Of a stretch of DNA of 64,000 nt, positions 1 through 64,000 are shown one piece after another (within the stretch, counting starts at the first letter, position 1; each line of letters starts with the position of its first letter). The DNA is from Streptantibioticus cattleyicolor NRRL 8057 = DSM 46488. GTDB lineage: Bacteria > Actinomycetota > Actinomycetes > Streptomycetales > Streptomycetaceae. The notes under the pieces were generated by a model. The model was given only the letters and a program-made list of their open reading frames with translations, was not told the DNA's origin and ran no database searches. A program made the translations under genes and the position numbers. The stretch is taken from contig NC_017586.1 in assembly GCF_000240165.1 (NCBI RefSeq), positions 1,736,001-1,800,000 on the forward strand, read 5' to 3'.

Positions 1-2
1 CC

Positions 3-440
3 CGGAGCCTGGCCCTGCGCAAGCGGCAGGCGCTGCACCGCCTCGACCACGACCAGGACGTCTGGGTCGCCACCGCGGACGGCGACGGGGTGCCGTGCCT
101 GGTGCCGCTGTACTTCTGGTGGGACGGCCACGCGGTGTGGATCGCCACCCGCGGCACCAACCCCACCGGGGTCAACCTGAGCCGCTCCGGCCTCGCCCGG
201 CTCTCCTTCGGCCACACCCGCGACGTCGTGCTGATGGCCGGCACCGCCACCGACTTCGCCCGCGACGGACTCCCCGCCGGGGTGGGCGACGCCTTCGCCG
301 CCAAGTTCGGCTGGGACCCCCGTGAGGACCACCCCTCCTACCGGTACTTCCGGATCGTCCCCGAGCTGATCCAAGCCTGGGGCACCGTCGCGGAAATGGC
401 CGACCGCACCCTGATGCGCGACGGGCGGTGGCTGTTGTGA
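3..440 (+). CDS. pyridoxamine 5'-phosphate oxidase-family protein, 5' truncated
   Basis: The reading frame is already open at the window edge, so the N-terminus is missing; about 145 residues are visible, ending in TGA. The stretch with D-x-D-V-W-V-A-T followed by G-x-P-x-L-V-P-L-Y-F-W-W-D-G has the split-barrel pattern of FMN- or F420-binding pyridoxamine-phosphate-oxidase-like proteins, which are small dimeric cytoplasmic redox proteins. The later R-Y-F-R-I-V-P element fits the C-terminal strand of that fold. The substrate cannot be deduced. It is convergent with comEC, which ends 48 bases further on. Family assignment is fairly secure; the cofactor is inference. Confidence 0.7.
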   Translation, partial: RSLALRKRQALHRLDHDQDVWVATADGDGVPCLVPLYFWWDGHAVWIATRGTNPTGVNLSRSGLARLSFGHTRDVVLMAGTATDFARDGLPAGVGDAFAAKFGWDPREDHPSYRYFRIVPELIQAWGTVAEMADRTLMRDGRWLL

Positions 441-487
441 CCGCCGCGCCGTCCGCCCTCCGGGGAGCGGCGTGACGACCGGTGGCC

Positions 488-2992
488 TCATGACGCCCCC
501 TTCACCACGCTCGCCGACAAGGCCGGCGGACCGGCTCCCGGGACGGGGGCGTCCCGGCCGGTCACGGCGATCGACCCCGCGGTGTCGGTCCGCAGCACGG
601 TGGCGCCCTGGGCGTGGAGGGCGTCCAGGGTCCGCGGCGAGGGGTGGCCGTAACGGTTGTGGGCGCCGCAGGAGATGAGGGCGAGGCGGGGCCGGAGCCG
701 GGCGAGGAGCGCCGGGTCCTGGTGGGCCGAACCGTGGTGGGCGACCTTGAGGACGTCGGCGCGGGGCAGTCCGGGGTTGCGGGCCAACACCTCCTGCTGC
801 GCGGCGGGTTCGAGGTCGCCGAGGAGCGCGAGGGTCAGCCCGGCCACGGTGACCAGCAGCGCGACGCTGGCGTCGTTGGGGCCCTCGTCGGGCAGCTCGG
901 CCGGGGCCGGCGGCGGCCAGAGCACCTGCCACTCCAGCGCCCCCAGCCGGCGCCGCTCCCCCGCCGCCGCCCGGACCAGCGGAACGTGGGCCGCCGCGGC
1001 GGCGCGGACGACCGACGCGGCCTCCGGCGCCGGGCTGTCCAGCGTCGTCGTCTCGATCGCGCCGACCGCGCGCCCACGCAGCACCCCGGGGAGCCCGGCC
1101 ACGTGGTCGGCGTGGAAATGGGTGAGGATCAGCAACGGGATCCGGGTGATCCCCAGGGCCCGCAGACAGCGGTCGGCGAGGACCGGATCGGGCCCCGCGT
1201 CCACCACCACCCCGGTGCCGGAACCGGAGTTGAGCACCAACGCGTCTCCCTGGCCCACGTCGCACACCACCATCCGCCACCCCGGCGGCGGCCACCCCGT
1301 GGCGAACCGGGTCAGCGGCGCCGGACGCACCACGGCCACCAGCAACGCCACCACCAGCGCCGCGTACATCCACGGGCGCGGCCGGATCCGCCGGACCAGC
1401 CCGACGGCGGCCACCGTCACCACCGCCAACAGCAACCCGCCCCGCCAGCCCCCGGGCCACCCCAGCCGCGCCCCCGGCAGATCCGCCCCGGTCCGGGCCA
1501 CCCAGGCCACCCACCGCACCGGCCAACCGGCCAGCCACGCCAGCGCCTTGGCGGCCGGCAACGACACCGGCGCCACCGCCAGCGCCGCGAACCCGGCGAC
1601 CGTGGCCGGCGCCACCGCGACCTCGGCCAGCAGGTTGCACGGCACGGCGACCAGGCTGACGTGCGCGGCCAGCACCGCGATCACCGGCGCGCAGCACGCC
1701 TGGGCCGCCGCTGCCGCGCCCAGCGCCTCGGCCGCCCGGGGCGGCACCCCGTGCCGTCGCAGCCCCTCCGCCCAGCGCGGGGCCAGCGTCAGCAGCGCCC
1801 CCGTCGCCAGCACCGACAGCGCGAAGCCGAACGACCGCGCCAGCCACGGGTCGGCGAGCACGAGCACCAGCACGGTGGCGGCGAGCGCCGGCAGCAGCGA
1901 ACGGCGCCGGCCGGTGCCGATCGCGGCCAGCGTGATCAGCCCGCACACCGCGGCCCGCAGCACGCTGGGCTCCGGCCGGCACAACACCACGAACCCGGCG
2001 GTCAGCACCGCGCCCAGCACCGCCGTCCGCCGCAGCGACAGCCCCGACCGGGCCGCCAGCCCGCGCCGTTCGGCCCGGGTCGCCAGCGCGGGCGGACCGA
2101 TGAACAACGCCAGCACCAGCGTGAGGTTGGCGCCGGAGACCGCCAGCAGGTGCGACAGGTCGGTCGCGTCGAAGGCCGCCCGCAGATCCGGCGGGACGCC
2201 GGAGGTGTCGCCGACCACCAGCCCGGGCAGCAACGCCCTTACGTCCGGCGCTAGTTGGGCGGTCGCCGCCCGCAGCCCGGCCCGCAGCGAACCGGCCACC
2301 CGGTGCAGCCGCGACGGCCCGGCGATCACCCGGGGCGCCCCGTGGACCACCGCGAGCGCGGCGATGTCGTCACCGGGGCGGTCGGACCGGTCGAGGCGCG
2401 CGGTCAGCCGCAGCGTGGTGGAGGGCAGCAGCCGCAGCCACGCGTCGGCCCCGCCGGGCGGCGACCGCTCGCCGGATCCCCCGGACCGGCCGGAGCCGCC
2501 CGGCTCGGCGATCAGCAGCACTGGGGTGCGCACGGTCGTCGTGACGCCGTCCGCGGCCACCCGCACGGCCTCCGCCCGGGCGACGACGACCGGCGGCGCG
2601 GGCATGGCGTCGGGCGGACGAGCCGAGGTCCGGTGCGGGTCCCCGGTGAGCGTCACGTCCACGGTGGCCTCGGCCCCGCGGGCGGCGAGCCGGGGGATCG
2701 GGCCTCGGTGGAGCGCCGTTGCGGCCAGCCCCGCGGAGCAGGCCGCCGCGCAGGCGCACAGTGCCGTGGCCACGGCCACCCCGGCGACGCCCGACCGCCC
2801 GTCACCGCCCCGGCCGCGCAGCCGTACCCACACCGCGAGCGCCACCGCCAGCGCGCCGGCCGCCACGGCCGCCGTCCACCGCCCCGGCACGCCGAGGGTC
2901 ACGGCGGCGGCGCCCCACGCGGCGCAGGCCGGCGGCACCAGCCGCAGATCCGCCGGGCCCGTGGTCTCCTCCGGCGAGGTCCCGGTGGTCAT
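488..2992 (-). CDS. comEC: ComEC/Rec2-family DNA-uptake channel protein
   Basis: 834 residues from ATG at 2992. Order of parts: N-terminal hydrophobic segments, an OB-like soluble region, a central ComEC/Rec2 membrane domain (many helices, with the family motif H-L-L-A-V-S-G-A-N near residue 275), and a C-terminal metallo-beta-lactamase-like domain with T-H-F-H-A-D-H and V-A-H-H-G-S. In competent bacteria this protein carries single-stranded DNA across the membrane. The longer open frame upstream of 2992 is not used: the start overlaps the end of comEA by four bases, the usual translational-coupling arrangement, and homologues begin here. Natural competence is not established in Streptomyces, so the physiological role is uncertain. 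Confidence 0.9.
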   Translation of the reverse strand: MTTGTSPEETTGPADLRLVPPACAAWGAAAVTLGVPGRWTAAVAAGALAVALAVWVRLRGRGGDGRSGVAGVAVATALCACAAACSAGLAATALHRGPIPRLAARGAEATVDVTLTGDPHRTSARPPDAMPAPPVVVARAEAVRVAADGVTTTVRTPVLLIAEPGGSGRSGGSGERSPPGGADAWLRLLPSTTLRLTARLDRSDRPGDDIAALAVVHGAPRVIAGPSRLHRVAGSLRAGLRAATAQLAPDVRALLPGLVVGDTSGVPPDLRAAFDATDLSHLLAVSGANLTLVLALFIGPPALATRAERRGLAARSGLSLRRTAVLGAVLTAGFVVLCRPEPSVLRAAVCGLITLAAIGTGRRRSLLPALAATVLVLVLADPWLARSFGFALSVLATGALLTLAPRWAEGLRRHGVPPRAAEALGAAAAAQACCAPVIAVLAAHVSLVAVPCNLLAEVAVAPATVAGFAALAVAPVSLPAAKALAWLAGWPVRWVAWVARTGADLPGARLGWPGGWRGGLLLAVVTVAAVGLVRRIRPRPWMYAALVVALLVAVVRPAPLTRFATGWPPPGWRMVVCDVGQGDALVLNSGSGTGVVVDAGPDPVLADRCLRALGITRIPLLILTHFHADHVAGLPGVLRGRAVGAIETTTLDSPAPEAASVVRAAAAAHVPLVRAAAGERRRLGALEWQVLWPPPAPAELPDEGPNDASVALLVTVAGLTLALLGDLEPAAQQEVLARNPGLPRADVLKVAHHGSAHQDPALLARLRPRLALISCGAHNRYGHPSPRTLDALHAQGATVLRTDTAGSIAVTGRDAPVPGAGPPALSASVVKGAS

Positions 2993-4020
2993 GGCCGCAC
3001 CAGGGGTTCGAGCGTCTTGTAGCGGCGGTCGCCCACGCCGGGGATCCGGCGGAGCTGCGTGACGGAGGTGAACGGGCCGTGCTGGGTGCGGTAGTCGAGG
3101 ATGTGGCGGGCGAGGACGGGGCCGACGCCGGGGAGGGCGTCGAGTTGTTCGAGGGTGGCGGTGCTGAGGCTGACGGGACCGGCTCCGGGCACGGAACCGG
3201 TGGCGGCGGAGGGACCGGCGGGGCCGACGGCCGGGTCCGGGGGCGCGTCGGGCGGGGCGGGGCCGCCGACCCGGATCTGCTCGCCGTCGACGAGGAGGCG
3301 GGCGAGGTTGAGCGCGCCGGTGTCCGTACCGGGCACCGCGCCGCCCGCGGCCTTGAGGGCGTCCACCACCCGGGATCCGGCGGGCAGTCTGGCCACCCCG
3401 GGCCGGCGTACCCGTCCCGCGACGTCGACCACCACCGTGGCCGTGGCCCGGGCCGCCGTCCCCTCGGACGCCCCGGCCGCCCGCGCCACCACGGGCGCCC
3501 CGCCCCGCACCACGGCCGGGACCTGCACCGTACGCGGACGGCCCGCCCAGAAGTGGTGCACGGCGAAGGCGACGACCACCACCAGCACCCCCGCCAACGC
3601 CACCACCGTGCGCGGCTCCATCCCGCACCTCAACCGCACCCACACCGGAAGGCGTTCGGTGAGCGCGACCCGCCACGCCGGAAGGCCCCGGGGCGACGCG
3701 GCCCCGGCACCGCCCGAAAGCCTCGGTGCGGACGCCCGCGAGGGTCCCGGCCGGAAGTCCGGCGGCGCTCCGGTCACCGGCTCCCTTCCCGGTCCGGACG
3801 CCGGTTCCGAAGCCGGCCCGCCCTCTGGCGGGGGCTTCGCCCCGGGCGTCGACGCGGACCACGGCGCGGCCTTGGCGGCGGGCGCCCTGGCAACGCCCTC
3901 CGACCACCCCGGCCCCGGTTCCGCCGGGTGTCCGGCGGCGCGGGTGAGGAGCGCTCGGGCGCGTTCGTTCGTCGGCGGAGGGGGCGGCGGGGCGGTGGGT
4001 GGTGTGAATCGGGTGACCAT
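2989..4020 (-). CDS. comEA: ComEA-family helix-hairpin-helix DNA-binding protein
   Basis: 343 residues. A long proline/alanine-rich cytoplasmic N-terminus is followed by one membrane helix (V-V-A-L-A-G-V-L-V-V-V-V, about residues 138-155). A SLBB-like region (V-D-V-A-G-R-V-R-R-P-G-V) comes next, and two C-terminal helix-hairpin-helix motifs (L-D-A-L-P-G-V-G-P-V-L-A and R-R-I-P-G-V-G-D). ComEA binds double-stranded DNA outside the membrane and passes it to ComEC. It overlaps comEC by four bases, so the two form an operon. The start is the GTG/ATG at 4020; the low-complexity N-terminus makes the exact start uncertain. Confidence 0.85.
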   Translation of the reverse strand: MVTRFTPPTAPPPPPPTNERARALLTRAAGHPAEPGPGWSEGVARAPAAKAAPWSASTPGAKPPPEGGPASEPASGPGREPVTGAPPDFRPGPSRASAPRLSGGAGAASPRGLPAWRVALTERLPVWVRLRCGMEPRTVVALAGVLVVVVAFAVHHFWAGRPRTVQVPAVVRGGAPVVARAAGASEGTAARATATVVVDVAGRVRRPGVARLPAGSRVVDALKAAGGAVPGTDTGALNLARLLVDGEQIRVGGPAPPDAPPDPAVGPAGPSAATGSVPGAGPVSLSTATLEQLDALPGVGPVLARHILDYRTQHGPFTSVTQLRRIPGVGDRRYKTLEPLVRP

Positions 4021-4136
4021 GGCCCGACGGTAGGGCGGATCGGGCGATGTCGCTCGGGTGCGCCAAATTCCGTGGATTACCGGCGAGTTGTGGACAACTT
4101 CGTCACCCTTGCCGGGGAACGTGCCGGCGGACGGGG

Positions 4137-4982
4137 TCAGCGCGGGGAGACGACGGCGCCGAGGAGGCCGGGGCCGGTGTGGGCGCCGATGACGGCGCCG
4201 ACTTCGCTGACGTGGAGGTCGACGAGGCCGGGCACGTGGTGGCGGAGGCGTTCGGCGAGGGCCTCGGCGCGTTCGGGGGCGGCGAGGTGGTGGACGGCGA
4301 TGTCGACGTCGGCGTGGCCGGCCCGTTCCACCACGATCTCCTCCAGTCGGGCGACGGCCTTGGAGGCGGTGCGTACCTTCTCCAGCAACCCGATGCGTCC
4401 GTCGGCGAGTTGGAGGATCGGCTTGACCGCGAGGGCGGAGCCGAGGAGGGCCTGGGCGGCGCCGATCCGGCCGCCGCGCCGCAGGTAGTCGAGGGTGTCC
4501 ACGTAGAAGTAGGCGGAGGTGGCGGCGGCCCGCTTCTCGGCGGCGGCCACCGCCTCGTCCACCGTGCCGCCGGTCTCGGCGGCCTCCGCGGCGGCCAGCA
4601 CCGGGAAGCCGAGCGCCATGGCGACCATGCCGGTGTCCACCACCCGTACCGGCACCGGCGCCGACCCGGCGGCCAGCCTGGCGGCGTCGTAGGTGCCGGA
4701 GATCTCGGCGGAAAGGTGCAGGGAGACGATGCCGGTGGCCCCGGCGTCGGCCGCCGCGCGGTAGGCGGCGGCGAACTCCTCCGGACTCGGCCGGGACGTC
4801 GTCACCGGTCGTCGGCGTTGCAACGCGACGGCGACCGAACGCGCCGAGATCTCGGTGCCCTCCTCCAGCGCCTGGTCACCGAGCACGACGGTAAGCGGAA
4901 CAGCCGTGATGTGGTGGCGGGTCAGCGTCTCGTTCGGCAGGTAGGCCGTGGAATCGGTGACGATGGCGACATGGGCGGACAT
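4137..4982 (-). CDS. DegV family fatty-acid-binding protein
   Basis: 281 residues. The start at 4982 gives the typical N-terminus M-S-A-H-V-A-I-V-T-D-S-T-A-Y-L-P; the longer open frame upstream lacks family similarity. The D-S-T-A motif, the T-S-x-P-S-P segment (T-S-R-P-S-P-E-E-F) and the S-L-H-L-S-A-E-I-S-G-T-Y segment are DegV (FakB-like) signatures. These soluble proteins bind a fatty acid and, with FakA-type kinases in Firmicutes, feed it into phospholipid synthesis. In Streptomyces the partner is not obvious here. The gene lies between comEA and a small membrane-protein gene on the same strand. Confidence 0.85.
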   Translation of the reverse strand: MSAHVAIVTDSTAYLPNETLTRHHITAVPLTVVLGDQALEEGTEISARSVAVALQRRRPVTTSRPSPEEFAAAYRAAADAGATGIVSLHLSAEISGTYDAARLAAGSAPVPVRVVDTGMVAMALGFPVLAAAEAAETGGTVDEAVAAAEKRAAATSAYFYVDTLDYLRRGGRIGAAQALLGSALAVKPILQLADGRIGLLEKVRTASKAVARLEEIVVERAGHADVDIAVHHLAAPERAEALAERLRHHVPGLVDLHVSEVGAVIGAHTGPGLLGAVVSPR

Positions 4983-5141
4983 GAGCGGGAGATTACCGGC
5001 CGCAAGCGGAGCCCGACAGTGGCCGGCTGGTCCGATCACCCGCGCCGGACCTCGCACGACGCCCGGGCCGGACCCGCACGTCGTCCGGCCCGGTCCGCGC
5101 ACGCCGCACACCCCGGGCCCCGGACGTCACCCATGCCGGGC

Positions 5142-5720
5142 TCACGTCCGGTCGAGCCGCGCCCGGTCCTCCGGTTCCGCCGGGAGCCAGTGCCGCAGGG
5201 CGGCGGCCTCCACCTCGATCTGGCGGCCGAGGGCGGTGAGGTCGTCGTCGGCGTGGCGGCGGGCCCGGTCCTGGGCGGCCCAGCGCAGCGAATCGGCCGA
5301 ATGGGTGAGCCGGGAGGTGCGTTCGCGCAGTTCGGGGAGGCGGGCGGCGAGCCGGGCACGGTCGGGCTCGCGTTCCAGCGTCCGCAGTTCGTCGTCGAGG
5401 GCGTGGGCGTGGTGGCGCAGGCGTTCCAGCAGGCCGAGGGCTTCCTTCAGGGACGGGTCGGCCGAGGCGCCGGATTCCAGCGCCTCCCGGGTGGCGACCA
5501 CCGAGGTGCGCAGCCTCAGGCGGAGCGCGGCGACCTCACCGGCCGCGCCGGGCTGGGCCCGCCGGGCGCGCAGCGTGGTCTCCTCGACCATGCGGCGGGC
5601 CTGCGCCCCGGTGCGTTCCACCCCGCGGCGCACCGCGCGGACCGTCCTGACCGCGGCCACCGTGCCGGCCGCCACCAGCAGCAGGAAGACGAGGGCGATC
5701 ACACCGGCGACGGCTTCCAT
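5142..5720 (-). CDS. membrane-anchored coiled-coil protein of unknown function
   Basis: 192 residues from ATG at 5720 (an in-frame ATG two codons upstream is also possible). One N-terminal membrane helix (A-L-V-F-L-L-L-V-A-A-G-T-V-A-A-V) is followed by a highly charged, Arg/Glu/Leu-rich region likely to form a long coiled coil. I do not recognise a named family. The topology (N-terminal anchor, cytoplasmic coiled coil) resembles small actinobacterial scaffold-like proteins. It stands between degV and leuS on the same strand, about 180 bases downstream of leuS. Confidence 0.6.
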   Translation of the reverse strand: MEAVAGVIALVFLLLVAAGTVAAVRTVRAVRRGVERTGAQARRMVEETTLRARRAQPGAAGEVAALRLRLRTSVVATREALESGASADPSLKEALGLLERLRHHAHALDDELRTLEREPDRARLAARLPELRERTSRLTHSADSLRWAAQDRARRHADDDLTALGRQIEVEAAALRHWLPAEPEDRARLDRT

Positions 5721-5904
5721 CGGCACTCCTCGACACGTCGGTCAGTCACGGCGGCGGAACCGCCCACGGCGAAGCACTCGGCCCTCCTCCACGGTAAACG
5801 ACGGCGGGCGGGACGAAGGTTCCCGCGAACCCTCGTCCCGCCCGTAAGACGGCGTCAGACCTTGTCAGCCCGTGTCAGACCCTGTCGGGCCGTGTCGTTC
5901 CGGC

Positions 5905-8784
5905 TCACGCCGGGACGATGTTGACCAGCTTCGGCGCCCGCACGATCACCTTGCGGATCTCCGCGCCGCCGAGCGCGGCGACCACCGTGGCGTCGGCCAG
6001 CGCCAGCTTCTCCAGCTCGGCCTCGGTGATGGCTGGCGGCACCTCCAGCCGGGCCCGTACCTTGCCCTTGATCTGCACGACGCAGGTGACCGTCTCGTCC
6101 ACCACGTAGGCCGGGTCGGCCACCGGGTAGTCGGCGTAGGCCAGCGAGGACTCGTGGCCCAGGCGGCGCCACAGCTCCTCGGCGATGTGCGGGGCGAGCG
6201 GGGCGACCAGCAGCACCATGGTCTCGGCGACCGTACGCGGCACCCGGGGCAGCTTGGTGAGGTGGTTGTTGAGCTCGGTGGCCTTGGCGATCGCGGTGTT
6301 GAACCGCAGCGCCGCCATGTCGGTGCGGATGCCGTCGATCGCCTTGTGCAGCGCCCGCAGCGTCTCCTCGTCCGGCTCCTGGTCGACGACGGTGGCCTCG
6401 CCGGTGGCCTCGTCCACGACGTTGCGCCACAGCCGCTGAAGGAAGCGGTAGGAGCCGACGACGGCGCGGGTGTCCCAGGGGCGGGAGACGTCCAGCGGGC
6501 CCATCGCCATCTCGTACAGCCGCAGCGTGTCGGCGCCGTACTCGGCGCAGATCTCGTCCGGGGTGACGGCGTTCTTCAGGGACTTGCCCATCTTGCCGTG
6601 CTCGCGCCGGACCTTCTCGCCCTGGTGGTAGAAGCCGTCCTCGCGCTCCTCGACCTCGGCGGCCGGCACCGGGAAGCCGCGGCTGTCCCGGTAGACGTAG
6701 GCGGTGATCATGCCCTGGTTGAACAGCCGCTGGTAGGGCTCGTAGGACGAGACGTGGCCCAGGTCGTGGAGGACCTTGTGCCAGAACCGGGCGTACAGCA
6801 GGTGGAGCACCGCGTGCTCGGAGCCGCCGACGTACAGGTCGACGCCGCCGGAGGGCTGCCCCTCGCGCGGGCCCATCCAGTAGGACTCGACCTGCGGGTC
6901 GACCAGCCGGTCCGGGTTGTCGGGGTCCAGGTAGCGCAGCTCGTACCAGCACGAACCGGCCCAGTTGGGCATGGTGTTGGTCTCGCGGCGGTAGCGCTTG
7001 GGACCGTCGCCGAGGTCGAGGACGACGTCGACCCAGTCCTCGTTGCGGGAGAGCGGGGTCTCCGGCGAGGTGTCGGCGTCGTCCGGGTCGAAGGTGCGCG
7101 GGCGGTAGTCGTCCACCTCGGGCAGTTCGACCGGGAGCATGGAGTCGGGCAGCGCGTGGGCGACGCCCTGCTCGTCGTAGACGATGGGGAAGGGCTCGCC
7201 CCAGTACCGCTGGCGGCTGAAGAGCCAGTCGCGCAGCCGGTAGTTGACGGTGCCCTCGCCGATGCCGCGCTCGGTGAGCCACTGGGTCATCCGTGCCTTG
7301 GCCTCCGGGACGGTCAGCCCGTCCAGGGAGATCTCGGCGCCGGAGGAGTTGACGATCCGGGCGTCGTAGGAGTCGAAGGAGTCGTCCCACCGCGCCGGGT
7401 CCTGGCCGCGGCCGTCGGAGGGCTCGACCACGCAGCGCATCGGCAGTTCGAAGGCGCGGGCGAAGGCGAAGTCGCGGGAGTCGTGGGCGGGGACCGCCAT
7501 GATGGCGCCGGTGCCGTACCCCATCAGCACGTAGTCGGCGATGAAGACCGGGACCTTCTCGCCGTTGACCGGGTTGACCGCGTAGGCGCCGGTGAAGACG
7601 CCGGTCTTCTCCTTGGCGTCGGCCTGCCGCTCCACGTCCGACTTGGCCGCGGCCTGCTTGCGGTATGCGGCGACCGCCTCGGCGGGGGTGGCGTGGCCGC
7701 CGGTCCACACCTCGTGGGTGCCCTCCGGCCAGACGGCCGGGACGATGCCGTCGACCAGCTCGTGCTCGGGGGCGAGCACCATGTAGGTGGCGCCGAACAG
7801 GGTGTCCTGGCGGGTGGAGAAGACGGTGATGGTGGCGTCGCCGTCGCCCTGGAGGTGGACCGGGAAGTCGATGCGCGCGCCCTCGGAGCGGCCGATCCAG
7901 TTGCGCTGCTGGAGCTTGATGGCCTCCGGCCAGTCCAGCACGTCCAGGTCTTCCAGCAGCCGGTCGGCGTAGGCGGTGATGCGCATCATCCACTGGCGCA
8001 GCTTGGCCTTGAAGACCGGGAAGTTGCCGCGTTCGGAGCGGCCGTCGGCGGTGACCTCCTCGTTGGCCAGGACGGTGCCGAGCCCCGGGCACCAGTTGAC
8101 CGGCGACTCGGAGGCGTAGGCCAGCCGGTACTCGCCCAGGACGTCGGCGCGTTCGACGGCGGTCAGCTCGTCCCAGGGCCGGCCGTCCGGGGTGGGGCGG
8201 GCGCCGGAGGCGAACTGCTCGACCAGCTCGTCGATGGGGCGGGCCTTCTTCGCCTGGGGGTCGTACCAGGAGTTGAAGATCTGGAGGAAGATCCACTGGG
8301 TCCAGCGGTAGTACGCCGGGTCGATGGTGGCGAAGGAACGGCGCTGGTCGTGACCGAGGCCCAGGCGGCGCAACTGGCGGCGCATGGTGGTGATGTTGGC
8401 CTCGGTGGTGATCCGGGGGTGGGTGCCGGTCTGCACGGCGTACTGCTCGGCGGGCAGGCCGAAGGCGTCGAAGCCCAGGGTGTGCAGCACGTTGTGGCCG
8501 GTCATCCGGTGGTAGCGGGCGTAGACATCGGTGGCGATGTAGCCCAGCGGGTGGCCGACGTGGAGCCCGGCACCGGAGGGGTACGGGAACATGTCCATGA
8601 AGAACTTCTTGGGGCGCTCGACGACCTCTGCCGGCCCGCCGAGGTCACCGCCGCCGGGGTTGGGGGCCTGGAAGGTGCCCTCCCGCTCCCAGAGGTCCTG
8701 CCAGCGGGCCTCGATCTGTGCGGCCATGGCGGCGGTGTAGCGGTGCGGCGCTGCCGCCTCGGCGGCAGGGGTGGTCTCGCTCAT
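5905..8784 (-). CDS. leuS: leucyl-tRNA synthetase
   Basis: 959 residues from ATG at 8784. Class I synthetase that charges tRNA-Leu. Visible signatures: the HIGH-type motif in [14 protein letters not shown], the CP1 editing domain with [11 protein letters not shown], the L-Y-V-G-G-S-E-H-A zone, and K-M-S-K-S-type [10 protein letters not shown]. Length is typical of bacterial LeuRS. The longer open frame upstream (to 8862) runs through the attenuator terminator and is not the start. Expression is probably controlled by the leucine leader peptide and hairpins at 8847-8934. Confidence 0.97.
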
Positions 8785-8846
8785 GTCCCTCGAAGCTCCA
8801 TCGATGTCATGACAGGCGTACGCCCGGCCTGCCTCCCCGGATAACG

Positions 8847-8905
8847 AAAAATCCCCTCGCACAGGAGGGGACGCCGCACTGACATGTTCGGAAGGTCAGT
8901 GCGGC
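8847..8905 (-). promoter_or_regulatory. leuS transcriptional attenuator (competing hairpins and terminator)
   Basis: Read on the minus strand, a long stem (8895-8905 with 8873-8883, 11 pairs) overlaps the stop of the leader peptide. It is followed by a second hairpin (8852-8871, CCCCTC / GAGGGG) running directly into five T residues (8847-8851). The second element has the form of a factor-independent terminator placed before the leuS start. With the leader peptide this is the classical attenuation layout: ribosome stalling on Leu codons would change which hairpin forms. I see no T-box specifier or T-box sequence. Confidence 0.75.
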
Positions 8906-8934
8906 CTGCTAAGCAGAAGGCGCACGGCACGCAT
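8896..8934 (-). CDS. leucine-rich leader peptide of leuS
   Basis: Twelve-residue open frame, M-R-A-V-R-L-L-L-S-R-P-H, ending in TGA. Three adjacent Leu codons (CTT CTG CTT) include two CTT codons, which are rare in such GC-rich DNA and would make translation sensitive to charged tRNA-Leu. Its stop lies inside the first attenuator stem. Leader peptides of this kind are known for amino-acid genes in actinobacteria. The coding assignment rests on codon content and position only. Confidence 0.7.
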   Translation of the reverse strand: MRAVRLLLSRPH

Positions 8935-9022
8935 GGGGTCAGGGTACCCCAGGGCGGGAAGGGCCCGCACCGGACATCCCGGTACGGGCCCTCGCGCCGG
9001 GTGTGCCACCCGGTGGGTACCG

Positions 9023-11026
9023 TCAGTGACGGCGCGGCACGTAGCTGTTGACGTAGCCGGCCGCCGGGGTGCCGACGCCGGTGACGTTGTCGTAGCCGAC
9101 GGTGGCGTTCAGCGAGCTGTCCTTGCCCAGGCTGCGCAGCGAGGTCAGCAGGCCGCCGGAGGCGTCGATGCCGTTGGCGTAGTCCATCCGGATCACGCCG
9201 AGGCCCTGGCCCTGGCCGAGCGGGTGGTCGGTGACGTCGTGGTAGGCGGCGGTGCCGTACCGGTCGTAGATGCCGGGGTTGGCGAAGCCGATCGGCACGC
9301 CGCCGCGGGCCTGCTGGGCGAGGGCCTGGATGGCGGAGATCACCGGAGCGGCCAGCGAGGTGCCGCCGATGCGGTACTCGCTGTACTTGACCGACTTGTC
9401 CGGGAAGGTCTGCGACTGGCCGACCAGGAAGCCGGTGTTCGGGTCGGCGATGGCCGCGATGTCCGGGACGACGCGCTTGGGCGCCGGGCCGTCCTGCTTG
9501 CTGAGCGCGTCAGGGACGACACCGCGCTGGTAGAACGGCTGGTCGACGGTCCTGCTGGTGCCGCCGCCCGCGCCGGAGGTGTAGGCGCCGGGGAAGTTGT
9601 CCCAGCTCTGGCCGTCCTTGGACAGGGTCGCCTTGTAGGTGCCCCAGCCGGTCTCCCACAGGTACTTGTTCCCCTTGCCGACGGCGAGCGAGGTGCCGCC
9701 GACCGCGGTGACCCACGCGGAGTTGGCGGGGGTGTCCACCTGCTTGGTGCCGGTGTTGGCGACCTCGTCACCGTTGTCGCCGGAGGAGAAGTAGAAGCCG
9801 ATGCCCTCGACCGCGCCCTGCTGGAAGATGTGGTCGTAGGCGGTGGCCACGTCGGGGGTCTCGTTGGCCTCGACGTCGCCCCAGGAGTTGGAGACGATGT
9901 CGGCGAGCCGGTTGTCGACGACCTTGGTGAGCGCGTCCATCAGGTCGGAGTCACCGCAGGAGGCGGCGCCGACGTAGGTGATGCGGGCGGCCGGGGCCAC
10001 CGCGTGCACCGCCTCGACGTCGAGGGTCTCCTCGCCGTACCAGCCGGCCGCCTTGCAGGAGTCGATGCTGTTGTAGGCGCCGGGGAGGACCTGGCCGAAC
10101 TGCCCCGGCCTGTAGGGGGCGTCGCCGTTGCGCTTGGCGTACTCGGCCGCGTCCTTGGCTATGTAGGGCGAGGCGTAGGCGTCGGTGATGGCGATGGTGA
10201 CGCCCTTGCCGGTCCACTTGCCGGCGCCGTAGGCGGCGCGCAGCTGCTTGCCGGTGTAGCCGTGCACCGCGTAGGGGGCCTTGACGCCGTAGGAGGAGGG
10301 CAGGCTGCTGTTGGTCTTCGAGCCGTAGTACGTGGAGAACGGACCGGCGTTCTTGAAGACGGCCTCGGGCGGCGGCAGCGTGTCGCCGGGGGTGGCGCCG
10401 GACGGCCGGGCGGCCGAGGTGGCGGCGTCGGTGGTGTTGTCGTGGCGGGCCAGCTTGGGCGCGTTGTCCAGGCCGGAGACGGTGAGCACGGCGTCGGCCA
10501 CCGAGGCGGGCACGGAGGCCGCCTTGGCCGGCGCGTGGTAGACGCGGCCGTCCTTGGTGTAGTTGTGCAGGTCGGTGCCGAAGGCGCGCTGGACGGCGGC
10601 CTTGTCGCCGCTGACGGCCACGTAGTGCTGGGTGGTCGCGGTCACGGTGAGGCCGGCGGACTTCAGCCAGCGGGTGACGTCGGCGATCTGCTGCGGCGTG
10701 GCACCGAAGCGGGCCTGGGCCTGCTTGGCGGTCAGGTACTTGCCGTACAGCGGGGACTTCGGGTCGGAGACGGCCTGGGCGTAGGCGGCGAGGCCCTTGG
10801 CGTCGCGGCCGGCCAGGTAGACCCGGGCGTGGACGGTGGTCGAGGCGGCGGCGGAACCGTGGTCGGCCCGGGGCGTTGCCCACAGCGGCTTGGTGGTGGT
10901 CAGCACCAGCCGGTCGTGCGGGGCGGCCTGGGCCGAAGGTATGCCCAGCGCCAGAGCACCGGCCACCAGCGGCAAGGTCGCCGCCGCCGCCAGCCCGGCG
11001 CGAGTTCTGTGACGGTCAAGCTTCAT
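9023..11026 (-). CDS. secreted S53 family (sedolisin/kumamolisin-type) serine-carboxyl protease
   Basis: 667 residues from ATG at 11026, giving a clear Sec signal peptide (basic M-K-L-D-R-H-R-T-R, hydrophobic core, A-Q-A cleavage region near residue 33). A pro-kumamolisin activation domain covers roughly residues 60-200. The catalytic domain shows E and D in G-E-E-T-L-D-V-E-A-V-H, the oxyanion Asp in S-N-S-W-G-D, and the nucleophile Ser in G-G-T-S-L-A-A-P. Family members are exported, self-activating, acid-active endopeptidases. The region upstream (11,027-11,302) has no gene and presumably holds its promoter; I cannot pick a convincing -10/-35 pair. A monocistronic unit between leuS and a tRNA. 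Confidence 0.93.
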   Translation of the reverse strand: MKLDRHRTRAGLAAAATLPLVAGALALGIPSAQAAPHDRLVLTTTKPLWATPRADHGSAAASTTVHARVYLAGRDAKGLAAYAQAVSDPKSPLYGKYLTAKQAQARFGATPQQIADVTRWLKSAGLTVTATTQHYVAVSGDKAAVQRAFGTDLHNYTKDGRVYHAPAKAASVPASVADAVLTVSGLDNAPKLARHDNTTDAATSAARPSGATPGDTLPPPEAVFKNAGPFSTYYGSKTNSSLPSSYGVKAPYAVHGYTGKQLRAAYGAGKWTGKGVTIAITDAYASPYIAKDAAEYAKRNGDAPYRPGQFGQVLPGAYNSIDSCKAAGWYGEETLDVEAVHAVAPAARITYVGAASCGDSDLMDALTKVVDNRLADIVSNSWGDVEANETPDVATAYDHIFQQGAVEGIGFYFSSGDNGDEVANTGTKQVDTPANSAWVTAVGGTSLAVGKGNKYLWETGWGTYKATLSKDGQSWDNFPGAYTSGAGGGTSRTVDQPFYQRGVVPDALSKQDGPAPKRVVPDIAAIADPNTGFLVGQSQTFPDKSVKYSEYRIGGTSLAAPVISAIQALAQQARGGVPIGFANPGIYDRYGTAAYHDVTDHPLGQGQGLGVIRMDYANGIDASGGLLTSLRSLGKDSSLNATVGYDNVTGVGTPAAGYVNSYVPRRH

Positions 11027-11302
11027 GGAACCCCCAGCGATACGAAATGTCGCATGATGCGGAGCGCGATCACCGGATAACGGTGAGCCGCGCACCACAA
11101 AGCGAAACTCTGGCCCTGATCTGCTCACGTCAGGGACATGATTACTTCAAGAAATGGTCAAGTGCACGTAAAGCGCGGGGAGTTGGCCGAATCGACGGCA
11201 AGAGCGGCGCGAAGGCGCGACCGTGACGCGTGACACGCCGCGACGGTCAACGCACCGCGCCGTACAACGCGCCGCGGCAACCAACGTGCTGCGACATACA
11301 AC

Positions 11303-11334
11303 ACAAAACGGGCCACCCTCTCGGATGGCCCGTT
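11303..11334 (-). terminator. factor-independent terminator after tRNA-Ala
   Basis: Nine-pair stem (11307-11315 with 11326-11334) followed on the minus strand by a short T run (TTTTGTGTTGT). It lies immediately downstream of the minus-strand tRNA-Ala gene. Confidence 0.8.
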
Positions 11335-11339
11335 CACTG

Positions 11340-11412
<73 letters not shown>

Positions 11413-11568
11413 TTGTTCCGCTCCGCCGGGTTCCCCCGGCGACGTCCCAAACATTACACGGCCAGGGGGGTGGTTCGCCAAATCGGCCGGTGACCGCCGG
11501 CCGCGGGAGATCACCGGGCGGCGGCGGCCCTGCTGCCGGGCGGGGCGGCCGGGTACTGTCGGCCTTCC

Positions 11569-12936
11569 GTGCCGTCAGTGATCCCCGGGCCCACGGTGCC
11601 GTCCGCGCCCGGTCCGCCGACCCCAGGAGCCCACTCCGTGACCGCCGTGAGCGAGCCGCCCGCCCATGACCGCCGCCGACCCCTGGCGGGGCTGATGGCA
11701 CGGCGGCCCACCGCGGTGGCCCTGGCGGTCTGCCTGATCTCGTTCGCCGTCTGCTGGGCCGCCCAGGTCCTGCTCCACGTCTCCATGATCGACCTGCGGG
11801 TCTACCGCGCCGAGGGGTGGACGGTGCGCACCGGCGGCGAGCTGTACGCCATGGTGGCCACCGAGGCCAACCTGCCGGCCACCTATCCGCCGTTCGCCGC
11901 GCTGCTGTTCGTGCCGCTGACCTGGTTCGGCGAGGGTGCGGTACGGGCGCTGGCCACCGCCGCCAACCTCGGGCTGCTGGTCGCCGTGGTCCACCTGTCG
12001 CTGCGGCTGGCCGGCCTGCCGCGCCGGATGCCGCGCGCCGCCGCGGTCTGCTGGACGGCCGCCGCCGCCGTGTGGTGCGAGCCGGTGTGGACCACGTTGC
12101 GGTACGGCCAGATTAACCTGCTGCTCGCCGCCCTGGTGCTGTGGGACCTGACCCGCCGGTCCGGCCACCGCTGGGCCGGGGTGGGCATCGGCGTGGCCGC
12201 CGGGATCAAGCTCACCCCGGCGCTCTTCGCGGTCCTCCTGGCGCTGACCGGGGTGGTGCTGGGGGTACGGCGGCTGCGCGGGGGGCGGCCGGTGTGGAAC
12301 CCGGCGCTGCGCCGCGCGGCCGTGGCGGCGCTCGCCTTCGCGGCCACCGTGGCGCTGGCCGCGCTGGCGCTCCCCCGGGACTCGCGGCGCTTCTGGAGCG
12401 GCACGCTCTTCGCCGCCGACCGGGCCGGCCACGCCGAGGAGACCGCCAACCAGTCGCTGCGCGGCGTGGTCGCCCGACTGCTGCACACCGGCGACCCGGG
12501 CACGGTGTGGGCGGTCACGGCGGCCGTGGTCGGGGCGGCCGGGCTGGCGGTGGCGGTCGGCGCCGCGCTGGCCGGGCGGCGGCTGCCCGCCGGACGGGCC
12601 TGGGCGGCGTGCTCCTGCGCGGTGACCGCGCTGCTGGTCAGCCCGGTGTCGTGGTCGCACCACTGGGTGTGGTGCGTGCCGATGGTGATCGTGCTCGCCG
12701 GTGAGGCGGTACGGCTCGGTGACCGGCGGTGGGCGGCGGGGGCCGCGGTGACGGCCGTGCTGTTCTGCTCGTTCCTGCTGTGGGCGGTGCCGCACACCGG
12801 GCCGTTCCGCCCCGAACTCCACCAGAACCCCGGCCAGATGGCCTGCTCCGCGCTCTATCCGCTGCTGGGCCTGGCCTTCCTGGCCGTCGCCGCCGTCCGG
12901 ACCACGGCGGCGCTGCGCACCACGCCGCGGCGGTGA
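11569..12936 (+). CDS. GT87 family polyprenol-phosphate-mannose-dependent mannosyltransferase-like membrane protein
   Basis: 455 residues if the GTG at 11569 is used; a GTG at 11638 (V-T-A-V-S-E-P-P) would remove a proline-rich leader and is equally plausible. About nine to ten hydrophobic helices. The first extracytoplasmic loop contains D-L-R-V-Y and Y-P-P-F-A, and later R-Y-G-Q-I-N and G-I-K-L-T-P-A-L-F appear, all hallmarks of the DUF2029/GT87 family. In mycobacteria relatives add alpha-1,2-mannose to lipomannan; the acceptor here is unknown. Convergent with the MFS gene downstream. Confidence 0.85.
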   Translation: MPSVIPGPTVPSAPGPPTPGAHSVTAVSEPPAHDRRRPLAGLMARRPTAVALAVCLISFAVCWAAQVLLHVSMIDLRVYRAEGWTVRTGGELYAMVATEANLPATYPPFAALLFVPLTWFGEGAVRALATAANLGLLVAVVHLSLRLAGLPRRMPRAAAVCWTAAAAVWCEPVWTTLRYGQINLLLAALVLWDLTRRSGHRWAGVGIGVAAGIKLTPALFAVLLALTGVVLGVRRLRGGRPVWNPALRRAAVAALAFAATVALAALALPRDSRRFWSGTLFAADRAGHAEETANQSLRGVVARLLHTGDPGTVWAVTAAVVGAAGLAVAVGAALAGRRLPAGRAWAACSCAVTALLVSPVSWSHHWVWCVPMVIVLAGEAVRLGDRRWAAGAAVTAVLFCSFLLWAVPHTGPFRPELHQNPGQMACSALYPLLGLAFLAVAAVRTTAALRTTPRR

Positions 12937-12946
12937 GCCGTTCCGC

Positions 12947-14419
12947 TCACCTGCGGCGCCGTCCCGTCCCAGCCGCCGCCACCGCGGCCAGCACCACCGC
13001 CAGCGCCACCGTGGTGACCGCCAGCGCGTGCGCCGACCCGGCCGCGGCGCCGTGCGTCCCGGTGCCGGGGGCCAGCTCCAGGTAGAGCGAGCCGAACGTG
13101 GCGACGCCGATGAGCTGGCCGAGCTGGGTGACGGTGACCAGCAGCCCGCTGGCGTCGGCCGCGTCCTCGGTACGCACGGTGGCCAGTGCCCGGGTGAGCG
13201 TCGGGCTGTACGCGCCGCCCATGCCCAGCCCCAGCAGCACCAGCGCACCATGGAGCAGCGGGCCTCCCCCGCCACCGCCGCGCAGCGCGAACCCGCTCAG
13301 CAGACACGCCACGGCCGCCGCCAGCGCGCCCGCCGGGGCCAGCCACGGATGCCAACGCCCCGGCAGACGGCCCCAGTTGAGGCTGAAGGCGCCGAAGGCC
13401 ACCGCGGTCGGGGCGAAGAGCAGCCCCGCGTGCGCCGGACGGTACCCCAGCCCGCCCTGGAAGTGGAGCGCGAAGGTGAGCAGGAACGCCGCGTTGGCCG
13501 CCATGGTCAGCCCGATCCGGGCCACCGCCACCGGCATCCCCGGCGCCCGCAGCACCCGGCCGGAGATCAGCGGCGCCCCGCCCCGCCGGGCCAGCCGCGT
13601 CTCGGCCACCGCGAACGCCCCGAAGCAGACCGCGCTCACCGCCAGCGACCCCCACGTCCAGGCCGGCCAGCCGTACTCCCGCCCCAGCACCAGCGGCACC
13701 GTCAGCGTGGTCACCGCTGCCCCCAGGGTGAGCAGCCCGGGGACGTCCAGCGGACGCGGCGCCCGGTCGCGTCCGCGCCGGTCCCGGGGGATCAGCCGGG
13801 GGCCGGCGGCCAGCAGCGCCACCCCGATCGGCACGTTGACCAGGAAGACCGGGCGCCAGCCGGTGCCGAACAGGTCGGCGTCGACCAGCAGTCCGCCGGC
13901 CACCTGGCCGACCACCGCGCCGGAGGCGATCACCGCGGAGAACGCGCTGAGCGCCCGGGCCCGCCGCGCCCCCTGGTAGGTGCGCTGGATCAGGCTGAGC
14001 ACCTGCGGCAGCATCAGCGCCGAGCCGGCCCCCTGCACCAGCCGGAAGGCGATCAACTGCCCGGTGCCGGCGGCCAGTCCGCACGCCAGCGAGGCGCCGG
14101 TGAAGACCGCGAGGCCGCCCAGGAACGCCGCGCGGTGGCCGAACCGGTCGCCGAGCCGGGCCCCGGTGATCAGCAGCACCGCGTAGGCGATGGTGTAGCC
14201 GGCCACCACCAGTTGCAGCCCGGCGCCGGAGGCGTGCAGGTCGGAGCGGATGGTGGGGGCGGCCACGTTGACGATGAACGCGTCGAGCAGCGCCATGAAC
14301 TGCCCGGTCAGCACGATCGCCAGCAGCCACCCCGGACGGGGCGGGGTGGCCCGGCGCCCGGCCGCCGGACGCGTACCGGAGCCGGCGGAGGGGGCACGGG
14401 TGAGGGTGGTGGGGTTCAT
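12947..14419 (-). CDS. MFS transporter, DHA2 (14-helix) drug-efflux type
   Basis: 490 residues from ATG at 14419. Hydrophobic segments span the protein. Motif A-like G-A-R-L-G-D-R-F-G-H-R and the helix-1 motif L-D-A-F-I-V-N-V-A-A-P-T-I place it in the DHA2 proton-antiporter group. Substrate unknown. It is divergent from the XRE-type regulator at 14524 with only about 100 bases between the starts, so that regulator probably controls it. The promoter region of both genes lies in this gap. Confidence 0.9.
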   Translation of the reverse strand: MNPTTLTRAPSAGSGTRPAAGRRATPPRPGWLLAIVLTGQFMALLDAFIVNVAAPTIRSDLHASGAGLQLVVAGYTIAYAVLLITGARLGDRFGHRAAFLGGLAVFTGASLACGLAAGTGQLIAFRLVQGAGSALMLPQVLSLIQRTYQGARRARALSAFSAVIASGAVVGQVAGGLLVDADLFGTGWRPVFLVNVPIGVALLAAGPRLIPRDRRGRDRAPRPLDVPGLLTLGAAVTTLTVPLVLGREYGWPAWTWGSLAVSAVCFGAFAVAETRLARRGGAPLISGRVLRAPGMPVAVARIGLTMAANAAFLLTFALHFQGGLGYRPAHAGLLFAPTAVAFGAFSLNWGRLPGRWHPWLAPAGALAAAVACLLSGFALRGGGGGGPLLHGALVLLGLGMGGAYSPTLTRALATVRTEDAADASGLLVTVTQLGQLIGVATFGSLYLELAPGTGTHGAAAGSAHALAVTTVALAVVLAAVAAAGTGRRRR

Positions 14420-14523
14420 GGCCTCCACGGTCCGGGGCGCCCGGTACCCGTGGTGAGAGCCCGCCGATGCTGGTACCAGCAGCACCTGGCAGCCCGCCGT
14501 GCGGCACGGCACGATGGCGCACC

Positions 14524-15486
14524 ATGGGGGCGACGCGAGGGACCACGGCCGAGGGACGGACGACCGACGCGCGGGCGGTGCGCCGTACCGAACTCGCCGC
14601 CTTCCTGCGCAGCCGCCGGGCCCGCGTCACCCCGCAGGACGTCGGCCTCGCCCCGGGGCTGCGCCGCCGCACCCCCGGACTGCGCCGCGAGGAGGTCGCC
14701 CAGCTCGCCGGGGTCGGGGTCACCTGGTACACGTGGCTGGAGCAGGGGCGGCCGATCAACGCCAGCGTCCAGGTGCTGGACGCGGTGGGCCGGGTGCTGC
14801 GGCTGGACGCGACCGAGCAGGAGCACCTGTACCGGCTGGCCGGGGTGCCGTTCGTGGCCGAGGCGGTCCGCGACGAGGAGGGCCTGTCCGAGCAGGTGCG
14901 GACCGTGCTGGACGCCCTCGACCCGCTGCCCGCCGTGGTCTACAACGCCCGCTACGACATCCGCGCGTGCAACACCGCGTACCTGGACGTGTGGCCCGGC
15001 ACCCACCTGTCCGACCGGCCCGAACGCAACGTGCTGTGGCGGCTGTTCACCATGCCCGAGTGCTGCGCGGCGCTGCTCAACCCGCACGAGGAGCTGCCGC
15101 GCATGGTGGCTCAGCTGCGGGCGGCCTACGGGCGGCACGTGGGCGAGCCGGCCTGGGAGACGTTCGTCGCCCGGCTGACCCGGGCCAGCGCCTCGTTCGC
15201 GCAGATGTGGGCCAGTGGTGACGTGGCCCCGCCCGGGTCGCAGATCAAGCTGGTGCGCACCGCCTCGGTGGGCGAGCTGCGGATGGTGACGACCTCGTTG
15301 TCCATCGACGGCCTGCCCGAGCACCGGATCGTGGTCTACGCCCCGGCCGACGAGGAGAGCCGGCAGGGCCTGGCGCGGCTGCGGGCCCTGTCCGACCCGC
15401 TGATCACGCACTGCCCGCACCACCGCGTCACCCTGTCGGAGGCGCTGGCCCGCAAGGAACGCAAAGAGAAGATCCCGTCCCCCTGA
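14524..15486 (+). CDS. XRE-type HTH regulator with MmyB-like ligand-binding domain
   Basis: 320 residues from ATG at 14524. An N-terminal helix-turn-helix (L-R-R-E-E-V-A-Q-L-A-G-V-G-V-T-W-Y-T-W-L-E-Q-G-R) is followed by a MmyB-like PAS-type C-terminal domain (D-x-L-P-A-V-V-Y-N-A-R-Y-D). In this very large Streptomyces family the C-terminal domain may bind fatty acids, and the gene often regulates a divergent oxidoreductase or transporter. Here the divergent MFS gene is the likely target. The last codons lie inside a perfect stem-loop (15,468-15,501). Confidence 0.92.
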   Translation: MGATRGTTAEGRTTDARAVRRTELAAFLRSRRARVTPQDVGLAPGLRRRTPGLRREEVAQLAGVGVTWYTWLEQGRPINASVQVLDAVGRVLRLDATEQEHLYRLAGVPFVAEAVRDEEGLSEQVRTVLDALDPLPAVVYNARYDIRACNTAYLDVWPGTHLSDRPERNVLWRLFTMPECCAALLNPHEELPRMVAQLRAAYGRHVGEPAWETFVARLTRASASFAQMWASGDVAPPGSQIKLVRTASVGELRMVTTSLSIDGLPEHRIVVYAPADEESRQGLARLRALSDPLITHCPHHRVTLSEALARKERKEKIPSP

Positions 15487-15501
15487 GGGGACGGGATCTT
15501 C
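15468..15501. terminator. bidirectional stem-loop terminator
   Basis: A 15-pair perfect stem (15468-15482 with 15487-15501) with a four-base loop overlaps the stop of the XRE gene. It also lies just downstream of the minus-strand tRNA-Ala, so it can serve both. No strong T run, as is common in Streptomyces. Confidence 0.75.
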
Positions 15502-15509
15502 CCGGACTG

Positions 15510-15582
<73 letters not shown>

Positions 15583-15667
15583 TGGTGTTCCCGGCGGTTC
15601 TCGCTGCGAACGAGTAAGAGCTTAGCGGGTGACCTGCCCGAACGCGAAATCGCGGTCGGGCCGGCCG

Positions 15668-16345
15668 TCAGTCGTCCTCGCCGAGCACCGGTGCGGGCAG
15701 CGTGCCGGCGTTGTGCTCCAGCAGCCGCCAGCCGCGGGCGCCCTCGCCCAGCACCGACCAGCAGCAGTTCGACAGCCCGCCCAGCGCCTCCCAGTGCGCC
15801 GGCGGCAGCCCGGTCAGCCGGCCGATGGTGGTGCGGATGGCACCGCCGTGGCTGACCACCACCAGCGTGCCGCCGTCCGGCAGCTTGTCGGCGGCGCGCA
15901 GCACCACCGGGGCCGCCCGGTCGGCGACCTCGGTCTCCAGCTCGCCGCCGCCGCGCCGCACCGGCTCCCCGCGCTTCCACGCCAGGTACTGCTCGCGGTG
16001 GCGCTCCAGGATCTCCTCGTGGGTCAGCCCCTGCCACACCCCGGCGTAGGTCTCCCGCAGATCCTCGTAGCAGGTGGCCTCCAGGCCGGTGAGGGCGCTC
16101 AGCTCGGCGGCGGTACGGGCGGCGCGGCTGAGGTCGGAGGCGATGATCGCGTCCGGCCTCAGCGCCGCGAGCAGCCGGGCCGCGCGGCGGGCCTGGGCCA
16201 CCCCGGTCGCGGTCAGCGGGATGTCCGTGGTGCCCTGGAAGCGGCGCTCCAGGTTCCAGGCGGTCTGGCCGTGCCGCCACAACACGATGCGCCGGCCGCG
16301 CCCCCCGTCGGGGCGCGGCCCGGCAAGGTCACCGGACGCGTTCAG
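15668..16345 (-). CDS. histidine phosphatase (phosphoglycerate-mutase-like) family protein
   Basis: About 220 residues. The catalytic R-H-G motif is seen in I-V-L-W-R-H-G-Q-T near the N-terminus and the second His in V-V-V-S-H-G-G-A-I-R. The fold is a cytoplasmic phosphohydrolase using a phosphohistidine intermediate; the substrate cannot be read. The start is uncertain: no ATG lies before the R-H-G motif. A CTG at 16345 overlapping the rsfS stop is the most upstream plausible start, implying coupling with rsfS. In Streptomyces a similar gene commonly follows rsfS. Confidence 0.85.
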   Translation of the reverse strand: MNASGDLAGPRPDGGRGRRIVLWRHGQTAWNLERRFQGTTDIPLTATGVAQARRAARLLAALRPDAIIASDLSRAARTAAELSALTGLEATCYEDLRETYAGVWQGLTHEEILERHREQYLAWKRGEPVRRGGGELETEVADRAAPVVLRAADKLPDGGTLVVVSHGGAIRTTIGRLTGLPPAHWEALGGLSNCCWSVLGEGARGWRLLEHNAGTLPAPVLGEDD

Positions 16346-16776
16346 CTCGGGCCCCCGTCCGCCTCGGCGGCCTGCCGGGCCGCGTACTCGGCGCCCTTGC
16401 CGCGGGTGGCCAGGGCGTCCTCGGGCAGCCCGATCTCCGGGCAGTCCTTCCACAGCCGCTCCAGGGCGTAGAAGACCCGCTCCTCGGAGTGCTGGACGTG
16501 CACCACGATGTCGACGTAGTCGAGCAGCACCCAGCGGCCGTCGCGCTCGCCCTCGCGGCGCACCGGCTTGGCGCCCAACTCCTTGAGCAGGCGTTCCTCG
16601 ACCTCGTCCACGATCGCCTTGACCTGCCGGTCGTTGGGCGCCGAGGCGAGCAGGAAGGCGTCGGTGATCGACAGCACGTCGCTGACGTCGTAGGCGATGA
16701 TGTCGTGCGCGAGCTTGTCGGCCGCCGCCTGGGCGGCGGCGGTGATCAGCTCGATCGAGCGGTCCGTGGCGGTCAC
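16342..16776 (-). CDS. rsfS: ribosome silencing factor
   Basis: 144 residues, typical RsfS (Iojap/DUF143) length. Signature segments include I-A-Y-D-V-S, I-T-D-A-F-L-L-A-S-A-P-N-D-R-Q-V, and the conserved W-V-L-L-D-Y-V-D-I-V-V-H-V-Q-H. RsfS binds ribosomal protein L14 and blocks 30S-50S joining when nutrients are low. Located between the LCP gene and the histidine phosphatase on the same strand, in the usual nadD-LCP-rsfS order of streptomycetes. Confidence 0.95.
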   Translation of the reverse strand: MTATDRSIELITAAAQAAADKLAHDIIAYDVSDVLSITDAFLLASAPNDRQVKAIVDEVEERLLKELGAKPVRREGERDGRWVLLDYVDIVVHVQHSEERVFYALERLWKDCPEIGLPEDALATRGKGAEYAARQAAEADGGPS

Positions 16777-16867
16777 AAGCCATGCTTTCCGGTCGGGTAC
16801 GGGTACCTCTCCAGGGTCTCATGTCCGGCTGACATGCCCACCAGGAGTTTCCGGTACCCGGTCCGGG

Positions 16868-18613
16868 TCAGCTCTTGTGGTAGTCGGCTCCGAGCACCAC
16901 GGTGATGTCCGCGTTGCCGGCGCCGTTGCCCTTGGTGACCGCGGAGGCGGGCAGTCCGAGGGTCTTGGCCAGCTCCCGGGCGGTGGCGGCCCGGGCGGCG
17001 GAGGAGTAGATCACCTGGGAGGCGGACTGCCGGGGGGCGGTGCCGCCGTCGAGGTAGGTGTAGCCGGAGTTGACCACGGCGGCCTGGGCGGTGTTGGCCG
17101 CGGCGGTGTCGCCGGTGGCGTTGCGCACCGAGATCCGCGGGGTGCCGCTGGGGTCGCTGTTCTTGACCGTGCCGCCGAGGACGTCCTTGACCACGCCGTC
17201 GGTGGCCTGGGGGCTGAGGGTGCCGTCGGGCTGGACGGGCAGCAGCGTGGTGGCGTAGTCGCCGCCCTTGGCCTCGTCGGCCAGGTGGGCGAGGGTGGCG
17301 CCGAGCTGGCTGTCGGTGAGCGACGGGTCGGGGATGGCGCCGAGGCTGTCGACGATCTTGGTGGCGGTGGCCGCGTCGCTGGGCAGCTTGGTCAGCACCG
17401 CCTGCATCACCTGGCCGAACCGGGCGAGCTGCTTGGTCTGGGGCTCGCCGGGGGCGCGGTAGGTGGCGTAGGCGACCGCCGCCTGCCCGTTGAGTTCCTT
17501 GCCCTTGCCCGGGGTGACCAGGGTCTTCCCGCCGCCCTTGACGGTGGCGTCGGCGTCCAGGGTGATCCCGCCGACCGACTCCACCAGGATCTCCAGGTAC
17601 GGGGTGTCCAGCCGCCAGGTGCCCTTGATGTCGGCGCCGAGCAGGGTGCCGAGCGCGTCCCGGGTGGGGCCGGCGCCGTCGTCCACCACGGACTTGGCCA
17701 GCGTGGTGGTGCCGCTGTCGGTGGTGACCGCCAGCGAGCCGGGCAGCAGCACGGTGGACCCCTTGCCGGTGGTCTCGTTGCCGACCAGCAGCGCGGTGGA
17801 GCTGTCGTTGCTGTCCACCTGGCGCAGGTGGACCACGATCACGTCGCGCTTCTGCGCCCCGCTCGCGGCGGTCTTCCCGGTGCCGGAGGTGCCGGTGCCG
17901 GGCAGCTTGCCGGCCTGCCACAGGTAGGTCACGCCGCCGCCGACCGCCAGCACGGCGACCACGGCGAGGGCGATCAGCCGCTTGCGTCCGCGCCGTTTGC
18001 GTTCGTCGCGGCGCTCGGTGCGCGACTCGGTGAACTTCAGCCAGTCGATGACGTCCTCGGCCTGCTCGTCCTCCTCGTCGATGAAGGCGAACTGCTCGGT
18101 GTGGAAGCCCTCGTCGTCCTCGGCCGGTCCGGGGTGCGCCGGCTCCTCGGGCGGCTGGTGGTGGTCCGCGGGCTGCCCGGGCGCGGCCTCCTGGCGGGGC
18201 CGGGGCACCTGTCCGTAGCCGTCGTAGCCCTGCTGGTACGGCTGCTGGTACTGCTGCTGGCCGCCGTAGGCGTCGGACTGCTGGTACGGCTGTTCGGGCT
18301 GCTGCTGGTACGGGTCGTACGAATCGTAGGAGTAGCCGTACGGGGACTGCCCGGGCGGGGCGTACTGGTGGGGGACGTACCCCTGGGGGGCCTGCTGGTG
18401 CGGGTAGCCGGGCTGTCCGGGCGCCGGGTCGCCGCCGTCCGCGCCGGGCTGCGGCGCCGCGGCGGTGCCGTACCCGGCGGCGTACGGGTCGTACCCCTCG
18501 GCCGGGCCCTGGGCGTAGGGGTCCGGGCCCGGGTGGCCCCCGTACGGCTGTCGGGCGTACGCGGCCCGCTGCTCGTCCTCGGTCCAACGCTGTCCGGGGT
18601 GTGCGTCACTCAC
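16868..18613 (-). CDS. LytR-CpsA-Psr (LCP) family cell-wall glycopolymer transferase
   Basis: 581 residues. Residues 1 to about 190 are cytoplasmic, rich in Tyr, Gln, Pro and Gly repeats (for example Y-Q-Q-P-Y-Q-Q). One membrane helix follows R-K-R-L-I-A-L-A-V-V-A-V-L-A. The extracytoplasmic LCP domain follows, with V-V-H-L-R-Q-V-D, later Y-A-T-Y-R-A-P-G, then a C-terminal LytR_C domain. LCP enzymes attach wall teichoic acids or other glycopolymers to peptidoglycan. The classic D-x-R-x-D appears as R-Q-V-D-S here, so this may be a divergent member. Ends shortly before rsfS. Confidence 0.85.
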   Translation of the reverse strand: MSDAHPGQRWTEDEQRAAYARQPYGGHPGPDPYAQGPAEGYDPYAAGYGTAAAPQPGADGGDPAPGQPGYPHQQAPQGYVPHQYAPPGQSPYGYSYDSYDPYQQQPEQPYQQSDAYGGQQQYQQPYQQGYDGYGQVPRPRQEAAPGQPADHHQPPEEPAHPGPAEDDEGFHTEQFAFIDEEDEQAEDVIDWLKFTESRTERRDERKRRGRKRLIALAVVAVLAVGGGVTYLWQAGKLPGTGTSGTGKTAASGAQKRDVIVVHLRQVDSNDSSTALLVGNETTGKGSTVLLPGSLAVTTDSGTTTLAKSVVDDGAGPTRDALGTLLGADIKGTWRLDTPYLEILVESVGGITLDADATVKGGGKTLVTPGKGKELNGQAAVAYATYRAPGEPQTKQLARFGQVMQAVLTKLPSDAATATKIVDSLGAIPDPSLTDSQLGATLAHLADEAKGGDYATTLLPVQPDGTLSPQATDGVVKDVLGGTVKNSDPSGTPRISVRNATGDTAAANTAQAAVVNSGYTYLDGGTAPRQSASQVIYSSAARAATARELAKTLGLPASAVTKGNGAGNADITVVLGADYHKS

Positions 18614-18646
18614 CGGCGTCCCTCCAGATCCGATCGAGGAAAAGGG

Positions 18647-19300
18647 CTATCCGGCTTCCCGGTACAGCTTCCGTTTGTTGATGTAGCGCACCACGCCGTC
18701 CGGCACCAGGTACCACACCGGCTCGCCCTGGGCCACCCGCTGGCGGCAGTCGGTGGAGGAGATCGCCAGCGCCGGGACCTCGACCAGGGAGACGCCGCCG
18801 GCCGGCACCCCGGGGTCGGTCAGCGGGTGACCGGGCCGGGTGACGCCGATGAAGTGGGCGAACTGGAACAGCTCGGAGGCGTGGCGCCAGGAGAAGATCT
18901 GGCCGAGCGCGTCGGCGCCGGTGATGAAGAACAGGTCCACGTCGCCGTGCTGGGCCCGCAGGTCGCGCAGCGTGTCGAGGGTGTAGGTGGGGCCGCCGCG
19001 GTCGATGTCGATCCGGCTGACCGAGAACTGCGGGTTGGAGGCGGTGGCGATGACCGTCATCAGATAGCGGTCCTCCGCCGGGGAGACCGTGCGGTGCTCC
19101 TTCTGCCACGGCTCACCGGTGGGGACGAAGACCACCTCGTCGAGGTGGAAGAGGCTCGCCACCTCGCTGGCGGCCACCAGGTGGCCGTGGTGGATCGGGT
19201 CGAACGTGCCGCCCATCACACCGAGTCGTTTCTTCACCGGCCCGGCCCCTCCGCCGACATCGATTCCGGAGGGGCGCACGGACGCTGCCTGCTCTCCCAT
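18647..19300 (-). CDS. nadD: nicotinate-nucleotide adenylyltransferase
   Basis: 217 residues from 19300; a GTG at 19237 ([14 protein letters not shown]) would give a more standard length and may be the true start. Nucleotidyltransferase motif [11 protein letters not shown] and the C-terminal I-S-S-T-D-C-R-Q-R are diagnostic. The enzyme makes nicotinic acid adenine dinucleotide for NAD synthesis and is usually essential. The stop codon is TAG, showing that the host uses amber as a normal stop. Confidence 0.95.
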
Positions 19301-19343
19301 GCGAGCACACCCTACTTGGCGTCCCTGGGCGGGCCGACCCGGC

Positions 19344-19490
19344 TCAGCGGTCCCGGTTGAACCGGGTGGTGATCCACAGCAGCAGCAACAGCACGAAGAG
19401 CGCGCCGCCGCCGGTCAGGTACGGGTTGAGACTCTCGTGGTTGCCGCCCTCGGCCAGCGTGGCCACGGCGGTCGGAAAGTGTGCGGTCAT
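19344..19490 (-). CDS. small single-pass membrane protein (48 residues)
   Basis: ATG at 19490, stop TGA at 19344. N-terminal soluble part [12 protein letters not shown], then L-N-P-Y-L-T-G-G-G, a leucine-rich membrane helix ([11 protein letters not shown]) and a basic R-F-N-R-D-R tail. I do not know a function. It sits 44 bases upstream of nadD on the same strand and streptomycete-like codon use supports it as real. Confidence 0.7.
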
Positions 19491-19654
19491 GGTCGGCAGG
19501 ACCCCTTGCGGTCGGTCGTTCGTGGTCGAGTCAGCTCACTGGAAACTCGTGCCACATGGTACGTGCGGGGCGCGCGGAACCCCAGGCAGGGGCCGCACGT
19601 CCGGCACTTCGGTACGTGCCGCTCCGGTGCGCCGGGTACGTACGTTACTGGCCG

Positions 19655-19807
19655 TCAGTCCTTGTCGCCGTACCCGCGCAGCAGGAACCACGCGAGGAAG
19701 GCGATGCCGAGCACGGAGACGACGATGACGATCGGCAGCAGGTGCGAGGTGACCGGCGCCGTGTCGGCGAGGAGCACGGCGGCACCGTGCATCGCGGGGA
19801 TGTGCAT
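19655..19807 (-). CDS. small single-pass membrane protein (50 residues)
   Basis: ATG at 19807, stop TGA at 19655. Short N-terminus M-H-I-P-A-M-H-G-A, then a hydrophobic helix I-V-I-V-V-S-V-L-G-I-A-F-L-A-W-F-L-L and a charged R-G-Y-G-D-K-D tail. Function unknown. Divergent from the M48 protease gene at 19899 and upstream of the similar-sized 48-residue protein, so the two may be co-transcribed with nadD. Confidence 0.65.
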   Translation of the reverse strand: MHIPAMHGAAVLLADTAPVTSHLLPIVIVVSVLGIAFLAWFLLRGYGDKD

Positions 19808-19898
19808 GTCCTTCAGCGTAAGCCCGTCCGGCCGCGCGTCCTAAGGTGGGGTGTGCGCAGGGACGAGCACGTGACGGCTACCCAGGGGATGAGGACCG

Positions 19899-20969
19899 AT
19901 GACCGTGCCGAACGATTCCGGGGCCGGGGTGCCCGGCCGTGACCGCACCCGCTTCCCGGGGATCTCCTCCCGGGCCTACGAGCACCCGGCCGACCGCTCG
20001 GCGCTGGTCGCGCTGCGCAAGCTGACCGGGTTCGACACCGTGCTCAAGGCGCTCAGCGGGCTGCTGCCGGAGCGCTCGCTACGGCTGCTGTTCCTCTCCG
20101 ACTCGGTACGCGTCGGCGACCAGCAGTTCCCGCATCTGAACGACATGCTGCGGGACGCCTGCTACATCCTGGACCTGCCGAAGGTCCCGCCGATGTACGT
20201 CACGCAGGACCCGCGGCCCACCGCGATGTGCATCGGGCTGGACGAGCCGATCGTGGTGGTCTCCACCGGTCTGGTGGAGCTGCTGGACGCGGAGGAGATG
20301 CGGGCGGTGGTCGGCCACGAGGTGGGCCACGCGCTCTCCGGCCACGCCGTCTACCGCACCATCCTGCTCTTCCTGACCAACCTCGCGCTGCGGGTGGCGT
20401 GGATCCCGCTGGGCAACGTGGCGGTGATGGCGATCGTCACCGCGCTGCGCGAGTGGTTCCGCAAGTCGGAGCTGTCCGCCGACCGCGCCGGGCTGCTGGT
20501 CGGCCAGGACCCGCACGCCTCGATGCGCGGGCTGATGAAGCTGGCCGGCGGCAACCACCTGCACGAGATGAACGTCGACGCGTTCCTGGCGCAGGCCGAG
20601 GAGTACGAGGCCGGCGGCGACCTGCGGGACTCGGTGCTGAAGATCATGAACGTGCTGCCGCGTTCCCACCCGTTCACCACGGTGCGCGCCGCCGAGCTGA
20701 AGAAGTGGGCGGGCAGCCGCGAGTACCAGCGGATCATGGACGGCCACTACCCGCGGCGCACCGACGACGACGGCACCTCGGTCTACGACTCCTTCCGCGA
20801 GTCGGCGAACCACTACGCCGAATCGGTGCGCACCAGCAAGGACCCGCTGATGGGCCTGTTGCGCGACCTGTCCTCCGGCGCCGGCGACCTCGGCGGCAAG
20901 CTGTGGGACCGCTTCTCCGGCGGCCGTCCCGGCGGCGACCGCGAGGGCCGCGAGGACGACAGGGCCTAG
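19899..20969 (+). CDS. M48 family zinc metallopeptidase
   Basis: 356 residues from ATG at 19899. The zinc-binding H-E-V-G-H motif follows V-V-G, with a hydrophobic segment (T-I-L-L-F-L-T-N-L-A-L) and a downstream metal-ligand region (R-K-S-E-L-S-A-D-R-A-G-L), the HtpX/Oma1-like M48 arrangement. Probably membrane-associated and involved in protein quality control; the substrate is unknown. It ends in TAG within a CTAG palindrome shared with the convergent gene at 20966. The C-terminus is Gly/Arg/Asp rich. Confidence 0.9.
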   Translation: MTVPNDSGAGVPGRDRTRFPGISSRAYEHPADRSALVALRKLTGFDTVLKALSGLLPERSLRLLFLSDSVRVGDQQFPHLNDMLRDACYILDLPKVPPMYVTQDPRPTAMCIGLDEPIVVVSTGLVELLDAEEMRAVVGHEVGHALSGHAVYRTILLFLTNLALRVAWIPLGNVAVMAIVTALREWFRKSELSADRAGLLVGQDPHASMRGLMKLAGGNHLHEMNVDAFLAQAEEYEAGGDLRDSVLKIMNVLPRSHPFTTVRAAELKKWAGSREYQRIMDGHYPRRTDDDGTSVYDSFRESANHYAESVRTSKDPLMGLLRDLSSGAGDLGGKLWDRFSGGRPGGDREGREDDRA

Positions 20970-22039
20970 CGGCGCGCCGGGGGCCTCGGGTGGCTCGCGG
21001 ACGGGTGCGGGGTGGGGGCGGCGCGCAGCAGGCCGCAGCCGGACGCTATCGGGACGGCGTGGTCCTGCGGGTCGATCCCCGGCCCCGAGGGGGCGCTCTG
21101 CCCGGCCAGCAGCGGACGGAAGTAGCCGGCCGCGTCCACCCCGCAGGCCAGCGGACCCGCCTCCACCGCGGCCTGCTGGAGCTGGAGCCGGCGTTCCCGC
21201 AGGTCCTCCTCGTCGAAGTACAGGCGCAACTGGCGGCGGACGGTGAACAGCGAGGCGGGAGCGGACCGCGCGTCGGCGGCCCGCACGGTGTACTCCAGCG
21301 TGTGGTCGGTGACGACCTCCAGCCCCTGGTCACCGCGTTCGTGGACGGTGACGGTGCCGCGCACCCGTACCGCCGGGTCGGCCAGCGCGACGCGGGTTGG
21401 GTCGAAGCGCACCAGCCAGCCGGTGGCCGCGTGCTGGCCGTCGTCGGCCGGGCGGGCCAGGCTGCGGTCGAACTGGTCGAGCTGTCCGGGGTCGAGGAGC
21501 GCCCGCACCTGCCGTACGTCCCCGCCGGTGAGCGCGTCCGGGCGGACCGAGGAGGCCACCACGTACTCCTTGGCCAGCACGAGCGCCTGGAACACCTGGG
21601 TGGAGGAGAAGTGGGCGGTGGCCCTGGGGTCGGGCAGGGTGACGGCGTCGGCGCCGACCGGGTAGCGCGCGGAGGCGCCCGGGGCGGCGGCCACCACGCC
21701 CTGCGGGGCGAGGCGCACCAGGGTGATGCGCGCCGGGTCCACGTCGGGCGCCGCGGTCCCCCGGTACGGGTGGCGCAGCCCCAGGTAGACCGCGGTGCCG
21801 AAGGCCAGCACCATCAGCAGCAGCAGGGCGAACGCCTGCGGGTTGCCGGCCGCCCGCGACCACGGCGGCCGGGTGCGTACCGCCCGGGCCGTGCCGCTGA
21901 GCCGTTCCCGGGCCGAGAACTCCTGTATCCGGGCAGCCCGGACGAACGATTCGTCGAACACGACGGATCGGTATTCGTCGTCACCGCCCCCCGGGACGCC
22001 CTGGGGTGTCCCCTCCGGAGGGTCTCCACGCCCGGTCAT
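20966..22039 (-). CDS. hypothetical membrane protein with periplasmic domain
   Basis: 357 residues. Cytoplasmic N-terminus with the short motif D-D-E-Y-R-S-V-V-F-D-E-S-F-V-R-A-A, then one membrane helix (A-F-A-L-L-L-L-M-V-L-A-F-G-T-A-V), then a long extracytoplasmic part ending P-R-P-P-A-R-R. A conserved actinobacterial protein of unknown function. It shares its N-terminal motif with the next upstream gene (22,106), so the two are probably related in partner or regulation. Stops in TAG and overlaps the 3' end of the M48 gene by four bases. Confidence 0.75.
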   Translation of the reverse strand: MTGRGDPPEGTPQGVPGGGDDEYRSVVFDESFVRAARIQEFSARERLSGTARAVRTRPPWSRAAGNPQAFALLLLMVLAFGTAVYLGLRHPYRGTAAPDVDPARITLVRLAPQGVVAAAPGASARYPVGADAVTLPDPRATAHFSSTQVFQALVLAKEYVVASSVRPDALTGGDVRQVRALLDPGQLDQFDRSLARPADDGQHAATGWLVRFDPTRVALADPAVRVRGTVTVHERGDQGLEVVTDHTLEYTVRAADARSAPASLFTVRRQLRLYFDEEDLRERRLQLQQAAVEAGPLACGVDAAGYFRPLLAGQSAPSGPGIDPQDHAVPIASGCGLLRAAPTPHPSASHPRPPARR

Positions 22040-22105
22040 ACGACAAGAGTAGGTCCCGCTCGCCCGTGGTAAACGCCCTGCTACCAGTCATCTTCTGAAT
22101 GTTTG

Positions 22106-22630
22106 TCAGGGTGTCGCCGAAGAGGGCGCCTTCACGGCCGGACGGGGCACCGTGGACGGGCCGCTGGCGGGTGGCGGGGCGGGCTGCCGGCCGACGCCGC
22201 CGGCCCCGCGGTAGACGGCGGCGAAGCTGAGCGCCACCACGCCGACGCCCATCACCAGGGCGAGCACCCAGGCGATGGTGCGGTGCCAGCGGGTGTGGGC
22301 GCCGTAGTGCCCGCGGTGGCGGTACGGCCCGGCCCACAGCCCCAGCTCGTCCTCGTCGCTGACGTCGCGTCGGTGGTAGCCGTCGAAGCCGAAGCCGTCG
22401 TCGAACCGCGGCGGCTCGTCGTCGTCACCGCCGCCCACGCTACGGGCCCGGGCGGCGTCGGCCTCGGCGCGGGCCTGGGCCGCCGCCAGCCGCCGTTCCC
22501 GCGCGGTGGGTTCATGGGCCGGGGCGGCCCGGACGAACGCCTCGTCGAAGACCACGGAGGCGAACTCGTCGTCCGCGTCGCCGTGGTCGTCACCGTCGGG
22601 GAACGGCCTGCCGTCCTCACCCTCAGACAC
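22106..22630 (-). CDS. hypothetical single-pass membrane protein sharing the SVVFDE motif
   Basis: 174 residues from ATG at 22630. Acidic N-terminus with D-D-E-F-A-S-V-V-F-D-E-A-F-V-R-A-A, an Ala/Arg-rich helix, then one membrane helix (I-A-W-V-L-A-L-V-M-G-V-G-V-V-A-L) and a short proline-rich outer tail. Family and function are unknown to me. Same strand as the gene at 20,966 and just downstream of proA. Confidence 0.7.
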   Translation of the reverse strand: MSEGEDGRPFPDGDDHGDADDEFASVVFDEAFVRAAPAHEPTARERRLAAAQARAEADAARARSVGGGDDDEPPRFDDGFGFDGYHRRDVSDEDELGLWAGPYRHRGHYGAHTRWHRTIAWVLALVMGVGVVALSFAAVYRGAGGVGRQPAPPPASGPSTVPRPAVKAPSSATP

Positions 22631-22691
22631 CCGTCCAGAGTAAGCCCGGCGGCGCCCCCTTGGGCAGTCGGCGGCGGAAATCCGCGGCCGG

Positions 22692-23963
22692 TCAGCGGAT
22701 GTGGCCGTCCCCGGTGACGACGTACTTGGTGCTGGTCAGCTCCGGCAGCCCCATCGGGCCGCGGGCGTGCAGCTTCTGGGTGGAGATGCCGATCTCGGCG
22801 CCGAAGCCGAACTGGCCGCCGTCGGTGAACCGCGTGGAGGCGTTCACCATGACGGCGGTGGAGTCCACCAGTGAGACGAAACGGCGGGCCGCCGCCTGGT
22901 CGCGGGTGACGATCGCCTCGGTGTGCCCGGAGGTCCAGCGGCGGATGTGGGCCACCGCCGCGTCCAGGTCGGGGACCACGGCCGCCGCGATGTCGTACGA
23001 GAGGTACTCGGCCGCCCAGTCCTCGTCGGTGGCGGCCGGCACCTCGGTGCCCGTCTCCTTGCCCGCCCGCTGCCAGGTCGCGTCGCCGTGCACGGTGACC
23101 CCGGCCTCGGTCAGGGCGGCAAGGGCGGTCGGGAGGAAGGCGTCGGCCACGGCGGAGTGCACCAGCACGGTCTCGGCCGCGTTGCACACGCTCGGCCGCG
23201 AGGTCTTGGCGTTGAGCAGGATCGCCAGCGCCATCTCCAGGTCGGCGTGCTCGTCGACGTAGACGTGGCAGTTGCCGGTGCCGGTCTCGATCACCGGCAC
23301 GGTGGACCCCTCCACCACGGTCTTGATCAGCGAGGCGCCGCCGCGCGGGATGAGGACGTCCACCAGGCCCCGGGCGCGCATCAGCTCGGTGACCGACTCC
23401 CGGCCCTCCCCCGGCACCAGCTGCACCGCGTCGGCGGGGAGCCCGGCCGACTCGACGGCGTCCCGCACCACGGCCACCAGCGCGGTGTTGGAGGCGTACG
23501 CCGAGGAGGAGCCGCGCAGCAGCACCGCGTTGCCGGACTTCAGGCAGAGCGCGGCGGCGTCCACGGTGACGTTGGGCCGGGCCTCGTAGACGATGCCGAC
23601 CACGCCCAGCGGCACCCGGATCTGCCGCAGCTCCAGGCCGTTGGGGAGGGTGGAGCCGCGCACCACCTCGCCCACCGGGTCGGGCAGGCCCACCACGTGG
23701 CGTACGTCGGCGGCGATGGCGTCGATCCGCTCGGGGGTCAGGGTGAGGCGGTCGACGACCGCCTCGCTGGTGCCGGCGGCGCGCGCCGCCTCGACGTCGC
23801 GGGCGTTGGCCGCGACGATCTCGCCGGCGCGCGCCTGGAGGGCGTCCGCGATGGCCAGCAGCGCGCCGTCCCGCACGGTCCGCGGCTGCGGCGCGAGTAC
23901 GGCGGCTGCCGCCTTCGCGCGGCGTGCGGTGTCGGTCACGGGGGACGAGGAGCTACTGGTCAT
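22692..23963 (-). CDS. proA: gamma-glutamyl phosphate reductase
   Basis: 423 residues from ATG at 23963 ([11 protein letters not shown]). ProA reduces gamma-glutamyl phosphate to glutamate semialdehyde with NADPH, the second step of proline synthesis. The aldehyde-dehydrogenase-like fold is shown by [23 protein letters not shown], and the catalytic Cys in [10 protein letters not shown]. The operon partner proB is upstream with one small gene between them. Confidence 0.96.
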
Positions 23964-24042
23964 GCTCCGAGGGTACTGAGCCCGAAGGGGGGTCCATGCC
24001 ACGTTCCGGCATGCAAGACGCCGTCGCGGGGCCCGGCGGGGC

Positions 24043-24654
24043 TCAGAACGGGTGCACGCCCACCGGGGTGGCCGGGGGCGGGCCGTACCCTTCGGCGACC
24101 CTGAGGTGGTAGGTCTCCCGGTCGATCACCTCCAGGCCGACGATCTCCCACGGCGGCAGGTGCGCGGTGGCCCGGTGCTCGCCCCACAGCCGCAGCGCGA
24201 TCGCCGCCGCGTCGTGCAGGTCGCGGGCCTCCTCCCAGTACCGGATCTCCGCGTGATCGTTGGCGTACCGGCTGGTCAGCAGGAACGGATGGTCGTGCGC
24301 GAGCTGTTCGAGAGCCCGTCTGACCTCGGCCAGCGGCGCCTCGGCGCCGGAGACGCTGAGCGTGACGTGCCACAGCCGGGAGGCGTCCCGCTCGGTCGTC
24401 TGCGCGTTCTGGTCGGACTGGGGTTCACGGGCGGACGGGCCGGCGTGTATGCCGCCGACGCCGGCCAGTGCCCGCTTCTCCCCCACAGCCTGTCGGGCGT
24501 GGGAGGTACCCCCGCCTCGGGGCAGCGCCCCTGGGCGCCCTCGTCTCACCGGCGGCCTCCTGTTCGCGGTGCCCGCTTGCCGTGGCAGCGGTCGTGGTGC
24601 GGGTGGTCCGGTCCTCTCCCAGGCGGGTGCCTGTCGGAAATCAGTCCTTCGCAT
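24043..24654 (-). CDS. conserved hypothetical protein between proB and proA
   Basis: 203 residues if started at 24654, but the first 90 are Arg/Pro/Gly-rich and may not be translated. The recognisable, probably real part begins near [17 protein letters not shown] and runs about 105 residues to G-V-H-P-F. Small alpha/beta-looking protein with [14 protein letters not shown]. No function recognised. Its position inside the pro cluster is typical of streptomycetes. The start cannot be fixed from the sequence. Confidence 0.6.
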
Positions 24655-24761
24655 AAAGTTGACCAGCCCCAGGCCGACCGCGTGGCCTTTTTCGGCAAGA
24701 AGCCCCCCGGATCACCGAAGCGCGCGACGACGGCGCGCCCCGCCCGCCTACCGGGCCGGGC

Positions 24762-25928
24762 TCAGTGCAGCACCACCAGGTCGTCGCGGTGGACGACCTC
24801 GCGTTCGTACTCCGGGCCGAACTCGGCGGCCAGCTCGCGGGTGGAGCGGCCGAGCAGCCGGGGCAGCTCCTCGGCGTCGAAGTTGACCAGCCCGCGGGCG
24901 ACCGCCCGGCCCTCCTCGTCCAGCAGGTCGACCGGGTCGCCGGCGGAGAACTGGCCCTCGACCCCGGTGAGCCCGGCCGGCAGCAGCGAGGTGCGCCGCT
25001 CCACCACCGCCCGTACCGCGCCCGCGTCCAGGCGCAGCGCGCCGCGCGGTTCGGAGGCGTGCTCCAGCCACAGCAGCCGGACCGCCGAGCGCTTGCCGGT
25101 GGCGTGGAAGAAGGTGCCGGTGGGGCGGCCGGCCAGGGCGTCGGCGGCCTCGGCGGCGGAGGTCAGCACCACCGGGATCCCGGCGTCGGCGGCGATCCGG
25201 GCCGCCTGCACCTTGGTCACCATGCCGCCGGTGCCCACGCCCGCCTTGCCGGCGCTGCCGATCTCCACCCCGGCGAGGTCGCCGGGGCCGGCCACCTCGG
25301 GGATGCGCCGGCTGCCCGGGCGGCTCGGGTCGCCGTCGTAGACCCCGTCCACGTCGGAGAGGAGCACCAGCAGATCGGCCCGGACCAGGTGGGCGACGAG
25401 GGCGGCGAGCCGGTCGTTGTCACCGAACCGGATCTCGTCGGTGGCCACCGTGTCGTTCTCGTTGACCACCGGCAGCGCGCCCATGGCCAGCAGCTGCTCG
25501 AAGGTGCGGTAGGCGTTGCGGTAGTGGGCCCGGCGGCTGACGTCGTCGGCGGTGAGCAGCACCTGCCCGACCCGGATGCCGTGGCGGGCGAAGGCCGCGG
25601 TGTACCCGGCCACCAGCAGCCCCTGGCCGACGCTGGCGGCGGCCTGCTGCCGGGCCAGGTCACGCGGGCGGCGCTCCAGGCCGAGCGGGGCCAGCCCGGC
25701 GGCGATCGCGCCGGAGGAGACCAGCACGATCTCCTTGGCGCCGTCCCGCGCCCCGGCGAGCACCTCCACCAGGGCGTCCATCCGGTCGGTGGCCAGCCCG
25801 CCGACGGCGGTGGTCAGTGAGGAGGAGCCGATCTTGACGACGATCCGGCGCGCCGCCGTCACCTCGTGCCGTACGTCCCCGCCCTGTCGCCGGCCGTCCA
25901 CTGTCACCGCGTGTACTCCACAACTCAT
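24762..25928 (-). CDS. proB: glutamate 5-kinase
   Basis: About 388 residues from 25928; a downstream GTG (V-T-A-A-R-R-I-V-V-K-I-G-S-S-S) is an alternative start. The amino-acid kinase domain shows V-V-K-I-G-S-S-S-L-T, V-S-S-G-A-I-A-A-G, V-N-E-N-D-T-V and L-S-D-V-D-G-V-Y. A C-terminal PUA domain covers roughly the last 90 residues. It phosphorylates glutamate in the first, feedback-regulated step of proline synthesis. Lies directly downstream of obg on the same strand. Confidence 0.95.
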   Translation of the reverse strand: MSCGVHAVTVDGRRQGGDVRHEVTAARRIVVKIGSSSLTTAVGGLATDRMDALVEVLAGARDGAKEIVLVSSGAIAAGLAPLGLERRPRDLARQQAAASVGQGLLVAGYTAAFARHGIRVGQVLLTADDVSRRAHYRNAYRTFEQLLAMGALPVVNENDTVATDEIRFGDNDRLAALVAHLVRADLLVLLSDVDGVYDGDPSRPGSRRIPEVAGPGDLAGVEIGSAGKAGVGTGGMVTKVQAARIAADAGIPVVLTSAAEAADALAGRPTGTFFHATGKRSAVRLLWLEHASEPRGALRLDAGAVRAVVERRTSLLPAGLTGVEGQFSAGDPVDLLDEEGRAVARGLVNFDAEELPRLLGRSTRELAAEFGPEYEREVVHRDDLVVLH

Positions 25929-26024
25929 CCGCTCGTCGTGCGTGCCCTGGGCAATGTACGCGAGGGCACGCACGGCCCGCCCGCCGGTTCCGGCCTGTGG
26001 ACGTCTCCGGGGCGGCCGGGCCGG

Positions 26025-27458
26025 TCAGAACGGGTCGAACGCCTGGTACTCCTGCTCGGGGTCGTGCAGTTCGGCGTCGCGGTCCTTGCGGCGCTGCGCG
26101 GCCGGGCGCGGGGCCTGGAAGCGGTGGTCCTCGCCGCGGCGGCCGAGCATCTCGGCGCCGGCCGTCATGGTCGGCTCCCAGTCGAAGACGACCGCGTCCT
26201 CGCCGGGGCCGATCACCACCTCGTCGCCGGCCCGGGCGCCCGCCTTCATCAGCTCCTCCTCGACGCCGAGGCGGTTGAGGCGGTCGGCGAGGTAGCCGAC
26301 GGCCTCGTCGTTGGCGAAGTCGGTCTGCCGCACCCAGCGCTCCGGCTTCTCGCCGAGCACCCGGTAGAAGCCGTCCTCGGCCACCACCGTGAAGCCGGCG
26401 TCGTCGACCGCCTTGGGCCGGATGACGATCCGGGTGGCCTCCTCCACCGGCCGGGCGGCGCGGGCCTCGGCGACGATCCCGGCCAGCGCGAACGACAGCT
26501 CCCTCAGCCCCTGCCGGGAGACCGCCGAGACCTCGAAGACCCGGTAGCCGCGGGCGAGCAGGTCGGGGCGGATGAGGTCGGCGAGGTCCTGGCCGTCGGG
26601 GATGTCCACCTTGTTGAGGGCGACGACGCGCGGCCGGTCCTCCAGACCGCCGTAGGCGCGCAGCTCCTCCTCGATGACGTCGAGGTCGCTGACCGGGTCG
26701 CGGTCGGACTCCAGCGTGGCGCAGTCCAGTACGTGCACCAGCACCGAGCAGCGCTCCACATGGCGCAGGAACTCCAGGCCCAGCCCCCTGCCCTGGCTGG
26801 CGCCGGGGATCAGGCCGGGGACGTCGGCGATCGTGTAGACGGTCTCGCCGGCGCTGACCACGCCGAGGTTGGGCACCAGGGTGGTGAACGGGTAGTCGGC
26901 GATCTTCGGCTTGGCCGCGGAGAGCACCGAGATCAGCGAGGACTTGCCGGCGCTGGGGTAGCCGACCAGCGCGACGTCGGCGACGGTCTTCAGCTCCAGC
27001 ACGATGTCGCGGTCCTGGCCGGGCTCGCCGAGCAGCGCGAAGCCGGGGGCCTTGCGGCGCGCCGAGGCCAGCGCGGCGTTGCCGAGGCCGCCCCGGCCGC
27101 CCTGCGCGGCGACGAAGCTGGTGCCGCGGCCGACCAGGTCGGCCAGGACGGTGCCGTCCCGGCCCAGCACCACGGTGCCGTCCGGCACCGGCAGGACGAG
27201 GTCCTTGCCGTCCGCCCCGGAACGGTTGCCGCCCTCACCGGGCTTGCCGTTGGTCGCCTTGCGGTGCGGGGAGTGGTGGTAGTCGATGAGCGTGGTGACG
27301 TCCGGGTCGACGACCAGGATCACGTCACCGCCACGCCCGCCGTTGCCGCCGTCCGGCCCGCCGAGCGGCTTGAACTTCTCCCGGTGCACGGAGGCACAGC
27401 CGTGCCCTCCGTTACCCGCGGCGACGTGCAGCTCGACGCGGTCCACGAAGGTGGTCAT
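26025..27458 (-). CDS. obg: Obg/CgtA ribosome-associated GTPase
   Basis: 477 residues from ATG at 27458. The N-terminal glycine-rich Obg fold ([15 protein letters not shown]) is followed by the G domain with G1 [10 protein letters not shown]3 D-V-P-G-L, G4 N-K-V-D, and a C-terminal OCT domain. Obg binds the 50S subunit and in Streptomyces influences the onset of aerial growth. The rpmA-obg order is nearly universal. Followed by proB. Confidence 0.97.
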
Positions 27459-27613
27459 GGGAAGTGCCTCCAGAAAGAACGGGTGGGGTTCCGCGCGGTG
27501 CGCGGTGGACTTGCGGGTACGGGCGTCCGCGGGGCCCGTCGGGTACGGGTCACGGCGAGCCGCCGCGCGCGGCGGGCGACCGCCGGTGGCGTACGCCTCC
27601 CGTACAACGCCGC

Positions 27614-27665
27614 GAGGGCGGACCTGCTTCCCCGTACGAAGCCGTACGGGGAAGGGCCCGCCCTC
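27614..27665 (-). terminator. nested hairpin between rpmA and obg
   Basis: Outer stem GAGGGCGG / CCGCCCTC encloses an inner stem CTTCCCCGTAC / GTACGGGGAAG. It lies 15 bases beyond the rpmA stop and about 150 bases before obg on the minus strand. It probably attenuates read-through from the ribosomal genes or acts as an RNA processing site. Confidence 0.7.
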
Positions 27666-27679
27666 GTGGAAGAGGCTGC

Positions 27680-27937
27680 TTACTGCGCGGCCGGAACGAT
27701 GTTCACGACCTTGCGGCCACGGTGGGTCCCGAACTGGACCGCACCCGCCGCGAGGGCGAACAGCGTGTCGTCGCCACCGCGGCCGACGTTCAGGCCGGGG
27801 TGGAAGTGGGTGCCGCGCTGGCGGACCAGGATCTCACCGGCGTTGACGGCCTGACCGCCGAAGCGCTTCACGCCGAGCCGCTGAGCGTTGGAGTCGCGAC
27901 CGTTCCGGGTGGACGATGCGCCCTTCTTGTGTGCCAT
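27680..27937 (-). CDS. rpmA: 50S ribosomal protein L27
   Basis: 85 residues, typical length. [22 protein letters not shown] is the standard N-terminus (no Firmicute-type cleavable leader). L27 contacts the peptidyl-transferase centre. It lies 14 bases downstream of rplU, forming one transcript with it. Confidence 0.98.
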
Positions 27938-27951
27938 CTGCTCTCAGTCCC

Positions 27952-28272
27952 TTACTTCGCAGCCGTGGGGATGCCGGTGATCTTCAGCGCCGTGTACTGC
28001 TGGCGGTGACCCTGGCGCCGGCGGTAACCGGTCTTGTTCTTGTACCGAAGGATGTCGATCTTGGCACCCTTGTGGTGGTCCACGACCTCGGCCTGGACCT
28101 TCACGCCCGCCAGGACCCACGGGTCGCTGGTGACGGAGTCGCCGTCGACGAGAAGCAGGGTCGAGAGCTCGACCGTGTCGCCAACGTTGTGGGTGGGAAG
28201 CTTGTCGACCTCAACGATGTCGCCGACAGCCACCTTGTGCTGACGACCACCGCTGCGCACGATTGCGTACAC
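27952..28272 (-). CDS. rplU: 50S ribosomal protein L21
   Basis: 106 residues; [14 protein letters not shown] at the N-terminus and the [15 protein letters not shown] element are diagnostic of L21. L21 binds 23S rRNA in the large subunit. First gene of the rplU-rpmA unit, preceded by a structured leader and a repeat-rich gap. Confidence 0.98.
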
Positions 28273-28470
28273 GCGATCTCTCTCTCGCTCGGAACGGCAC
28301 TCCTGATGCCAGCCACCGCGATGGCTGACGCGCGAGCGTCAGCCGTCTTGAAGTCGGGGGCCTCTTCCGGACGCCGTTGCCGTGTGACGGCGACGGATGC
28401 CGGAAGGAAATCGCTCAGGAGCGGGCGCGCAGAAACGCCGAAGGACAAGGTTACGGTGGCCCCGTACCCA
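28273..28470 (-). promoter_or_regulatory. structured 5' leader of rplU-rpmA
   Basis: On the minus strand the leader contains a perfect nine-pair hairpin (28323-28344, GGCTGACGC / GCGTCAGCC). Upstream of it is a longer imperfect stem (TTCCGG ... CCGGAA enclosing an inner CGTCGCCGT arm, about 28370-28410). Leaders that bind their own ribosomal protein are common, so autoregulation is possible but unproven. The promoter is not identified. Confidence 0.5.
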
Positions 28471-28628
28471 GGTCAAACCGGCCTCCCGTCGCCATTGCCT
28501 CCTCGGGGTTCCCCCGATCCCCCGTCTCGTCGTGGCTGGCGTCACGGATGTTTCCCCCCGCCCACCCGTGGCTGTGTTCGTACAGTGCGGGATGCGCACT
28601 GTCTTCCTTGGTTTCCGGGGGCCCTCCG

Positions 28629-28905
28629 GGGTGACTCCTCGCTCCACGCATCGTCTTCGGCTCTCCGCCGGTCCGCTGGGTCGCTGCGGGGACACCCCTG
28701 CACGCCCCCGTTCTGTTGCGTTCCGCGCTGCGGCACGGAGGGGGTGAGAAGGAGATCGGGGTGACCCCAACCTCCTATCTCACCCTCTCCCGCGAAGAGA
28801 GGCACCCGCACGACGGCGGAAGGGGGTGTGTCGGGGGTGTCCCCGCAGCGACCCAACAGCCGGAGCCAATCTGTGGCGGATACGGGGAGCGAGGAATCAC
28901 CCCCG
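28629..28905. repeat. 275-bp imperfect inverted repeat (large palindrome)
   Basis: The left arm (28629-28767) and the reverse complement of the right arm (28768-28905) match over most of their length. The best block is GGGTCGCTGCGGGGACACCC near 28678-28697 and its complement near 28834-28853; outer ends are CTCCTCGCTCC-like. No transposase or open frame with coding character is present. It could be a MITE-like element or a very large terminator/processing hairpin between rne and rplU. The rest of the gap (28,471-28,628) shows nothing I can name. Confidence 0.65.
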
Positions 28906-29012
28906 GCGCGCCACCGACCCCGCACCGGCAATAGGCGAAGCCCACCCCGTGCCGAACCAAACCAAAACCCACCCCCACCCCCCACCGGGCAGAGGCGAAG
29001 GGGTGCGCCCGA

Positions 29013-29380
29013 GCACCCGAATCCGGCGGAGCCGGCCACCACGGCAGCGGTCGGTGCGGGCGCAGCGGGGACCCGGGGGCGCCCCCACCACCCCGGGGCC
29101 GACGGGGCAACCCCGGCACCCCGAAACGGGCGAACCGGCCACCACGGCAAGGGCAACGGCAGCGCGGGCACGGTGGGGGGCCGGGGGCGCCCCCGACCAC
29201 ACCGGGCCCGCCGGAGGCAGCCCCGCACCCCGAAACGGGCGAACCGGCCACCACGACAAGGGCAACGGCACCGCGGGGGTCCGGGGCTGACGGGGCAGCC
29301 CCGGCAACCTCAAGCGGGCGAGGCGGCCGCCACGGCGAGGGCCCGCCCAGCCCCGCGCGCAGCGGGGGCGGGGGCGGGCC
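29013..29380. repeat. four degenerate tandem GC-rich repeats
   Basis: Units begin at about 29013, 29116, 29225 and 29303 and are 78-109 bp long. Each opens with GCACCCCGAAACGGGCGAAC or a variant, continues with CCGGCCACCACGGCAAGGGC and ends in a G/C palindrome. The array lies just downstream of the rne stop. No coding role is apparent; open frames across it have low-complexity composition only. Confidence 0.65.
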
Positions 29381-29402
29381 CTTGGGGGACGGGACGGGAC
29401 CT

Positions 29403-32400
29403 TTACGGGGTGGTTTCCGGCGCGGTCGTCGTCTTCTTGGCGGTGGTCTTCTTAGCCGCCGTCGTCTTCTTGGCCGTCGTCGTCTTCTTGGCCGCCGCCT
29501 TCTTGGCGGTGGTTGTCTTCTTCGCGGCCGTGGTCGTCTTCTTGGCCACTGCCTTCTTGGCGGTGGTCGTCTTCTTGGCCGCCGTCTTGCGGGTGGCGCG
29601 CTTCTTGGGCGCCTCGGCCTCCGGCTCCGGCTCCGGTTCCGGCTCACGCGCCGGGGTGGAGATGACCACCACCGCGGCGTCACCGGCCGAGGCCGGCGGG
29701 GGGCCGGCCGGGGCGGATGCCTTGCGGGCGGCACGGCGCGGGCGCACCGGGCGGGCCTCGGGGGCCGGCGTCGGAGCCGGTTCCGGGGCGGGTTCGGGCG
29801 TGGTCTCGGCGACCGGCAGGACGATCTCGGCCGCGGCCGGTTCGGTGACGGTCTTCGGCGACCCCGCCGGGGCCGTCGCCTTGCGCGGGGCGCGCCGCCG
29901 GGTCGCACGTACCGGCTCCGGTTCCGGTTCCGGCTCCGGTTCAGGCGCGGGCGCCGGTTCCGGCTGCGGCTCAGGCTCGGCGGCCGGTTCGACGACCGGT
30001 TCGACGACCGGCTCGGGTTCCCGTACCGCACGGCGCCGGCCGCGCGAGCGGGAGGCCACCGCGGCGGCCTCCGCCTCGGCCGGACTGCCGAACCACTCCT
30101 CCTCCTCGGCCTCGGCCTCCACGGCCGGGACCTCGGGTTCGGCGGGCAGCTCCTCGGCGGCCGGCTCGACGGCGGCCGGGGCCGGCTTGCCCTTCTTCTT
30201 CCGCTTGCCGCCGCCACCGGCGGTGGTCGCCTGGTCCATGTGGACGATGACGCCACGGCCGTTGCAGTGCACGCAGGTCTCGGAGAACGACTCCAGCAGG
30301 CCCTGGCCGACCCGCTTGCGGGTCATCTGGATCAGGCCCAGCGAGGTGACCTCGGCCACCTGGTGCTTGGTGCGGTCGCGGCCCAGGCACTCCAGCAGGC
30401 GGCGCATGACCAGGTCCCGGTTGGACTCCAGCACCATGTCGATGAAGTCGATCACGATGATGCCGCCGAGGTCGCGCAGGCGCAGCTGGCGCACGATCTC
30501 CTCGGCCGCCTCCAGGTTGTTCCTGGTGACCGTCTCCTCCAGGTTGCCGCCCTGGCCGGTGAACTTGCCGGTGTTGACGTCGATGACGACCATCGCCTCG
30601 GTGCGGTCGATCACCAGCGAACCGCCGGACGGCAGCCAGACCTTGCGGTCCAGCGCCTTCAGCAGCTGCTCGTCGATCCGGTAGGTGGCGAAGACGTCCA
30701 CCTCCGAGGTCCACTTCTGGAGCCGGTCGGTCAGGTCGGGCGCGACGTGCGAGACGTATCCGTGGATGGTCTCCCAGGCGTCGTCGCCGCTGATGATGAC
30801 CTTGGAGAAGTCCTCGTTGAAGATGTCGCGGACCACCCGGACGGTCATGTCCGGCTCGCCGTACAGCAGGCTGGGCGCGTTGCCGTTCTTCGCGTTCTTC
30901 TGGATCTCCTCCCACTGCGCCTGCAGCCGGGAGACGTCCCTGGACAGCTCTTCCTCGCTGGCGCCCTCGGCGGCGGTGCGCACGATCACGCCCGCGTTCT
31001 CCGGGACGATCTTCTTGAGGATCTGCTTGAGCCGGGCCCGTTCGGTGTCGGGCAGCTTACGGCTGATGCCGGTCATCGAGCCCTCGGGCACGTAGACCAG
31101 GTAGCGGCCGGGGAGGGAGACCTGGCTGGTCAGCCGGGCGCCCTTGTGGCCGATCGGGTCCTTGGTGACCTGCACCAGCACCGACTGGCCGGACTTGAGC
31201 GCGGACTCGATGCGGCGCGGGCCACCGCCGAGGCCCATCGCCTCGAAGTTGACCTCACCGGCGTAGAGCACGGCGTTGCGGCCCTTGCCGATGTCGACGA
31301 AGGCGGCCTCCATCGACGGCAGGACGTTCTGCACCTTGCCGAGGTAGACGTTGCCGACGTAGGAGGTGGCCTGCTCCTTGTTGACGAAGTGCTCGACCAG
31401 GACGCCGTCCTCCAGGACGCCGATCTGGGTGCGGTCGCCGTTCTCGCGGACCACCATCACCCGTTCGACGGCCTCGCGGCGGGCCAGGAACTCGGCCTCG
31501 GTGATGATCGGCACCCGGCGGCGGCCCTGCTCCCGGCCCTCGCGGCGGCGCTGCTTCTTGGCCTCCAGCCGGGTCGAGCCCTTGATGGACTGGACCTCGT
31601 CGGAGGGTTCGGCCTTCTTGCGCGGCTCGCGGATCTTGACGACGGTGCGCTCGGGGTCGTCGGCCTCGGGCTCGCCCTCCACGGCGGTCTCGCCGCTGCG
31701 CCGACGGCGGCGACGGCGACGGCGGCTGGTGCTGGTGCCGGTGGCGTACTCGCCGGCCTCGGCGTCCTCGCCCTCCTCGGGCTCGCCCTCCTCGGCGGCG
31801 TGTTCCTCGTCCTCGGCGTGCTCGGCCGCGGTCTCCTCGGCCTCGGCGGCGTCACCGCGGCGACGGCGACGGCCGCCCCGACGGCGGCGGCGGGAGGGGC
31901 GCTCCTCGCCCGACTCCTCGTCCCATTCGGCCTCGTGCTCGGCCTCGGCCTCCTCCGCGCGCTCGGCGGATTCGGCGCTCTCCTCCTCGGCCGGGGCGGT
32001 CTCGGCGACCGTGACCTCCTCGGCCGGGCCGCGGCGGCGACGACGGCGGCGCGAGGCGCCCTCCTCGGGCTCCTCCTCGTCGCGGACGGCGGCCGGGGGC
32101 TCGGGGGCGGCGGCCGGGGTGAAGACCGGCGGCTGGAAGACGGCCGTCGGCGGACGGACGGCGCGGCGGCGGCGGCCACCGGTCGGGGCCGGTTCGGCCT
32201 CCTCCTCGGCGGCGGGCTCGGCGGCGGGCCGCGGCTGGTCGGCGGTGCCGTGGGCGAAGGCCGGCGGGCCGGCCGGGGCGACCGCCCGGCGGGCGCCACG
32301 GCGGCGTCCGCGCGGCGTCTCCTCGGCGGCGGGCTCCGGGGCGGCGGGCTCGGCGGCGGCCTTGTCGGCCAGGGCGGTGCGCGGCTCCTCGGCCGGGGCC

Positions 32401-33134
32401 GGGGCGGCGGCGCGGGGCTCCTCGACCGGCTCGGCGAGCGAACCGGGCTTCAGCCGCCGCGACCCGTCCTCGGCCAGGTCGGCGGTGCGCTTGCGGGAAC
32501 GGCGGGACGCCGCCGGGGTTTCGGCGGCCTCCGGCTCGGCGGCGGCGCGCTTGCGGGTACGGCGGGCGCGCGGGGCCGGGGCTTCGGCCTGGGCGGGCTC
32601 GGGCTGCGCCGCCTCGGGCCGCGCGGGCTCCTCGGCGGCCTGCTCCTCGCCGACGGCCGGAGGGCCCGCGGGGGCGGTCGCCTTGCGCGTCGCACGGCGC
32701 CGGGTGCGCGCCTCGGGGGCCGCCGCCTCTTCGGCCTGCGGGGTGGTCTCCTCGGTGGCGGCGGCGCGGGTGGCGCGGCGGCGGGTACGGGCCGGCGCCT
32801 CCTCGGCGGCCGGGGCCTCGGCGGCCGGCTCCTCGCTCACGGCCGGCGGGCCGACGGGCGCGGTCGCCTTGCGCGTCGCACGCCGCCGGGTACGCGGCGC
32901 GGGGGCCTCCTCGGACGGCGGGGCCTGCTGCGGCTCGGCCGCCGGAGCCGGGGTCGCGGGGGTGACGACCTCGGCGGCCGTCTCCTGTGCGGCGGACGGC
33001 GGACCCGCCGGGCGGGCGGCCGCCCGGCGCCTGCGACGCGGCGCGGCGGACGTACCGCCTTCGGCGCTCACGCCGGAATCGTTGCTGCTGGGCGCCTCGG
33101 GCGCCGCATTACCGGGCTCGGGGATATCGAGCAT
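29403..33134 (-). CDS. rne: ribonuclease E/G family endoribonuclease
   Basis: 1243 residues from ATG at 33134 (M-L-D-I-P-E-P-G-N). A long N-terminal extension (to about residue 540) alternates Ala/Glu-rich blocks with basic R-R-R-R-A-A-A-type clusters. The catalytic core follows: S1 domain with A-F-V-D-I-G-K-G-R-N-A, then the DNase-I-like domain with V-V-I-D-V-N-T-G-K-F and I-V-I-D-F-I-D-M, and the zinc-link C-V-H-C-N-G-R-G. The C-terminal tail has repeated A-K-K-T-T units, histone-H1-like and presumably RNA-binding. This is the actinobacterial arrangement with the catalytic domain in the middle. The 33,135-33,381 gap is its probable promoter and leader. Confidence 0.95.
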   Translation of the reverse strand: MLDIPEPGNAAPEAPSSNDSGVSAEGGTSAAPRRRRRAAARPAGPPSAAQETAAEVVTPATPAPAAEPQQAPPSEEAPAPRTRRRATRKATAPVGPPAVSEEPAAEAPAAEEAPARTRRRATRAAATEETTPQAEEAAAPEARTRRRATRKATAPAGPPAVGEEQAAEEPARPEAAQPEPAQAEAPAPRARRTRKRAAAEPEAAETPAASRRSRKRTADLAEDGSRRLKPGSLAEPVEEPRAAAPAPAEEPRTALADKAAAEPAAPEPAAEETPRGRRRGARRAVAPAGPPAFAHGTADQPRPAAEPAAEEEAEPAPTGGRRRRAVRPPTAVFQPPVFTPAAAPEPPAAVRDEEEPEEGASRRRRRRRGPAEEVTVAETAPAEEESAESAERAEEAEAEHEAEWDEESGEERPSRRRRRGGRRRRRGDAAEAEETAAEHAEDEEHAAEEGEPEEGEDAEAGEYATGTSTSRRRRRRRRRSGETAVEGEPEADDPERTVVKIREPRKKAEPSDEVQSIKGSTRLEAKKQRRREGREQGRRRVPIITEAEFLARREAVERVMVVRENGDRTQIGVLEDGVLVEHFVNKEQATSYVGNVYLGKVQNVLPSMEAAFVDIGKGRNAVLYAGEVNFEAMGLGGGPRRIESALKSGQSVLVQVTKDPIGHKGARLTSQVSLPGRYLVYVPEGSMTGISRKLPDTERARLKQILKKIVPENAGVIVRTAAEGASEEELSRDVSRLQAQWEEIQKNAKNGNAPSLLYGEPDMTVRVVRDIFNEDFSKVIISGDDAWETIHGYVSHVAPDLTDRLQKWTSEVDVFATYRIDEQLLKALDRKVWLPSGGSLVIDRTEAMVVIDVNTGKFTGQGGNLEETVTRNNLEAAEEIVRQLRLRDLGGIIVIDFIDMVLESNRDLVMRRLLECLGRDRTKHQVAEVTSLGLIQMTRKRVGQGLLESFSETCVHCNGRGVIVHMDQATTAGGGGKRKKKGKPAPAAVEPAAEELPAEPEVPAVEAEAEEEEWFGSPAEAEAAAVASRSRGRRRAVREPEPVVEPVVEPAAEPEPQPEPAPAPEPEPEPEPEPVRATRRRAPRKATAPAGSPKTVTEPAAAEIVLPVAETTPEPAPEPAPTPAPEARPVRPRRAARKASAPAGPPPASAGDAAVVVISTPAREPEPEPEPEAEAPKKRATRKTAAKKTTTAKKAVAKKTTTAAKKTTTAKKAAAKKTTTAKKTTAAKKTTAKKTTTAPETTP

Positions 33135-33381
33135 GCGGGCTTTTCTCCCGTCACGCTCCCGGGCGCCGCGCTCGGTTCCGGCCACGTCGCCGCTGCTCGG
33201 CGGTCTCGCGGCGCGGGGCGCGGGCGCCACACGGGAGCTGTCGTCTCACTCGCCGGGCCCGTGGGTACGGGACCGGCGAAAGTCTTCTGGTCAGCGCGTC
33301 GCCGGACCTCGGGCCCTCTTCGCCCTGGTACGGACGAGGAGGCAGGCTCCCGCTTCGTCGGCGACACGTCAACGACGGTCC

Positions 33382-34206
33382 TTACGCGGAACCACCAGGC
33401 ACCGTCGCGGCGGACAGCCCGGCGGCCTGGGTTGAGGCGGCCGTGGCGGCGTCGCGGTCCGGCGCCAACGGATCGGTCACCGTGCCGGACTCCTCGTCGA
33501 GCGGCCCCTGCGCCAGCCTGGTCACCGCTGCGGGGACCGGCGGCGCGAGGTCGGCCGCCGCACGGAGGCCGGACAGGACGTCGTCGGGTCGTACGGCGGG
33601 TGTCGAATGCCGAACAACCAGCCGCAGTATCGCACAGCCATCGGGTCCCGGCCTATCGCCGTCACCGACCCCGTGCTCGAACGCCCCCTCGGTGGCCTGC
33701 CCCTGCTGGGATCCGGCCACCGTCAGGGCGAGCACCGCACCGCGTGCGTCGAAGGTACGCAGACCGTTCTTGGTGGTCCGCTCCACCTCCACCTGCTCGG
33801 CGGCGAGGAACGCGGCGACCGCGCGCCGCGCCTGCTCGACGGCGACCCCGTCGAGGCGCAGCTGCCACACCGAGCCCTCCAGCCGTTCCGCGAGGCCGGA
33901 GGTGTGCGCCTCGACCGCCTCGGTCACGTCGAGACCGGCCGGAAGCGACTCGTCCAGCAGGACGCGCAGCTCCTCGGGGTCGCGCCGGGCCGCCAGGGCG
34001 ATCTCCAGGTACTCCGCCTCGCTGGCCACGCCGGTGGGTGCGGCGCCCGCGTACGAGACCTTGGGGTGCGGGGTGAACCCGGCCGAGTACGCCATGGGCA
34101 CCTCGGCGCGGCGCAGCGCCCGCTCGAAAGCGCGCTGGAAGTCGCGGTGGCTGGTGAACCGGAGGCGTCCGCGCTTGGTGTAACGCAACCTGATGCGCTG
34201 CACCAC
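33382..34206 (-). CDS. TIGR03936 family radical-SAM-linked protein
   Basis: 274 residues from the GTG at 34206. V-Q-R-I-R-L-R-Y-T-K-R-G-R-L-R-F-T-S-H-R-D and P-M-A-Y-S-A-G-F-T-P-H-P-K are the family signature. An open stretch upstream encodes G-K-R-Q-P-E-G-P-P-P-A-P, so a CTG start at 34245 is possible. The family is normally encoded next to a TIGR03960 radical SAM gene and rne; its biochemical role is unknown. In this genome the prophage is inserted a few hundred bases upstream. Confidence 0.9.
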   Translation of the reverse strand: MVQRIRLRYTKRGRLRFTSHRDFQRAFERALRRAEVPMAYSAGFTPHPKVSYAGAAPTGVASEAEYLEIALAARRDPEELRVLLDESLPAGLDVTEAVEAHTSGLAERLEGSVWQLRLDGVAVEQARRAVAAFLAAEQVEVERTTKNGLRTFDARGAVLALTVAGSQQGQATEGAFEHGVGDGDRPGPDGCAILRLVVRHSTPAVRPDDVLSGLRAAADLAPPVPAAVTRLAQGPLDEESGTVTDPLAPDRDAATAASTQAAGLSAATVPGGSA

Positions 34207-34344
34207 AGGTGCCGGCGGCGGGCCTTCGGGCTGTCGCTTGCCCAGTGTCGTTCAGTCCCTCGTTACGTACGTGGGGCCCGTGCGGGCCCGTTTGTCACGT
34301 CCCAGGGTACGCGGACGGGCGCGGGCGTGTTACCGGTGGTGCGC

Positions 34345-34375
34345 GAAGCGCCCGCCCTGGGCGGGCGGGCGCTTA
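34345..34375. terminator. hairpin downstream of the interrupted host gene
   Basis: Strong stem with GCGCCCGCC pairing to GGGCGGGCGC, placed just beyond the stop at 34390 on the minus strand. Probably the terminator of the interrupted gene. Confidence 0.65.
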
Positions 34376-34389
34376 GGTGTCGGCGCGGG

Positions 34390-34467
34390 TTACTCGACGA
34401 CCGTGAGGGGAAGGAGCTTCTTGCCGGTGGGGCCGATCTGGATCTCCGTCCCCATCTGCGGGCAGAC
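34390..34467 (-). pseudogene. 3' remnant of host gene interrupted by the prophage (attL region)
   Basis: On the minus strand the frame C-P-Q-M-G-T-E-I-Q-I-G-P-T-G-K-K-L-L-P then L-T-V-V-E ends in TAA at 34390. Its body would continue to the right, where the integrase starts at 34504, so the gene is probably cut by integration. The exact crossover is not visible because attR lies outside the window; I place attL between about 34,440 and 34,500. From memory, phage phiJoe integrates at SCO2603, near rne in S. coelicolor, so the same locus may be used, but this is not verified. Confidence 0.6.
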
Positions 34468-34503
34468 CGCAACGGCCCCACAACCGGAAGGTACTGTCCC
34501 CGC

Positions 34504-36129
34504 ATGGGCAGAAGATCCAGGACGGCCCCTGCCGCACGTCAGAAGAGCTACACCATAGAAACAGAGTGGACCTCAGCAGACCTCGCGCTGCTAGAGGATC
34601 TGCTAGCGGCTGAGGCCCTACTGCCAGAGGATGCCCCCCGCGCTCTCCTCTCTATACGTCTCTCAGTCCTCACCGAGGACACCACGTCCCCTGTCCGCCA
34701 AGAGCTTGACTTGCGGATCAAGGCCAGGGAGATGGGGTGCCGCGTCGTTGGCGTGGCAAGCGACCTCAACGTAAGCGCGACCAAGGTGCCACCGTGGAAG
34801 CGCAAGCAGCTCGGAGACTGGCTCAACAACCGCGCACCCGAGTTTGACGTCATCCTGTTTTGGAAGCTCGATCGCTTCGTGCGGCGGCTCTCCGACCTGT
34901 CCGCCATGATCGACTGGTGCTTGAAGTACGGGAAGAACCTCGTCTCCAAGCACGACCCCATCGACCTGAAGTCAACCGTCGGCAAGATCATGGTGACGAT
35001 CATTGGGGGCATCGCAGAGATCGAGGCCGCGAACACAAGTACCCGGGTGACAAGCCTGTGGGACTACACGAAGACTCAGAGCGACTGGCTTGTCGGGAAG
35101 CCGACGTACGGGTACAAGACAGCGGAGAAGGACGGGAAGGTTGTCCTTGTCTATGACGAGGACGCTTACAAGGCACTGCACTGGGCCAGACGCATGGCTC
35201 GTCGTGGCGTGTCCGCCTCTTACATGGTCCGAGTGATCAAGCGATCCAAGCTGATGGGCGAGGGCCTAACCACCACCACCCTGCTGCGCAGGTTGAGGAA
35301 CCCCGGGCTCATGGGCCTCCGCGTAGAGGTGAAGCAAGAGAAGGGTAAGCGCCGGTCCGTGCTGGTGCTCGGCACTGACGGTAAGCCGATCCGTGTTGCC
35401 CCCCCGATCTTCACGCCCGAGGAGTTTGACACCCTCCAGGCCGACCTTGACAAGCGGTCGAAGGACCAACCTCATCGCCAGCCTGGCGGCGCGACCAAGT
35501 TCTTGGGCGTGCTCATCTGCCACGACTGCAAGACACACATGACCAACCACACCTCGACCAACAGGATCGGCACGTACAGCTACCTGCGGTGTCAGGGCTG
35601 CAAGAGCGGAGGGTACGGGATCCCCAACGCCGAGATGGTCTACGGGCGGCTTGTCCTGGACGTGCTTGAAGCCATCGGGGACTTCCCCGTGCAAGTCCGC
35701 GAGTACGCCAAGGGTGCCGACGCCCGGAAGGAAGCCAAGCGTCTGGAGGAGTCGATCTCTCAGTACATGAAGGACCTGGAGCCAGGAGGCCGCTACACGA
35801 AGACCTCGTTCACGAGGGAACGCGCGCAAGCTACGTTGGACCGCCTCATCACGGAACTGGCCGCCATAGACCCGGCCACGACCCAGGACCGATGGGTCAA
35901 CGTCCACAACGGCAAGACGTTCCGCGAGCAGTGGGAGGAAGGAGGCATCGACGCCATGGCGGCCGACCTGTTCCGCGTCGGTATCCGGTGCGAGGTGACC
36001 AGGACCAAGGTCCCCAAGCAGCGCGCTCCGGAGGTGCACCTGCGGCTGCTCATACCCAAGGACGTGAGAGAACGCCTAGTAATAAAGGAAGACGACTTCG
36101 CCGGAGCCCTCGGGGGGCGTAGGCAGTGA
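34504..36129 (+). CDS. int: large serine integrase
   Basis: 541 residues from ATG at 34504; the upstream open frame belongs to the host gene and intergenic DNA. The resolvase catalytic domain is N-terminal: the nucleophile Ser is in L-L-S-I-R-L-S-V, with conserved D-R-F-V-R-R. A recombinase domain (Y-G-Y-K-T ... G-L-R-V-E) follows, then a zinc ribbon with C-H-D-C and C-Q-G-C, and a C-terminal coiled-coil region. Such enzymes catalyse attP x attB integration without host factors. Catalysis by a serine integrase requires a recombination directionality factor for excision, not identified here. No TAG codons. Confidence 0.95.
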   Translation: MGRRSRTAPAARQKSYTIETEWTSADLALLEDLLAAEALLPEDAPRALLSIRLSVLTEDTTSPVRQELDLRIKAREMGCRVVGVASDLNVSATKVPPWKRKQLGDWLNNRAPEFDVILFWKLDRFVRRLSDLSAMIDWCLKYGKNLVSKHDPIDLKSTVGKIMVTIIGGIAEIEAANTSTRVTSLWDYTKTQSDWLVGKPTYGYKTAEKDGKVVLVYDEDAYKALHWARRMARRGVSASYMVRVIKRSKLMGEGLTTTTLLRRLRNPGLMGLRVEVKQEKGKRRSVLVLGTDGKPIRVAPPIFTPEEFDTLQADLDKRSKDQPHRQPGGATKFLGVLICHDCKTHMTNHTSTNRIGTYSYLRCQGCKSGGYGIPNAEMVYGRLVLDVLEAIGDFPVQVREYAKGADARKEAKRLEESISQYMKDLEPGGRYTKTSFTRERAQATLDRLITELAAIDPATTQDRWVNVHNGKTFREQWEEGGIDAMAADLFRVGIRCEVTRTKVPKQRAPEVHLRLLIPKDVRERLVIKEDDFAGALGGRRQ

Positions 36130-36341
36130 GCAAGTACGTAGACGACTTCTTGGCAGCACGCGCAGCCGACGGGACACCGATCGACGGGCCGGCCGTCCTT
36201 CAGATGCTCGTCGACGCCTACCGCGAAGCCGTAGACCTCGGGCAAGGAGCCACAGCGACGGCATACGGCAAGTTGCTGCTCCGCATCGCGGACCAGCAGT
36301 TCGGGGAGCATCCGGAAGCCGGTGAGTGGCTGTCCCCTTGA
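36126..36341 (+). CDS. small phage protein downstream of integrase
   Basis: 71 residues, GTG start at 36126 overlapping the integrase stop by four bases, so translation is coupled. Mostly helical, acidic, no recognisable domain (M-S-K-Y-V-D-D-F-L-A-A-R; Y-G-K-L-L-L-R-I-A-D). It could be an excision or immunity accessory because of its place, but nothing in the sequence proves this. Ends just before a strong terminator. Confidence 0.7.
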   Translation: MSKYVDDFLAARAADGTPIDGPAVLQMLVDAYREAVDLGQGATATAYGKLLLRIADQQFGEHPEAGEWLSP

Positions 36342-36350
36342 TCAACAAGT

Positions 36351-36380
36351 GAGCCCCCCGCCTTCATGGGCGGGGGGCTC
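36351..36380. terminator. bidirectional terminator between integrase and early operon
   Basis: Perfect 12-pair stem GAGCCCCCCGCC / GGCGGGGGGCTC with a six-base loop between two convergent transcription units. Confidence 0.85.
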
Positions 36381-36382
36381 AC

Positions 36383-36457
36383 TCATAGCTTGCTCGGGTC
36401 GTACGGCTCCACGTTGCCGTCCTCGTCAACGATCACGATCTCACTGGTCACTGTCAT
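36383..36457 (-). CDS. very small acidic protein (24 residues)
   Basis: ATG at 36457 preceded by a strong ribosome site (GGGGGGAGA, about six bases upstream), stop TGA at 36383. M-T-V-T-S-E-I-V-I-V-D-E-D-G-N-V-E-P-Y-D then P-S-K-L. Last gene of the leftward operon before the terminator. No function recognised. Confidence 0.5.
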   Translation of the reverse strand: MTVTSEIVIVDEDGNVEPYDPSKL

Positions 36458-36486
36458 GGGCAGTCTCCCCCCAACCTGCCGGCCTC

Positions 36487-36639
36487 TCACTCACACCTCG
36501 TTGCCTGCTGGTCCTCGGCGCACGTTGCGCATAGCCCGGCTTCCACGCCGTTCCAGTCGAACAGGCCGGCTGCCAGCATGTTTTGGCAGCACTCGCAGTC
36601 TTCGGTGTCGTCGTCCTAGCCGTGGTCGTAGTCGTACAT
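36487..36639 (-). CDS. small zinc-ribbon protein with in-frame amber codon
   Basis: Start ATG at 36639 overlaps the polA stop (ATGA). The frame is M-Y-D-Y-D-H-G, then TAG at codon 8 (36616-36618), then an intact 42-residue continuation with C-E-C-C and C-A-T-C pairs and stop TGA at 36487. The four-cysteine layout suggests one bound zinc. Without read-through only a seven-residue peptide is made, so this gene depends on amber decoding. Predicted residue at the TAG is Tyr by analogy with the rest of the prophage. Confidence 0.7.
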
Positions 36640-38435
36640 CAGTGCTTGGATTCCTCCAGTTCCAGGACCGATCCCCAGGACCGGTCTCCGATCTCGCCCT
36701 CAGCCGGGATCAGCACGCCCCGGATGGTGAACTCCATGAGCCGTGCGGCTTCCCTGGTCAGCTCGGCAGCGGCATCGCGTGGGAAGCTGAACAGGATCTC
36801 GTCGTGGATCGGCAGCCGCATGTACGGCGCGAACCCGGCGTCCGCCAGGCGCAGCAGCGCGCGGGCCGTGATGTCCCGGCTCCCCGACTGGATGAAGTAG
36901 TTCAGGGCTGCGTACGCGCGTCCCCGGTCCACCGGCAGGCGCCTGCCGGTGGGGGTGTAGACGAACCCTGTCCGCCTGGCCTCGTCGGCGAGCTGCTTCG
37001 CCAGGACCCCGACGCGCGGGTATGTGTCGGCGAACGCGCTGAGCGTGCGCTTGGCGGTCTCCTCGTCCACGCCGAACTGTTCGACCATGGCACGCCAGCC
37101 GCCGCCGAACACGGTCAGGAAGTTCGCGCCCTTGCCTACCTTTCTCGGGACGCCGGCCGCGTCCGCGGTGATCTGGTGCAGGTCCAGGCCGTTGGCGAAC
37201 GCGTGGAGCATCGTCGGGTCTTGGGAGAACGCGGCGAGGTCGCGCAACTCCATGTTTCCGAAGTCGATCGACACACTTACGTGTCCTTCCTCGGCGAGGA
37301 ACATGTGCCGCACGTAGCCGTCCCCGGCCGGGAATGTCTGGGCGGGCACGCTGCCGGTGATGCTCATGCGTGCTGTGCGTGCCTGGATGGAGTTGATCGA
37401 CGCGTGGACGCGCCCCCGGCTGTCTCTGCCGTCGAGCGCTCGCTGGAACCAGGTTGCCGACCACTTGCGGGCCCGTCGCGCCTTGATGACTGCTTCGGCA
37501 AGGGGGTGGTCGATGCCGTTGAGTACGTCATCGTCCATTGCCAGATTGCCCTTGGCTGTCTTCTTGGTGAGACGGATCCCGAAGCCCAGGAATGCGTCTA
37601 CGAGCTGAGCGGTGGAGTTGATGTTCTCGACGCCATACCTATTGGCTACCTGCTCCCATCGCTCGTACTCGGCGGCCAGCTCCGCTAGGCGTGCTTCCGC
37701 ATAGTCGGAGTCGAGCAGGTAGCCTGTGCGCTCGATAAGTCCGGTGACGTGGTTGAGGCGGTGTTCCCAGGAGAACAGGCCGCGCCTTTTGGTGCGTGCC
37801 GGCACGAGTGGCCAGAGGATGTGGAACAGGCGGTAGGCGAGGATGGGGTCCATTCCCGCGTAGAGCAGGAAGTCCTCATCGAAGAGTTCAACAATGGGCC
37901 ATATCTTGTGCTTCGTGGTCTTGTATTTCCGGGCCAGGAGAACCATGCTCCCCTTGACCTCTTCGGCGACTACGGGATCGATGTAGTGTTTCGTCAGCTC
38001 TTCGAGTTTGAGGCCCGGCCCTTTCTCCTTGACTCCTCTGGGGTCTACGAGGTGTGCGGTGATCTTCGTGCAGATCGTCTTGGGCGCCAGAACCTCCAGG
38101 GGGATGCCCAGGGACGCCTCAATGACGTGCTGGTCGAAGATGGCGTTGTGTGCGATCAGCGTTCCGGCGCCGAGCAGTGCGCGTTGCGCAGCCCTGCGGT
38201 AGGGCTCCCCCAGCTCGACGGGGATCACGTAGGACTCGCTGCCGTTGCCGAACTGGGCCAGGCGCAGCCGGAATCCGCGGTCCCAGTCCCACCAGTTCAG
38301 GCCGGTGGTCTCGGTGTCGAACCCGAGCACCGGATTCTTGCCCAGCCAGCGGTCGAACTCCCGGATATCGTCTGTCGTCTCGACTACGTTGATCCGCACT
38401 TGCTGATGTTTGATCTTGTAGTGGAGATGCTTCAA
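36639..38435 (-). CDS. polA: DNA polymerase I (family A), phage
   Basis: 598 residues from a TTG at 38435 (a GTG twelve codons further on is an alternative). The N-terminal 3'-5' exonuclease domain has F-D-T-E-T-T-G-L and A-H-N-A-I-F-D. The polymerase domain has motif A as V-S-I-D-F-G-N-M-E-L-R (the usual Y-S-Q is replaced by F-G-N), motif B K-V-G-K-G-A-N-F-L-T-V-F-G-G, and motif C P-I-H-D-E-I-L-F. No 5' nuclease domain, as usual in phages. Replicates the phage genome with the primase and helicase encoded upstream. No TAG codons. Confidence 0.95.
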   Translation of the reverse strand: MKHLHYKIKHQQVRINVVETTDDIREFDRWLGKNPVLGFDTETTGLNWWDWDRGFRLRLAQFGNGSESYVIPVELGEPYRRAAQRALLGAGTLIAHNAIFDQHVIEASLGIPLEVLAPKTICTKITAHLVDPRGVKEKGPGLKLEELTKHYIDPVVAEEVKGSMVLLARKYKTTKHKIWPIVELFDEDFLLYAGMDPILAYRLFHILWPLVPARTKRRGLFSWEHRLNHVTGLIERTGYLLDSDYAEARLAELAAEYERWEQVANRYGVENINSTAQLVDAFLGFGIRLTKKTAKGNLAMDDDVLNGIDHPLAEAVIKARRARKWSATWFQRALDGRDSRGRVHASINSIQARTARMSITGSVPAQTFPAGDGYVRHMFLAEEGHVSVSIDFGNMELRDLAAFSQDPTMLHAFANGLDLHQITADAAGVPRKVGKGANFLTVFGGGWRAMVEQFGVDEETAKRTLSAFADTYPRVGVLAKQLADEARRTGFVYTPTGRRLPVDRGRAYAALNYFIQSGSRDITARALLRLADAGFAPYMRLPIHDEILFSFPRDAAAELTREAARLMEFTIRGVLIPAEGEIGDRSWGSVLELEESKH

Positions 38436-38436
38436 C

Positions 38437-38607
38437 TTACTCCCGGAATGCGCGGACTATGCAGTAGACGACGACCGCAACGGCGATAGTCAGGCACATG
38501 GCGGTGACCCCCGTTTCGATTGCTTTGAGCTAGCTGCCTTCGTAGGCCGATATGAGTACGAGGATCAGGAGCATGGCGAGCATGCCGTAACAGAAGGCGT
38601 AGATCAC
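38437..38607 (-). CDS. small two-helix membrane protein completed only by amber read-through
   Basis: GTG start at 38607 overlaps the upstream stop (GTGA) and follows an AAGGAG ribosome site. Frame: helix 1 (A-F-C-Y-G-M-L-A-M-L-L-I-L-V-L-I-S-A-Y-E), then TAG at 38530-38532, then a loop L-K-A-I-E-T-G-V-T and helix 2 (A-M-C-L-T-I-A-V-A-V-V-V-Y-C-I-V), ending R-A-F-R-E and TAA at 38437. 56 residues with the amber decoded. Two closely spaced helices and a basic tail are holin-like, but the early-operon position makes lysis only one possibility. Termination at TAG would give a one-helix peptide. Confidence 0.6.
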
Positions 38608-38786
38608 GGTGCGGACTCCTTGCAGTGGTGAGCTGTGGTCGCAGTGGCAATGTCCTGGGCAGTTACCGCATTGTTGTCGCAGCATGCGCAGCCTCCAGAG
38701 GCAATCTGGGTTTCGCATTTGGCGCACCACAGATCGACGCCGCCGTTTTCCAGTCCGTAGACGAGAATCCGGTTTGCTTCGGTCAT
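38604..38786 (-). CDS. small cysteine-rich (zinc-ribbon-like) protein
   Basis: 60 residues from ATG at 38786 to TGA at 38604. Contains C-A-K-C and G-G-C-A-C-C, which could bind one metal ion. The start overlaps the stop of the upstream 46-residue gene (ATGA). Function unknown. Coupled tightly to its neighbours in the early operon. Confidence 0.65.
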   Translation of the reverse strand: MTEANRILVYGLENGGVDLWCAKCETQIASGGCACCDNNAVTAQDIATATTAHHCKESAP

Positions 38787-38923
38787 CGGAATTCCTTCAG
38801 GCACCGGGCCGGCACGTGCGCGGCCGGTGAGTATTTCCATGCTTTGCACGGGCCTGCCATGTTCAGCCAGACGCCGAGTGCGAGCGCCAGCAAGAGTGCA
38901 ATCACTGTCGTCAGGGTTTTCAT
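38783..38923 (-). CDS. small membrane or secreted peptide (46 residues)
   Basis: ATG at 38923, TGA at 38783. M-K-T-L-T-T-V then a leucine/alanine helix (I-A-L-L-L-A-L-A-L-G-V-W-L), followed by a basic, cysteine-containing tail. It resembles an uncleaved signal anchor. No function recognised. Confidence 0.6.
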   Translation of the reverse strand: MKTLTTVIALLLALALGVWLNMAGPCKAWKYSPAAHVPARCLKEFR

Positions 38924-38983
38924 GTGCCTCCAAAAGGGCGGGGCGCCGGTGGTGGCCGGCGCCCCGCGATCTGCTGTGGTCGA

Positions 38984-39493
38984 TTACTTGGCCTTGAAGC
39001 CGCCGTCCTTCTGGCGCCACAGCGGTTCGCACTTGCCGCCCTCGGGGCCGTTGCAGAACATCGCGGCCCAATTCGCCTTCTCGACAAGGCTGCGGCCGTG
39101 GGGGCAGTCGTCGCCCGCAACGGCGGGAGGGGTCTTCGGGACCACCTTGCCGTTCTGGAAGGTCTTCGGCCCCGTGCCGCCAGCGCCTCCCTTGAACTGG
39201 CTGCGGGTGTAGTCGGCTGCCTTGGCGGTGAGGTCGATCAGCCCCTCTGCCTTGAGGGCGTTGAGCAGCGCGGCGCCCGCACGTGCGGTGTCCTCGGCGG
39301 TGTCGCCGTACACGGTGGGGGTCAGCCACTCGGCGTCATAGCCGCTGCCGGCCTTGAGCGTGAAGCCGATCTTGAATCGGGCAAGGTGGCGCGAGGTTTC
39401 AGGCATAGGCGCGGTCTCCTTCTTCGCGGTGGTGGTCTGGTGTGAGGGCACGTCCCACGGGGACTTGTCCTCGAAGGGGTCGGGGTAGCTCAA
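38984..39493 (-). CDS. phage protein of unknown function, possible DNA-binding accessory
   Basis: 169 residues from a TTG at 39493, chosen because GGAG lies five bases upstream; a TTG at 39514 is also open. F-K-I-G-F-T-L-K-A-G-S-G-Y-D-A-E-W-L suggests a beta-rich N-terminal half. The C-terminal half carries D-D-C-P-H-G, F-C-N-G and G-K-C-E-P-L, a possible metal site. Located between nrdJ and a set of tiny genes; a replication accessory such as a single-strand-binding protein is possible but not shown. TAA stop. Confidence 0.6.
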   Translation of the reverse strand: MSYPDPFEDKSPWDVPSHQTTTAKKETAPMPETSRHLARFKIGFTLKAGSGYDAEWLTPTVYGDTAEDTARAGAALLNALKAEGLIDLTAKAADYTRSQFKGGAGGTGPKTFQNGKVVPKTPPAVAGDDCPHGRSLVEKANWAAMFCNGPEGGKCEPLWRQKDGGFKAK

Positions 39494-39537
39494 GATCACT
39501 CCACGGGTTGGCAATTCATTCGTTCGTCGGCGGGGTG

Positions 39538-41547
39538 TCAGATCGGGCAGGCGCCCGAGGTGCAGTCCTCGTCGTAGCTGGTGTCCACCGCGCGGTGGTC
39601 CAGGTCGGCCGTCAGCCGCTCGTACTCCTCGGCCGTGATGCGCTCGTACGGCGCCTGCGCCCGGCTGGACTCCGGGAAGACCGTGCTGCCCTTCAGTCGC
39701 GGCATGTAGTGCAGCAGCACACCGGCCAGGTCCTCGACGGTGTACTGGTCAGGGTCGATCACGGCCGTGTAGCTCACGGCCTGGTCCGCCCAGCACTGCT
39801 GGTACATCTCCTGCACGCTCAGCATGGCGTCCAGGTCGAGCTGGCCGGCGTGCTCGTATGCCTGCTCCAGCACCTCGTCCAGCAGCACGTCCCGCGTCGG
39901 GATCGCCACCACTGCCGTGTTGGCTGCGTAGATGCACGGCTCGACGTGGTAGCCGCTGCGCCGGTACTCCTCGACCTGCGCGGCCTCCGCCGGGTCCAGC
40001 AGCGAGAACCGGATGCGGCGGACGAAGTAGCCCGCGTACGGTGCATGGATCCCCTCCCCGGAGACGCCGGCCAGCTTGCTGATGGTCCCGGTCGGGGCCA
40101 CCACGCGCCGCTTCACCGGCACGGGGATACGGAGCTGGGCGGCGTACTCCTGGGCAGCCCGGTCCACCACCGCGGCGTACGTCTGGAGGTCGTACGCCAC
40201 CAGGCCGTGGTCGTGGTGCGCAGCCTGCGAGTACGGGATGCCCTGCTTGGCCAGGTAATCGGCGAGCCCGGTGTGCCCGACGCCGATACGGCGGTTCCGC
40301 GCGATCACCTCGGCCGAACGCCGGTCCGCGACCGGTGCGAACGTAGCCCGGACCAGGTAGCGGGTCAGCAGCCGGTGTGCCTCGTCCAGCTCTTCCCAGT
40401 CAGGGCGCCCGTCCTCGACGAACGCGGCGAGGTTGAGCGAGCCCAGGTTGCACGGCTCCCACTGGTTGAGCGTGGCCTCCCCGCACGGGTTGACCGTGTA
40501 CGTCCCGTCCGGCTCGCCCACGGCCGACAGCGACGAGTTCCAGAACCCCGGCTCCCCGTCGCGCAGCGCGCCCTCGGCGATGGTGGTGAGCACCTTTCGC
40601 GCAGCGGGGTCTCCAGCCTCGGCCATGGTGATGAACTCGGAGTCCACCTCCACGGAGATGTTGGTGGTCCAGTGCTCGCTCTGCTCCCGCTTGCACCGGA
40701 CGAACTCCTCAATCTGCGAGTCCCGCCAGTGCATGACCGACATACGCGCCGAGCGGCGCACACCCCCGGCCACGATGCACCGCGCGATCTCGTGATCGAT
40801 CTCCATCGCATCCATGCCGGTAAGCGGGAACCCGGCGCAGTCGGCCAGGATCTCTCCGGTCCGGATCAGCAGCTCCGCGAACGGCGCCGGCCCGCTGGCC
40901 GTGCCGCCGAACGACCGCAGCGCAGCGCCCTTCCGGCGGAGCCGGCTCACGTCGTAGACACGATCGGTATGCCGCACCTGCGGGTTGTGGGCCGTGCGGA
41001 TCAGGTCTGCGAGGGCGGCGGCCCAGCCCTCCCGCGAGTCCTCGACGGCATAGGCAACGTGCCAGGTGTAGGCATAGTCCCCGGACAGCAGCCCGGCTTC
41101 CGCCATCTCCGTGTAGTCAGGGTGCGCCGGGTCGCAGACGATGTGCACCTGGAGCGCGTTCTCCACGGCCGGGAACTCGGCAAAGTACCGGTTGCTGTAG
41201 TTCGCGCCGACGCCTCCTCCCTCGGCGAGCCGGAGCAGGGTGAACGTGAAGTGCTCTTCCGGCCGCGCCGGATCCCAGCCCGCGGCCCAGCAGTTGTTGA
41301 GGGCGTAGTCGGTGACGCCGCTGCCGCGCAGGTGGCGGCCGGCGGGCAGGACCTTGAACGTCTCGATCAGCTCGACCAGGCGCTCACGCTCGTCCGGCTC
41401 GATGAACTGTTCGTCCACGAGCGCAAGGTTGCCGTCGACCACGCGCTCGACGGTCTGAGGCCAGGTCTCCAGTTCCCCCGACGGCAGCTCCCGGCTGTAG
41501 GTGCGTTCGTAGACGGTTCGGGCGGTCTCGGTCCTCCAGGCCGTCAC
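39538..41547 (-). CDS. nrdJ: class II (adenosylcobalamin-dependent) ribonucleotide reductase
   Basis: 669 residues. Similar in layout to the monomeric B12-dependent ribonucleoside-triphosphate reductase of lactobacilli. Visible: V-L-P-A-G-R-H-L-R-G-S-G, N-N-C-W-A-A-G-W (first active-site Cys), V-N-P-C-G-E-A-T-L (thiyl-radical Cys and Glu), and the C-terminal redox pair in D-C-T-S-G-A-C-P-I. It supplies deoxynucleotides for phage replication and needs host cobalamin. Overlaps the sigma-like gene upstream by four bases. No TAG codons. Confidence 0.93.
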   Translation of the reverse strand: MTAWRTETARTVYERTYSRELPSGELETWPQTVERVVDGNLALVDEQFIEPDERERLVELIETFKVLPAGRHLRGSGVTDYALNNCWAAGWDPARPEEHFTFTLLRLAEGGGVGANYSNRYFAEFPAVENALQVHIVCDPAHPDYTEMAEAGLLSGDYAYTWHVAYAVEDSREGWAAALADLIRTAHNPQVRHTDRVYDVSRLRRKGAALRSFGGTASGPAPFAELLIRTGEILADCAGFPLTGMDAMEIDHEIARCIVAGGVRRSARMSVMHWRDSQIEEFVRCKREQSEHWTTNISVEVDSEFITMAEAGDPAARKVLTTIAEGALRDGEPGFWNSSLSAVGEPDGTYTVNPCGEATLNQWEPCNLGSLNLAAFVEDGRPDWEELDEAHRLLTRYLVRATFAPVADRRSAEVIARNRRIGVGHTGLADYLAKQGIPYSQAAHHDHGLVAYDLQTYAAVVDRAAQEYAAQLRIPVPVKRRVVAPTGTISKLAGVSGEGIHAPYAGYFVRRIRFSLLDPAEAAQVEEYRRSGYHVEPCIYAANTAVVAIPTRDVLLDEVLEQAYEHAGQLDLDAMLSVQEMYQQCWADQAVSYTAVIDPDQYTVEDLAGVLLHYMPRLKGSTVFPESSRAQAPYERITAEEYERLTADLDHRAVDTSYDEDCTSGACPI

Positions 41548-42104
41548 GCGGCTCCCCTCTTGGTTCGGATGTGGCGGTTCATGGACAGGGCCAGGGCGTC
41601 AACGGCCCGGTAACCTCGGCGCCGTTCGGCGTCATTCACCGGGGGCATTCCGTAGACGTAAAGCCGCTGGATCAATTCCTGATATTCGTTGCTCAGCTTC
41701 GGCAGCGCTGCGGCAGCGTCCAGCCGCGCGGGCATGATGTTGTCGGAGATCACGCACCGAGTCAGGTCGTCCTTCTTACCGACAACGTCTCCAATTTCGT
41801 CGTCCGTATAGACGAACGTACGCAGAACGGTCCGGACTTCATCGGGTGTGTAGTAATACTGATCGTCCATCAGGTCTCGGTAAGCGCGCTCCTTGGCCGC
41901 GTACCGGCGCCCGGCATTCCAAAAGACCTTGCGAATGAACTCGTGGTCCTCGGCATGCTCGGCGAGAGTGCGGCGCTCCTCCATCGCGTGCAGCAGGATT
42001 TCCTGCTTGACGTCATCGACTTCAACCACGCACCACTTGTTAGCGATCTCCCGGGCCACCTTGCCGGCCAGCTCGCTAAGCTGTCCCCAGTCGAGGTCCG
42101 TCAT
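41544..42104 (-). CDS. sigma-factor-like protein
   Basis: 186 residues. The segment V-V-E-V-D-D-V-K-Q-E-I-L-L-H-A resembles sigma-70 region 2. The distal A-L-P-K-L-S-N-E-Y-Q-E-L-I-Q-R-L-Y plus R-R-G-Y-R-A-V-D-A-L-A-L-S-M-N resembles region 4. It could be a phage sigma factor redirecting host RNA polymerase. Alternatively it is a helix-turn-helix protein with only a distant relationship. Coupled to nrdJ and to the gene at 42,101. Confidence 0.6.
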   Translation of the reverse strand: MTDLDWGQLSELAGKVAREIANKWCVVEVDDVKQEILLHAMEERRTLAEHAEDHEFIRKVFWNAGRRYAAKERAYRDLMDDQYYYTPDEVRTVLRTFVYTDDEIGDVVGKKDDLTRCVISDNIMPARLDAAAALPKLSNEYQELIQRLYVYGMPPVNDAERRRGYRAVDALALSMNRHIRTKRGAA

Positions 42105-42451
42105 GCGACCGCCTTCATGGCGCTTTCCCAGGCCAGCTCAGTAGACCCGTCCGGGTAACGGACGATGTAAGTGAAGTCGCCATCCCTATCAGGTTCACTG
42201 GCAACACCAACGATCTTCCCTTCGCAGCAGTACACCTCGACCTTCTGCTCGATCTGGTACTTCGGAGACAGAACACGCTCGAAAACTCCGCCTACGCCGA
42301 ACAGGGCACACTTCGCTATCTGAGGGGATGCCCACTCGTCACCGATGTAAGCGACGTATTCCGTGCCTCCGTGCTCGAACGGCTCAGCCACGGTGAAAAA
42401 GCTTAGCCCGCTCATTTTCGAACGGTACTCCCGCCCCTTCCACATACTCAT
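42101..42451 (-). CDS. phage protein of unknown function
   Basis: 116 residues from ATG at 42451, overlapping both neighbours by four bases. Mainly beta-strand-like with E-Y-V-A-Y-I-G-D-E-W-A-S and Y-I-V-R-Y-P-D-G-S-T-E-L-A-W. No motif that I recognise. Confidence 0.65.
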   Translation of the reverse strand: MSMWKGREYRSKMSGLSFFTVAEPFEHGGTEYVAYIGDEWASPQIAKCALFGVGGVFERVLSPKYQIEQKVEVYCCEGKIVGVASEPDRDGDFTYIVRYPDGSTELAWESAMKAVA

Positions 42452-43260
42452 GCCTTACCCCCCTTAGAAATGAACTTTCCGCGCGGTCCGCGCTTGATCT
42501 CGCCATACCGCTGGCCCTCGACCACGAACGATCCGTCGTCCTCGATCGGGATCGCGTGCGGAGTGGCGTTGTACTTGCCGACGTAGAACAGGCCGAAGCC
42601 CTTTTGCCAGTTGGCCGGCCCGTTCTTGAGATATCCGGCCTGGCGGACATCCATGAGATGTCCGACCTCGAACCCGTAGATGGTCCGGAGCTTTCCGTTA
42701 TGCCCGGTGGTGTGCGGAGCGATGGCCAGCCGGTGAGTGTGCCCCATGACGATGCTGATTCCGGCCTTGGCCGCCTTGAGCCGCGCAGTCGCGCCAGCCA
42801 CCTGGCTCATTCCCGGCGACTCGTGCCCGTGGACCGCCACCCATCCAGGCGCCAAGGGGTAATAGGGTTCGGCCTTCTTCACGTCGAAGGCCGGAAAGTC
42901 CAGCAGGGTCTCAAACCGGTAGAACGTGTCCTCGGCCGCCAGCGCCGGCGCCCGGCTGGCCAGATACTTCCGCGGCCGTTCGTCGTGGTTGCCTTCCAGC
43001 ACCTACACGGGGCCGGAGTAGACCTCACGAAGCGGAGCCAAGAAGTTCCTCTTGGTGTACTCGGAGTCCCGGATCACATTCCCCTCGAACTCCGCCCGGG
43101 TACCTGCGGACCACCGCGACGGAGCCGGGTAGTCCACCAGGTCGCCGATCTGGATCACTTCGTCCGGCTGGTAGTCACCGATGAACGCGAGGACGTTCCG
43201 CAGCGCCCGCTTGTCTTCGAATGGCGCTTGCACGTCGGATATGACAACTATTCGCTTCAC
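42448..43260 (-). CDS. calcineurin-like metallophosphoesterase with in-frame amber codon
   Basis: 271 codons from GTG at 43260 to TGA at 42448, with TAG at codon 86 (43003-43005). Before the TAG: I-S-D-V-Q-A-P-F-E-D (metal ligand) and G-D-L-V-D-Y. Immediately after it: V-L-E-G-N-H-D-E-R-P (the core G-N-H-D motif), then V-H-G-H-E-S and M-G-H-T-H-R. All metal-binding motifs of the superfamily are present only if the TAG is decoded; stopping there would remove the active site. A Tyr fits the strand before G-N-H-D. Likely role in phage nucleic-acid or nucleotide metabolism. Confidence 0.85.
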
Positions 43261-43448
43261 ATGGCTCCTCGGGAGTAGGTCGGCTCCGGTAGGTCGATCT
43301 CGACGTACCGGCCCAACCAGCCATCGTTGACAGTGTTCAGGTCCATAGCGTGGATGGGCGAACAGTCGCCGTTATCCAACTCGTAGCCATCGGCGTAAGC
43401 GGCTTTGATCGCCGCTTCAATAGCCCTTGCGTGTTCTTCGAGAGTCAA
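43257..43448 (-). CDS. small phage protein of unknown function
   Basis: 63 residues from a TTG at 43448 (overlapping the upstream TGA); a longer frame to 43490 is less likely. L-T-L-E-E-H-A-R-A-I-E-A-A-I-K is helical, followed by Y-V-E-I-D-L-P-E-P-T-Y. Overlaps the phosphoesterase start. No function recognised. Confidence 0.6.
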   Translation of the reverse strand: MTLEEHARAIEAAIKAAYADGYELDNGDCSPIHAMDLNTVNDGWLGRYVEIDLPEPTYSRGAM

Positions 43449-43870
43449 TCTGCTACCTTCAGACTCTCGATCTCGTAGTCGAGATACCAACGGGCCTTCT
43501 TCAGGTCCTCCAGCTCGTCACCCTTTCGCCCCGCCCGCATCAGGTACTTCAACGCGTTCCCACGGACGAACGAGAAGTGCCGAGTTATCTCGATGACTTC
43601 CATGCCTCCGGGCATCCAGGTGTAGTGGCCCGGGTGGTCGATGCCCTCCTCCTCCGTGGATGGTTCAGTGCTCGCGGGCATCAGCTCGTCCTCCGCGAAC
43701 ATGTAGCGGCGCCCGTCAGGGAACATCACCTCGTAGGGGAGGAAGTATCTGGAGTCAATGTCCGCGACCGTGCCGGTCTGGCCCTTCCGCTCCCGCAGCA
43801 CGAAGGAATATTCCCTGCCCTTCGGGGGGCAAATGGTCACCTCGTCGTCCAGCCCGAACTTCAGCTTCAC
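43445..43870 (-). CDS. DUF3310 (SaV-like) domain protein
   Basis: 141 residues. The N-terminal half is beta-rich (T-G-T-V-A-D-I-D-S-R-Y). The C-terminal half carries the DUF3310 pattern I-D-H-P-G-H-Y-T ... E-V-I-E-I-T-R-H-F-S-F ... G-N-A-L-K-Y-L-M-R-A-G-R-K. Such proteins are common in phage replication regions and have been suggested to act in nucleotide metabolism; activity is not established. Coupled with the primase gene by a four-base overlap. Confidence 0.85.
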   Translation of the reverse strand: MKLKFGLDDEVTICPPKGREYSFVLRERKGQTGTVADIDSRYFLPYEVMFPDGRRYMFAEDELMPASTEPSTEEEGIDHPGHYTWMPGGMEVIEITRHFSFVRGNALKYLMRAGRKGDELEDLKKARWYLDYEIESLKVAD

Positions 43871-44565
43871 AGGCCGATCCTCTCTCTCAGCACGTCGAAC
43901 CCGTACTCGTACGCGAACGAATTGGAGTCATGCCGGGGGGCCGGGATGATCACCTTTGCGTTGGGCATTTCGGCAGCGCGCTTCTCCGCAGCCGCAATGC
44001 CGGGCTCGTCTCCGTCGGCCACGTGGTAGACGTGCCGGAACCCCATGAAGGCGGGATCGAAGTGGGCGCGCCACGCTGAGGTGCCCTGGTAACCGACGGC
44101 CGGGACACCAGCCGCCTCCCATGTCATCGCGTCCATTTCGCCCTCGGTCACGACCACATTCGGGCTGGAGCCGATCAAGGCCATGGTGTTGTACAGCCGC
44201 GGCACATCCCCCGGGAGCGACCGGTACTTCCCGTGACCCTGGTGCCGCTCCTTCTGAAGCGGTGCGAGATACCGGCCTGCCTCGTCTTTCACGCACTCGT
44301 CGGCGATACAGCGGCACCGCACCGTGGCCACACCGTGTTCACCACCGGCCGGCCGCAAGTACGGGATGACGAGCATCCCTGCGTACTGCTCATGGCCAGT
44401 AAGAGCCGAACCGACGAATCCGATTCGAAACCGGTCGGCGACGCCGGCCAGCCCCCGAGCCTTCATGTACGCCTCGGCCGGACTCCCCTTGTACTGCCAG
44501 TGGTACGTCTTCGCTGCCTGTACCGAACCGGCTATCTGCAAACTCCTGAGCCTGTCTGAAGCCAA
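43867..44565 (-). CDS. DNA primase, TOPRIM part
   Basis: 232 residues from a TTG at 44565 with GGGAGG six bases upstream. V-V-V-T-E-G-E-M-D-A-M-T and H-V-A-D-G-D-E-P-G are TOPRIM motifs (catalytic Glu and D-x-D). The N-terminal part (A-K-T-Y-H-W-Q-Y-K-G-S-P) resembles the linker after a primase zinc domain. The zinc domain is encoded in an overlapping frame at 44,390-44,773, so the primase is split or made by a +1 frameshift. Synthesises RNA primers on the lagging strand. Confidence 0.85.
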   Translation of the reverse strand: MASDRLRSLQIAGSVQAAKTYHWQYKGSPAEAYMKARGLAGVADRFRIGFVGSALTGHEQYAGMLVIPYLRPAGGEHGVATVRCRCIADECVKDEAGRYLAPLQKERHQGHGKYRSLPGDVPRLYNTMALIGSSPNVVVTEGEMDAMTWEAAGVPAVGYQGTSAWRAHFDPAFMGFRHVYHVADGDEPGIAAAEKRAAEMPNAKVIIPAPRHDSNSFAYEYGFDVLRERIGL

Positions 44566-44773
44566 ATCCCTCCTCCCTCTGGATCACGTCATAGCTGTCC
44601 TCGGACACGTCACAGACGAAACATGCCCATCGTTGAAAGCCGGTGTTTGCTGACGCGCTCGGATTCGTCTCCGGGTGAAGCGGGCACAGAATCTTCTGCC
44701 ACCCGCTCCGGTCCCGAAGTTGGATGCCGTAGTAATGCTTCAGCACCAGGGCGATAGGCGGCTTACTGCTCAC
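44390..44773 (-). CDS. DNA primase, CHC2-type zinc-finger part
   Basis: 127 residues from GTG at 44773. I-L-C-P-L-H-P-E-T-N-P-S and W-A-C-F-V-C give the C-H-C-C zinc ligands of bacterial primases, followed by D-V-I-Q-R-E-E-G-F-G-F-R-Q-A-Q-E-F, the usual next helix. After about 44,530 the frame loses similarity (Gly/Arg-rich) while the TOPRIM protein continues in the +1 frame. Either a real split into two chains, a programmed +1 shift between about 44,586 and 44,500, or a sequence error. Confidence 0.75.
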   Translation of the reverse strand: MSSKPPIALVLKHYYGIQLRDRSGWQKILCPLHPETNPSASANTGFQRWACFVCDVSEDSYDVIQREEGFGFRQAQEFADSRFGTGSEDVPLAVQGESGRGVHEGSGAGRRRRPVSNRIRRFGSYWP

Positions 44774-44903
44774 GCGCCGGCACCGGGTCCCCGACCTTCC
44801 GAACCGTGACGGGAAAGACATAGCGCTTCGAATTCCGCGCGTTCCAGTCCCGGCTTCCCTTCCACGCCCGGTAATCGAAGGCAACCGACTTGCGCTCACT
44901 CAT
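44763..44903 (-). CDS. small basic protein (46 residues)
   Basis: ATG at 44903, TAA at 44763; its 3' end overlaps the primase zinc-domain start. M-S-E-R-K-S-V-A-F-D-Y-R-A-W-K-G and K-R-Y-V-F-P-V-T-V-R-K. Basic and aromatic, possibly nucleic-acid-binding. No known family. Confidence 0.6.
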   Translation of the reverse strand: MSERKSVAFDYRAWKGSRDWNARNSKRYVFPVTVRKVGDPVPAREQ

Positions 44904-44905
44904 CT

Positions 44906-45316
44906 TCAACCAGCCTTCCTCAACTGGCGCTCCTGGCGTAGGAGTCGCTTCAGATCCCAGTTCTCACGGACTAGAGACAGCAAGCTGTCAAAAGGCATCA
45001 CCGAGTACGCCTCGCCGGTTCCCTTGAGCCTCGCTTTGATGACGACGGCGCCATTGGTGGCCTGCGGATTGTGCTCCAACTCGCGCTTCAACTCCCGCAT
45101 GAAGCGGGCCAGGTCGAATCGCTGGACATTCTTCATCTCGAACACGAAGGCCAGAGGCGCCAGCGTGATGTCCCCGCGGTCGTTGACCCCGTACAGGGTC
45201 CCGTGGCGCCGGATCTCCTCCGGGTCGATCTCAGGAAACGCGGCCCGGATGTGGTCGAGGGCCTGCTTCTCCCACCGGTAGCCCTTGTCCTTGTTGGCCT
45301 TGGCGGTGGTCACCAT
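44906..45316 (-). CDS. PD-(D/E)XK-type endonuclease, Holliday-junction-resolvase-like
   Basis: 136 residues from 45316. K-G-Y-R-W-E-K-Q-A-L-D-H-I-R, then G-V-N-D-R-G-D-I-T-L-A-P-L-A-F-V-F-E-M-K-N: the catalytic D...E-x-K pattern of archaeal-type resolvases and related small phage nucleases. Probably resolves replication or recombination intermediates before packaging. Preceded by the repeated GTTGAATCAGGGG motif (45,352-45,385) and a GGGGAGGGG ribosome site. Confidence 0.75.
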   Translation of the reverse strand: MVTTAKANKDKGYRWEKQALDHIRAAFPEIDPEEIRRHGTLYGVNDRGDITLAPLAFVFEMKNVQRFDLARFMRELKRELEHNPQATNGAVVIKARLKGTGEAYSVMPFDSLLSLVRENWDLKRLLRQERQLRKAG

Positions 45317-45351
45317 CGCCCCTCCCCACTCTCAACGTAGAGGAACAGGAT

Positions 45352-45385
45352 CCCCTGATTCAACTTCACGGACAAAAAAAATTGT
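45352..45385 (-). promoter_or_regulatory. repeated early-region motif, copy upstream of the resolvase-like gene
   Basis: On the minus strand: an eight-T run, seven bases, then AAGTTGAATCAGGGGATC. The same arrangement occurs at 46,222-46,255. It lies in the gap between the DnaB-like gene and the resolvase-like gene. Possible repressor operator (stoperator-like) or phage-specific promoter. Confidence 0.6.
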
Positions 45386-45388
45386 GAC

Positions 45389-46207
45389 TCAGAACTCACT
45401 CTCCAAGTCGGTGAGTCGCATGTTGGCGCTGTTGAACTCGTACGTTGTGAACGTCTGCCCCGAGCTGTCCTCGAACCCTTCGCGGTTCTTTACTGGACTC
45501 ACGTGCAGCAGCCGCCCATCCATGCCATCGATCTCCTTGTGGATCGTCAGGATCACTGAAGGGACCCGGCCGATCTTTCCCTTCACCCCAGACAGCGGGA
45601 TAGGCCGCAGGCCGTCACTGAACTCGCCCACGACATGGTGGAGCCCAAGAACGTGGGCCTGCGTGTCTCGGGCCATCTCTGACAGGTACTCACACATTGC
45701 CTCCAAGCCGAACGAGAAGTTCCCAGCATCCGCTTGGCCGTCTCCCCCATCCACATTGGTGATATTGTCCACCACGATGAGATACGGATATATACCGAAG
45801 ACCTCGTAATAGCAAGCCAAGTCCTGCTCAATGTCACCCGGCGTCGGCCTTGCCTCGTAATTGAACCGTATCCACCAGCGCTCGCCCAGCGCCGCATGGT
45901 ACTCCCCGAACTCGTCGGCGATCAGCTTGCGCTTCACCTCTCGTACGTTGTCCCCCGTCAGGATGGCAGTCGCGCGGGTGAGTTGCGTTGCCGCGTTGCT
46001 GTCCGCACTGAAGTACAGAACCGGGAGATTTCCGAACAACGCCAGGTTGATGGCGAACAAACTCTTGCCAGTGCCAGGGCCAGCAGCCACCAAGCTCAGC
46101 TCCCCGCGTCGAAACTCGACCTCCTGCCGGCGCAACCCGGCGAACGGGTTGGGGATCGGCTCCCCGGCCGAACCTTTGACCTCGACGCTCTGCGTTAGCG
46201 AGTACAC
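45389..46207 (-). CDS. DnaB/RecA-fold replicative helicase-like ATPase
   Basis: 272 residues from GTG at 46207, chosen for the GAGGGAGAG ribosome site. Walker A A-A-G-P-G-T-G-K-S-L-F-A, Walker B Y-L-I-V-V-D-N-I-T, and L-G-L-H-H-V-V-G-E in the sensor region match the DnaB C-terminal domain. No N-terminal primase-binding domain is present. It probably acts as phage helicase or helicase loader with the primase encoded downstream. TGA stop; no TAG codons. Confidence 0.85.
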   Translation of the reverse strand: MYSLTQSVEVKGSAGEPIPNPFAGLRRQEVEFRRGELSLVAAGPGTGKSLFAINLALFGNLPVLYFSADSNAATQLTRATAILTGDNVREVKRKLIADEFGEYHAALGERWWIRFNYEARPTPGDIEQDLACYYEVFGIYPYLIVVDNITNVDGGDGQADAGNFSFGLEAMCEYLSEMARDTQAHVLGLHHVVGEFSDGLRPIPLSGVKGKIGRVPSVILTIHKEIDGMDGRLLHVSPVKNREGFEDSSGQTFTTYEFNSANMRLTDLESEF

Positions 46208-46221
46208 GCACTCTCCCTCTC

Positions 46222-46255
46222 GATCCCCTGATTCAACTTGTAGCATAAAAAAAAC
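46222..46255 (-). promoter_or_regulatory. repeated early-region motif, copy upstream of the helicase-like gene
   Basis: Minus strand: a TGCGAC / GTCGCA hairpin, an eight-T run, then ATGCTACAAGTTGAATCAGG and GGATC. The hairpin plus T run can terminate transcription inside the 3' end of the nuclease gene, and AAGTTGAATCAGGGGATC is shared with 45,352-45,385. The motif overlaps the nuclease stop codon. Confidence 0.6.
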
Positions 46256-47030
46256 AGCCGTGCGACACGTCGCAGAACCGGCACCCGTAGCCGGGGTTCG
46301 CCTCGAACCTCCCTGCCTTGACCCCGGCGTCCATGGTCGCGTAGCGCTCCCCAACCTCGGCAGGGCTCACCTGATCCAGGGCGACGGGACGGGACAAGCG
46401 ACCATCCTTAGCCAAGTACCAGTCACCGCGTCGGACCGGCACGTCGTACAGGGACTCGATCGCCACGGCGTACGTCTCCAGTTGGAAGCGGCTCTTGATG
46501 CTCCCCGTCTTCAGGTCCCGCACCCGCACGGCGTCTCCGTCGGCCTCCATCACGAGCAGGTCAATGATCCCGCGGACGACGACTCCCCCCAGCTCGACCG
46601 TGAACCCCAGCTCCACCGCCGGCTTTCCGGCCGGTGTCGTCCACACCTCGGGGCGGTGCTCAGCCACCCAGTCAACGTACTGGGCCGTCTGCTCCTGGCC
46701 CAGGACGTAGCGGCGTTCGATCTCTTCGCCTCCGCTGTACCGGCCGGACGACAACCACCGATCGGTGTCCGGCTCGATGTCCAACGCATCCTGCACCAAC
46801 CGGGCGTACTTGTCGGAGAAGGCTTCGACGGCTTCCTCAGCGGTCATCCTGCCGTTGGACAGCACCACGGCTTCCGCCACAGCGTGGAACGCGCTGCCGT
46901 GGAAGCTCCACGCCGCCGGCCGAGGCGTCACGCGCTCGACCCTGGCGAGGTAGTACCGCCAACCGCACTCCTCGTACTGCTGCACCTGGCTCACACTCCG
47001 GGGCTGTGTCTCTACGCTCAACGGGCTCAA
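46233..47030 (-). CDS. RecB/Cas4-like PD-(D/E)XK exonuclease
   Basis: 265 residues. S-V-S-Q-V-Q-Q-Y-E-E-C-G-W-R-Y-Y-L at the N-terminus, G-S-A-F-H-A-V-A-E, then R-G-I-I-D-L-L-V and V-R-D-L-K-T-G-S form the RecB-family nuclease core (D ... D-x-K). C-terminal C-R-F-C-D-V-S-H-G-C can complete an iron-sulfur or zinc cluster as in Cas4/AddB-type nucleases. Probable role in phage recombination. Overlaps the upstream gene by four bases. Confidence 0.85.
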   Translation of the reverse strand: MSPLSVETQPRSVSQVQQYEECGWRYYLARVERVTPRPAAWSFHGSAFHAVAEAVVLSNGRMTAEEAVEAFSDKYARLVQDALDIEPDTDRWLSSGRYSGGEEIERRYVLGQEQTAQYVDWVAEHRPEVWTTPAGKPAVELGFTVELGGVVVRGIIDLLVMEADGDAVRVRDLKTGSIKSRFQLETYAVAIESLYDVPVRRGDWYLAKDGRLSRPVALDQVSPAEVGERYATMDAGVKAGRFEANPGYGCRFCDVSHGCFFYATS

Positions 47031-47434
47031 CCCATCACCACCTTGCTCACGCGAATGAATTCAAAAAACCGGCTGCCGAGGATGGCAGCGTGCGGGTACT
47101 GGAACGCGCCCCGCTCGACCTCCAGGTCGAACAGGGAGGCCCCCAACTCCGCCTCCAGGCGCCGCAGTCGGGCGTACCCGGCAGCCTGAATTTGGTCGGT
47201 CACGATCACGTCGATGTACTCACCAACCGGCTTGGCCAGCGTCCTCATGATCAGGACGCCGAACGTGCTCGCGTCCTGCTGCACGCTTACCAGCTTGCTC
47301 TGGTCGATGGCTGCCAGGGCGGCTTCCTGGCGCTCCCTCGACGGCGGCCTTTGCGAGGCTTCTTCCAGCGCGGAGAACAGACTCAGCTGTCTGGTTTCCT
47401 CGGCCGTGTCCGAAGCCCCCGTAACGACGATCAC
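47027..47434 (-). CDS. phage protein of unknown function
   Basis: 135 residues. The N-terminal part is Ser/Glu-rich with R-Q-L-S-L-F-S-A-L-E-E-A; the middle has G-V-L-I-M-R-T-L-A-K-P-V. No recognised motif. First gene of the main leftward operon; the non-coding gap 47,435-47,632 upstream probably contains its promoter, but I cannot define the boxes. Confidence 0.6.
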   Translation of the reverse strand: MIVVTGASDTAEETRQLSLFSALEEASQRPPSRERQEAALAAIDQSKLVSVQQDASTFGVLIMRTLAKPVGEYIDVIVTDQIQAAGYARLRRLEAELGASLFDLEVERGAFQYPHAAILGSRFFEFIRVSKVVMG

Positions 47435-47632
47435 TTGTGCACTCCTCGTCGCCCGGCGCAGCGGTGCCGCGTCGGGCTGATCACTCAGTGCTCACAAAGT
47501 AACACCAGCCTCTGACAACACAGAAGTTCGTTTATGCCCCGCGCGAAAGTGACGTGCGCCACATCACCAACAGCTTGCACGGCGCGAAACCGACAGGTAT
47601 GCCCACTTCAACTGCTACCCCGGGGAACAGAA

Positions 47633-47656
47633 GAGCCCCCCGGGTCCGGGAGGCTC
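47633..47656. terminator. stem-loop downstream of the HTH regulator
   Basis: GAGCC-CCCCGG / CCGGG-A-GGCTC hairpin 38 bases beyond the regulator stop on the minus strand. No long T run follows. Confidence 0.5.
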
Positions 47657-47668
47657 GCGGTGTGAGTA

Positions 47669-47697
47669 TTGACAAATTGACACGCTTGCTGTATTAG
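47669..47697 (+). promoter_or_regulatory. candidate sigma-70 promoter, antisense to the HTH regulator
   Basis: TTGACA (47669-47674), a 17-base spacer, TATTAG (47692-47697). Oriented rightward, so it would transcribe against the regulator gene and toward the tRNA and late genes. Confidence 0.45.
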
Positions 47698-48191
47698 CTC
47701 CAGGGTTTGGAAGGTAGATCGAGGGCCTGCGCCAGGTCCCCCGGTGGCAACTCCTTGCCTTCCGGCCAGCGAATGACGCGCCGCCCATCAGCTTCGACGC
47801 GATGCACGAAGACCCACGGCCCCTCGGGATGCGCCCGGTCGAAGTCGAGCACCACGCCCTCCTCCCGGACCTTCCGCTCAAACAGCTCTGCCACATACCG
47901 CTGATTCACACTGAGCGTGGGATCGCCAAGCCTCCGGCGGAGGAAGACGTGCAGGCTTCGCGCCCGGCTTCGATCCGTGAACTGAACACGTCCCGTCTCC
48001 CCATTGGGCCACGCAGCCTCAAAAATCGCTGTGGCCGCATTCGCATAGGGATAGCGCTTAATCCCGAGATTATCCAAGCGCTTGGCGACAGCCTGCACAG
48101 TCACCCCGTACAGCTCGGCTATTTGTCGGTTCGACAGGCCATCGCGGTAATGCTTCAGAAGAATCGTGTCGTCTGGAAGCAGCCTCTTCAT
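47694..48191 (-). CDS. helix-turn-helix regulator, candidate phage repressor
   Basis: 165 residues from ATG at 48191. The N-terminal HTH reads H-Y-R-D-G-L-S-N-R-Q-I-A-E-L-Y-G-V-T-V-Q-A-V and resembles a sigma-region-4-type or resolvase-type HTH. The rest has F-T-D-R-S-R-A-R-S-L-H-V-F-L-R-R-R and W-V-F-V-H-R-V-E-A, with no recognised enzyme domain. It stands at the divergence point between early (leftward) and late (rightward) genes, where an immunity repressor or switch protein is expected. Repressor function is inference. Confidence 0.6.
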   Translation of the reverse strand: MKRLLPDDTILLKHYRDGLSNRQIAELYGVTVQAVAKRLDNLGIKRYPYANAATAIFEAAWPNGETGRVQFTDRSRARSLHVFLRRRLGDPTLSVNQRYVAELFERKVREEGVVLDFDRAHPEGPWVFVHRVEADGRRVIRWPEGKELPPGDLAQALDLPSKPWS

Positions 48192-48285
48192 AGCTTTAAC
48201 CGATCTGTCAACTCATTACCCGACCACTAGCCTGTCTGCGCCTCGACGGTACCTCTATCGAGGGCCACGGTTCAAGTCACACTGT

Positions 48286-48337
48286 CCCCTGAGTCAACTA
48301 GGTGTGACGTGCGTCTCAACCCCCTGCTTCAACATCC
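48286..48337 (-). promoter_or_regulatory. two further copies of the GTTGA-N-TCAGGGG motif
   Basis: On the minus strand TAGTTGACTCAGGGGACA and TGTTGAAGCAGGGGGTT occur in direct repeat about 30 bases apart, in the gap upstream of the HTH regulator. They have the same orientation as the copies at 45,352 and 46,222. The surrounding 48,192-48,559 is unusually AT-rich for this genome and probably holds the switch promoters; I see no gene in it. Confidence 0.5.
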
Positions 48338-48559
48338 GAAGCGCCTCGGTTTGACACCGACATCATCAGTGAGAGAGCGAGAGAAGCGAGCGAACGAACC
48401 GAGGGGAACGCTCTCAACAGAGAGCATAGAACATAGATTCGAATCTTGACTCTCTCTTGACGCCTACTTCATCAGTTCATGATCATCTACATATCTAGTC
48501 GAAGTAGGACAGATAACTTATGACATCTTGTTGAAATTTTCACTTAGTCATTACAAGTC

Positions 48560-48648
48560 CTCCTGCTGAACGCCCTGTTGAGGCTCTTCGCCTCCGGGCA
48601 GGTCCAGGAGTCAGCGCCCCGGCTGCCAGACCAGCATCCAGCCGGGGC
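48560..48648 (+). ncRNA. structured RNA candidate upstream of HNH gene
   Basis: Nested stems: CTCCTG / CAGGAG (48560-48565 with 48605-48610), inner GCCC / GGGC, innermost GAGGC / GCCTC with a short loop. A separate ten-pair stem GCCCCGGCTG / CAGCCGGGGC follows (48616-48625 with 48639-48648). No open frame with coding character crosses it. It could be a small RNA, leader element or phage RNA of unknown type. Confidence 0.4.
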
Positions 48649-48697
48649 CACAGTCATGGCCTGCCGTCCCCGGGTAGCTACCAGGGCCGACGGGTCC

Positions 48698-48796
48698 AGG
48701 GATGCGGTGTGTGGAGTGCACAGGGAGCCAGTAGCCGGCCGGTAGCTCCGGCCCGCGAGCCCCTCCCAGGCGCCGGTTCGACCCCGGCCATCCCGG
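48698..48796 (+). ncRNA. tRNA-like element, incomplete cloverleaf
   Basis: A perfect T arm GCCGG-TTCGACC-CCGGC is followed by CATCCC, which pairs with GGGATG at 48699-48704 as an acceptor stem. A D-like arm (GTGT ... GCAC) is present, but the expected anticodon arm is replaced by a longer GGAGC / GCTCC stem enclosing about 16 bases. No clean seven-base anticodon loop. It is probably a degenerate or inserted tRNA, or a tRNA mimic. Confidence 0.4.
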
Positions 48797-48820
48797 TCAA
48801 CTTCCGAGGAGGGTGAAGCC

Positions 48821-49147
48821 GTGCCAAGGGCGCGATCAATCTGCCTGACAAGCGGCTGCACGACCCCCACCGTGCGCGACGGACGATGCGCCGAACACCA
48901 GCTCCGCCGGAGCTGGGAACGGACCTCTGCGCGCAACCTCTCACGGCCTGCGGACTGGTCGAAGCGGAAGGCAAAAATCCTCGTCCGCGACCGCTTCCGC
49001 TGTCAGTTCTGCGGCTCTCCCCGGAAACTCGAAGTGGATCACATAATTCCGGTTTCCCGAGGTGGCTCGTGGGAGCCAGACAACCTGTGGACATTGTGTC
49101 AGTCGTGCCATAAACGCAAGTCACACCACGACCGACAGAGCCGCTGA
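48821..49147 (+). CDS. HNH endonuclease
   Basis: 108 residues from GTG at 48821. R-D-R-F-R-C-Q-F-C-G-S-P then V-D-H-I-I-P-V-S-R-G-G-S and N-L-W-T-L-C-Q-S-C-H-K-R-K form the zinc-stabilised HNH fold. HNH proteins beside terminase genes commonly assist cos cleavage or packaging in siphophages. A GAGGAGG ribosome site lies upstream. First protein gene of the rightward operon. TGA stop. Confidence 0.92.
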   Translation: MPRARSICLTSGCTTPTVRDGRCAEHQLRRSWERTSARNLSRPADWSKRKAKILVRDRFRCQFCGSPRKLEVDHIIPVSRGGSWEPDNLWTLCQSCHKRKSHHDRQSR

Positions 49148-49172
49148 ATCAGCACAGAATCACACCAAACTT

Positions 49173-49254
49173 GCGTTGGGCGCTGGGACGCACGGGGGCC
49201 TCTAAATCCCTCGCTCTGTACGGAGCTGGTCCGGTTCGATTCCGGGGCAACGCA
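49173..49254 (+). tRNA. predicted amber suppressor tRNA, anticodon CTA (probably tRNA-Tyr type)
   Basis: About 82 nt. Acceptor pairs 49173-49178 with 49248-49253 (GCGTTG / CAACGC), discriminator A49254. The anticodon loop is CTCTAAA (49200-49206) with anticodon CTA at 49202-49204 on a stem GGGG / CCCT. A long variable arm GCTC-TGTACG-GAGC marks class II, and the T arm is TCCGG-TTCGATT-CCGGG. Class II plus G1-C72, A73 and A37-A38 fits bacterial tRNA-Tyr (normally GTA), one base from CTA; Leu is the main alternative. Odd points: G7-G66 and C31-U39 mismatches and a short D arm. No CCA encoded. Confidence 0.65.
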
Positions 49255-49347
49255 CTCACTCAGCCAGACACATGACGCTGGCATATGCATGCGGGTCGCT
49301 CCCGCAGGTCCAGGGGCCGTGAGGCGCGCTACCGGTCTCCCTGGGCG

Positions 49348-49418
49348 GTGTCCGTAGTTCAGCGGCCGAGAACTCCTCCCTTCAGGAGGTAACGCCGGTT
49401 CGAATCCGGCCGGACACA
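49348..49418 (+). tRNA. putative tRNA-Glu(TTC)
   Basis: Acceptor GTGTCCG / CGGACAC is perfect, D arm GTTC / GAAC, T arm GCCGG-TTCGAAT-CCGGC, discriminator A. The anticodon arm CCTC-CCTTCAG-GAGG gives anticodon TTC but has C at position 33 instead of U, and CCTCC / GGAGG could close a five-base loop. So it may be a phage tRNA-Glu with an altered loop or a decaying gene. The gap 49,255-49,347 contains small hairpins but no gene. Confidence 0.65.
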
Positions 49419-49472
49419 CCGCCACACCTAGTTGTGGATTCATTCATTCACCCTTCCCCTGGAGGCCCACCC

Positions 49473-49652
49473 ATGACTGCCGACCGCTGTTCCCGCCGAT
49501 GCGACGAGGGGCCCTAGGCCGACTCCGGCTCGGTGCCGGCTCCCCGCCCGCCCCGGGCGCAGCAGCGGCGTGACTGGCACCAGGACGCGTTGTTCGAGCT
49601 GGAGGAGCTGGCCGACCTGTACGGGATCGACCTGGAGCGGGTGAGGCTGTGA
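49473..49652 (+). CDS. small phage protein with in-frame amber codon
   Basis: ATG at 49473 after a GGAGG site; TAG at codon 15 (49515-49517); TGA at 49650-49652. 59 residues if the TAG is read. N-terminal M-T-A-D-R-C-S-R-R-C, then after the TAG A-D-S-G-S-V-P-A-P-R and a helical acidic end (L-F-E-L-E-E-L-A-D-L-Y-G-I-D-L). The stop overlaps the terminase small-subunit start, a coupled arrangement that supports translation through the TAG. Function unknown. Confidence 0.65.
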
Positions 49653-50080
49653 CCAGAGGACCCCGCCCGAAGCCCAACGCGGTCCGGCGCAACGCCCATC
49701 CCCACGCGCAGGAACTCGCCGCGGAGGCTCGTGAGGGCCGGCCCCTGCCGAAGGCGCTCGGGATCCAGACCAGCGGCGCACGCCGGTTCTGGCGGACGTG
49801 GGCCCGTGCACCGCAGACGGCCACATGGGTTGAGACCGACTGGGCTGAGCTGGAGATCACGGCGAAGCTGGTTGATGCCCTGTACATGGGCGATCTGAAG
49901 TTGGCGCCCGAGATCCGGCAGCGGGTAGCGAAGTGGGGCGCAACGGTTGAGGACCGTGCACGGCTCCGGATGTCCCTCAAGGATGAGGACCAGGACCAGG
50001 ATGACGCTGGGCCGGAGTCCGCGGCGCCGGCCGCCTCCGACATGGACGAGGAGCTGTACCGGTTGCTCAACGGACCCTAA
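49649..50080 (+). CDS. terS: terminase small subunit
   Basis: 143 residues from GTG at 49649, overlapping the preceding stop. N-terminal G-P-R-P-K-P-N-A-V-R-R-N is the common basic start of actinophage small terminases, followed by a helical DNA-binding/oligomerisation region (W-A-E-L-E-I-T-A-K-L-V-D-A-L) and an acidic tail. Recognises phage DNA for packaging. Assignment rests on position and overall layout. No TAG codons; TAA stop. Confidence 0.75.
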   Translation: MTRGPRPKPNAVRRNAHPHAQELAAEAREGRPLPKALGIQTSGARRFWRTWARAPQTATWVETDWAELEITAKLVDALYMGDLKLAPEIRQRVAKWGATVEDRARLRMSLKDEDQDQDDAGPESAAPAASDMDEELYRLLNGP

Positions 50081-50115
50081 CCGCCCATGAGATTGACGAC
50101 GGGAGGAACCCCGAC

Positions 50116-51681
50116 ATGCAGACAGGCAACCTGCCCGATGGGGTTCCGTCCCCGCGGGAGTCCCTGGGTTACCAGGTGATCCGCTGGGCACAGCGGTAGA
50201 TCGTCCACCCCGACGGCGAGCGCGCGGGCGAGCCCTGGCAGTTCACCCCCGAACAACTCAAGTTCGTGCTGTGGTTCTACGCCATCAATCCCGATGGCAC
50301 CTGGCGCTACAGCGCTGGCACCCTGCGACGGGCGAAGGGCTGGGGCAAGACCCCGTTGCTCGCCGCCTTGGCCATTGTCGAGTTCATCGGCCCCTGCCGC
50401 TTCGACCGCTTCGACGCCTTCGGCCTGCCGGTCGCCAAGCGCGTTCCGCTGCCCACGGTGCAGATCGGTGCCACCGCGCTCGACCAAACGGACCAGACAC
50501 TTGAGATGATCCGAGGGATGCTCTCGGAGTCTCCGGCCGAGAAAGAGTACGGGCTGGAGATCGGCAAGTCCGTGATCCAGTTCAAGTCTGGCAAGCCGGG
50601 GTCGATCCGGCCGAAGGCGACCGCTGGCCGCACCAATGAGGGCAACAGGCCGACGTTCGCCCTGCTTGATGAAGTACACCACTGGGTTGGGAGCAACGGC
50701 GGCCCCGACTTCTACCAGGTCATCAAGCGCAACGTAGAAAAGACGGCCTCCGCTGGCTCTCGCTGGGTGACCACGACCAACGCCTAGAACCCGAATGAAG
50801 ATTCGGTCGCTCAGCAGATCCACGAGTCCGACATGGTTCGCCAGGGCTTCTGGCTGTACGACTGCCTTGAAGGCAACATCCAGCCGGACGAGCTGCGCGA
50901 CGAAGCCAAGGTCCGCCAGGCGCTCACCGAGGCGTACGGTGACGCGACGTGGGCCGACATCGACGGCCTGACGCGCACCATCCTGCACGACCGCACGACG
51001 CCTGATTCGACGTACCTGCGCTTCTTCTTCAACGCCATCGCGGAGTCTTCCGACGGCTGGATGGTCCGCGCGGAGTGGCTGGCCTGTTACGACGACCAGG
51101 ACCCCATCAAGCCGGGCGATCAAATAGCCGTGGGCTTCGATGGCTCGATCCGCGGAGACGCCACAGGGCTCGTGGGATGCAGGCTCCGGGACGGAAAACT
51201 CTTCGTCTTGGGGATCTGGGAAAACCCTCGGGACCCCAATAACCCTGACTGGGAAGTTGACGTCCTGGCGGTCGAGGCCGCAGTGCACCGAGCCTTCAAA
51301 ACGTATCGCGTCCAGTGGTTCTACGGTGACCCGCCGTACTGGCAGGAGAACCTAGGCCGCTGGGCTCTCGAATACGGTGACGACTACGTATACGAATTCT
51401 GGACCAATAAGCCTACGCGCATGGTCCAGGCCGTTGAGAGGTTCCGCACCGCTTCCATGGTCCAAGACCTGAAGCACGACGGAGATGAAGACCTCACCCG
51501 GCACATTCTCAATGCGGTGACGCGTGAAGTCCCTCAGGGACTCCTGATCACCAAAGACTCTCCCCGTTCAAAGAAGAAGATCGACCTCGCGGTTTGTGCA
51601 GTCCTGGCTTTTGAGGCGCGAGCCGACGCAATCGCGGACGGGCGCCTCACGATCAAACGAAAAAGAGTTGTCGGGTTCTGA
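50116..51681 (+). CDS. terL: terminase large subunit with two in-frame amber codons
   Basis: 522 codons from ATG at 50116 to TGA at 51679. TAG at codon 28 (50197-50199, R-W-A-Q-R[TAG]I-V-H-P-D-G) and codon 224 (50785-50787, T-T-T-N-A[TAG]N-P-N-E-D). Walker A-like R-A-K-G-W-G-K-T, Walker B F-A-L-L-D-E-V-H-H, and a C-terminal nuclease beginning A-V-G-F-D-G-S-I-R. Frame and homology continue uninterrupted across both TAGs, and the residue at the second is usually aromatic in relatives. Cleaves concatemers and drives DNA into the prohead. Confidence 0.93.
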
Positions 51682-51708
51682 GAAGGGCCCCGGAAAGAAA
51701 GGGGCTTG

Positions 51709-53169
51709 ATGGACGGCGGTAGCCTCGTCAGCACGACGCCGGCCGAGATGCCGGTAGGTATCGCGCCGAGCACACCTGAGCAGTGGGTTGACTAGCTGTA
51801 TTCGAAGCTGGCCCGCCGCAAGGCGACCTACCAGATTTAGGGCCAGTATTACGACGGCCAGCATCAGCGCCTCATGTTCTCGCAGGCACGGCACTACAAC
51901 CACTTCCACCAGACCTTCGAGAGCTGGCGAGACAACTTCTGCGGCTTGATCATCGACTCGGTGAACGAACGCCTCACCGTGGACGGTTTCCGGATGACTG
52001 ACGAGCCGGATGCCGACAAGGATGCTCGGGACATCTGGCAGCGCAACTACATGGATGCCGAACACAACGCGGCTCAGCTCGACGCGATGATTCAGGGCGC
52101 CTCTTACGCGGTTGTGTGGTCGGACGACGACGACCAACCGACCATCACCATGGAGAGCGCTGAGAACGTTGTCGTCCAGTACAAACCAGGGTCCAGGCGT
52201 GAACTCGCTGCCGCGGCGAAGTTCTACTAGGACGACTGGGGCCGGGAATGGGTGAACCTCTGGCTTCCTGACGCTGTGTGGTCGTTCGCCAAAGGCTCTT
52301 TGGCGTGGGGAGAGGGGCAAGAAGGCCCTAATCCACTGGGGGTTGTTCCAGTGGTTCCGATCAGCAACCGGTCTCGGCTGCTGCGTGACCCGGTGAGTGA
52401 TCTCCATGTCGTCATCCCGATCCAGGACGCCATCAACAAGACCGTTGCTGACGCTCTGGTGGCGTCGGAGTATGCGGCTTGGCCTCAGCGCTACGTCACC
52501 GGCCTGGAAATCGTGGAGGACGAGCACGGCAATCCGGTTGAGCCGTTCAAGGTCGCCGTGGACAAGCTGCTCCAGGCCGAGGACCCGCAAGCCAAGTTCG
52601 GTCAGTTCGAGGCCGCCGACCTCGGCAACTACGTGACGCTGGTGGAGATGCTGGTCCAGCACATGGCCAGCATTTCCCGGATCCCGTTCCATTACTTCCT
52701 CAATGGTGGCGTCGTCCCGTCCGGTGAGTCGATTACCGCTGCGGAGGCAGGTCTCATAGCCAAGACCCGTGAGCGCATGCTGCACTTCGGGGAGGCATGG
52801 GAAGAGGTGATGCGCCTTTGCTTCAAGGTGCTGGACGATCCCCGCTCAAAGGCGTATTCGGCAGAGACGATCTGGAAGGATCCGGAGAACCGCACGGAAG
52901 CACAGCACATGGACGCTCTGCTCAAGCTCCAGATGATCGGCGTTCCGAGGGACCAGTTGCTTTCCGATGCCGGGTACACGCCTCAGCAGATTGCGCGGTT
53001 CCAGGACATGAGGGAAGCCGATGCCAAGGCCGCAATGGAGTTGGCGAAGAAGTACCCGATGCCTGTCCCGGAACCGCCGGCCGGGCCCGTCGGCATGAGC
53101 AAGGCGGCCCAGCAGACAGCCGTGAAGCGCCCGCAGGGCAACAGCGGCAACCAGGCCCGCAAGTCGTGA
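51709..53169 (+). CDS. portal protein (SPP1 gp6-like) with three in-frame amber codons
   Basis: 487 codons from ATG at 51709 to TGA at 53167. TAG at 51793-51795 (Q-W-V-D[TAG]L-Y-S-K-L), 51838-51840 (T-Y-Q-I[TAG]G-Q-Y-Y-D-G) and 52228-52230 (A-A-K-F-Y[TAG]D-D-W-G-R). The Y-Y-D-G-Q-H segment, the central stem region and the C-terminal helical part with S-G-E-S-I-T-A-A-E-A-G-L match actinophage portal proteins. Forms the dodecameric DNA entry ring at the capsid vertex. Read-through is needed at all three positions for any functional product. Confidence 0.92.
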
Positions 53170-53213
53170 CCACGGCTCCCGAAACGGGAGCCCATACCGA
53201 AATGGTGATGTGA

Positions 53214-53783
53214 ATGACTGACACGAACGACAACACTTCTTCTTCTTCCGCCGAGCAGTCCGCCCCCGGCGAGCAGGCTCCGACGATCGAGACTCTTCAG
53301 GCCGAGGTCGAGAAGTGGAAGAGCTTGAGCCGGAAGAACGAGGACAGGTTCAAGGCGACCAGCGCCGAGCTGGACCAGGTGCGCCAGGCGTCCATGACGG
53401 ACGCGGAGAAGGCTATCGAGGCGGCGCGGGCGGAGGCGCGCAATGCGACTCTCGCCGAGGTCGGAACTCGGCTCGCCGAGGCTGAGCTACGGGCCCATGC
53501 CGCGACTGCCGGTGTCGAACTTCCTCCCGCCGAGTTCCTGAACCTTTCCCGGCTCGTCGGCTCTGACGGTTCCGTGGACAGCGACGCACTGACAAAGCTC
53601 ATCGCGTCCCTCCCCAAGCGGAGCAACAAGCCCGTATACCGGCAGGATCTTGGGTTGGGGCGGCAGGGTGACCCGACCGCCGGCCAGCTCACCCGTGAAG
53701 AGGTTTCCCGCATGACCGGTCCGCAGATCATGGCTGCCCGCAAGGAGGGCAAGCTTGACGCTCTGATGACCGGCCAGTTCTAA
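53214..53783 (+). CDS. capsid scaffolding protein
   Basis: 189 residues. Coiled-coil-rich and acidic (L-Q-A-E-V-E-K-W-K-S-L-S-R-K-N-E-D-R-F-K), the usual composition of siphophage scaffolds, immediately between portal and capsid genes. The C-terminal R-M-T-G-P-Q-I-M-A-A-R-K-E-G-K-L-D fits the capsid-binding tail. Directs prohead assembly and is then lost. No TAG codons; TAA stop. Confidence 0.88.
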   Translation: MTDTNDNTSSSSAEQSAPGEQAPTIETLQAEVEKWKSLSRKNEDRFKATSAELDQVRQASMTDAEKAIEAARAEARNATLAEVGTRLAEAELRAHAATAGVELPPAEFLNLSRLVGSDGSVDSDALTKLIASLPKRSNKPVYRQDLGLGRQGDPTAGQLTREEVSRMTGPQIMAARKEGKLDALMTGQF

Positions 53784-53796
53784 TACGTGAGGTAAC

Positions 53797-54879
53797 ATGG
53801 CAGGCTTTATCACTCAGCCCGGAACCGGCTACCAGGCCAATTCCGGCAACGTTTTCATCCCCGAAATCTGGACCGCTGAACTCCTCCAGGATCTTGAGGA
53901 AGAGCTGGTTCTGGCTTCGGCTCGGTTCACCAACCGGCAGTAGGAGGGCGAGTTCCGCCGGGAAGGTGATGTCGTCCACATCCCGCACTTCGTCAATGAC
54001 CAGGTGCAGGACAAGGGGCTTGTCCCGGCGTACGGCACGATCGGTTCGCCCGACCACGCGTCCCTCCAGTACATCGATATGCGAGTCGCCAAGGGCTCAT
54101 CTTTCCATATCGAAGTGGACGCGCTCCACCAGCTCCAGACCAGGGTCGGTATCGACCTGATGAGCAACCTCATTGCTCAGCGGGCTCGCGCCATCGCCAT
54201 CAAGCTGGATGAGCTGGTCGCCAAGACCCTGCTCGCCGCAGTGAGCGGCAAGGATCTGAACGGCAATGCCGATGCGAATGCGGCGGTTTCCGGTCTGACT
54301 GCTCTCCATGGCCAGATTGACGAGATCACCGACGCGCCGACTGGCGACAACGTCACCCGGGTTGGGGGCAAGGAACGGCTGAGCGTCTATCACTACGTGG
54401 TGGCGATGCTGGAGAACCTGGATATCAAGTCGGCGCCGGCCGACCGGTTCCTGTTCATTTCCCCGCGCATGCGGTCACTGCTGCTGCGCGACCCGAACTT
54501 CATCCAGGCGCAGGTGTACGGCGGTTCGCCGGTCATCCCGAACGGCGCTTCGGCGATCGGCACCATTCTCGGTGTCCCGGTCACTGTGGCCAACGCGCTG
54601 GGTTCCCACACCCGGCCGAACAACCCGCTCATCAAGAAGGGCAACCAGGCGTTCCAGCCGGTTGACTTGTACATGGGTGCCACCGCGGCTACGTCGGTCG
54701 TTATTCCGTTCGCGCAGATGGAGGCGTACAAGCCGCAGCAGTCTTTCACCGACGCGATCAAGTCGCGCGTGATCTACGACGCGAAGGTCATCCGGCCGGA
54801 ACAGCTCGTCGTGGCGCGCAACGTCGAGGCCGCCATTACCGCGCACAACGGCGCCAGCACGACCCCGGCCACGACCTGA
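53797..54879 (+). CDS. major capsid protein with in-frame amber codon
   Basis: 361 codons from ATG at 53797 to TGA at 54877. TAG at codon 49 (53941-53943): F-T-N-R-Q[TAG]E-G-E-F-R-R-E-G-D-V-V. Many P22-coat-like actinophage capsids carry N-R-x-Y-E-G-E at this place, which argues for Tyr. The rest (A-V-A-S-type core, M-E-A-Y-K-P-Q-Q-S-F, A-A-I-T-A-H-N-G at the end) is intact. Being the most abundant virion protein, it would need very efficient decoding of the TAG. Confidence 0.92.
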
Positions 54880-55505
54880 TGTTCGTGACCGTAGACGATG
54901 TGGTCGCCCGCCTGGGGCGGCCCGTCGCCGACGACGCCGAGCGGGCGCGGATCCTGGCGTACATCGAGGACGCCACCGCGCTGGTGCTCGACTGGTGCCA
55001 GACCGACTTCCAGCAGCACCAGGCCGAGACGTTCGAGCTGCTGGTGGAGGGCGGGCAGGTGGACATCCCGCCCCGGTACCTGCCGGGGCTGTCGGTCGCC
55101 TCGGTCGCTCTCGACGGGCGCCCGCTCAGCGTCGACGAGTGGCGGGTGCTGGGGCGGACGCTGTACCTGCGCCGTGGTCCGGTCACGGGGCTGGTCACTC
55201 TCATCGCGTCGTGGGGGCGCCCGTCCGTTCCGCCGGTCATCCGGCAGGTGATCGCCTCCGAGGTGATCCGGTGGCTTGCGGTCTCTCCGGGGACCGTGCT
55301 GGAGAAGACCGGTGAGCTTGAGGTGCAGTACGCGCCGGCCGCGAATTTCGCGGGTCTCTCCCTGGCGGCCAAGGACTCCTTGAAGCGGTACCGGAAGCGC
55401 GCGACGACCATCGCCTTGCACCGGACCCGGACCGTGCGCCCTGGAGGTGAAGAAGTCACGTGGCCCTGTTCAACGACCACATAGCCGTCTGGCGGGCTCC
55501 CCTGA
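54879..55505 (+). CDS. head-tail connector (adaptor) protein
   Basis: Start ATG at 54879, overlapping the capsid stop. 201 codons reach TAG at 55482-55484; if TAG is decoded, the frame continues P-S-G-G-L-P and ends at TGA 55503-55505. This is the only annotated prophage gene whose standard-code stop is TAG with no clear homologous continuation, and a backup TGA follows at once. V-D-D-V-V-A-R-L-G-R-P and A-L-V-L-D-W-C fit gp6/gp15-type adaptors that bind the portal. Predicted cytoplasmic structural protein. Confidence 0.82.
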
Positions 55506-55786
55506 TCTCCGATCCGTACGGGCAGCACCGCGACTGGTCGAAGGCCGCGTTGGTGTGGTCCGGGCTGGGCGCGGCGCTGCCGTACCGGCGCACCTACCGG
55601 CCGGAGCCGACGCGTGAGACCAGCCGGAGCCGGATCACGGTCTACCTACCTGGGGCTGTCCCGTACGACGCTGCGGACCGGCTGCTGATCAACGGCTTGT
55701 GGTGGGTCTCCGACGGCGAGAGCTGGTCATGGAAGTTGGGTGCCCGGCGGTACACACAGATCGACGCGAAGCGGGTGAGTAAGTAA
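55460..55786 (+). CDS. head-tail stopper/closure protein
   Basis: 108 residues from GTG at 55460, overlapping the adaptor gene. Beta-rich: V-W-R-A-P-L-I-S-D-P-Y-G, Y-R-R-T-Y-R-P-E-P-T and W-W-V-S-D-G-E-S-W-S-W. Position and size fit the stopper ring that closes the filled head. TAA stop; no TAG codons. Confidence 0.75.
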   Translation: MALFNDHIAVWRAPLISDPYGQHRDWSKAALVWSGLGAALPYRRTYRPEPTRETSRSRITVYLPGAVPYDAADRLLINGLWWVSDGESWSWKLGARRYTQIDAKRVSK

Positions 55787-56169
55787 TGGCGAGGCGGAAG
55801 CGGTACACCAAGTCCGCGCGGGACGGAATCCTCTTCGAAACGGATCTCGGGTTCCTGCTCTACGAGATCCAGCACAGCTCACCGTGGAAGGAGATGGCGG
55901 CCTTCAAGGCAGGCATGCTGGCCGGGAAGATCATCAAGACGGCGCCTCGCGGCCCTCACCAGGTCACCGACGCATACTCGATCAAGCAGAACATCCACGC
56001 CAACGTGAAGAAGACAAGCGCCGGTTGGGTCGGGTACGTCACCATCGAGGAGAACCCGCAGGCGCGGCACGCGATGCTCCAGGAGAAGGGCTGGACGGAC
56101 CGCGCCGGCCACCGGCACGCCGGGCGCTTCTACATCAAGGCAGTCCTCGACGCGGAGCGTGCGGAGTGA
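55786..56169 (+). CDS. HK97 gp10-like tail/neck protein
   Basis: 127 residues from ATG at 55786, overlapping the previous stop. Charged N-terminus (R-R-K-R-Y-T-K-S-A-R) and A-P-R-G-P-H-Q-V-T-D-A-Y-S, then H-A-M-L-Q-E-K-G-W-T-D-R-A-G-H-R-H-A-G-R, the common pattern of gp10-like proteins. Acts between head and tail. TGA stop. Confidence 0.75.
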   Translation: MARRKRYTKSARDGILFETDLGFLLYEIQHSSPWKEMAAFKAGMLAGKIIKTAPRGPHQVTDAYSIKQNIHANVKKTSAGWVGYVTIEENPQARHAMLQEKGWTDRAGHRHAGRFYIKAVLDAERAE

Positions 56170-56552
56170 GAGTTGACCCGGTGCCTCTCGTGGTCGAGTA
56201 CCTGAAGAGCTGCCCGGGAATCCCGGCCGGCGCCCCCACAGGGACGCTGGTGGGCCGGGAAGTCGGCACCACGAGCCTGTACGTCCTCCACAGCGGTGGT
56301 CACCGCCTGGTACGCGACCGGATGGACCGCGCTGACATCTGGTAGGACGCCTACCACCAGGACCGGGCCTCGGCCGCGGACCTGGCCTACCTCACCCGCG
56401 AACTCCTGCTGGAGGACCTGCCGGGCAAGGTACTCAAAGGCGTCCAGGTACTCGACGTGCTGGAACTGAACTCCCCCAAGTACCTGCCTGACTCCGCGTC
56501 CGTTGAGGACGTTTACGGCGGCGAAGTCGCCATTTTCTATGTTGAGACCTGA
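56166..56552 (+). CDS. tail terminator protein with in-frame amber codon
   Basis: 129 codons from GTG at 56166 to TGA at 56550. TAG at codon 60 (56343-56345): A-D-I-W[TAG]D-A-Y-H-Q-D. After the TAG the frame continues with L-A-Y-L-T-R-E-L-L-L-E-D-L-P-G and Y-G-G-E-V-A-I-F-Y-V-E-T, typical of the C-terminal half of tail terminators. The ring stops tail-tube growth and joins the tail to the head. Neither half alone has the expected length. Confidence 0.85.
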
Positions 56553-56570
56553 GACCCCGAGGATTTATTC

Positions 56571-57203
56571 ATGGCTAATGATTCCGGAAAGATCCGGTTC
56601 GCGCCGAACGGCGCTCTCTATGTTGCTCCGGCTCCCGATGGCACCCCGAACGGTACGGTACTGCCGACCACGGTCGGCGACGGCGGTACGACCGGCCCGG
56701 CCGGATAGAAGGCACTCGGTTAGGTCACCGAGTCCGGCGTGACCATCACGCCGCAGGTGCAGACCGATCCGGTAAACGTCTGGCAGTCCGCCGTACCGGT
56801 TCTCTACAACGTCAAGGCGGCTTCCTTCTCGATCAAGGCCACGCTGACCGAAGTTTCGAAGATCACCACTGAGTTGTTTTTCGGGGCTTCCTGGGTGAAG
56901 CAGGGCGCAGGTGTGTGGAAGCTGAACTTGGCGAGTGTTCCGACGCTCACTCAGATCAGCCTGGTCGTGGACTGGGGCGATGCTGCCAAGCATTTCCGAT
57001 GCGTGATTCCGCGCGCGATGATTTCCGACCGAGGGGCGATCACCCTTCAGCGCACCACGGCGCAGGAGTTCGAGCTGACCTTTGAAGCGCTTGACTTCAA
57101 CGGCACGTTGGGCTTCGTTCTGACCGATGACGCCAACGTGGACGACGGCACTCCGTCCGGCTCTGGCTCGGGCTCTGGCGGCACCACGCCGCCGACCACC
57201 TGA
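56571..57203 (+). CDS. major tail (tube) protein with two in-frame amber codons
   Basis: 211 codons from ATG at 56571 to TGA at 57201. TAG at 56706-56708 and 56721-56723, five codons apart: G-P-A-G[TAG]K-A-L-G[TAG]V-T-E-S-G-V-T-I. Tail tube proteins often have G-Y-V-S-E-D-G-V at this site, so both fit Tyr. Then V-W-Q-S-A-V-P-V and a Ser/Gly/Thr-rich C-terminus. Polymerises into the tail tube. Standard-code translation would yield only a 45-residue fragment. Confidence 0.9.
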
Positions 57204-57251
57204 GCAGCCTCACTTCCCCCCCCCTGTCCCATCCTCTTCATGGAGTTTTGC

Positions 57252-57500
57252 ATGTCCGCTAAGACCGCTTCCGTTGAGGCCGAGGCCACCGGCACGCCCA
57301 CCGTGATTGAGCACGGAGGCCGTGAATACACGATTCCCGCTCCCAAGGACGTTCCCCTTGAGGTCGTCTGGGCTCAGGACGACACCGATATCGTCCGCCT
57401 GGTGCTCGGCGAGGACCAGTGGTCCCGGTACCTGGCGACCCGACCGACGCTCGGCGATTTCCAGGCCCTCGCGGAGAAGATCAACACCGTGGGAAACTGA
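57252..57500 (+). CDS. tail assembly chaperone, short form (gpG-like)
   Basis: 82 residues from ATG at 57252 (an in-frame ATG at 57240 is less likely). Acidic alpha-helical protein with P-K-D-V-P-L-E-V-V-W-A and Q-A-L-A-E-K-I-N-T-V-G-N ending at TGA 57498. Located just before the tape measure gene, where siphophages encode G and G-T chaperones. The stop follows directly after a slippery heptamer. Confidence 0.85.
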   Translation: MSAKTASVEAEATGTPTVIEHGGREYTIPAPKDVPLEVVWAQDDTDIVRLVLGEDQWSRYLATRPTLGDFQALAEKINTVGN

Positions 57501-57895
57501 CCCCTGCCGTCCATGCCCTACGCGAGCACCCCGAGGAACTTGAAGCGGATCTGATCGAGTTCTTCGGGGTCGATCTCATCGACCTGTGGCACGGACGGCT
57601 TTCCCTCCGGAGGATCAGCGTCCTCGTGAACGCACTGTGCCGCCGGCCGGGCCGGTCGGCGCTCGCTGCCGTGATGGATCCGGCTGCCGAGTGGAGCACA
57701 TCTGATTACCTGCTGGCCCGTGTCTCCGATGCCCTGGAACTGAACACCTATCTTTACCTCAAGGTGCATTCGGAGGACGGCAGCAATCTGACAGCGCCGG
57801 AGCCGATTCCGCGGCCGGGCGAGGAGAAACCGACGGAGGAGTTCGAGTACGCCTCCGGGGAGGAGGTGGCGCACTTCCTCACGCACATGCTGTAA
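57252..57895 (+). CDS. tail assembly chaperone, frameshifted long form (gpG-T-like)
   Basis: Made by -1 frameshifting at GGGAAAC (57491-57497). After the shift the frame reads L-T-P-A-V-H-A-L-R-E-H-P-E-E-L and continues to TAA at 57893-57895. The T part has Y-L-L-A-R-V-S-D-A-L-E-L-N-T-Y and an acidic tail ending F-L-T-H-M-L. Long and short forms together chaperone the tape measure protein. The second frame has no good separate start, which supports frameshifting. Confidence 0.82.
57491..57497 (+). other. -1 ribosomal frameshift site GGGAAAC
   Basis: Canonical X-XXY-YYZ heptamer, read in zero frame as GTG-GGA-AAC followed at once by TGA. It is positioned exactly where the chaperone short form ends and the -1 frame opens. 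Confidence 0.85.
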
Positions 57896-57904
57896 GGAGG
57901 CATT

Positions 57905-60900
57905 ATGGCCGTGACTGGTGGCATCCGGATCGGGAATGCGTTCATCGAGATCACACCGCAGATGGACGATGCGACCCTCACTCGGCAGCTCGCCGAGGTT
58001 GAGAAGCAGATCAAGGCGTTCTACACCCGTGCTTCCGATGTCACCAAGGCGTACTCACGGCTTCAGACTCAGCTCGAAGCGGTGGTCACCGCCCGGTAGG
58101 GCGAGGAGCTGAAGGGGCGCCTGGCCCTCACCGCCGACTCCATCAAGGCCCGGAAGTCGCTGGCTGCCTCCGAGTCTGCCGTCATGCTCCAGGCGCTCAG
58201 GCAGGTCTCCGCTGCTGCGGAGAAGGCTGAGGCGGCGAAGACGGCGGCGGCCGACAAGGCAACGCGCCAGCGCGAGCGCATCGCGCTCAACGCGCGGGAC
58301 CTGGAGGTGCGCTACGGGCGCCAGGTCGCCGACGCCTACCTCGCCCGGCTGGACCAGATGCGCGCGGCCGGCGAGAAGCTGACGCTCACCCGGATCAACG
58401 AGACGAAGCGTTGGGCGGAGCTGGAGGTTGCCGAGTACCGCCGTACAGTCGCGGAGGCCCGCACCGCGGCGGCCGAGAAGGCGAAGGCGGCTCGTGCGGC
58501 TCAGGCGGAGTACCGGGCCATGGCTGCCCAGGTGCAGGAGACCACCCTGCGGCGGATGGAACTGGAGCGTACCGCTACTGTGCGCGCGCTCCAGGGTGAG
58601 CGGGACCGGCAGACAGCCATCCAGCGAACCATGGCCGAGGAGCTGAGCCGTACCCGGGGCACTCTGGCGATGCTGTCGACGGCCAGCACCACGGCGGCGT
58701 CCCGGTGGAAGACGGCCGGTGAGTCCATCACGAAGTACGGCACCACCGCCACCGAGCTGGGCCACACCCTCATGACCAGTGTGGTGGCTCCGCTGGCTGC
58801 TGCGGGCGCCGGCCTGACCGACTGGGGCCTGAAAGCGGCTGATGTCTTCCAGAACACACAGACCTCGCTGCGGAACATGGGCATGGCGCTGAGGGACGCC
58901 GACGCCCTGATGAACAACCTCACCCGGTACGGTCTGCAAACCCCGTACGCGGTGGGCGACATGCTGACGTACGGCACGCGGATCGCCCGTGCGGCCGGCG
59001 CGCACAACAGTGACTTCAACTCCGCGGATCCGCGCAGGCAGGCCCGGGGTTCCACTGCTGTGTCCACGGAGGCACAGCACATCGTGCAGATGATCGGTGA
59101 CCTCGCGGCACGCGGTGGTATCACCGACTCGGCGATGGTCCAGCGCGGTTACTACGCCATCGAAAAGCTGATGGACGCCGACCGCGTTTCGCTTCGGGAC
59201 ACCAAGCAGCTTGAGTACGCCATCAACATGCCGGTTCAGGATCTCGCCCAGCTTCTCGGTTTCAGGGATTCCCAGTACACCCAACGGCAGGTCGACGGTT
59301 TCAAAAAGGTCAACCCGGGATTCCACGCCAAGGCCGGGGACATCTATCCCGCCTCCGCCATGATGATGGAGGTCATGGCCAACGCCAAGGACACCGGCGG
59401 CGTGCGGGGCCAGGACCTCGTGGGAAACCTCTTGGAGTTCTGGGAAGGCAAGAAGGCGCTCCCCGGCGGGAAGCCGGACAAGACGATCCGGGGCGCCGCC
59501 GAACGGCTGGGCACCGCGACATTCAGCAGCCGCATTTCCAACATGAAGGAGACGTGGCAGCAGCAACTTCGCGCGATGTTCCAGACCTAGGACCCGAAGA
59601 CCGGGCAGCTTCGGTACACGGGGCTGGGCCAGGCCATCATGGGCCGCCAGGTCCGGGACCGGAAGACCGGCCAGACCACCTGGCAAGGCGGCTTGCTCAA
59701 CCAGGTCAACGGCATCGCCTCGGACCTCATGGGCAAGGGCGGCAAGGGTGCCGTCCCTCAGCTCATGGCCGGGTTTGTCGAGGGAATGACGACCCTCGTC
59801 GGCTGGCTGAAGAAGGTGGCCAGTTTCCTGAACGGCCATCCGCAGTTGGTGTCCGGCCTGAAGGAGGCGGCGAAGCTCGTCGGGGTCATCGCTCCGTTGA
59901 CGATTGCTTTCGGCACCACGGCGAAGATATTCGGCAAGCTGATCAAGCTCAGCACGCCGCTTGTCTCGACGCTCGTCGGCGGCGGAAAGATCATCGGTCA
60001 ATTCATGGCCGGCGGCTTGTCCATGCTGAACGGCACCGGATTCCGGAACGGCTACGTGTCGCAGCGCGGCCTGTTCAACGGCGGGGACACCCGCAGTGTT
60101 GCCCGCCGGGCCGTCGATAAGGTCACGGGGAACAATTCCCAGGAAGAGCGCCTGCGCATCAACATCGCTCAGTACAAAGAGCAGATGGAGAAGGCAAAGG
60201 CCGAAGCCCAGGAACTCCGCGACAAGATCCGGGAGCTGAACCGCCAAGACCTGAACCACCTCGCCCGACAGGCCGCAGGCAGTGACAGCAGTGTGCAGGC
60301 AGCCGCCCGCCGGGCCGCTGAGGCGACGGAGGCCGCGAAGGTCGCGGTAGGCAACCTCGACCGGGCCAAGCTCGCCGGACTGCGAGGCCAGTTCACCTCC
60401 AGCGCCACGACAACGGGCGAGCTGGACACCGCAGTGAAGGCAGCGACCAACCGGGTCAACAAGCTCAACGGTCGCAGTCTGGACTCCCTGAAGGGGCAGT
60501 TCTCGCACGTCAAGAACGAGACGGACGAGACGATCAAGAAGGCGTCCAGCCTGACCGGTCGCGTCTCCTCGCTCAACGAGCGCAAGCTGAGTGCTGTCAC
60601 GGACCAGGTGCAGCACCTCGGCCGCGCCCTGGCCGACGCCGGGGTCAAGGCAGAGGCTCTGAACCTGGCCCTCGACCACATCGGGAAGAAGGCGCCGGGC
60701 AAGGGCGACGGACCTGCGGTGCACAAGCCCAACAAGTACGCCACGGGCGGTGTCGTCCCCGGCTAGGCGCCGGGCGTGGACATCGTGCCGGCGATCCTCT
60801 CCCCCGGTGAGGCGATCCTGCGCCCGGAGGTCGCTCGCACACTCGGCCATGAACGAATCAATGCGTGGAACACGCTCGCCGTGCGGGGCCAGCTCCGCCG

Positions 60901-63397
60901 GTTCGCCGGCGGCGGCATCGTCGAGCGCCTGGGCCTGGGCAAGCTCATCGACCTGTCGAAGAGCTTCGCCGTCGGCGGGGATGCGCTGGCGGCCCTGGCC
61001 ACCATGAGCATGGACAGCTCCTCCCGGGCACTGGGCGGCACCACGCAGGACGGTGTTCTGGCGACCGGTACGGGCGCTGCGCGCACGGTCGGCGCCAACG
61101 TCGCCGAGCAGTTCAGCGGCATCTGGCACTTCCTGTCCCGGGACTCGTGGACGTTCCTGCGCCGGATACCCACTGCGGTGGGTCAGGCGGTCGGCATCGT
61201 CGGCGGCGCCCTGGGCCCGCAGGCAGGCCACTACCTGTGGGACGACGTGTGGAAGGGGCAGGGGAACATCTTCCAGCGCGGCGGGAAGTTCCTCGGGGAC
61301 CTGTTCTCCCCGTCGAACCTGCTCCACATGGTGGAGGAGGTGTTCAAGGGGCTGTGGGACTCCGCCAAGGGCATCTGGGCTGTCGGCAGGGGCTTGGTCA
61401 CTGACCCGCTGGGGACCATCCGGGATGCCGCCAATGGTGTCTGGGACCTGGCCAAGTCGCAGTACACCGGCCTGGTGGACATGGTGAAGGCAACCAAGCA
61501 GATCTTCACCAGCCCGATGGACTACGCGAGCCGTGTGGTCCACGAGGTGACCTCCACGGCAAAGGACGCGCTGCCCAACACCAAGGGACTGTGGGACTTC
61601 GGCAGCGGGGACCAGCTCGACGCCACGCAGCCGGACATGTCCAACGCGCTGGGGAGCATGTTCAGCCTGCCGGGGGTCGGCGACGCCGTGACCCGATGGG
61701 CGCCACTGGCCCGTGCTGCTCTGATGCAGCTCGGTCTGTCCGAGACGTAGGTACCGCTCGTCCTGCACCGCATCCAGGTCGAGTCCGGCGGCAACCCGAA
61801 CGCCATCAATTTGTGGGACAGCAACGCCCTGGCCGGCATGCCGAGTCAGGGGCTCATGCAGACGATCCCGCCCACGTTCGACGCCTACGCCGGTCCGTAC
61901 CGCAGTCTCGGGATCACCAACCCTCTGGCCAGCATCTATGCCGGTCTCAACTACGCGATCCACCGCTAGGGCGCCGGCTGGGTGCAGGCCCTCGCCGGCA
62001 CCGCCGGGTACGCCTCAGGCACCTCGGGGGCACGGCCCGGCTGGGCCTGGGTCGGCGAGGAAGGCCCCGAACTCGTCCGGTTCGGCGGCGGGGAGACGGT
62101 GCTGAACCACCGGGACTCGATGCGGGCCGCAACCCGTGGCCTGCCCGGGTACGCCTCGGGCACGAAGTCGGGCGTGGCCGTCGACGCGGAGAAGGGCGCG
62201 TCCTCGCTGAGTGCTGCGGTGAAGCGGCTCTACGAGATCATCACCAAGGCGTTCACGTCCGGGCGGATCGGCCAGGGCACGGAGAATTCGCTGAACCGCT
62301 GGCTCGACGGTGAGAACAAGGCACTGTCGAACCTGGTGAAGCAGCGGACCGACCTGGCGGGGAAGCTGAAAGCGGCTCAGGCCGCGTTGAAGAAGGTCAA
62401 GGACGACGAGGCGAAAATGGCCTCGGGGATCTCCGACAAGGCATCGTCCCTGCGCGACCTGTCATCGGTTTTCAATTCCGATGGCGTGTCGGTGACTGCT
62501 GGTCTGTCCGGGCTCCACGAGCGCCTGGCCGCCATCAAGAAGTTCCAGGCCAACCTGAACACCTTGGTGAAGCGGGGTTTCTCGTCGGCAATCATCGAGA
62601 ACATCGCGGAGGCCGGTCCGGAACAGGGCGGGGCCATGGCTCAGGAACTCCTGAACGCCACCGGCGCCCAGATCAAGGACTACAACAAGACGTACGCAGC
62701 CATCGGCACGGCGTCCGATTCCCTCGGGAACTCGGTAGCCAAGTCCTACTACGCCACTGGCGAGAAGGCTGCTCAGCGTCTTGTCGATGGTCTGATGTCC
62801 AAGGACAAGGTATTGGTCAAGAAGATCGAGTCCCTTGCGGATTCGATCGTCCGGACGCTGAAGAGGACGCTGAATTTCGGCTCCACCACACCGGTGACCT
62901 CCGGTCTGGGTGCTCTGCTCACCTGGCTCACCGGCGAGTCGCAGAGCGTCGGGCGCAAGCCCAAGCCGAAGCCCAAGCCCAAGCCCAAGCCGACGCCGCA
63001 GGTCAAGCGCACGGTCACGACCACGACGGGATACGACTCCAAGGGGCGGTCCGTCACCACGGTGACGACGACCATCACGGATCCGTGGGCCGGTACGACC
63101 ACCACCATCACGGAGCGGACCGTCGACGGGCGGACGACCACCACCCGATCCGTCCGCAGGACGACCAAGGGCTACGCCACCGGCACTCTTTCCGCCTCGC
63201 CGGGTATGGCGCTGGTCGGTGAACGCGGCCCGGAACTCGTGGACTTCCGCGGAGGCGAGCGCGTCTACACCGCACGGCAGACGGCCGACCTGATGGGGCC
63301 TCGCTACGAGATCCACATTCATGAAGCGAAGGCGGAGAACACCACGCAGGCCGTTCTCCGCGCGCTGAAGTACGCGGAGGTGATGTCAGGAATGTAA
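57905..63397 (+). CDS. tape measure protein with five in-frame amber codons
   Basis: 1831 codons from ATG at 57905 to TAA at 63395. TAGs at 58097, 59588, 60764, 61748 and 61967. Contexts: V-V-T-A-R[TAG]G-E-E, M-F-Q-T[TAG]D-P-K-T, V-V-P-G[TAG]A-P-G-V-D, L-S-E-T[TAG]V-P-L-V, A-I-H-R[TAG]G-A-G-W. The third and fifth match G-Y-A-P-G and H-R-Y-G patterns of relatives. Parts: coiled-coil N-terminus, hydrophobic middle, an SLT-type lytic transglycosylase domain ([17 protein letters not shown]), and a Lys-Pro repeat linker near 62,955-62,995. Sets tail length and probably opens the cell wall. Confidence 0.93.
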
Positions 63398-63415
63398 AAG
63401 CGAAAGGAGTGCTCC

Positions 63416-64000
63416 ATGCCGATTCCCGCAGCGGTCACGTCCCCCAACGATGCCTGGTCGGGGGATTTAACCGTCCCCGTTCCGGTGGAGTGGCAGAGCA
63501 CCTACGTATCGATCCGAGGGAACAACGGTCAGGGGGAGGAAATCCCCCTGACCGGTTTCCTGTCCGCGGCATGGCCGGCCATCATGCTCCAGCCCGGGGC
63601 AACCGGGCTGGACATGCCCCCGTTCGAAATCCACGCCGACGACTCCCCGAACCTGGACGGCTCGATGTACCGGGGAGCACGGGCAGCGGCGCGGGACATC
63701 CTGCTACCGCTCTACGTCTACGGCATCGACCGCCTGACGCTGCGCCAGTTCAAGAGGGATCTCGCCAACGCGCTCAACCCCAAGTCGGGTTACTGCGTGC
63801 TGACGTTCATCGAATCGGACGGCATTCCGCGAAGGCTGCGCTGCTACTACAAGGGCGGCATGGAGGGGAGCGAGGCCGCCGACTCGGCCGGGTTCCGCTG
63901 GGTGTCCTACGGAATTCAGCTCACCGCCATGGACCCCTGGTTCTACGGAGACACACAGGTCGTGGCGAGCTGGTCATTCGGCAAGCCCCAACCCTTCCTC
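63416..64000 (+). CDS. distal tail (Dit-like) protein, 3' truncated by window
   Basis: 195 codons from ATG at 63416, preceded by AAAGGAG, open to the window end. V-P-V-P-V-E-W-Q-S-T-Y-V-S-I and A-R-D-I-L-L-P-L-Y-V-Y-G followed by L-R-Q-F-K-R-D-L match the N-terminal region of phage tail proteins (distal tail / Siphovirus gp17-like). Links the tail tube to the receptor-binding tip. No TAG within the visible part. Confidence 0.85.
   Translation, partial: MPIPAAVTSPNDAWSGDLTVPVPVEWQSTYVSIRGNNGQGEEIPLTGFLSAAWPAIMLQPGATGLDMPPFEIHADDSPNLDGSMYRGARAAARDILLPLYVYGIDRLTLRQFKRDLANALNPKSGYCVLTFIESDGIPRRLRCYYKGGMEGSEAADSAGFRWVSYGIQLTAMDPWFYGDTQVVASWSFGKPQPFL

Follow-up and report, generated by a model that had tools for sequence, protein, structure and literature searches.

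How can a prophage whose head and tail genes are interrupted by in-frame TAG codons still encode a virion, and what do those codons mean? The question is raised by a locus of Streptantibioticus cattleyicolor NRRL 8057 = DSM 46488, which we analyzed in a window of 64,000 nucleotides (NC_017586.1, positions 1,736,001 to 1,800,000; coordinates below count from its first letter). Comparison with relatives places the left end of the prophage near 34467, where host homology ends, and the right end, on coordinates extended past the window, near 89.7 kb; an exact-repeat search for att sites gave nothing useful. A preliminary description had listed 19 TAG codons inside otherwise intact genes and proposed prophage-wide amber recoding. 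All 19 positions do read TAG, 16 on the plus strand and three on the minus strand (36616, 38530 and 43003), but the one at 55482 is an ancestral terminal stop, with which the head-tail adaptor gene (54879..55484, +) ends, and not an internal codon. This end position is shared with relatives, which carry TAA (eight) or TAG (one) at exactly the same place, and the following in-frame stop is a TGA at 55503. Two more TAGs lie in small minus-strand ORFs that homology supports little: 36616..36618, early in a weakly supported Cys-rich ORF, and 38530..38532, in a membrane-protein ORF. An additional probable site, 67298 in a holin-like gene, lies past the window. In the right arm (extended coordinates), TAGs at 67593, 75585 and 81971 are upstream of likely gene starts and those in 83711-84175 are antisense to a gene, so neither group was counted.

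Alignment of the genes to their relatives, a check that the preliminary description had proposed, revealed no relative that stops at the internal TAG sites, and it gave the residues found there (genes are on the plus strand unless stated). The single TAG of a 59-aa ORF preceding the small terminase gene (49473..49652), at 49515, corresponds to Tyr, Tyr, Tyr and Phe in four relatives. The terminase large subunit (TerL; 50116..51681) contains two, at 50197 (Tyr 74 and Phe 6 of 88) and 50785 (Tyr 66 and Phe 20 of 90), and the portal gene (51706..53169; PHROG 104, E 4e-126) three, at 51793 (Tyr 33, Trp 20, Phe 10), 51838 (Tyr 40, Phe 13) and 52228 (mixed). One TAG each is found in the major capsid gene (53797..54879), where 53941 is Tyr in 24/24 relatives, and in the tail terminator (56166..56552), where 56343 is Tyr in all three. 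The major tail protein gene (56571..57203) has two, 56706 (Tyr 27, Phe 7) and 56721 (Tyr 35/35), and the gene for the 1,830-aa tape measure protein (57905..63397) has five: 58097 (Tyr in 11/16), 59588 (Phe in the closest relatives), 60764 (Tyr 31, His 1), 61748 (Asp or Ala) and 61967 (Tyr in all three). The early metallophosphoesterase gene (42448..43260, minus strand) has one, 43003, at a variable position occupied by Lys, Gly or Asn. The serine integrase (34504..36129; PHROG 95, E 8e-87) and the terminase small subunit (TerS; 49649..50080), the latter assigned by homology to annotated phages, contain no TAG; the PHROG match of the small subunit carries the label minor tail protein. Terminase, portal, capsid, tail tube and tape measure are each interrupted, as had been claimed, and the predicted translation continues across the TAGs. 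The listed conserved genes hold no internal TAA or TGA, and the "almost no" frameshifts of the preliminary description became none apparent in the listed genes.

Tyrosine is the majority residue in relatives at 12 of 17 informative sites, reaching 24/24, 35/35 and 31/32 at the three clearest sites; those not mostly Tyr are 43003, 52228, 59588, 61748 and 67298. Log-odds summed over the sites were +59.5 for Tyr, +33.3 for Phe, +16.1 for Trp and -18.1 for Gln, and together with the predominance of Tyr they indicate that TAG stands for tyrosine and not for glutamine, its meaning in phage genetic code 15; other residues were likewise rejected on those found at the aligned sites. Glutamine has in its favor that it is the usual predicted meaning of TAG in recoded phages (PMC11210395, PMC9523058), yet its log-odds fall far below those of Tyr, and the CUA tRNA described below belongs to the tRNA-Tyr family and is not related to tRNA-Gln. 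A code 15 phage should show Gln in relatives at TAG sites, where we found it as a few residues at only two sites, and a CUA tRNA akin to tRNA-Gln, which the one here is not, making this reading barely conceivable.

The probable decoder of TAG, which had gone unnoticed in the preliminary description, is a class II tRNA-Tyr gene at 49173-49254 (+) with a CTA anticodon at 49202-49204, adjoined in a tRNA cassette by tRNA-Glu(TTC) (49348..49420, +; ARAGORN; Rfam tRNA, 57 bits). ARAGORN missed the CUA tRNA, and Rfam returned a weak tRNA-Sec match of 25.6 bits. A covariance model (R1) built from phage tRNA-Tyr(GUA) genes only, with the CUA sequence left out, found it with 76 bits and an E value of 1.4e-19. 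It forms 23 of 24 helix pairs, and 16 pairs are compensated across the family, against 6.2 after shuffling. Its homologues are called or annotated as tRNA-Tyr(gta), and a close relative (L056/L104) carries a GTA form just upstream of TerL. Because every intact homologue read keeps GTA, a G34 to C change appears to have made the suppressor, and no other CUA member of the family was found among the homologues. The fold and covarying helices are shared with the actinophage tRNA-Tyr(GUA) family (Streptomyces phages Manuel and FlowerPower, Mycobacterium phage LinStu and Streptomyces-family tRNA cassettes), several members of which have near-identical acceptor and D arms. Unlike them, the CUA tRNA has a longer variable loop and has lost the 31:39 anticodon-stem pair (C.U), which no other family member lacks; this loss could signal impaired as well as altered function. 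E. coli supF and other laboratory tyrosine amber suppressors are likewise tRNA-Tyr with G34 changed to C and the loop CUCUAAA, but the tRNA here is natural, phage-borne and accompanied by phage genes that probably depend on it.

The host has TyrRS-family genes and both release factor genes, and none of either kind was found in the prophage with PF00579 and PF00472. Since G1-C72, A73, U35 and the long variable arm are retained, all likely recognition features of the host TyrRS, this enzyme probably charges the CUA tRNA with tyrosine. A pyrrolysine system, marked by a pylS gene and a tRNA-Pyl whose variable loop is very short, was rejected on account of that long arm.

The Streptomyces phages Success, Ponzi and Ibantik (80%, 68% and 56% identity in TerL) resemble the prophage in gene order but use the standard code, none of the aligned sites holding an in-frame TAG. 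A search of TerL relatives drawn from family genomes, from IMG/VR and from GTDB gave no further recoded one. Three TAG-containing DNA patterns searched in IMG/VR matched the same prophage only, and ten more matches to a fourth were chance hits in wrong frames. The IMG/VR copy (L074) is 100% identical over 21.5 kb and is probably the same isolate, not independent evidence. Because no other relative is recoded, the recoding looks recent, suggesting a genetic-code change near its start.

The term prophage-wide proved too strong: TAG is clustered in 49.5-63.4 kb and absent from the DNA polymerase, RNR, primase, helicase, integrase, repressor, minor-tail and lysin genes and the right arm. TAG occupies 9 of the 62 Tyr sites from TerS to the tape measure gene and none of the 138 elsewhere (p=2e-5), and fourfold C-to-G synonymous divergence is similar in the two parts. 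Even in the late genes TAG makes up only about 8% of Tyr codons. As a terminal stop, the subject of another check proposed at the outset, TAG is depleted: it ends 1/50 genes (55482), a count that depends partly on gene calls made here, whereas in Ponzi and Success together it ends 26/115 genes that are 300 nt or longer (13-25% of genes in these phages; p=4e-4).

Two explanations of the clustering were weighed. In one, to which we give about an even chance, Tyr codons drifted neutrally to TAG once the anticodon had changed; genes next to the tRNA stayed linked to it through recombination, and the remaining segments came by replacement from non-recoded relatives or were under selection to stay compatible with them. 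The TAGs end with the tape measure gene inside one continuing gene series, the changes fall mainly at Tyr sites as silent drift predicts, and the genome is mosaic, its identity to a given relative differing by segment (Ponzi, 80% in a minor-tail gene versus 68% in TerL), although avoidance of TAG as a terminal stop points to selection as well. The other, which we hold only tentatively, is a translational lock: the tRNA would be co-transcribed with the late rightward genes, full-length head and tail proteins would appear only after the suppressor accumulates, and RF1 would cut short leaky late mRNA in the lysogen. The tRNA stands at the head of the rightward genes, which hold 16/17 of the coding TAGs counted (elsewhere, 1 in 254 Tyr plus TAG codons), and a similar proposal exists for code-15 gut phages (PMC9523058), with late genes affected in PMC7886860. 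Against a lock, the minor-tail and lysin genes are also late and yet have TAG at 0/27 Tyr sites, the early metallophosphoesterase gene has one, and a search for late promoters gave no convincing candidate.

That the codons are not sense codons at all seems far less credible. Random decay had been judged very unlikely from the start, and the residue identity at the TAG sites and the tRNA exclude chance. An integrated prophage could decay, its virion genes being dispensable for the host, but nonsense mutation or sequencing error would not be expected to give internal stops that are all TAG, in genes with no frameshift seen, at conserved Tyr positions reached by third-base transversions and beside a matching CUA tRNA; this we consider highly improbable, although the identical IMG/VR copy is not independent. 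The remaining TAG terminus at 55482 speaks for true stops or partial readthrough sites with an incidental tRNA, but this would truncate the terminase, portal, capsid and tail tube, the last by two TAGs five codons apart (56706 and 56721), at sites where relatives never terminate, so we find this very hard to accept.

Amber recoding is therefore strongly supported, with the residue and a probable decoder now named, and we put at about 0.92 the probability that this phage reassigned UAG to tyrosine through its own mutated tRNA-Tyr; the low share of TAG among late-gene Tyr codons, the five sites not mostly Tyr, the broken 31:39 pair, the terminal TAG at 55482 and the restriction to one prophage count against it, as does the partial dependence of the stop count on our gene calls. 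A phage tRNA-Tyr(GUA) would have become an amber suppressor through G34 to C and, once charged, should compete with host RF1 at UAG. The Tyr codons TAC and TAT could then drift to TAG with the protein unchanged, in-frame TAGs would build up in the head and tail block adjoining the tRNA gene, and virion production would now probably depend on the CUA tRNA. The TAGs, the Tyr conserved at most of them, the tRNA gene with its family, the clustering and the lack of these TAGs in relatives are observed, whereas charging of the tRNA, how efficiently it suppresses, when it is expressed and the dependence on it are inferred. The fuller picture, a natural UAG=Tyr code in one actinophage lineage that arose by a single tRNA anticodon mutation, with TAGs still few and beside the tRNA gene and possibly a translational lock on virion proteins, is one we consider likely.

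The prophage shares three features with stop-recoded phages in general: in-frame stops in multiple conserved genes with homology across them, a cognate suppressor tRNA in the genome and avoidance of TAG as a terminal stop. Like the code-15 crAss-like and other gut phages (PMC7886860, PMC9523058, PMC11210395), it uses TAG as a sense codon, carries its own CUA tRNA and is affected in late and structural genes; it differs in encoding Tyr, not Gln, in being a temperate actinobacterial phage of a GC-rich host, and in having a minor share of its Tyr codons as TAG, in a single lineage. Incipient recoding was described in crAss-like phages by Yutin et al. 2021, where a genome gains its suppressor through one anticodon mutation or by acquisition and then begins to collect TAG in conserved genes, TerL among them, which sets it apart from its closest relatives (PMC7886860). 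The anticodon mutation given there changes Gln TTG to TTA, whereas here Tyr GTA became CTA, and suppressor and TAG sites stand in one genome.

Phage amber recoding is already known, but the open-licence literature yielded neither a natural case of TAG=Tyr in a phage nor an amber-recoded actinophage, in keeping with the earlier statement that no Streptomyces prophage of this kind had been described. Knowledge of recoded phages comes mainly from uncultured gut viromes, in which TAG is read as Gln or TGA as Trp. Here, a temperate phage in an isolate genome offers a probable suppressor, unmutated relatives of its tRNA and dozens of non-recoded phage relatives. A standard tRNA finder misses such suppressors, and annotation tools restricted to code 15 would put in the wrong residue. 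The finding adds to the meanings that TAG is known to have in phages, and it makes directly testable both the order of events, from anticodon change to silent Tyr-to-TAG drift and loss of terminal TAG, and late-gene control as the proposed reason for recoding.

All 19 coordinates that the preliminary description listed as in-frame amber codons carry TAG, and reading TAG as sense opens long frames with known functions, namely the terminase (50116-51681), the portal (51706-53169), the capsid (53797-54879), a tape measure of 1830 aa and, further, the tail terminator and the major tail protein, with no internal TAA or TGA in any of the listed genes. The interpretation as internal codons was not upheld for 55482, where this very codon is a stop in the relatives (TAA in eight, TAG in one) and sense reading would extend the adaptor by six codons before a TGA; the site is the ancestral terminus of that gene. 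The codons at 36616 and 38530 are also TAG, but their ORFs are short and have little support. Separately, the large terminase of several relatives gave two separate matches, with a division near residue 181 that sets the ATPase part apart from the nuclease part, as seen in Ponzi (PQ723756.1, 22753-24365, annotated as two genes), in the genomes G301, G158 and G030, and at the loci L072, L073 and L087; an insert, an intron or a genuine splitting of the gene may lie behind it.

Alignments of the TAG-containing genes took in four annotated phages as well as relatives drawn from IMG/VR, GTDB and genomes of the same family. Tyr was found at all aligned loci for capsid 53941 (24/24), major tail 56721 (35/35), tape measure 61967 (3/3) and tail terminator 56343 (3/3), and it prevailed at tape measure 60764 (31/32) and 58097 (11/16), terminase 50197 (74/88) and 50785 (66/90, with 20 Phe), major tail 56706 (27/35, with 7 Phe) and portal 51838 (40/65). 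At portal 51793, 33 of 65 loci had Tyr, 20 Trp and 10 Phe, and relatives of the small ORF at 49515 read Y/Y/Y/F. As the loci are partly non-independent, identical contexts were collapsed and each site was limited to three observations in a BLOSUM62-based score (natural-log units, 56343 left out), which gave Tyr +59.5, Phe +33.3, Trp +16.1, His +11.2 and Gln -18.1. Tyr was not the majority in relatives at 43003, 52228, 59588, 61748 and 67298 (the last in numbering carried past the right edge of the window), which look like variable positions in the alignments.

In the region of the proposed suppressor tRNA (49173-49254, + strand), ARAGORN called only a tRNA-Glu; inspection by eye revealed class II tRNA likeness with a CUCUAAA loop, and Rfam gave a weak match to tRNA-Sec, a class II relative. 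A similar gene on the phage contig L065 was called tRNA-Tyr(gta) by ARAGORN, and a pattern scan found the GTA form on three further contigs, one of which (L104, same contig as L056) is a close relative that carries it ~670 bp upstream of TerL. BLAST retrieved members of this family from Streptomyces and Mycobacterium phages, where they bear a tRNA-Tyr annotation. A seven-sequence alignment had 97.6% paired cells, and 16 of its 24 pairs had two-sided changes, compared with 6.2 in shuffles, and a covariance model built without the prophage sequence scored it at 76 bits (E 1.4e-19). Among the strong matches read out from 395 family genomes, all were GTA save a few degenerate copies with disrupted loops, and none outside the prophage had a CTA anticodon. 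The prophage tRNA differs from its family by G34 to C and by loss of the 31:39 pair, the last of the anticodon stem (window 49202-49208 and 49199/49207), which is C.U here and C-G in the rest of the family; this change, unique to the suppressor, may tune suppression efficiency or may be mild damage. Two other members of the family (L130 in G061 and L133 in G041) have 25-54 extra bases inserted in the area of the anticodon loop and are possibly disrupted by, or contain, an inserted element. Upstream of the tRNAs, a T-arm-like sequence at 48770-48800 (ggttcgaccccggcc), without an ARAGORN or Rfam call, is perhaps a degenerate tRNA.

Identity features of tRNA-Tyr are A73, G1-C72, U35 and a long variable arm. 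Since the prophage tRNA has all of these, it would be charged by the host TyrRS, judging from sequence. The host genome (8.1 Mb, 2 contigs), which shares its family with numerous Streptomyces-like genomes and is the sole representative of its genus in the set compared, encodes its own tRNA-Tyr(GTA), TyrRS-family genes and both release factors, none of which lie within the prophage. The host tRNA-Tyr(GTA) (L107, G000:C2:3741429-3741510) has a 3'-half copy 18 kb away (L108, G000:C2:3759505-3759554), and an SLP1/AICE-type integrative element has probably inserted in tRNA-Tyr.

The prophage extends past the window. Host homology stops near 34467 on the left, and on the right an intact host gene adjoins it at about 89.7 kb (extended coordinates), giving a prophage near 55 kb, comparable to the Streptomyces phages Ponzi and Success. 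Its right arm encodes an RsbW-like HATPase and a JmjC/cupin protein (extended 84896-88412; L008:1896-5412).

With Ponzi as outgroup, and with the count restricted to its Tyr sites at which the prophage has either Tyr or TAG, TAG took 9/62 sites from TerS to the tape measure, compared with 0/86 in early genes, 0/27 in minor-tail and lysin genes and 0/25 in the right arm (Fisher, block versus rest p=1.7e-5, versus early genes alone 2.8e-4); other references gave the same distribution. Fourfold C-to-G divergence is alike throughout (0.32-0.43), so the clustering is not due to age. Fourfold sites predict a neutral TAG share of about a third, suggesting that the recoding is young, selected against, or both. 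Terminal TAG occurs in 1/50 prophage genes, a count partly dependent on gene calls, versus 26/115 in Ponzi and Success, where genes 300 nt or longer were counted, and gene-by-gene comparison pointed in the same direction.

From the observed TAG codons, Tyr positions, tRNA and clustering, we propose that a rightward transcript would deliver the suppressor tRNA along with late mRNA, and that the Tyr-charged suppressor would beat RF1 often enough to yield full-length head and tail proteins. A timing lock accounts for the near absence of TAG in early genes but leaves the TAG-free minor-tail and lysin genes unaccounted for; we lean slightly towards drift together with linkage of the tRNA to adjoining genes in a mosaic genome, a linkage that accounts for the edge of the block.

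Gut phages, with TAG as Gln, have furnished published examples of recoding with suppressor tRNAs, of a late-gene bias, of an origin by anticodon mutation and of incipient TAG accumulation (PMC7886860, PMC9523058, PMC11210395, PMC10879173). In the open-licence papers searched, we found neither a natural phage with TAG as Tyr nor a case of TAG recoding in an actinophage. The prophage shares with gut phages the type of system, phage TAG recoding with a suppressor tRNA, but differs in points that we regard as new, without claiming proven priority: Tyr rather than Gln as the residue, the group of hosts, the temperate setting, and a suppressor derived directly from a phage tRNA-Tyr family.

Follow-up and report, generated by a model that had tools for sequence, protein, structure and literature searches.

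The recoding of lytic genes in phages was reportedly described by Borges in 2022. In Escherichia coli, the suppressor supF (su3+) is a tRNA-Tyr in which a laboratory-selected change of G34 to C puts tyrosine at UAG, and in the Mesodinium nuclear code (NCBI code 29) TAG and TAA both stand for tyrosine. In most described amber-recoded phages, by contrast, UAG is decoded as glutamine (code 15), a precedent published in the parts covered of PMC9523058, PMC10607447 and PMC11210395. Within the portions of the literature covered here, recoded phages use TAG for Gln or TGA for Trp, and Tyr appears only as the predicted isotype of roughly 1% of suppressor tRNAs (1.1% of 180 gut-phage tRNA-Sup, assigned by an isotype model; PMC10879173). 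A literature search on tyrosine or actinophage recoding, with subscription papers mostly outside its scope, returned no phage in which codon alignment gives TAG as Tyr. Here we analysed a window (the whole stretch of DNA examined, 64,000 nucleotides) from Streptantibioticus cattleyicolor and, judging from the sequence, conclude that the late genes of a prophage in this Streptomycetaceae host very probably have UAG decoded as tyrosine by the phage's own tRNA-Tyr(CUA).

In-frame TAG codons in the late genes

Fourteen in-frame TAG codons with homologue columns were found in otherwise intact late genes, namely those for the terminase large subunit (TerL), portal, capsid, tail terminator, tube and tape measure. 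The protein genes referred to in this section are:

34753..36129, forward strand: serine integrase (Pfam Resolvase, E 1e-17)
42448..43260, reverse strand: metallophosphoesterase (Pfam Metallophos, E 4e-11)
50116..51681, forward strand: terminase large subunit, 2 in-frame TAG (phrog_9, E 4e-69 with TAG read as Y)
51709..53169, forward strand: portal protein, 3 in-frame TAG (phrog_104, E 4e-126)
53797..54879, forward strand: major capsid protein, 1 in-frame TAG (phrog_267, E 1e-26)
54879..55484, forward strand: head-tail adaptor, ending at TAG 55482 (phrog_442)
56166..56552, forward strand: tail terminator, 1 in-frame TAG (phrog_123, E 3e-7)
56571..57203, forward strand: major tail (tube) protein, 2 in-frame TAG (phrog_117, E 1e-27)
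57905..63397, forward strand: tape measure protein, 5 in-frame TAG (phrog_167, E 1e-52)

Each TAG-bearing late gene forms a single frame that closes with TGA or TAA and aligns collinearly with homologues that are intact. The late-gene block comprises 6,074 codons and holds 16 TAG, counting that at 55482 and a further one at 67298, past the end of the window, in an 88-aa ORF; its tyrosine-type codons are TAC (156), TAT (15) and TAG (16). After exclusion of 55482 and of two small ORFs of doubtful status, TAG made up 15 of 186 tyrosine-type codons in the late genes versus 1 of 264 in the early genes (p 1e-5). The late-gene TAGs stand in a suppressible context, with a purine directly 3' of the codon at 14 of 15 late sites compared to 101 of 171 TAC or TAT codons (p 0.006). 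Since TAA is the terminator of 7 of the 20 late genes, it is not read as Tyr. A TAG was also found at 43003..43005 on the reverse strand, in the metallophosphoesterase gene, which is of early type and whose homologues mostly have Gly at this position.

The TAG at 55482 falls where relatives end the adaptor gene, within the overlap with the next gene, and is probably a retained stop; because it coincides with the stop of the relatives, TAG has not been cleanly reassigned. Among host gene calls, 49 of 360 close with TAG, an ordinary rate that indicates the standard code, and host-wide recoding through loss of RF1 was rejected on this ground. Of 41 genomes searched for prfA, 39 passed the cut-off, the misses being the host and one assembly that is 81% complete; since the usual neighbourhood of prfA reads N in the host sequence (a prmC search was used), the absence of prfA there is not evidence. 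The retained stop at 55482 and the continued termination at TAG in host genes both speak for partial readthrough, whereby TAG often acts as a stop and truncated and full-length forms are both made, whereas a capsid of 48 residues or a tape measure of 64 would very probably not be functional. We judge partial readthrough to be a possible but rather unlikely account, and one that is compatible with tyrosine decoding by the phage's own tRNA.

Homologue residues at the TAG columns

To assign a residue to the codon, the homologues were counted column by column at the TAG columns with at least three homologues (n = 14). A second set of homologues (set 2), which overlaps set 1 in part, is given where marked:

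50197..50199, forward strand, TerL: tyrosine column (Y 23, F 1 of 24)
50785..50787, forward strand, TerL: tyrosine column (Y 19, F 7 of 26)
51793..51795, forward strand, portal: tryptophan/tyrosine column (W 22, Y 7 of 29; set 2 Y 22, W 12, F 6 of 40)
51838..51840, forward strand, portal: tyrosine column (Y 24, F 4, C 1 of 29)
52228..52230, forward strand, portal: variable (Y 15 of 30; set 2 T 10, M 9, Y 6, Q 4 and others, of 40)
53941..53943, forward strand, capsid: tyrosine column (Y 58 of 58)
56343..56345, forward strand, tail terminator: tyrosine column (Y 29 of 29)
56706..56708, forward strand, tube: tyrosine column (Y 15, F 8 of 23)
56721..56723, forward strand, tube: tyrosine column (Y 23 of 23)
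58097..58099, forward strand, tape measure: tyrosine column (Y 11 of 17 letters)
59588..59590, forward strand, tape measure: variable (P 9, F 7 and E 3 among 19 letters; the nearest relatives, L270 and L295, have F)
60764..60766, forward strand, tape measure: tyrosine column (Y 20 of 20)
61748..61750, forward strand, tape measure: not a tyrosine column (N 8, Y 1 of 14)
61967..61969, forward strand, tape measure: tyrosine column (Y 19 of 19)

Tyrosine was the most frequent residue at 11 of the 14 columns. When the columns were pooled, it accounted for 264 of 360 residues in set 1, with no Gln, Leu or Ser, and for 253 of 367 in set 2, with 5 Gln and 3 Leu. A column-averaged likelihood, in which every column had one vote, placed Tyr ahead of Phe by 19.9, Trp by 21.4, Leu by 40.8 and Gln by 52.2 log units.

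The preliminary description had proposed that amber means tyrosine and not glutamine, and these columns, together with the family of the tRNA described below, support that proposal. The tyrosines that it assigned to motifs of the capsid, tube and tape measure were right at 53941, 56706, 56721, 60764 and 61967, where the TAGs that it quoted are in frame with the quoted flanking residues, and TAC is, as it stated, the usual Tyr codon here. The alignment it had suggested as a check bore the idea out at the Tyr-led columns, with neither Gln nor Leu in set 1, and did not do so at the three columns that lack a Tyr lead in that set, one of them Trp-led (51793) and two not Tyr (59588 and 61748).

These columns bear directly on a reading of TAG as tryptophan or phenylalanine, for which the Trp majority at 51793 and the Phe minorities at several columns can be cited. 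However, L270 and L295, the nearest TerL relatives, have Tyr at column 51793, Trp and Phe each lie about 20 log units under Tyr, and the CTA tRNA belongs to the Tyr family, so we consider either residue very unlikely.

The CTA tRNA and its relatives

The candidate decoder lies at the head of the late genes, in a slot made up of the following features:

48821..49147, forward strand: HNH endonuclease, opening the tRNA slot (phrog_589, E 2e-22)
49173..49254, forward strand: predicted amber suppressor, a tRNA-Tyr of class II that has the anticodon CTA, G1-C72 and A73 and encodes no CCA (cmsearch, cloverleaf segments)
49348..49420, forward strand: tRNA-Glu(TTC), beside the suppressor (ARAGORN; Rfam 57 bits)
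49649..50080, forward strand: terminase small subunit (TerS), without TAG (blastn to the TerS genes of Ponzi, Success and Ibantik; PHROGs gives it another name, phrog_226)

The tRNA at 49173-49254 was missed by ARAGORN and Rfam, an instance of how standard tRNA finders can miss unusual suppressor tRNAs, and was the only CTA tRNA in a relaxed scan of both strands of 60 kb. When it was searched by cmsearch with a model of seven phage tRNA-Tyr(GTA) built without it, it scored 62.2 bits (E 7.4e-16), while the host's own tRNA-Tyr scored 31.8; on a Leu model it reached 24.1 bits, and a Ser model gave no match. By its sequence and predicted structure, then, this tRNA is of the phage tRNA-Tyr family and neither Leu nor Ser, which agrees with the earlier suggestion that a class II tRNA with A73 fits tRNA-Tyr. 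It keeps A73, G1-C72, U35 and A36, which belong to the bacterial tRNA-Tyr identity set, and the host carries tyrS. Counting against a tyrosine suppressor are mismatches at 7-66 and 31-39 and a free energy of folding that does not stand out (z -0.44), minimum-free-energy folding having been uninformative. Since it has the anticodon CTA and not the GTA that is a trait of the family, we file it as a derived suppressor of the compact actinophage tRNA-Tyr and not as an ordinary member.

The gene order HNH-tRNA-TerS is common to the relatives, and the related phage L288 has a tRNA-Tyr(GTA) between HNH and TerS that begins with the same six bases (GCGTTG). A first pattern for the compact tRNA-Tyr family was too strict and gave no match. 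Among viral contigs, the CTA form of the compact tRNA-Tyr was found in one, a copy of the prophage, and the GTA form in 66; across 394 family genomes, the sole match to a class II CTA pattern was the tRNA at 49173-49254. The TAG change is seen only in one phage and its identical copy (L002). Twenty-two viral contigs that matched a CTA pattern derived from ordinary bacterial tRNA-Tyr stems were set aside, being mostly class I suppressors of a different sort and not relatives of the tRNA at 49173-49254.

A class II suppressor of the Leu or Ser kind would also read TAG, and tRNA-Leu likewise has A73 and a long variable arm, with the Leu model yielding a measurable score. This reading is contradicted by the far higher score on the Tyr model, by the lack of a Ser match, by the fact that set 1, when pooled, contains neither residue (set 2 has 3 Leu among 367) and by the likelihood deficit of Leu, and we hold it to be highly improbable. 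Just as improbable, in our estimation, is a decaying prophage whose TAGs are ordinary nonsense mutations, an idea that draws on their confinement to one lineage and on the TAG at the Gly column of the early gene. Decay would give TGA and TAA too, whereas the late-gene interruptions are all TAG (TGA 0, TAA 0) in frames that end with TGA or TAA and stay collinear with intact homologues, which argues against random decay, as do the conserved Tyr at most TAG columns, the presence of a matching CTA tRNA-Tyr and the suppressible context. Glutamine decoding is the least credible of all, since, despite its published precedent and a codon (CAG) one base from TAG, Gln is nearly absent from the columns and 52.2 log units below Tyr in likelihood, and the CTA tRNA is class II while the host tRNA-Gln is class I.

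A possible late-gene lock and comparison with known systems

Overall, the TAG columns and the ancestry of the tRNA agree on tyrosine, and what preceded the change can be seen in the ordinary relatives. The simplest history is that the CTA tRNA-Tyr arose by a G34-to-C change of the anticodon, which would make it a natural supF-like suppressor, with CUA in place of GUA. The phage-borne tRNA sits between the HNH gene and the terminase, at the start of the rightward-running late block, and would be made together with the late genes; it would be charged by the host TyrRS, as the kept A73, G1-C72, U35 and A36 suggest, and would compete with host RF1 at UAG. In the lysogen, little suppressor would be present and UAG would end the structural proteins early, whereas induction would lead to full-length structural proteins. 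We tentatively suggest, as an idea that may well prove wrong, that this temperate actinophage uses its private code (TAG = Tyr) as a lock, in which RF1 truncates the products in the lysogen and the late suppressor unlocks them. If this lock exists, the GTA sister tRNA in the same slot of a relative makes both the before- and the after-state of a code change visible. The small number of TAGs and their near confinement to late genes look like an early stage of recoding, and because bacteria of this host group are in routine culture, a lysogen could serve to test the long-standing question of the purpose of phage recoding.

The crAss-like and Lak-type phages of code 15 are, in the parts of the published accounts covered, similar in having in-frame TAG in structural genes, a phage CTA tRNA and a standard-coded host. 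In contrast to them, the residue here is tyrosine, Gln, which marks code 15, makes up only 0 of 360 and 5 of 367 residues at the TAG columns, the decoder is a class II tRNA-Tyr, the carrier is a GC-rich actinobacterial prophage, and the window holds only 14 supported TAGs, most of them early in the late block. The gut-phage tRNA-Sup of Tyr isotype likewise include CTA suppressors assigned to Tyr, and in the part covered of that source (PMC10879173) the assignment is an isotype prediction only, whereas here columns and tRNA agree and a GTA sister occupies the slot of a relative. The compact actinophage tRNA-Tyr(GTA) of Streptomyces phages WRightOn, Stella and Manuel and Mycobacterium phages LinStu and Sebata share with the CTA tRNA a D region of 15-16 nt and A73, and the Streptomyces members also share the 7-66 mismatch; the CTA tRNA differs from them in its anticodon, an 18-nt variable region and a C-U at 31-39. 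With NCBI code 29 the prophage has TAG as Tyr in common, but TAA stays a stop here. The likeness to supF lies in a tRNA-Tyr with G34 changed to C, and the difference is that the suppressor here is a phage gene accompanied by matching codons.

Residues at the in-frame amber codons

The preliminary description had proposed that amber is read as tyrosine, not glutamine, citing TAGs in the capsid, tail tube, and tape measure genes. The proteins, translated with X at each TAG, were aligned by tblastn to the Streptomyces phages Success, Ibantik, and Ponzi and to loci gathered for their similar capsids; 14 TAG columns had at least three homologues. Tyr was the most frequent residue in 11 of the 14 columns, the remaining three being led by Trp (51793, portal), Pro (59588, tape measure), and Asn (61748, tape measure). 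Pooled over all rows, which were not made distinct and do not include five gap rows, 264 of the 360 residues were Tyr, 33 were Phe, and 22 were Trp. Gln, Leu, and Ser did not occur among the 360, in support of the proposal. In a likelihood trained on variation in other columns of the same proteins, with each TAG column counted as one vote, Tyr ranked top, with deficits in log units of 19.9 for Phe, 21.4 for Trp, 31.4 for His, 40.8 for Leu, and 52.2 for Gln. A second set of 47 loci, obtained by TerL search and overlapping the first in part, yielded Tyr in 253 of 367 residues over 12 columns (four gaps set aside), together with Phe (39), Trp (12), Gln (5), and Leu (3). The two loci nearest by TerL (L270 and L295) have Tyr in 9 of 11 columns, the exceptions being 59588 (Phe) and 52228 (portal; Leu or Thr). 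Past the window end, TAG 67298 was matched by one Phe and one Tyr.

A compact tRNA with the CTA anticodon

ARAGORN and Rfam detected tRNA-Glu alone in the tRNA slot, and a search for CTA tRNAs under relaxed settings, covering 60 kb on both strands, returned a single match. The tRNA features are as follows:

11339-11412, minus strand: tRNA-Ala(GGC), host part of the window
15509-15582, minus strand: tRNA-Ala(GGC), host part of the window, scoring equally with the preceding one in every search
49173-49254, plus strand: candidate class II suppressor tRNA, anticodon CTA
49348-49420: tRNA-Glu(TTC)

Blastn of the candidate against phage records ranked the WRightOn (Streptomyces phage) tRNA-Tyr first, though weakly (E 0.3). 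A short D region of 15-16 nt around CTGGGA is common to the tRNA-Tyr of WRightOn, Stella, JPandJE, Manuel, RosePharie, LinStu, Sebata, FlowerPower, and Immanuel3, and a 7-66 mismatch is common to the Streptomyces members of this compact group; arm-by-arm comparison found the short D region, the mismatch, and A73 in the candidate. With the anticodon masked, the candidate gave its highest scores with these nine compact tRNA-Tyr; two other phage tRNA-Tyr and every host Leu, Ser, and Tyr tRNA compared scored lower. With the anticodon unmasked, a covariance model of seven compact tRNA-Tyr, built without the candidate, gave it 62.2 bits (E 7.4e-16), while a Leu model from six host tRNAs gave 24.1 bits and a Ser model from seven tRNAs gave no match, in agreement with the earlier view that this class II, A73 molecule fits tRNA-Tyr. 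Applied to host tRNAs, the Tyr model scored tRNA-Tyr at 31.8 and the best Leu at 25.8. Since a host TyrRS is present and the candidate retains the Tyr identity set, charging with Tyr by the host enzyme is the best inference.

Prophage layout and placement of TAG

Within this 8.1-Mb genome, whose family relatives carry Streptomyces-type phages, the prophage begins at ~34.7 kb of the window. Named matches to Streptomyces genomes and phages suggest that the family is Streptomycetaceae. Its left part encodes a serine integrase, DNA polymerase A, ribonucleotide reductase, and helicase-type genes, and its rightward late block comprises HNH endonuclease, tRNAs, terminase, portal, scaffold, capsid, connectors, tail tube, and tape measure, running past the window end into more tail genes and an endolysin. 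TerL, portal, capsid, tail terminator, tube, and tape measure become single frames once TAG is sense. The IMG/VR contig L002 is the same phage (100% identity across 20,204 bases) and is not an independent case. For the small terminase (49649-50080), the PHROGs label (phrog_226, minor tail protein) is at odds with relatives' annotation.

The placement of TAG in the late genes is not random. TAG accounts for 16 of 6,074 codons in the late block; as a share of Tyr-type codons, it makes up 15 of 186 in late genes versus 1 of 264 elsewhere, excluding 55482 and two small doubtful TAG-bearing ORFs (38532, 81971). A purine follows 14 of 15 late TAGs, compared with 101 of 171 TAC or TAT codons (p 0.006), and a purine after TAG favours suppression. 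Prophage genes end in TGA or TAA in 59 of 59 cases, as forced by calling genes with TAG as sense; in Success, Ibantik, and Ponzi, TAG closes 22 of 112 gene calls. More telling is that only one TAG, at 55482 in the head-tail adaptor gene, lies near a gene end where relatives stop, within the overlap with the stopper gene, and suppression at 55482-55484 would lengthen the adaptor by Tyr plus six residues. Called genes seldom end in TAG in L012, L014, L006, L020, and L023, relatives with capsids ~79-87% identical, although the candidate tRNA was absent from those examined.

TAG closes 49 of 360 host gene calls, so the host seems still to terminate there, and the candidate tRNA would have to compete with release factor 1. 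A search of the host genome for the RF1 gene (prfA) gave nothing above the cut-off, but the region where it normally lies falls in a masked run of N, so this absence carries no weight. Since the tRNA heads the rightward late block, it may be produced along with the late genes, and with a late-only tRNA the structural proteins would stay off during lysogeny. The TAG at 43003-43005 (minus strand), which splits an early-type metallophosphoesterase gene, is a poor fit to both Tyr and the late-only idea: five of six homologues examined have Gly and the other Thr. Tyr may be tolerated at this position, or the codon may be a genuine nonsense mutation.

Possible origin of the proposed recoding and relation to known systems

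In the related phage L288, the slot between the HNH gene and small terminase, the same as that of the candidate, holds an ordinary tRNA-Tyr(GTA) of 79.8 bits. Both tRNAs start GCGTTG and are identical in 60 of 83 aligned columns; the candidate has C31/U39 where the L288 tRNA has a G-C pair. In L288, as in the nearest relatives, the codon at most Tyr columns is TAC or TAT. The compact tRNA carries CTA in one viral contig (the copy of this phage) and GTA in 66, and a class II CTA pattern matched 1 of 394 family genomes, the source genome. The simplest history drawn from these comparisons would be a G34-to-C change in the anticodon of a phage tRNA-Tyr, then changes of TAC/TAT to TAG at a few Tyr sites. 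Late proteins of the second set had no internal TAG apart from TerL of L314 and L315, whose internal stops (at 181 and 78, respectively) are perhaps inserts or split genes. In Ponzi, the annotation splits TerL into two genes. The viral contigs L131, L134/L139, and L137/L141, some of them class II or GC-rich cases, have CTA tRNAs of different kinds, and their frames lengthen when TAG is read through; these are possible further recoded phages.

Phages with TAG read as Gln and TGA as Trp are described in PMC11210395, PMC9523058, PMC10607447, and PMC10746230. Searches among open-access papers gave no report of TAG as Tyr in a phage demonstrated by codon columns; the new element relative to the TAG-Gln and TGA-Trp phages is a predicted Tyr reading of TAG that codon columns support. 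In PMC10879173, 1.1% of a set of 180 suppressor tRNAs from gut phages have a predicted Tyr isotype; Tyr is there an isotype prediction only, whereas in the present phage the residues at the codons and the tRNA both point to Tyr.
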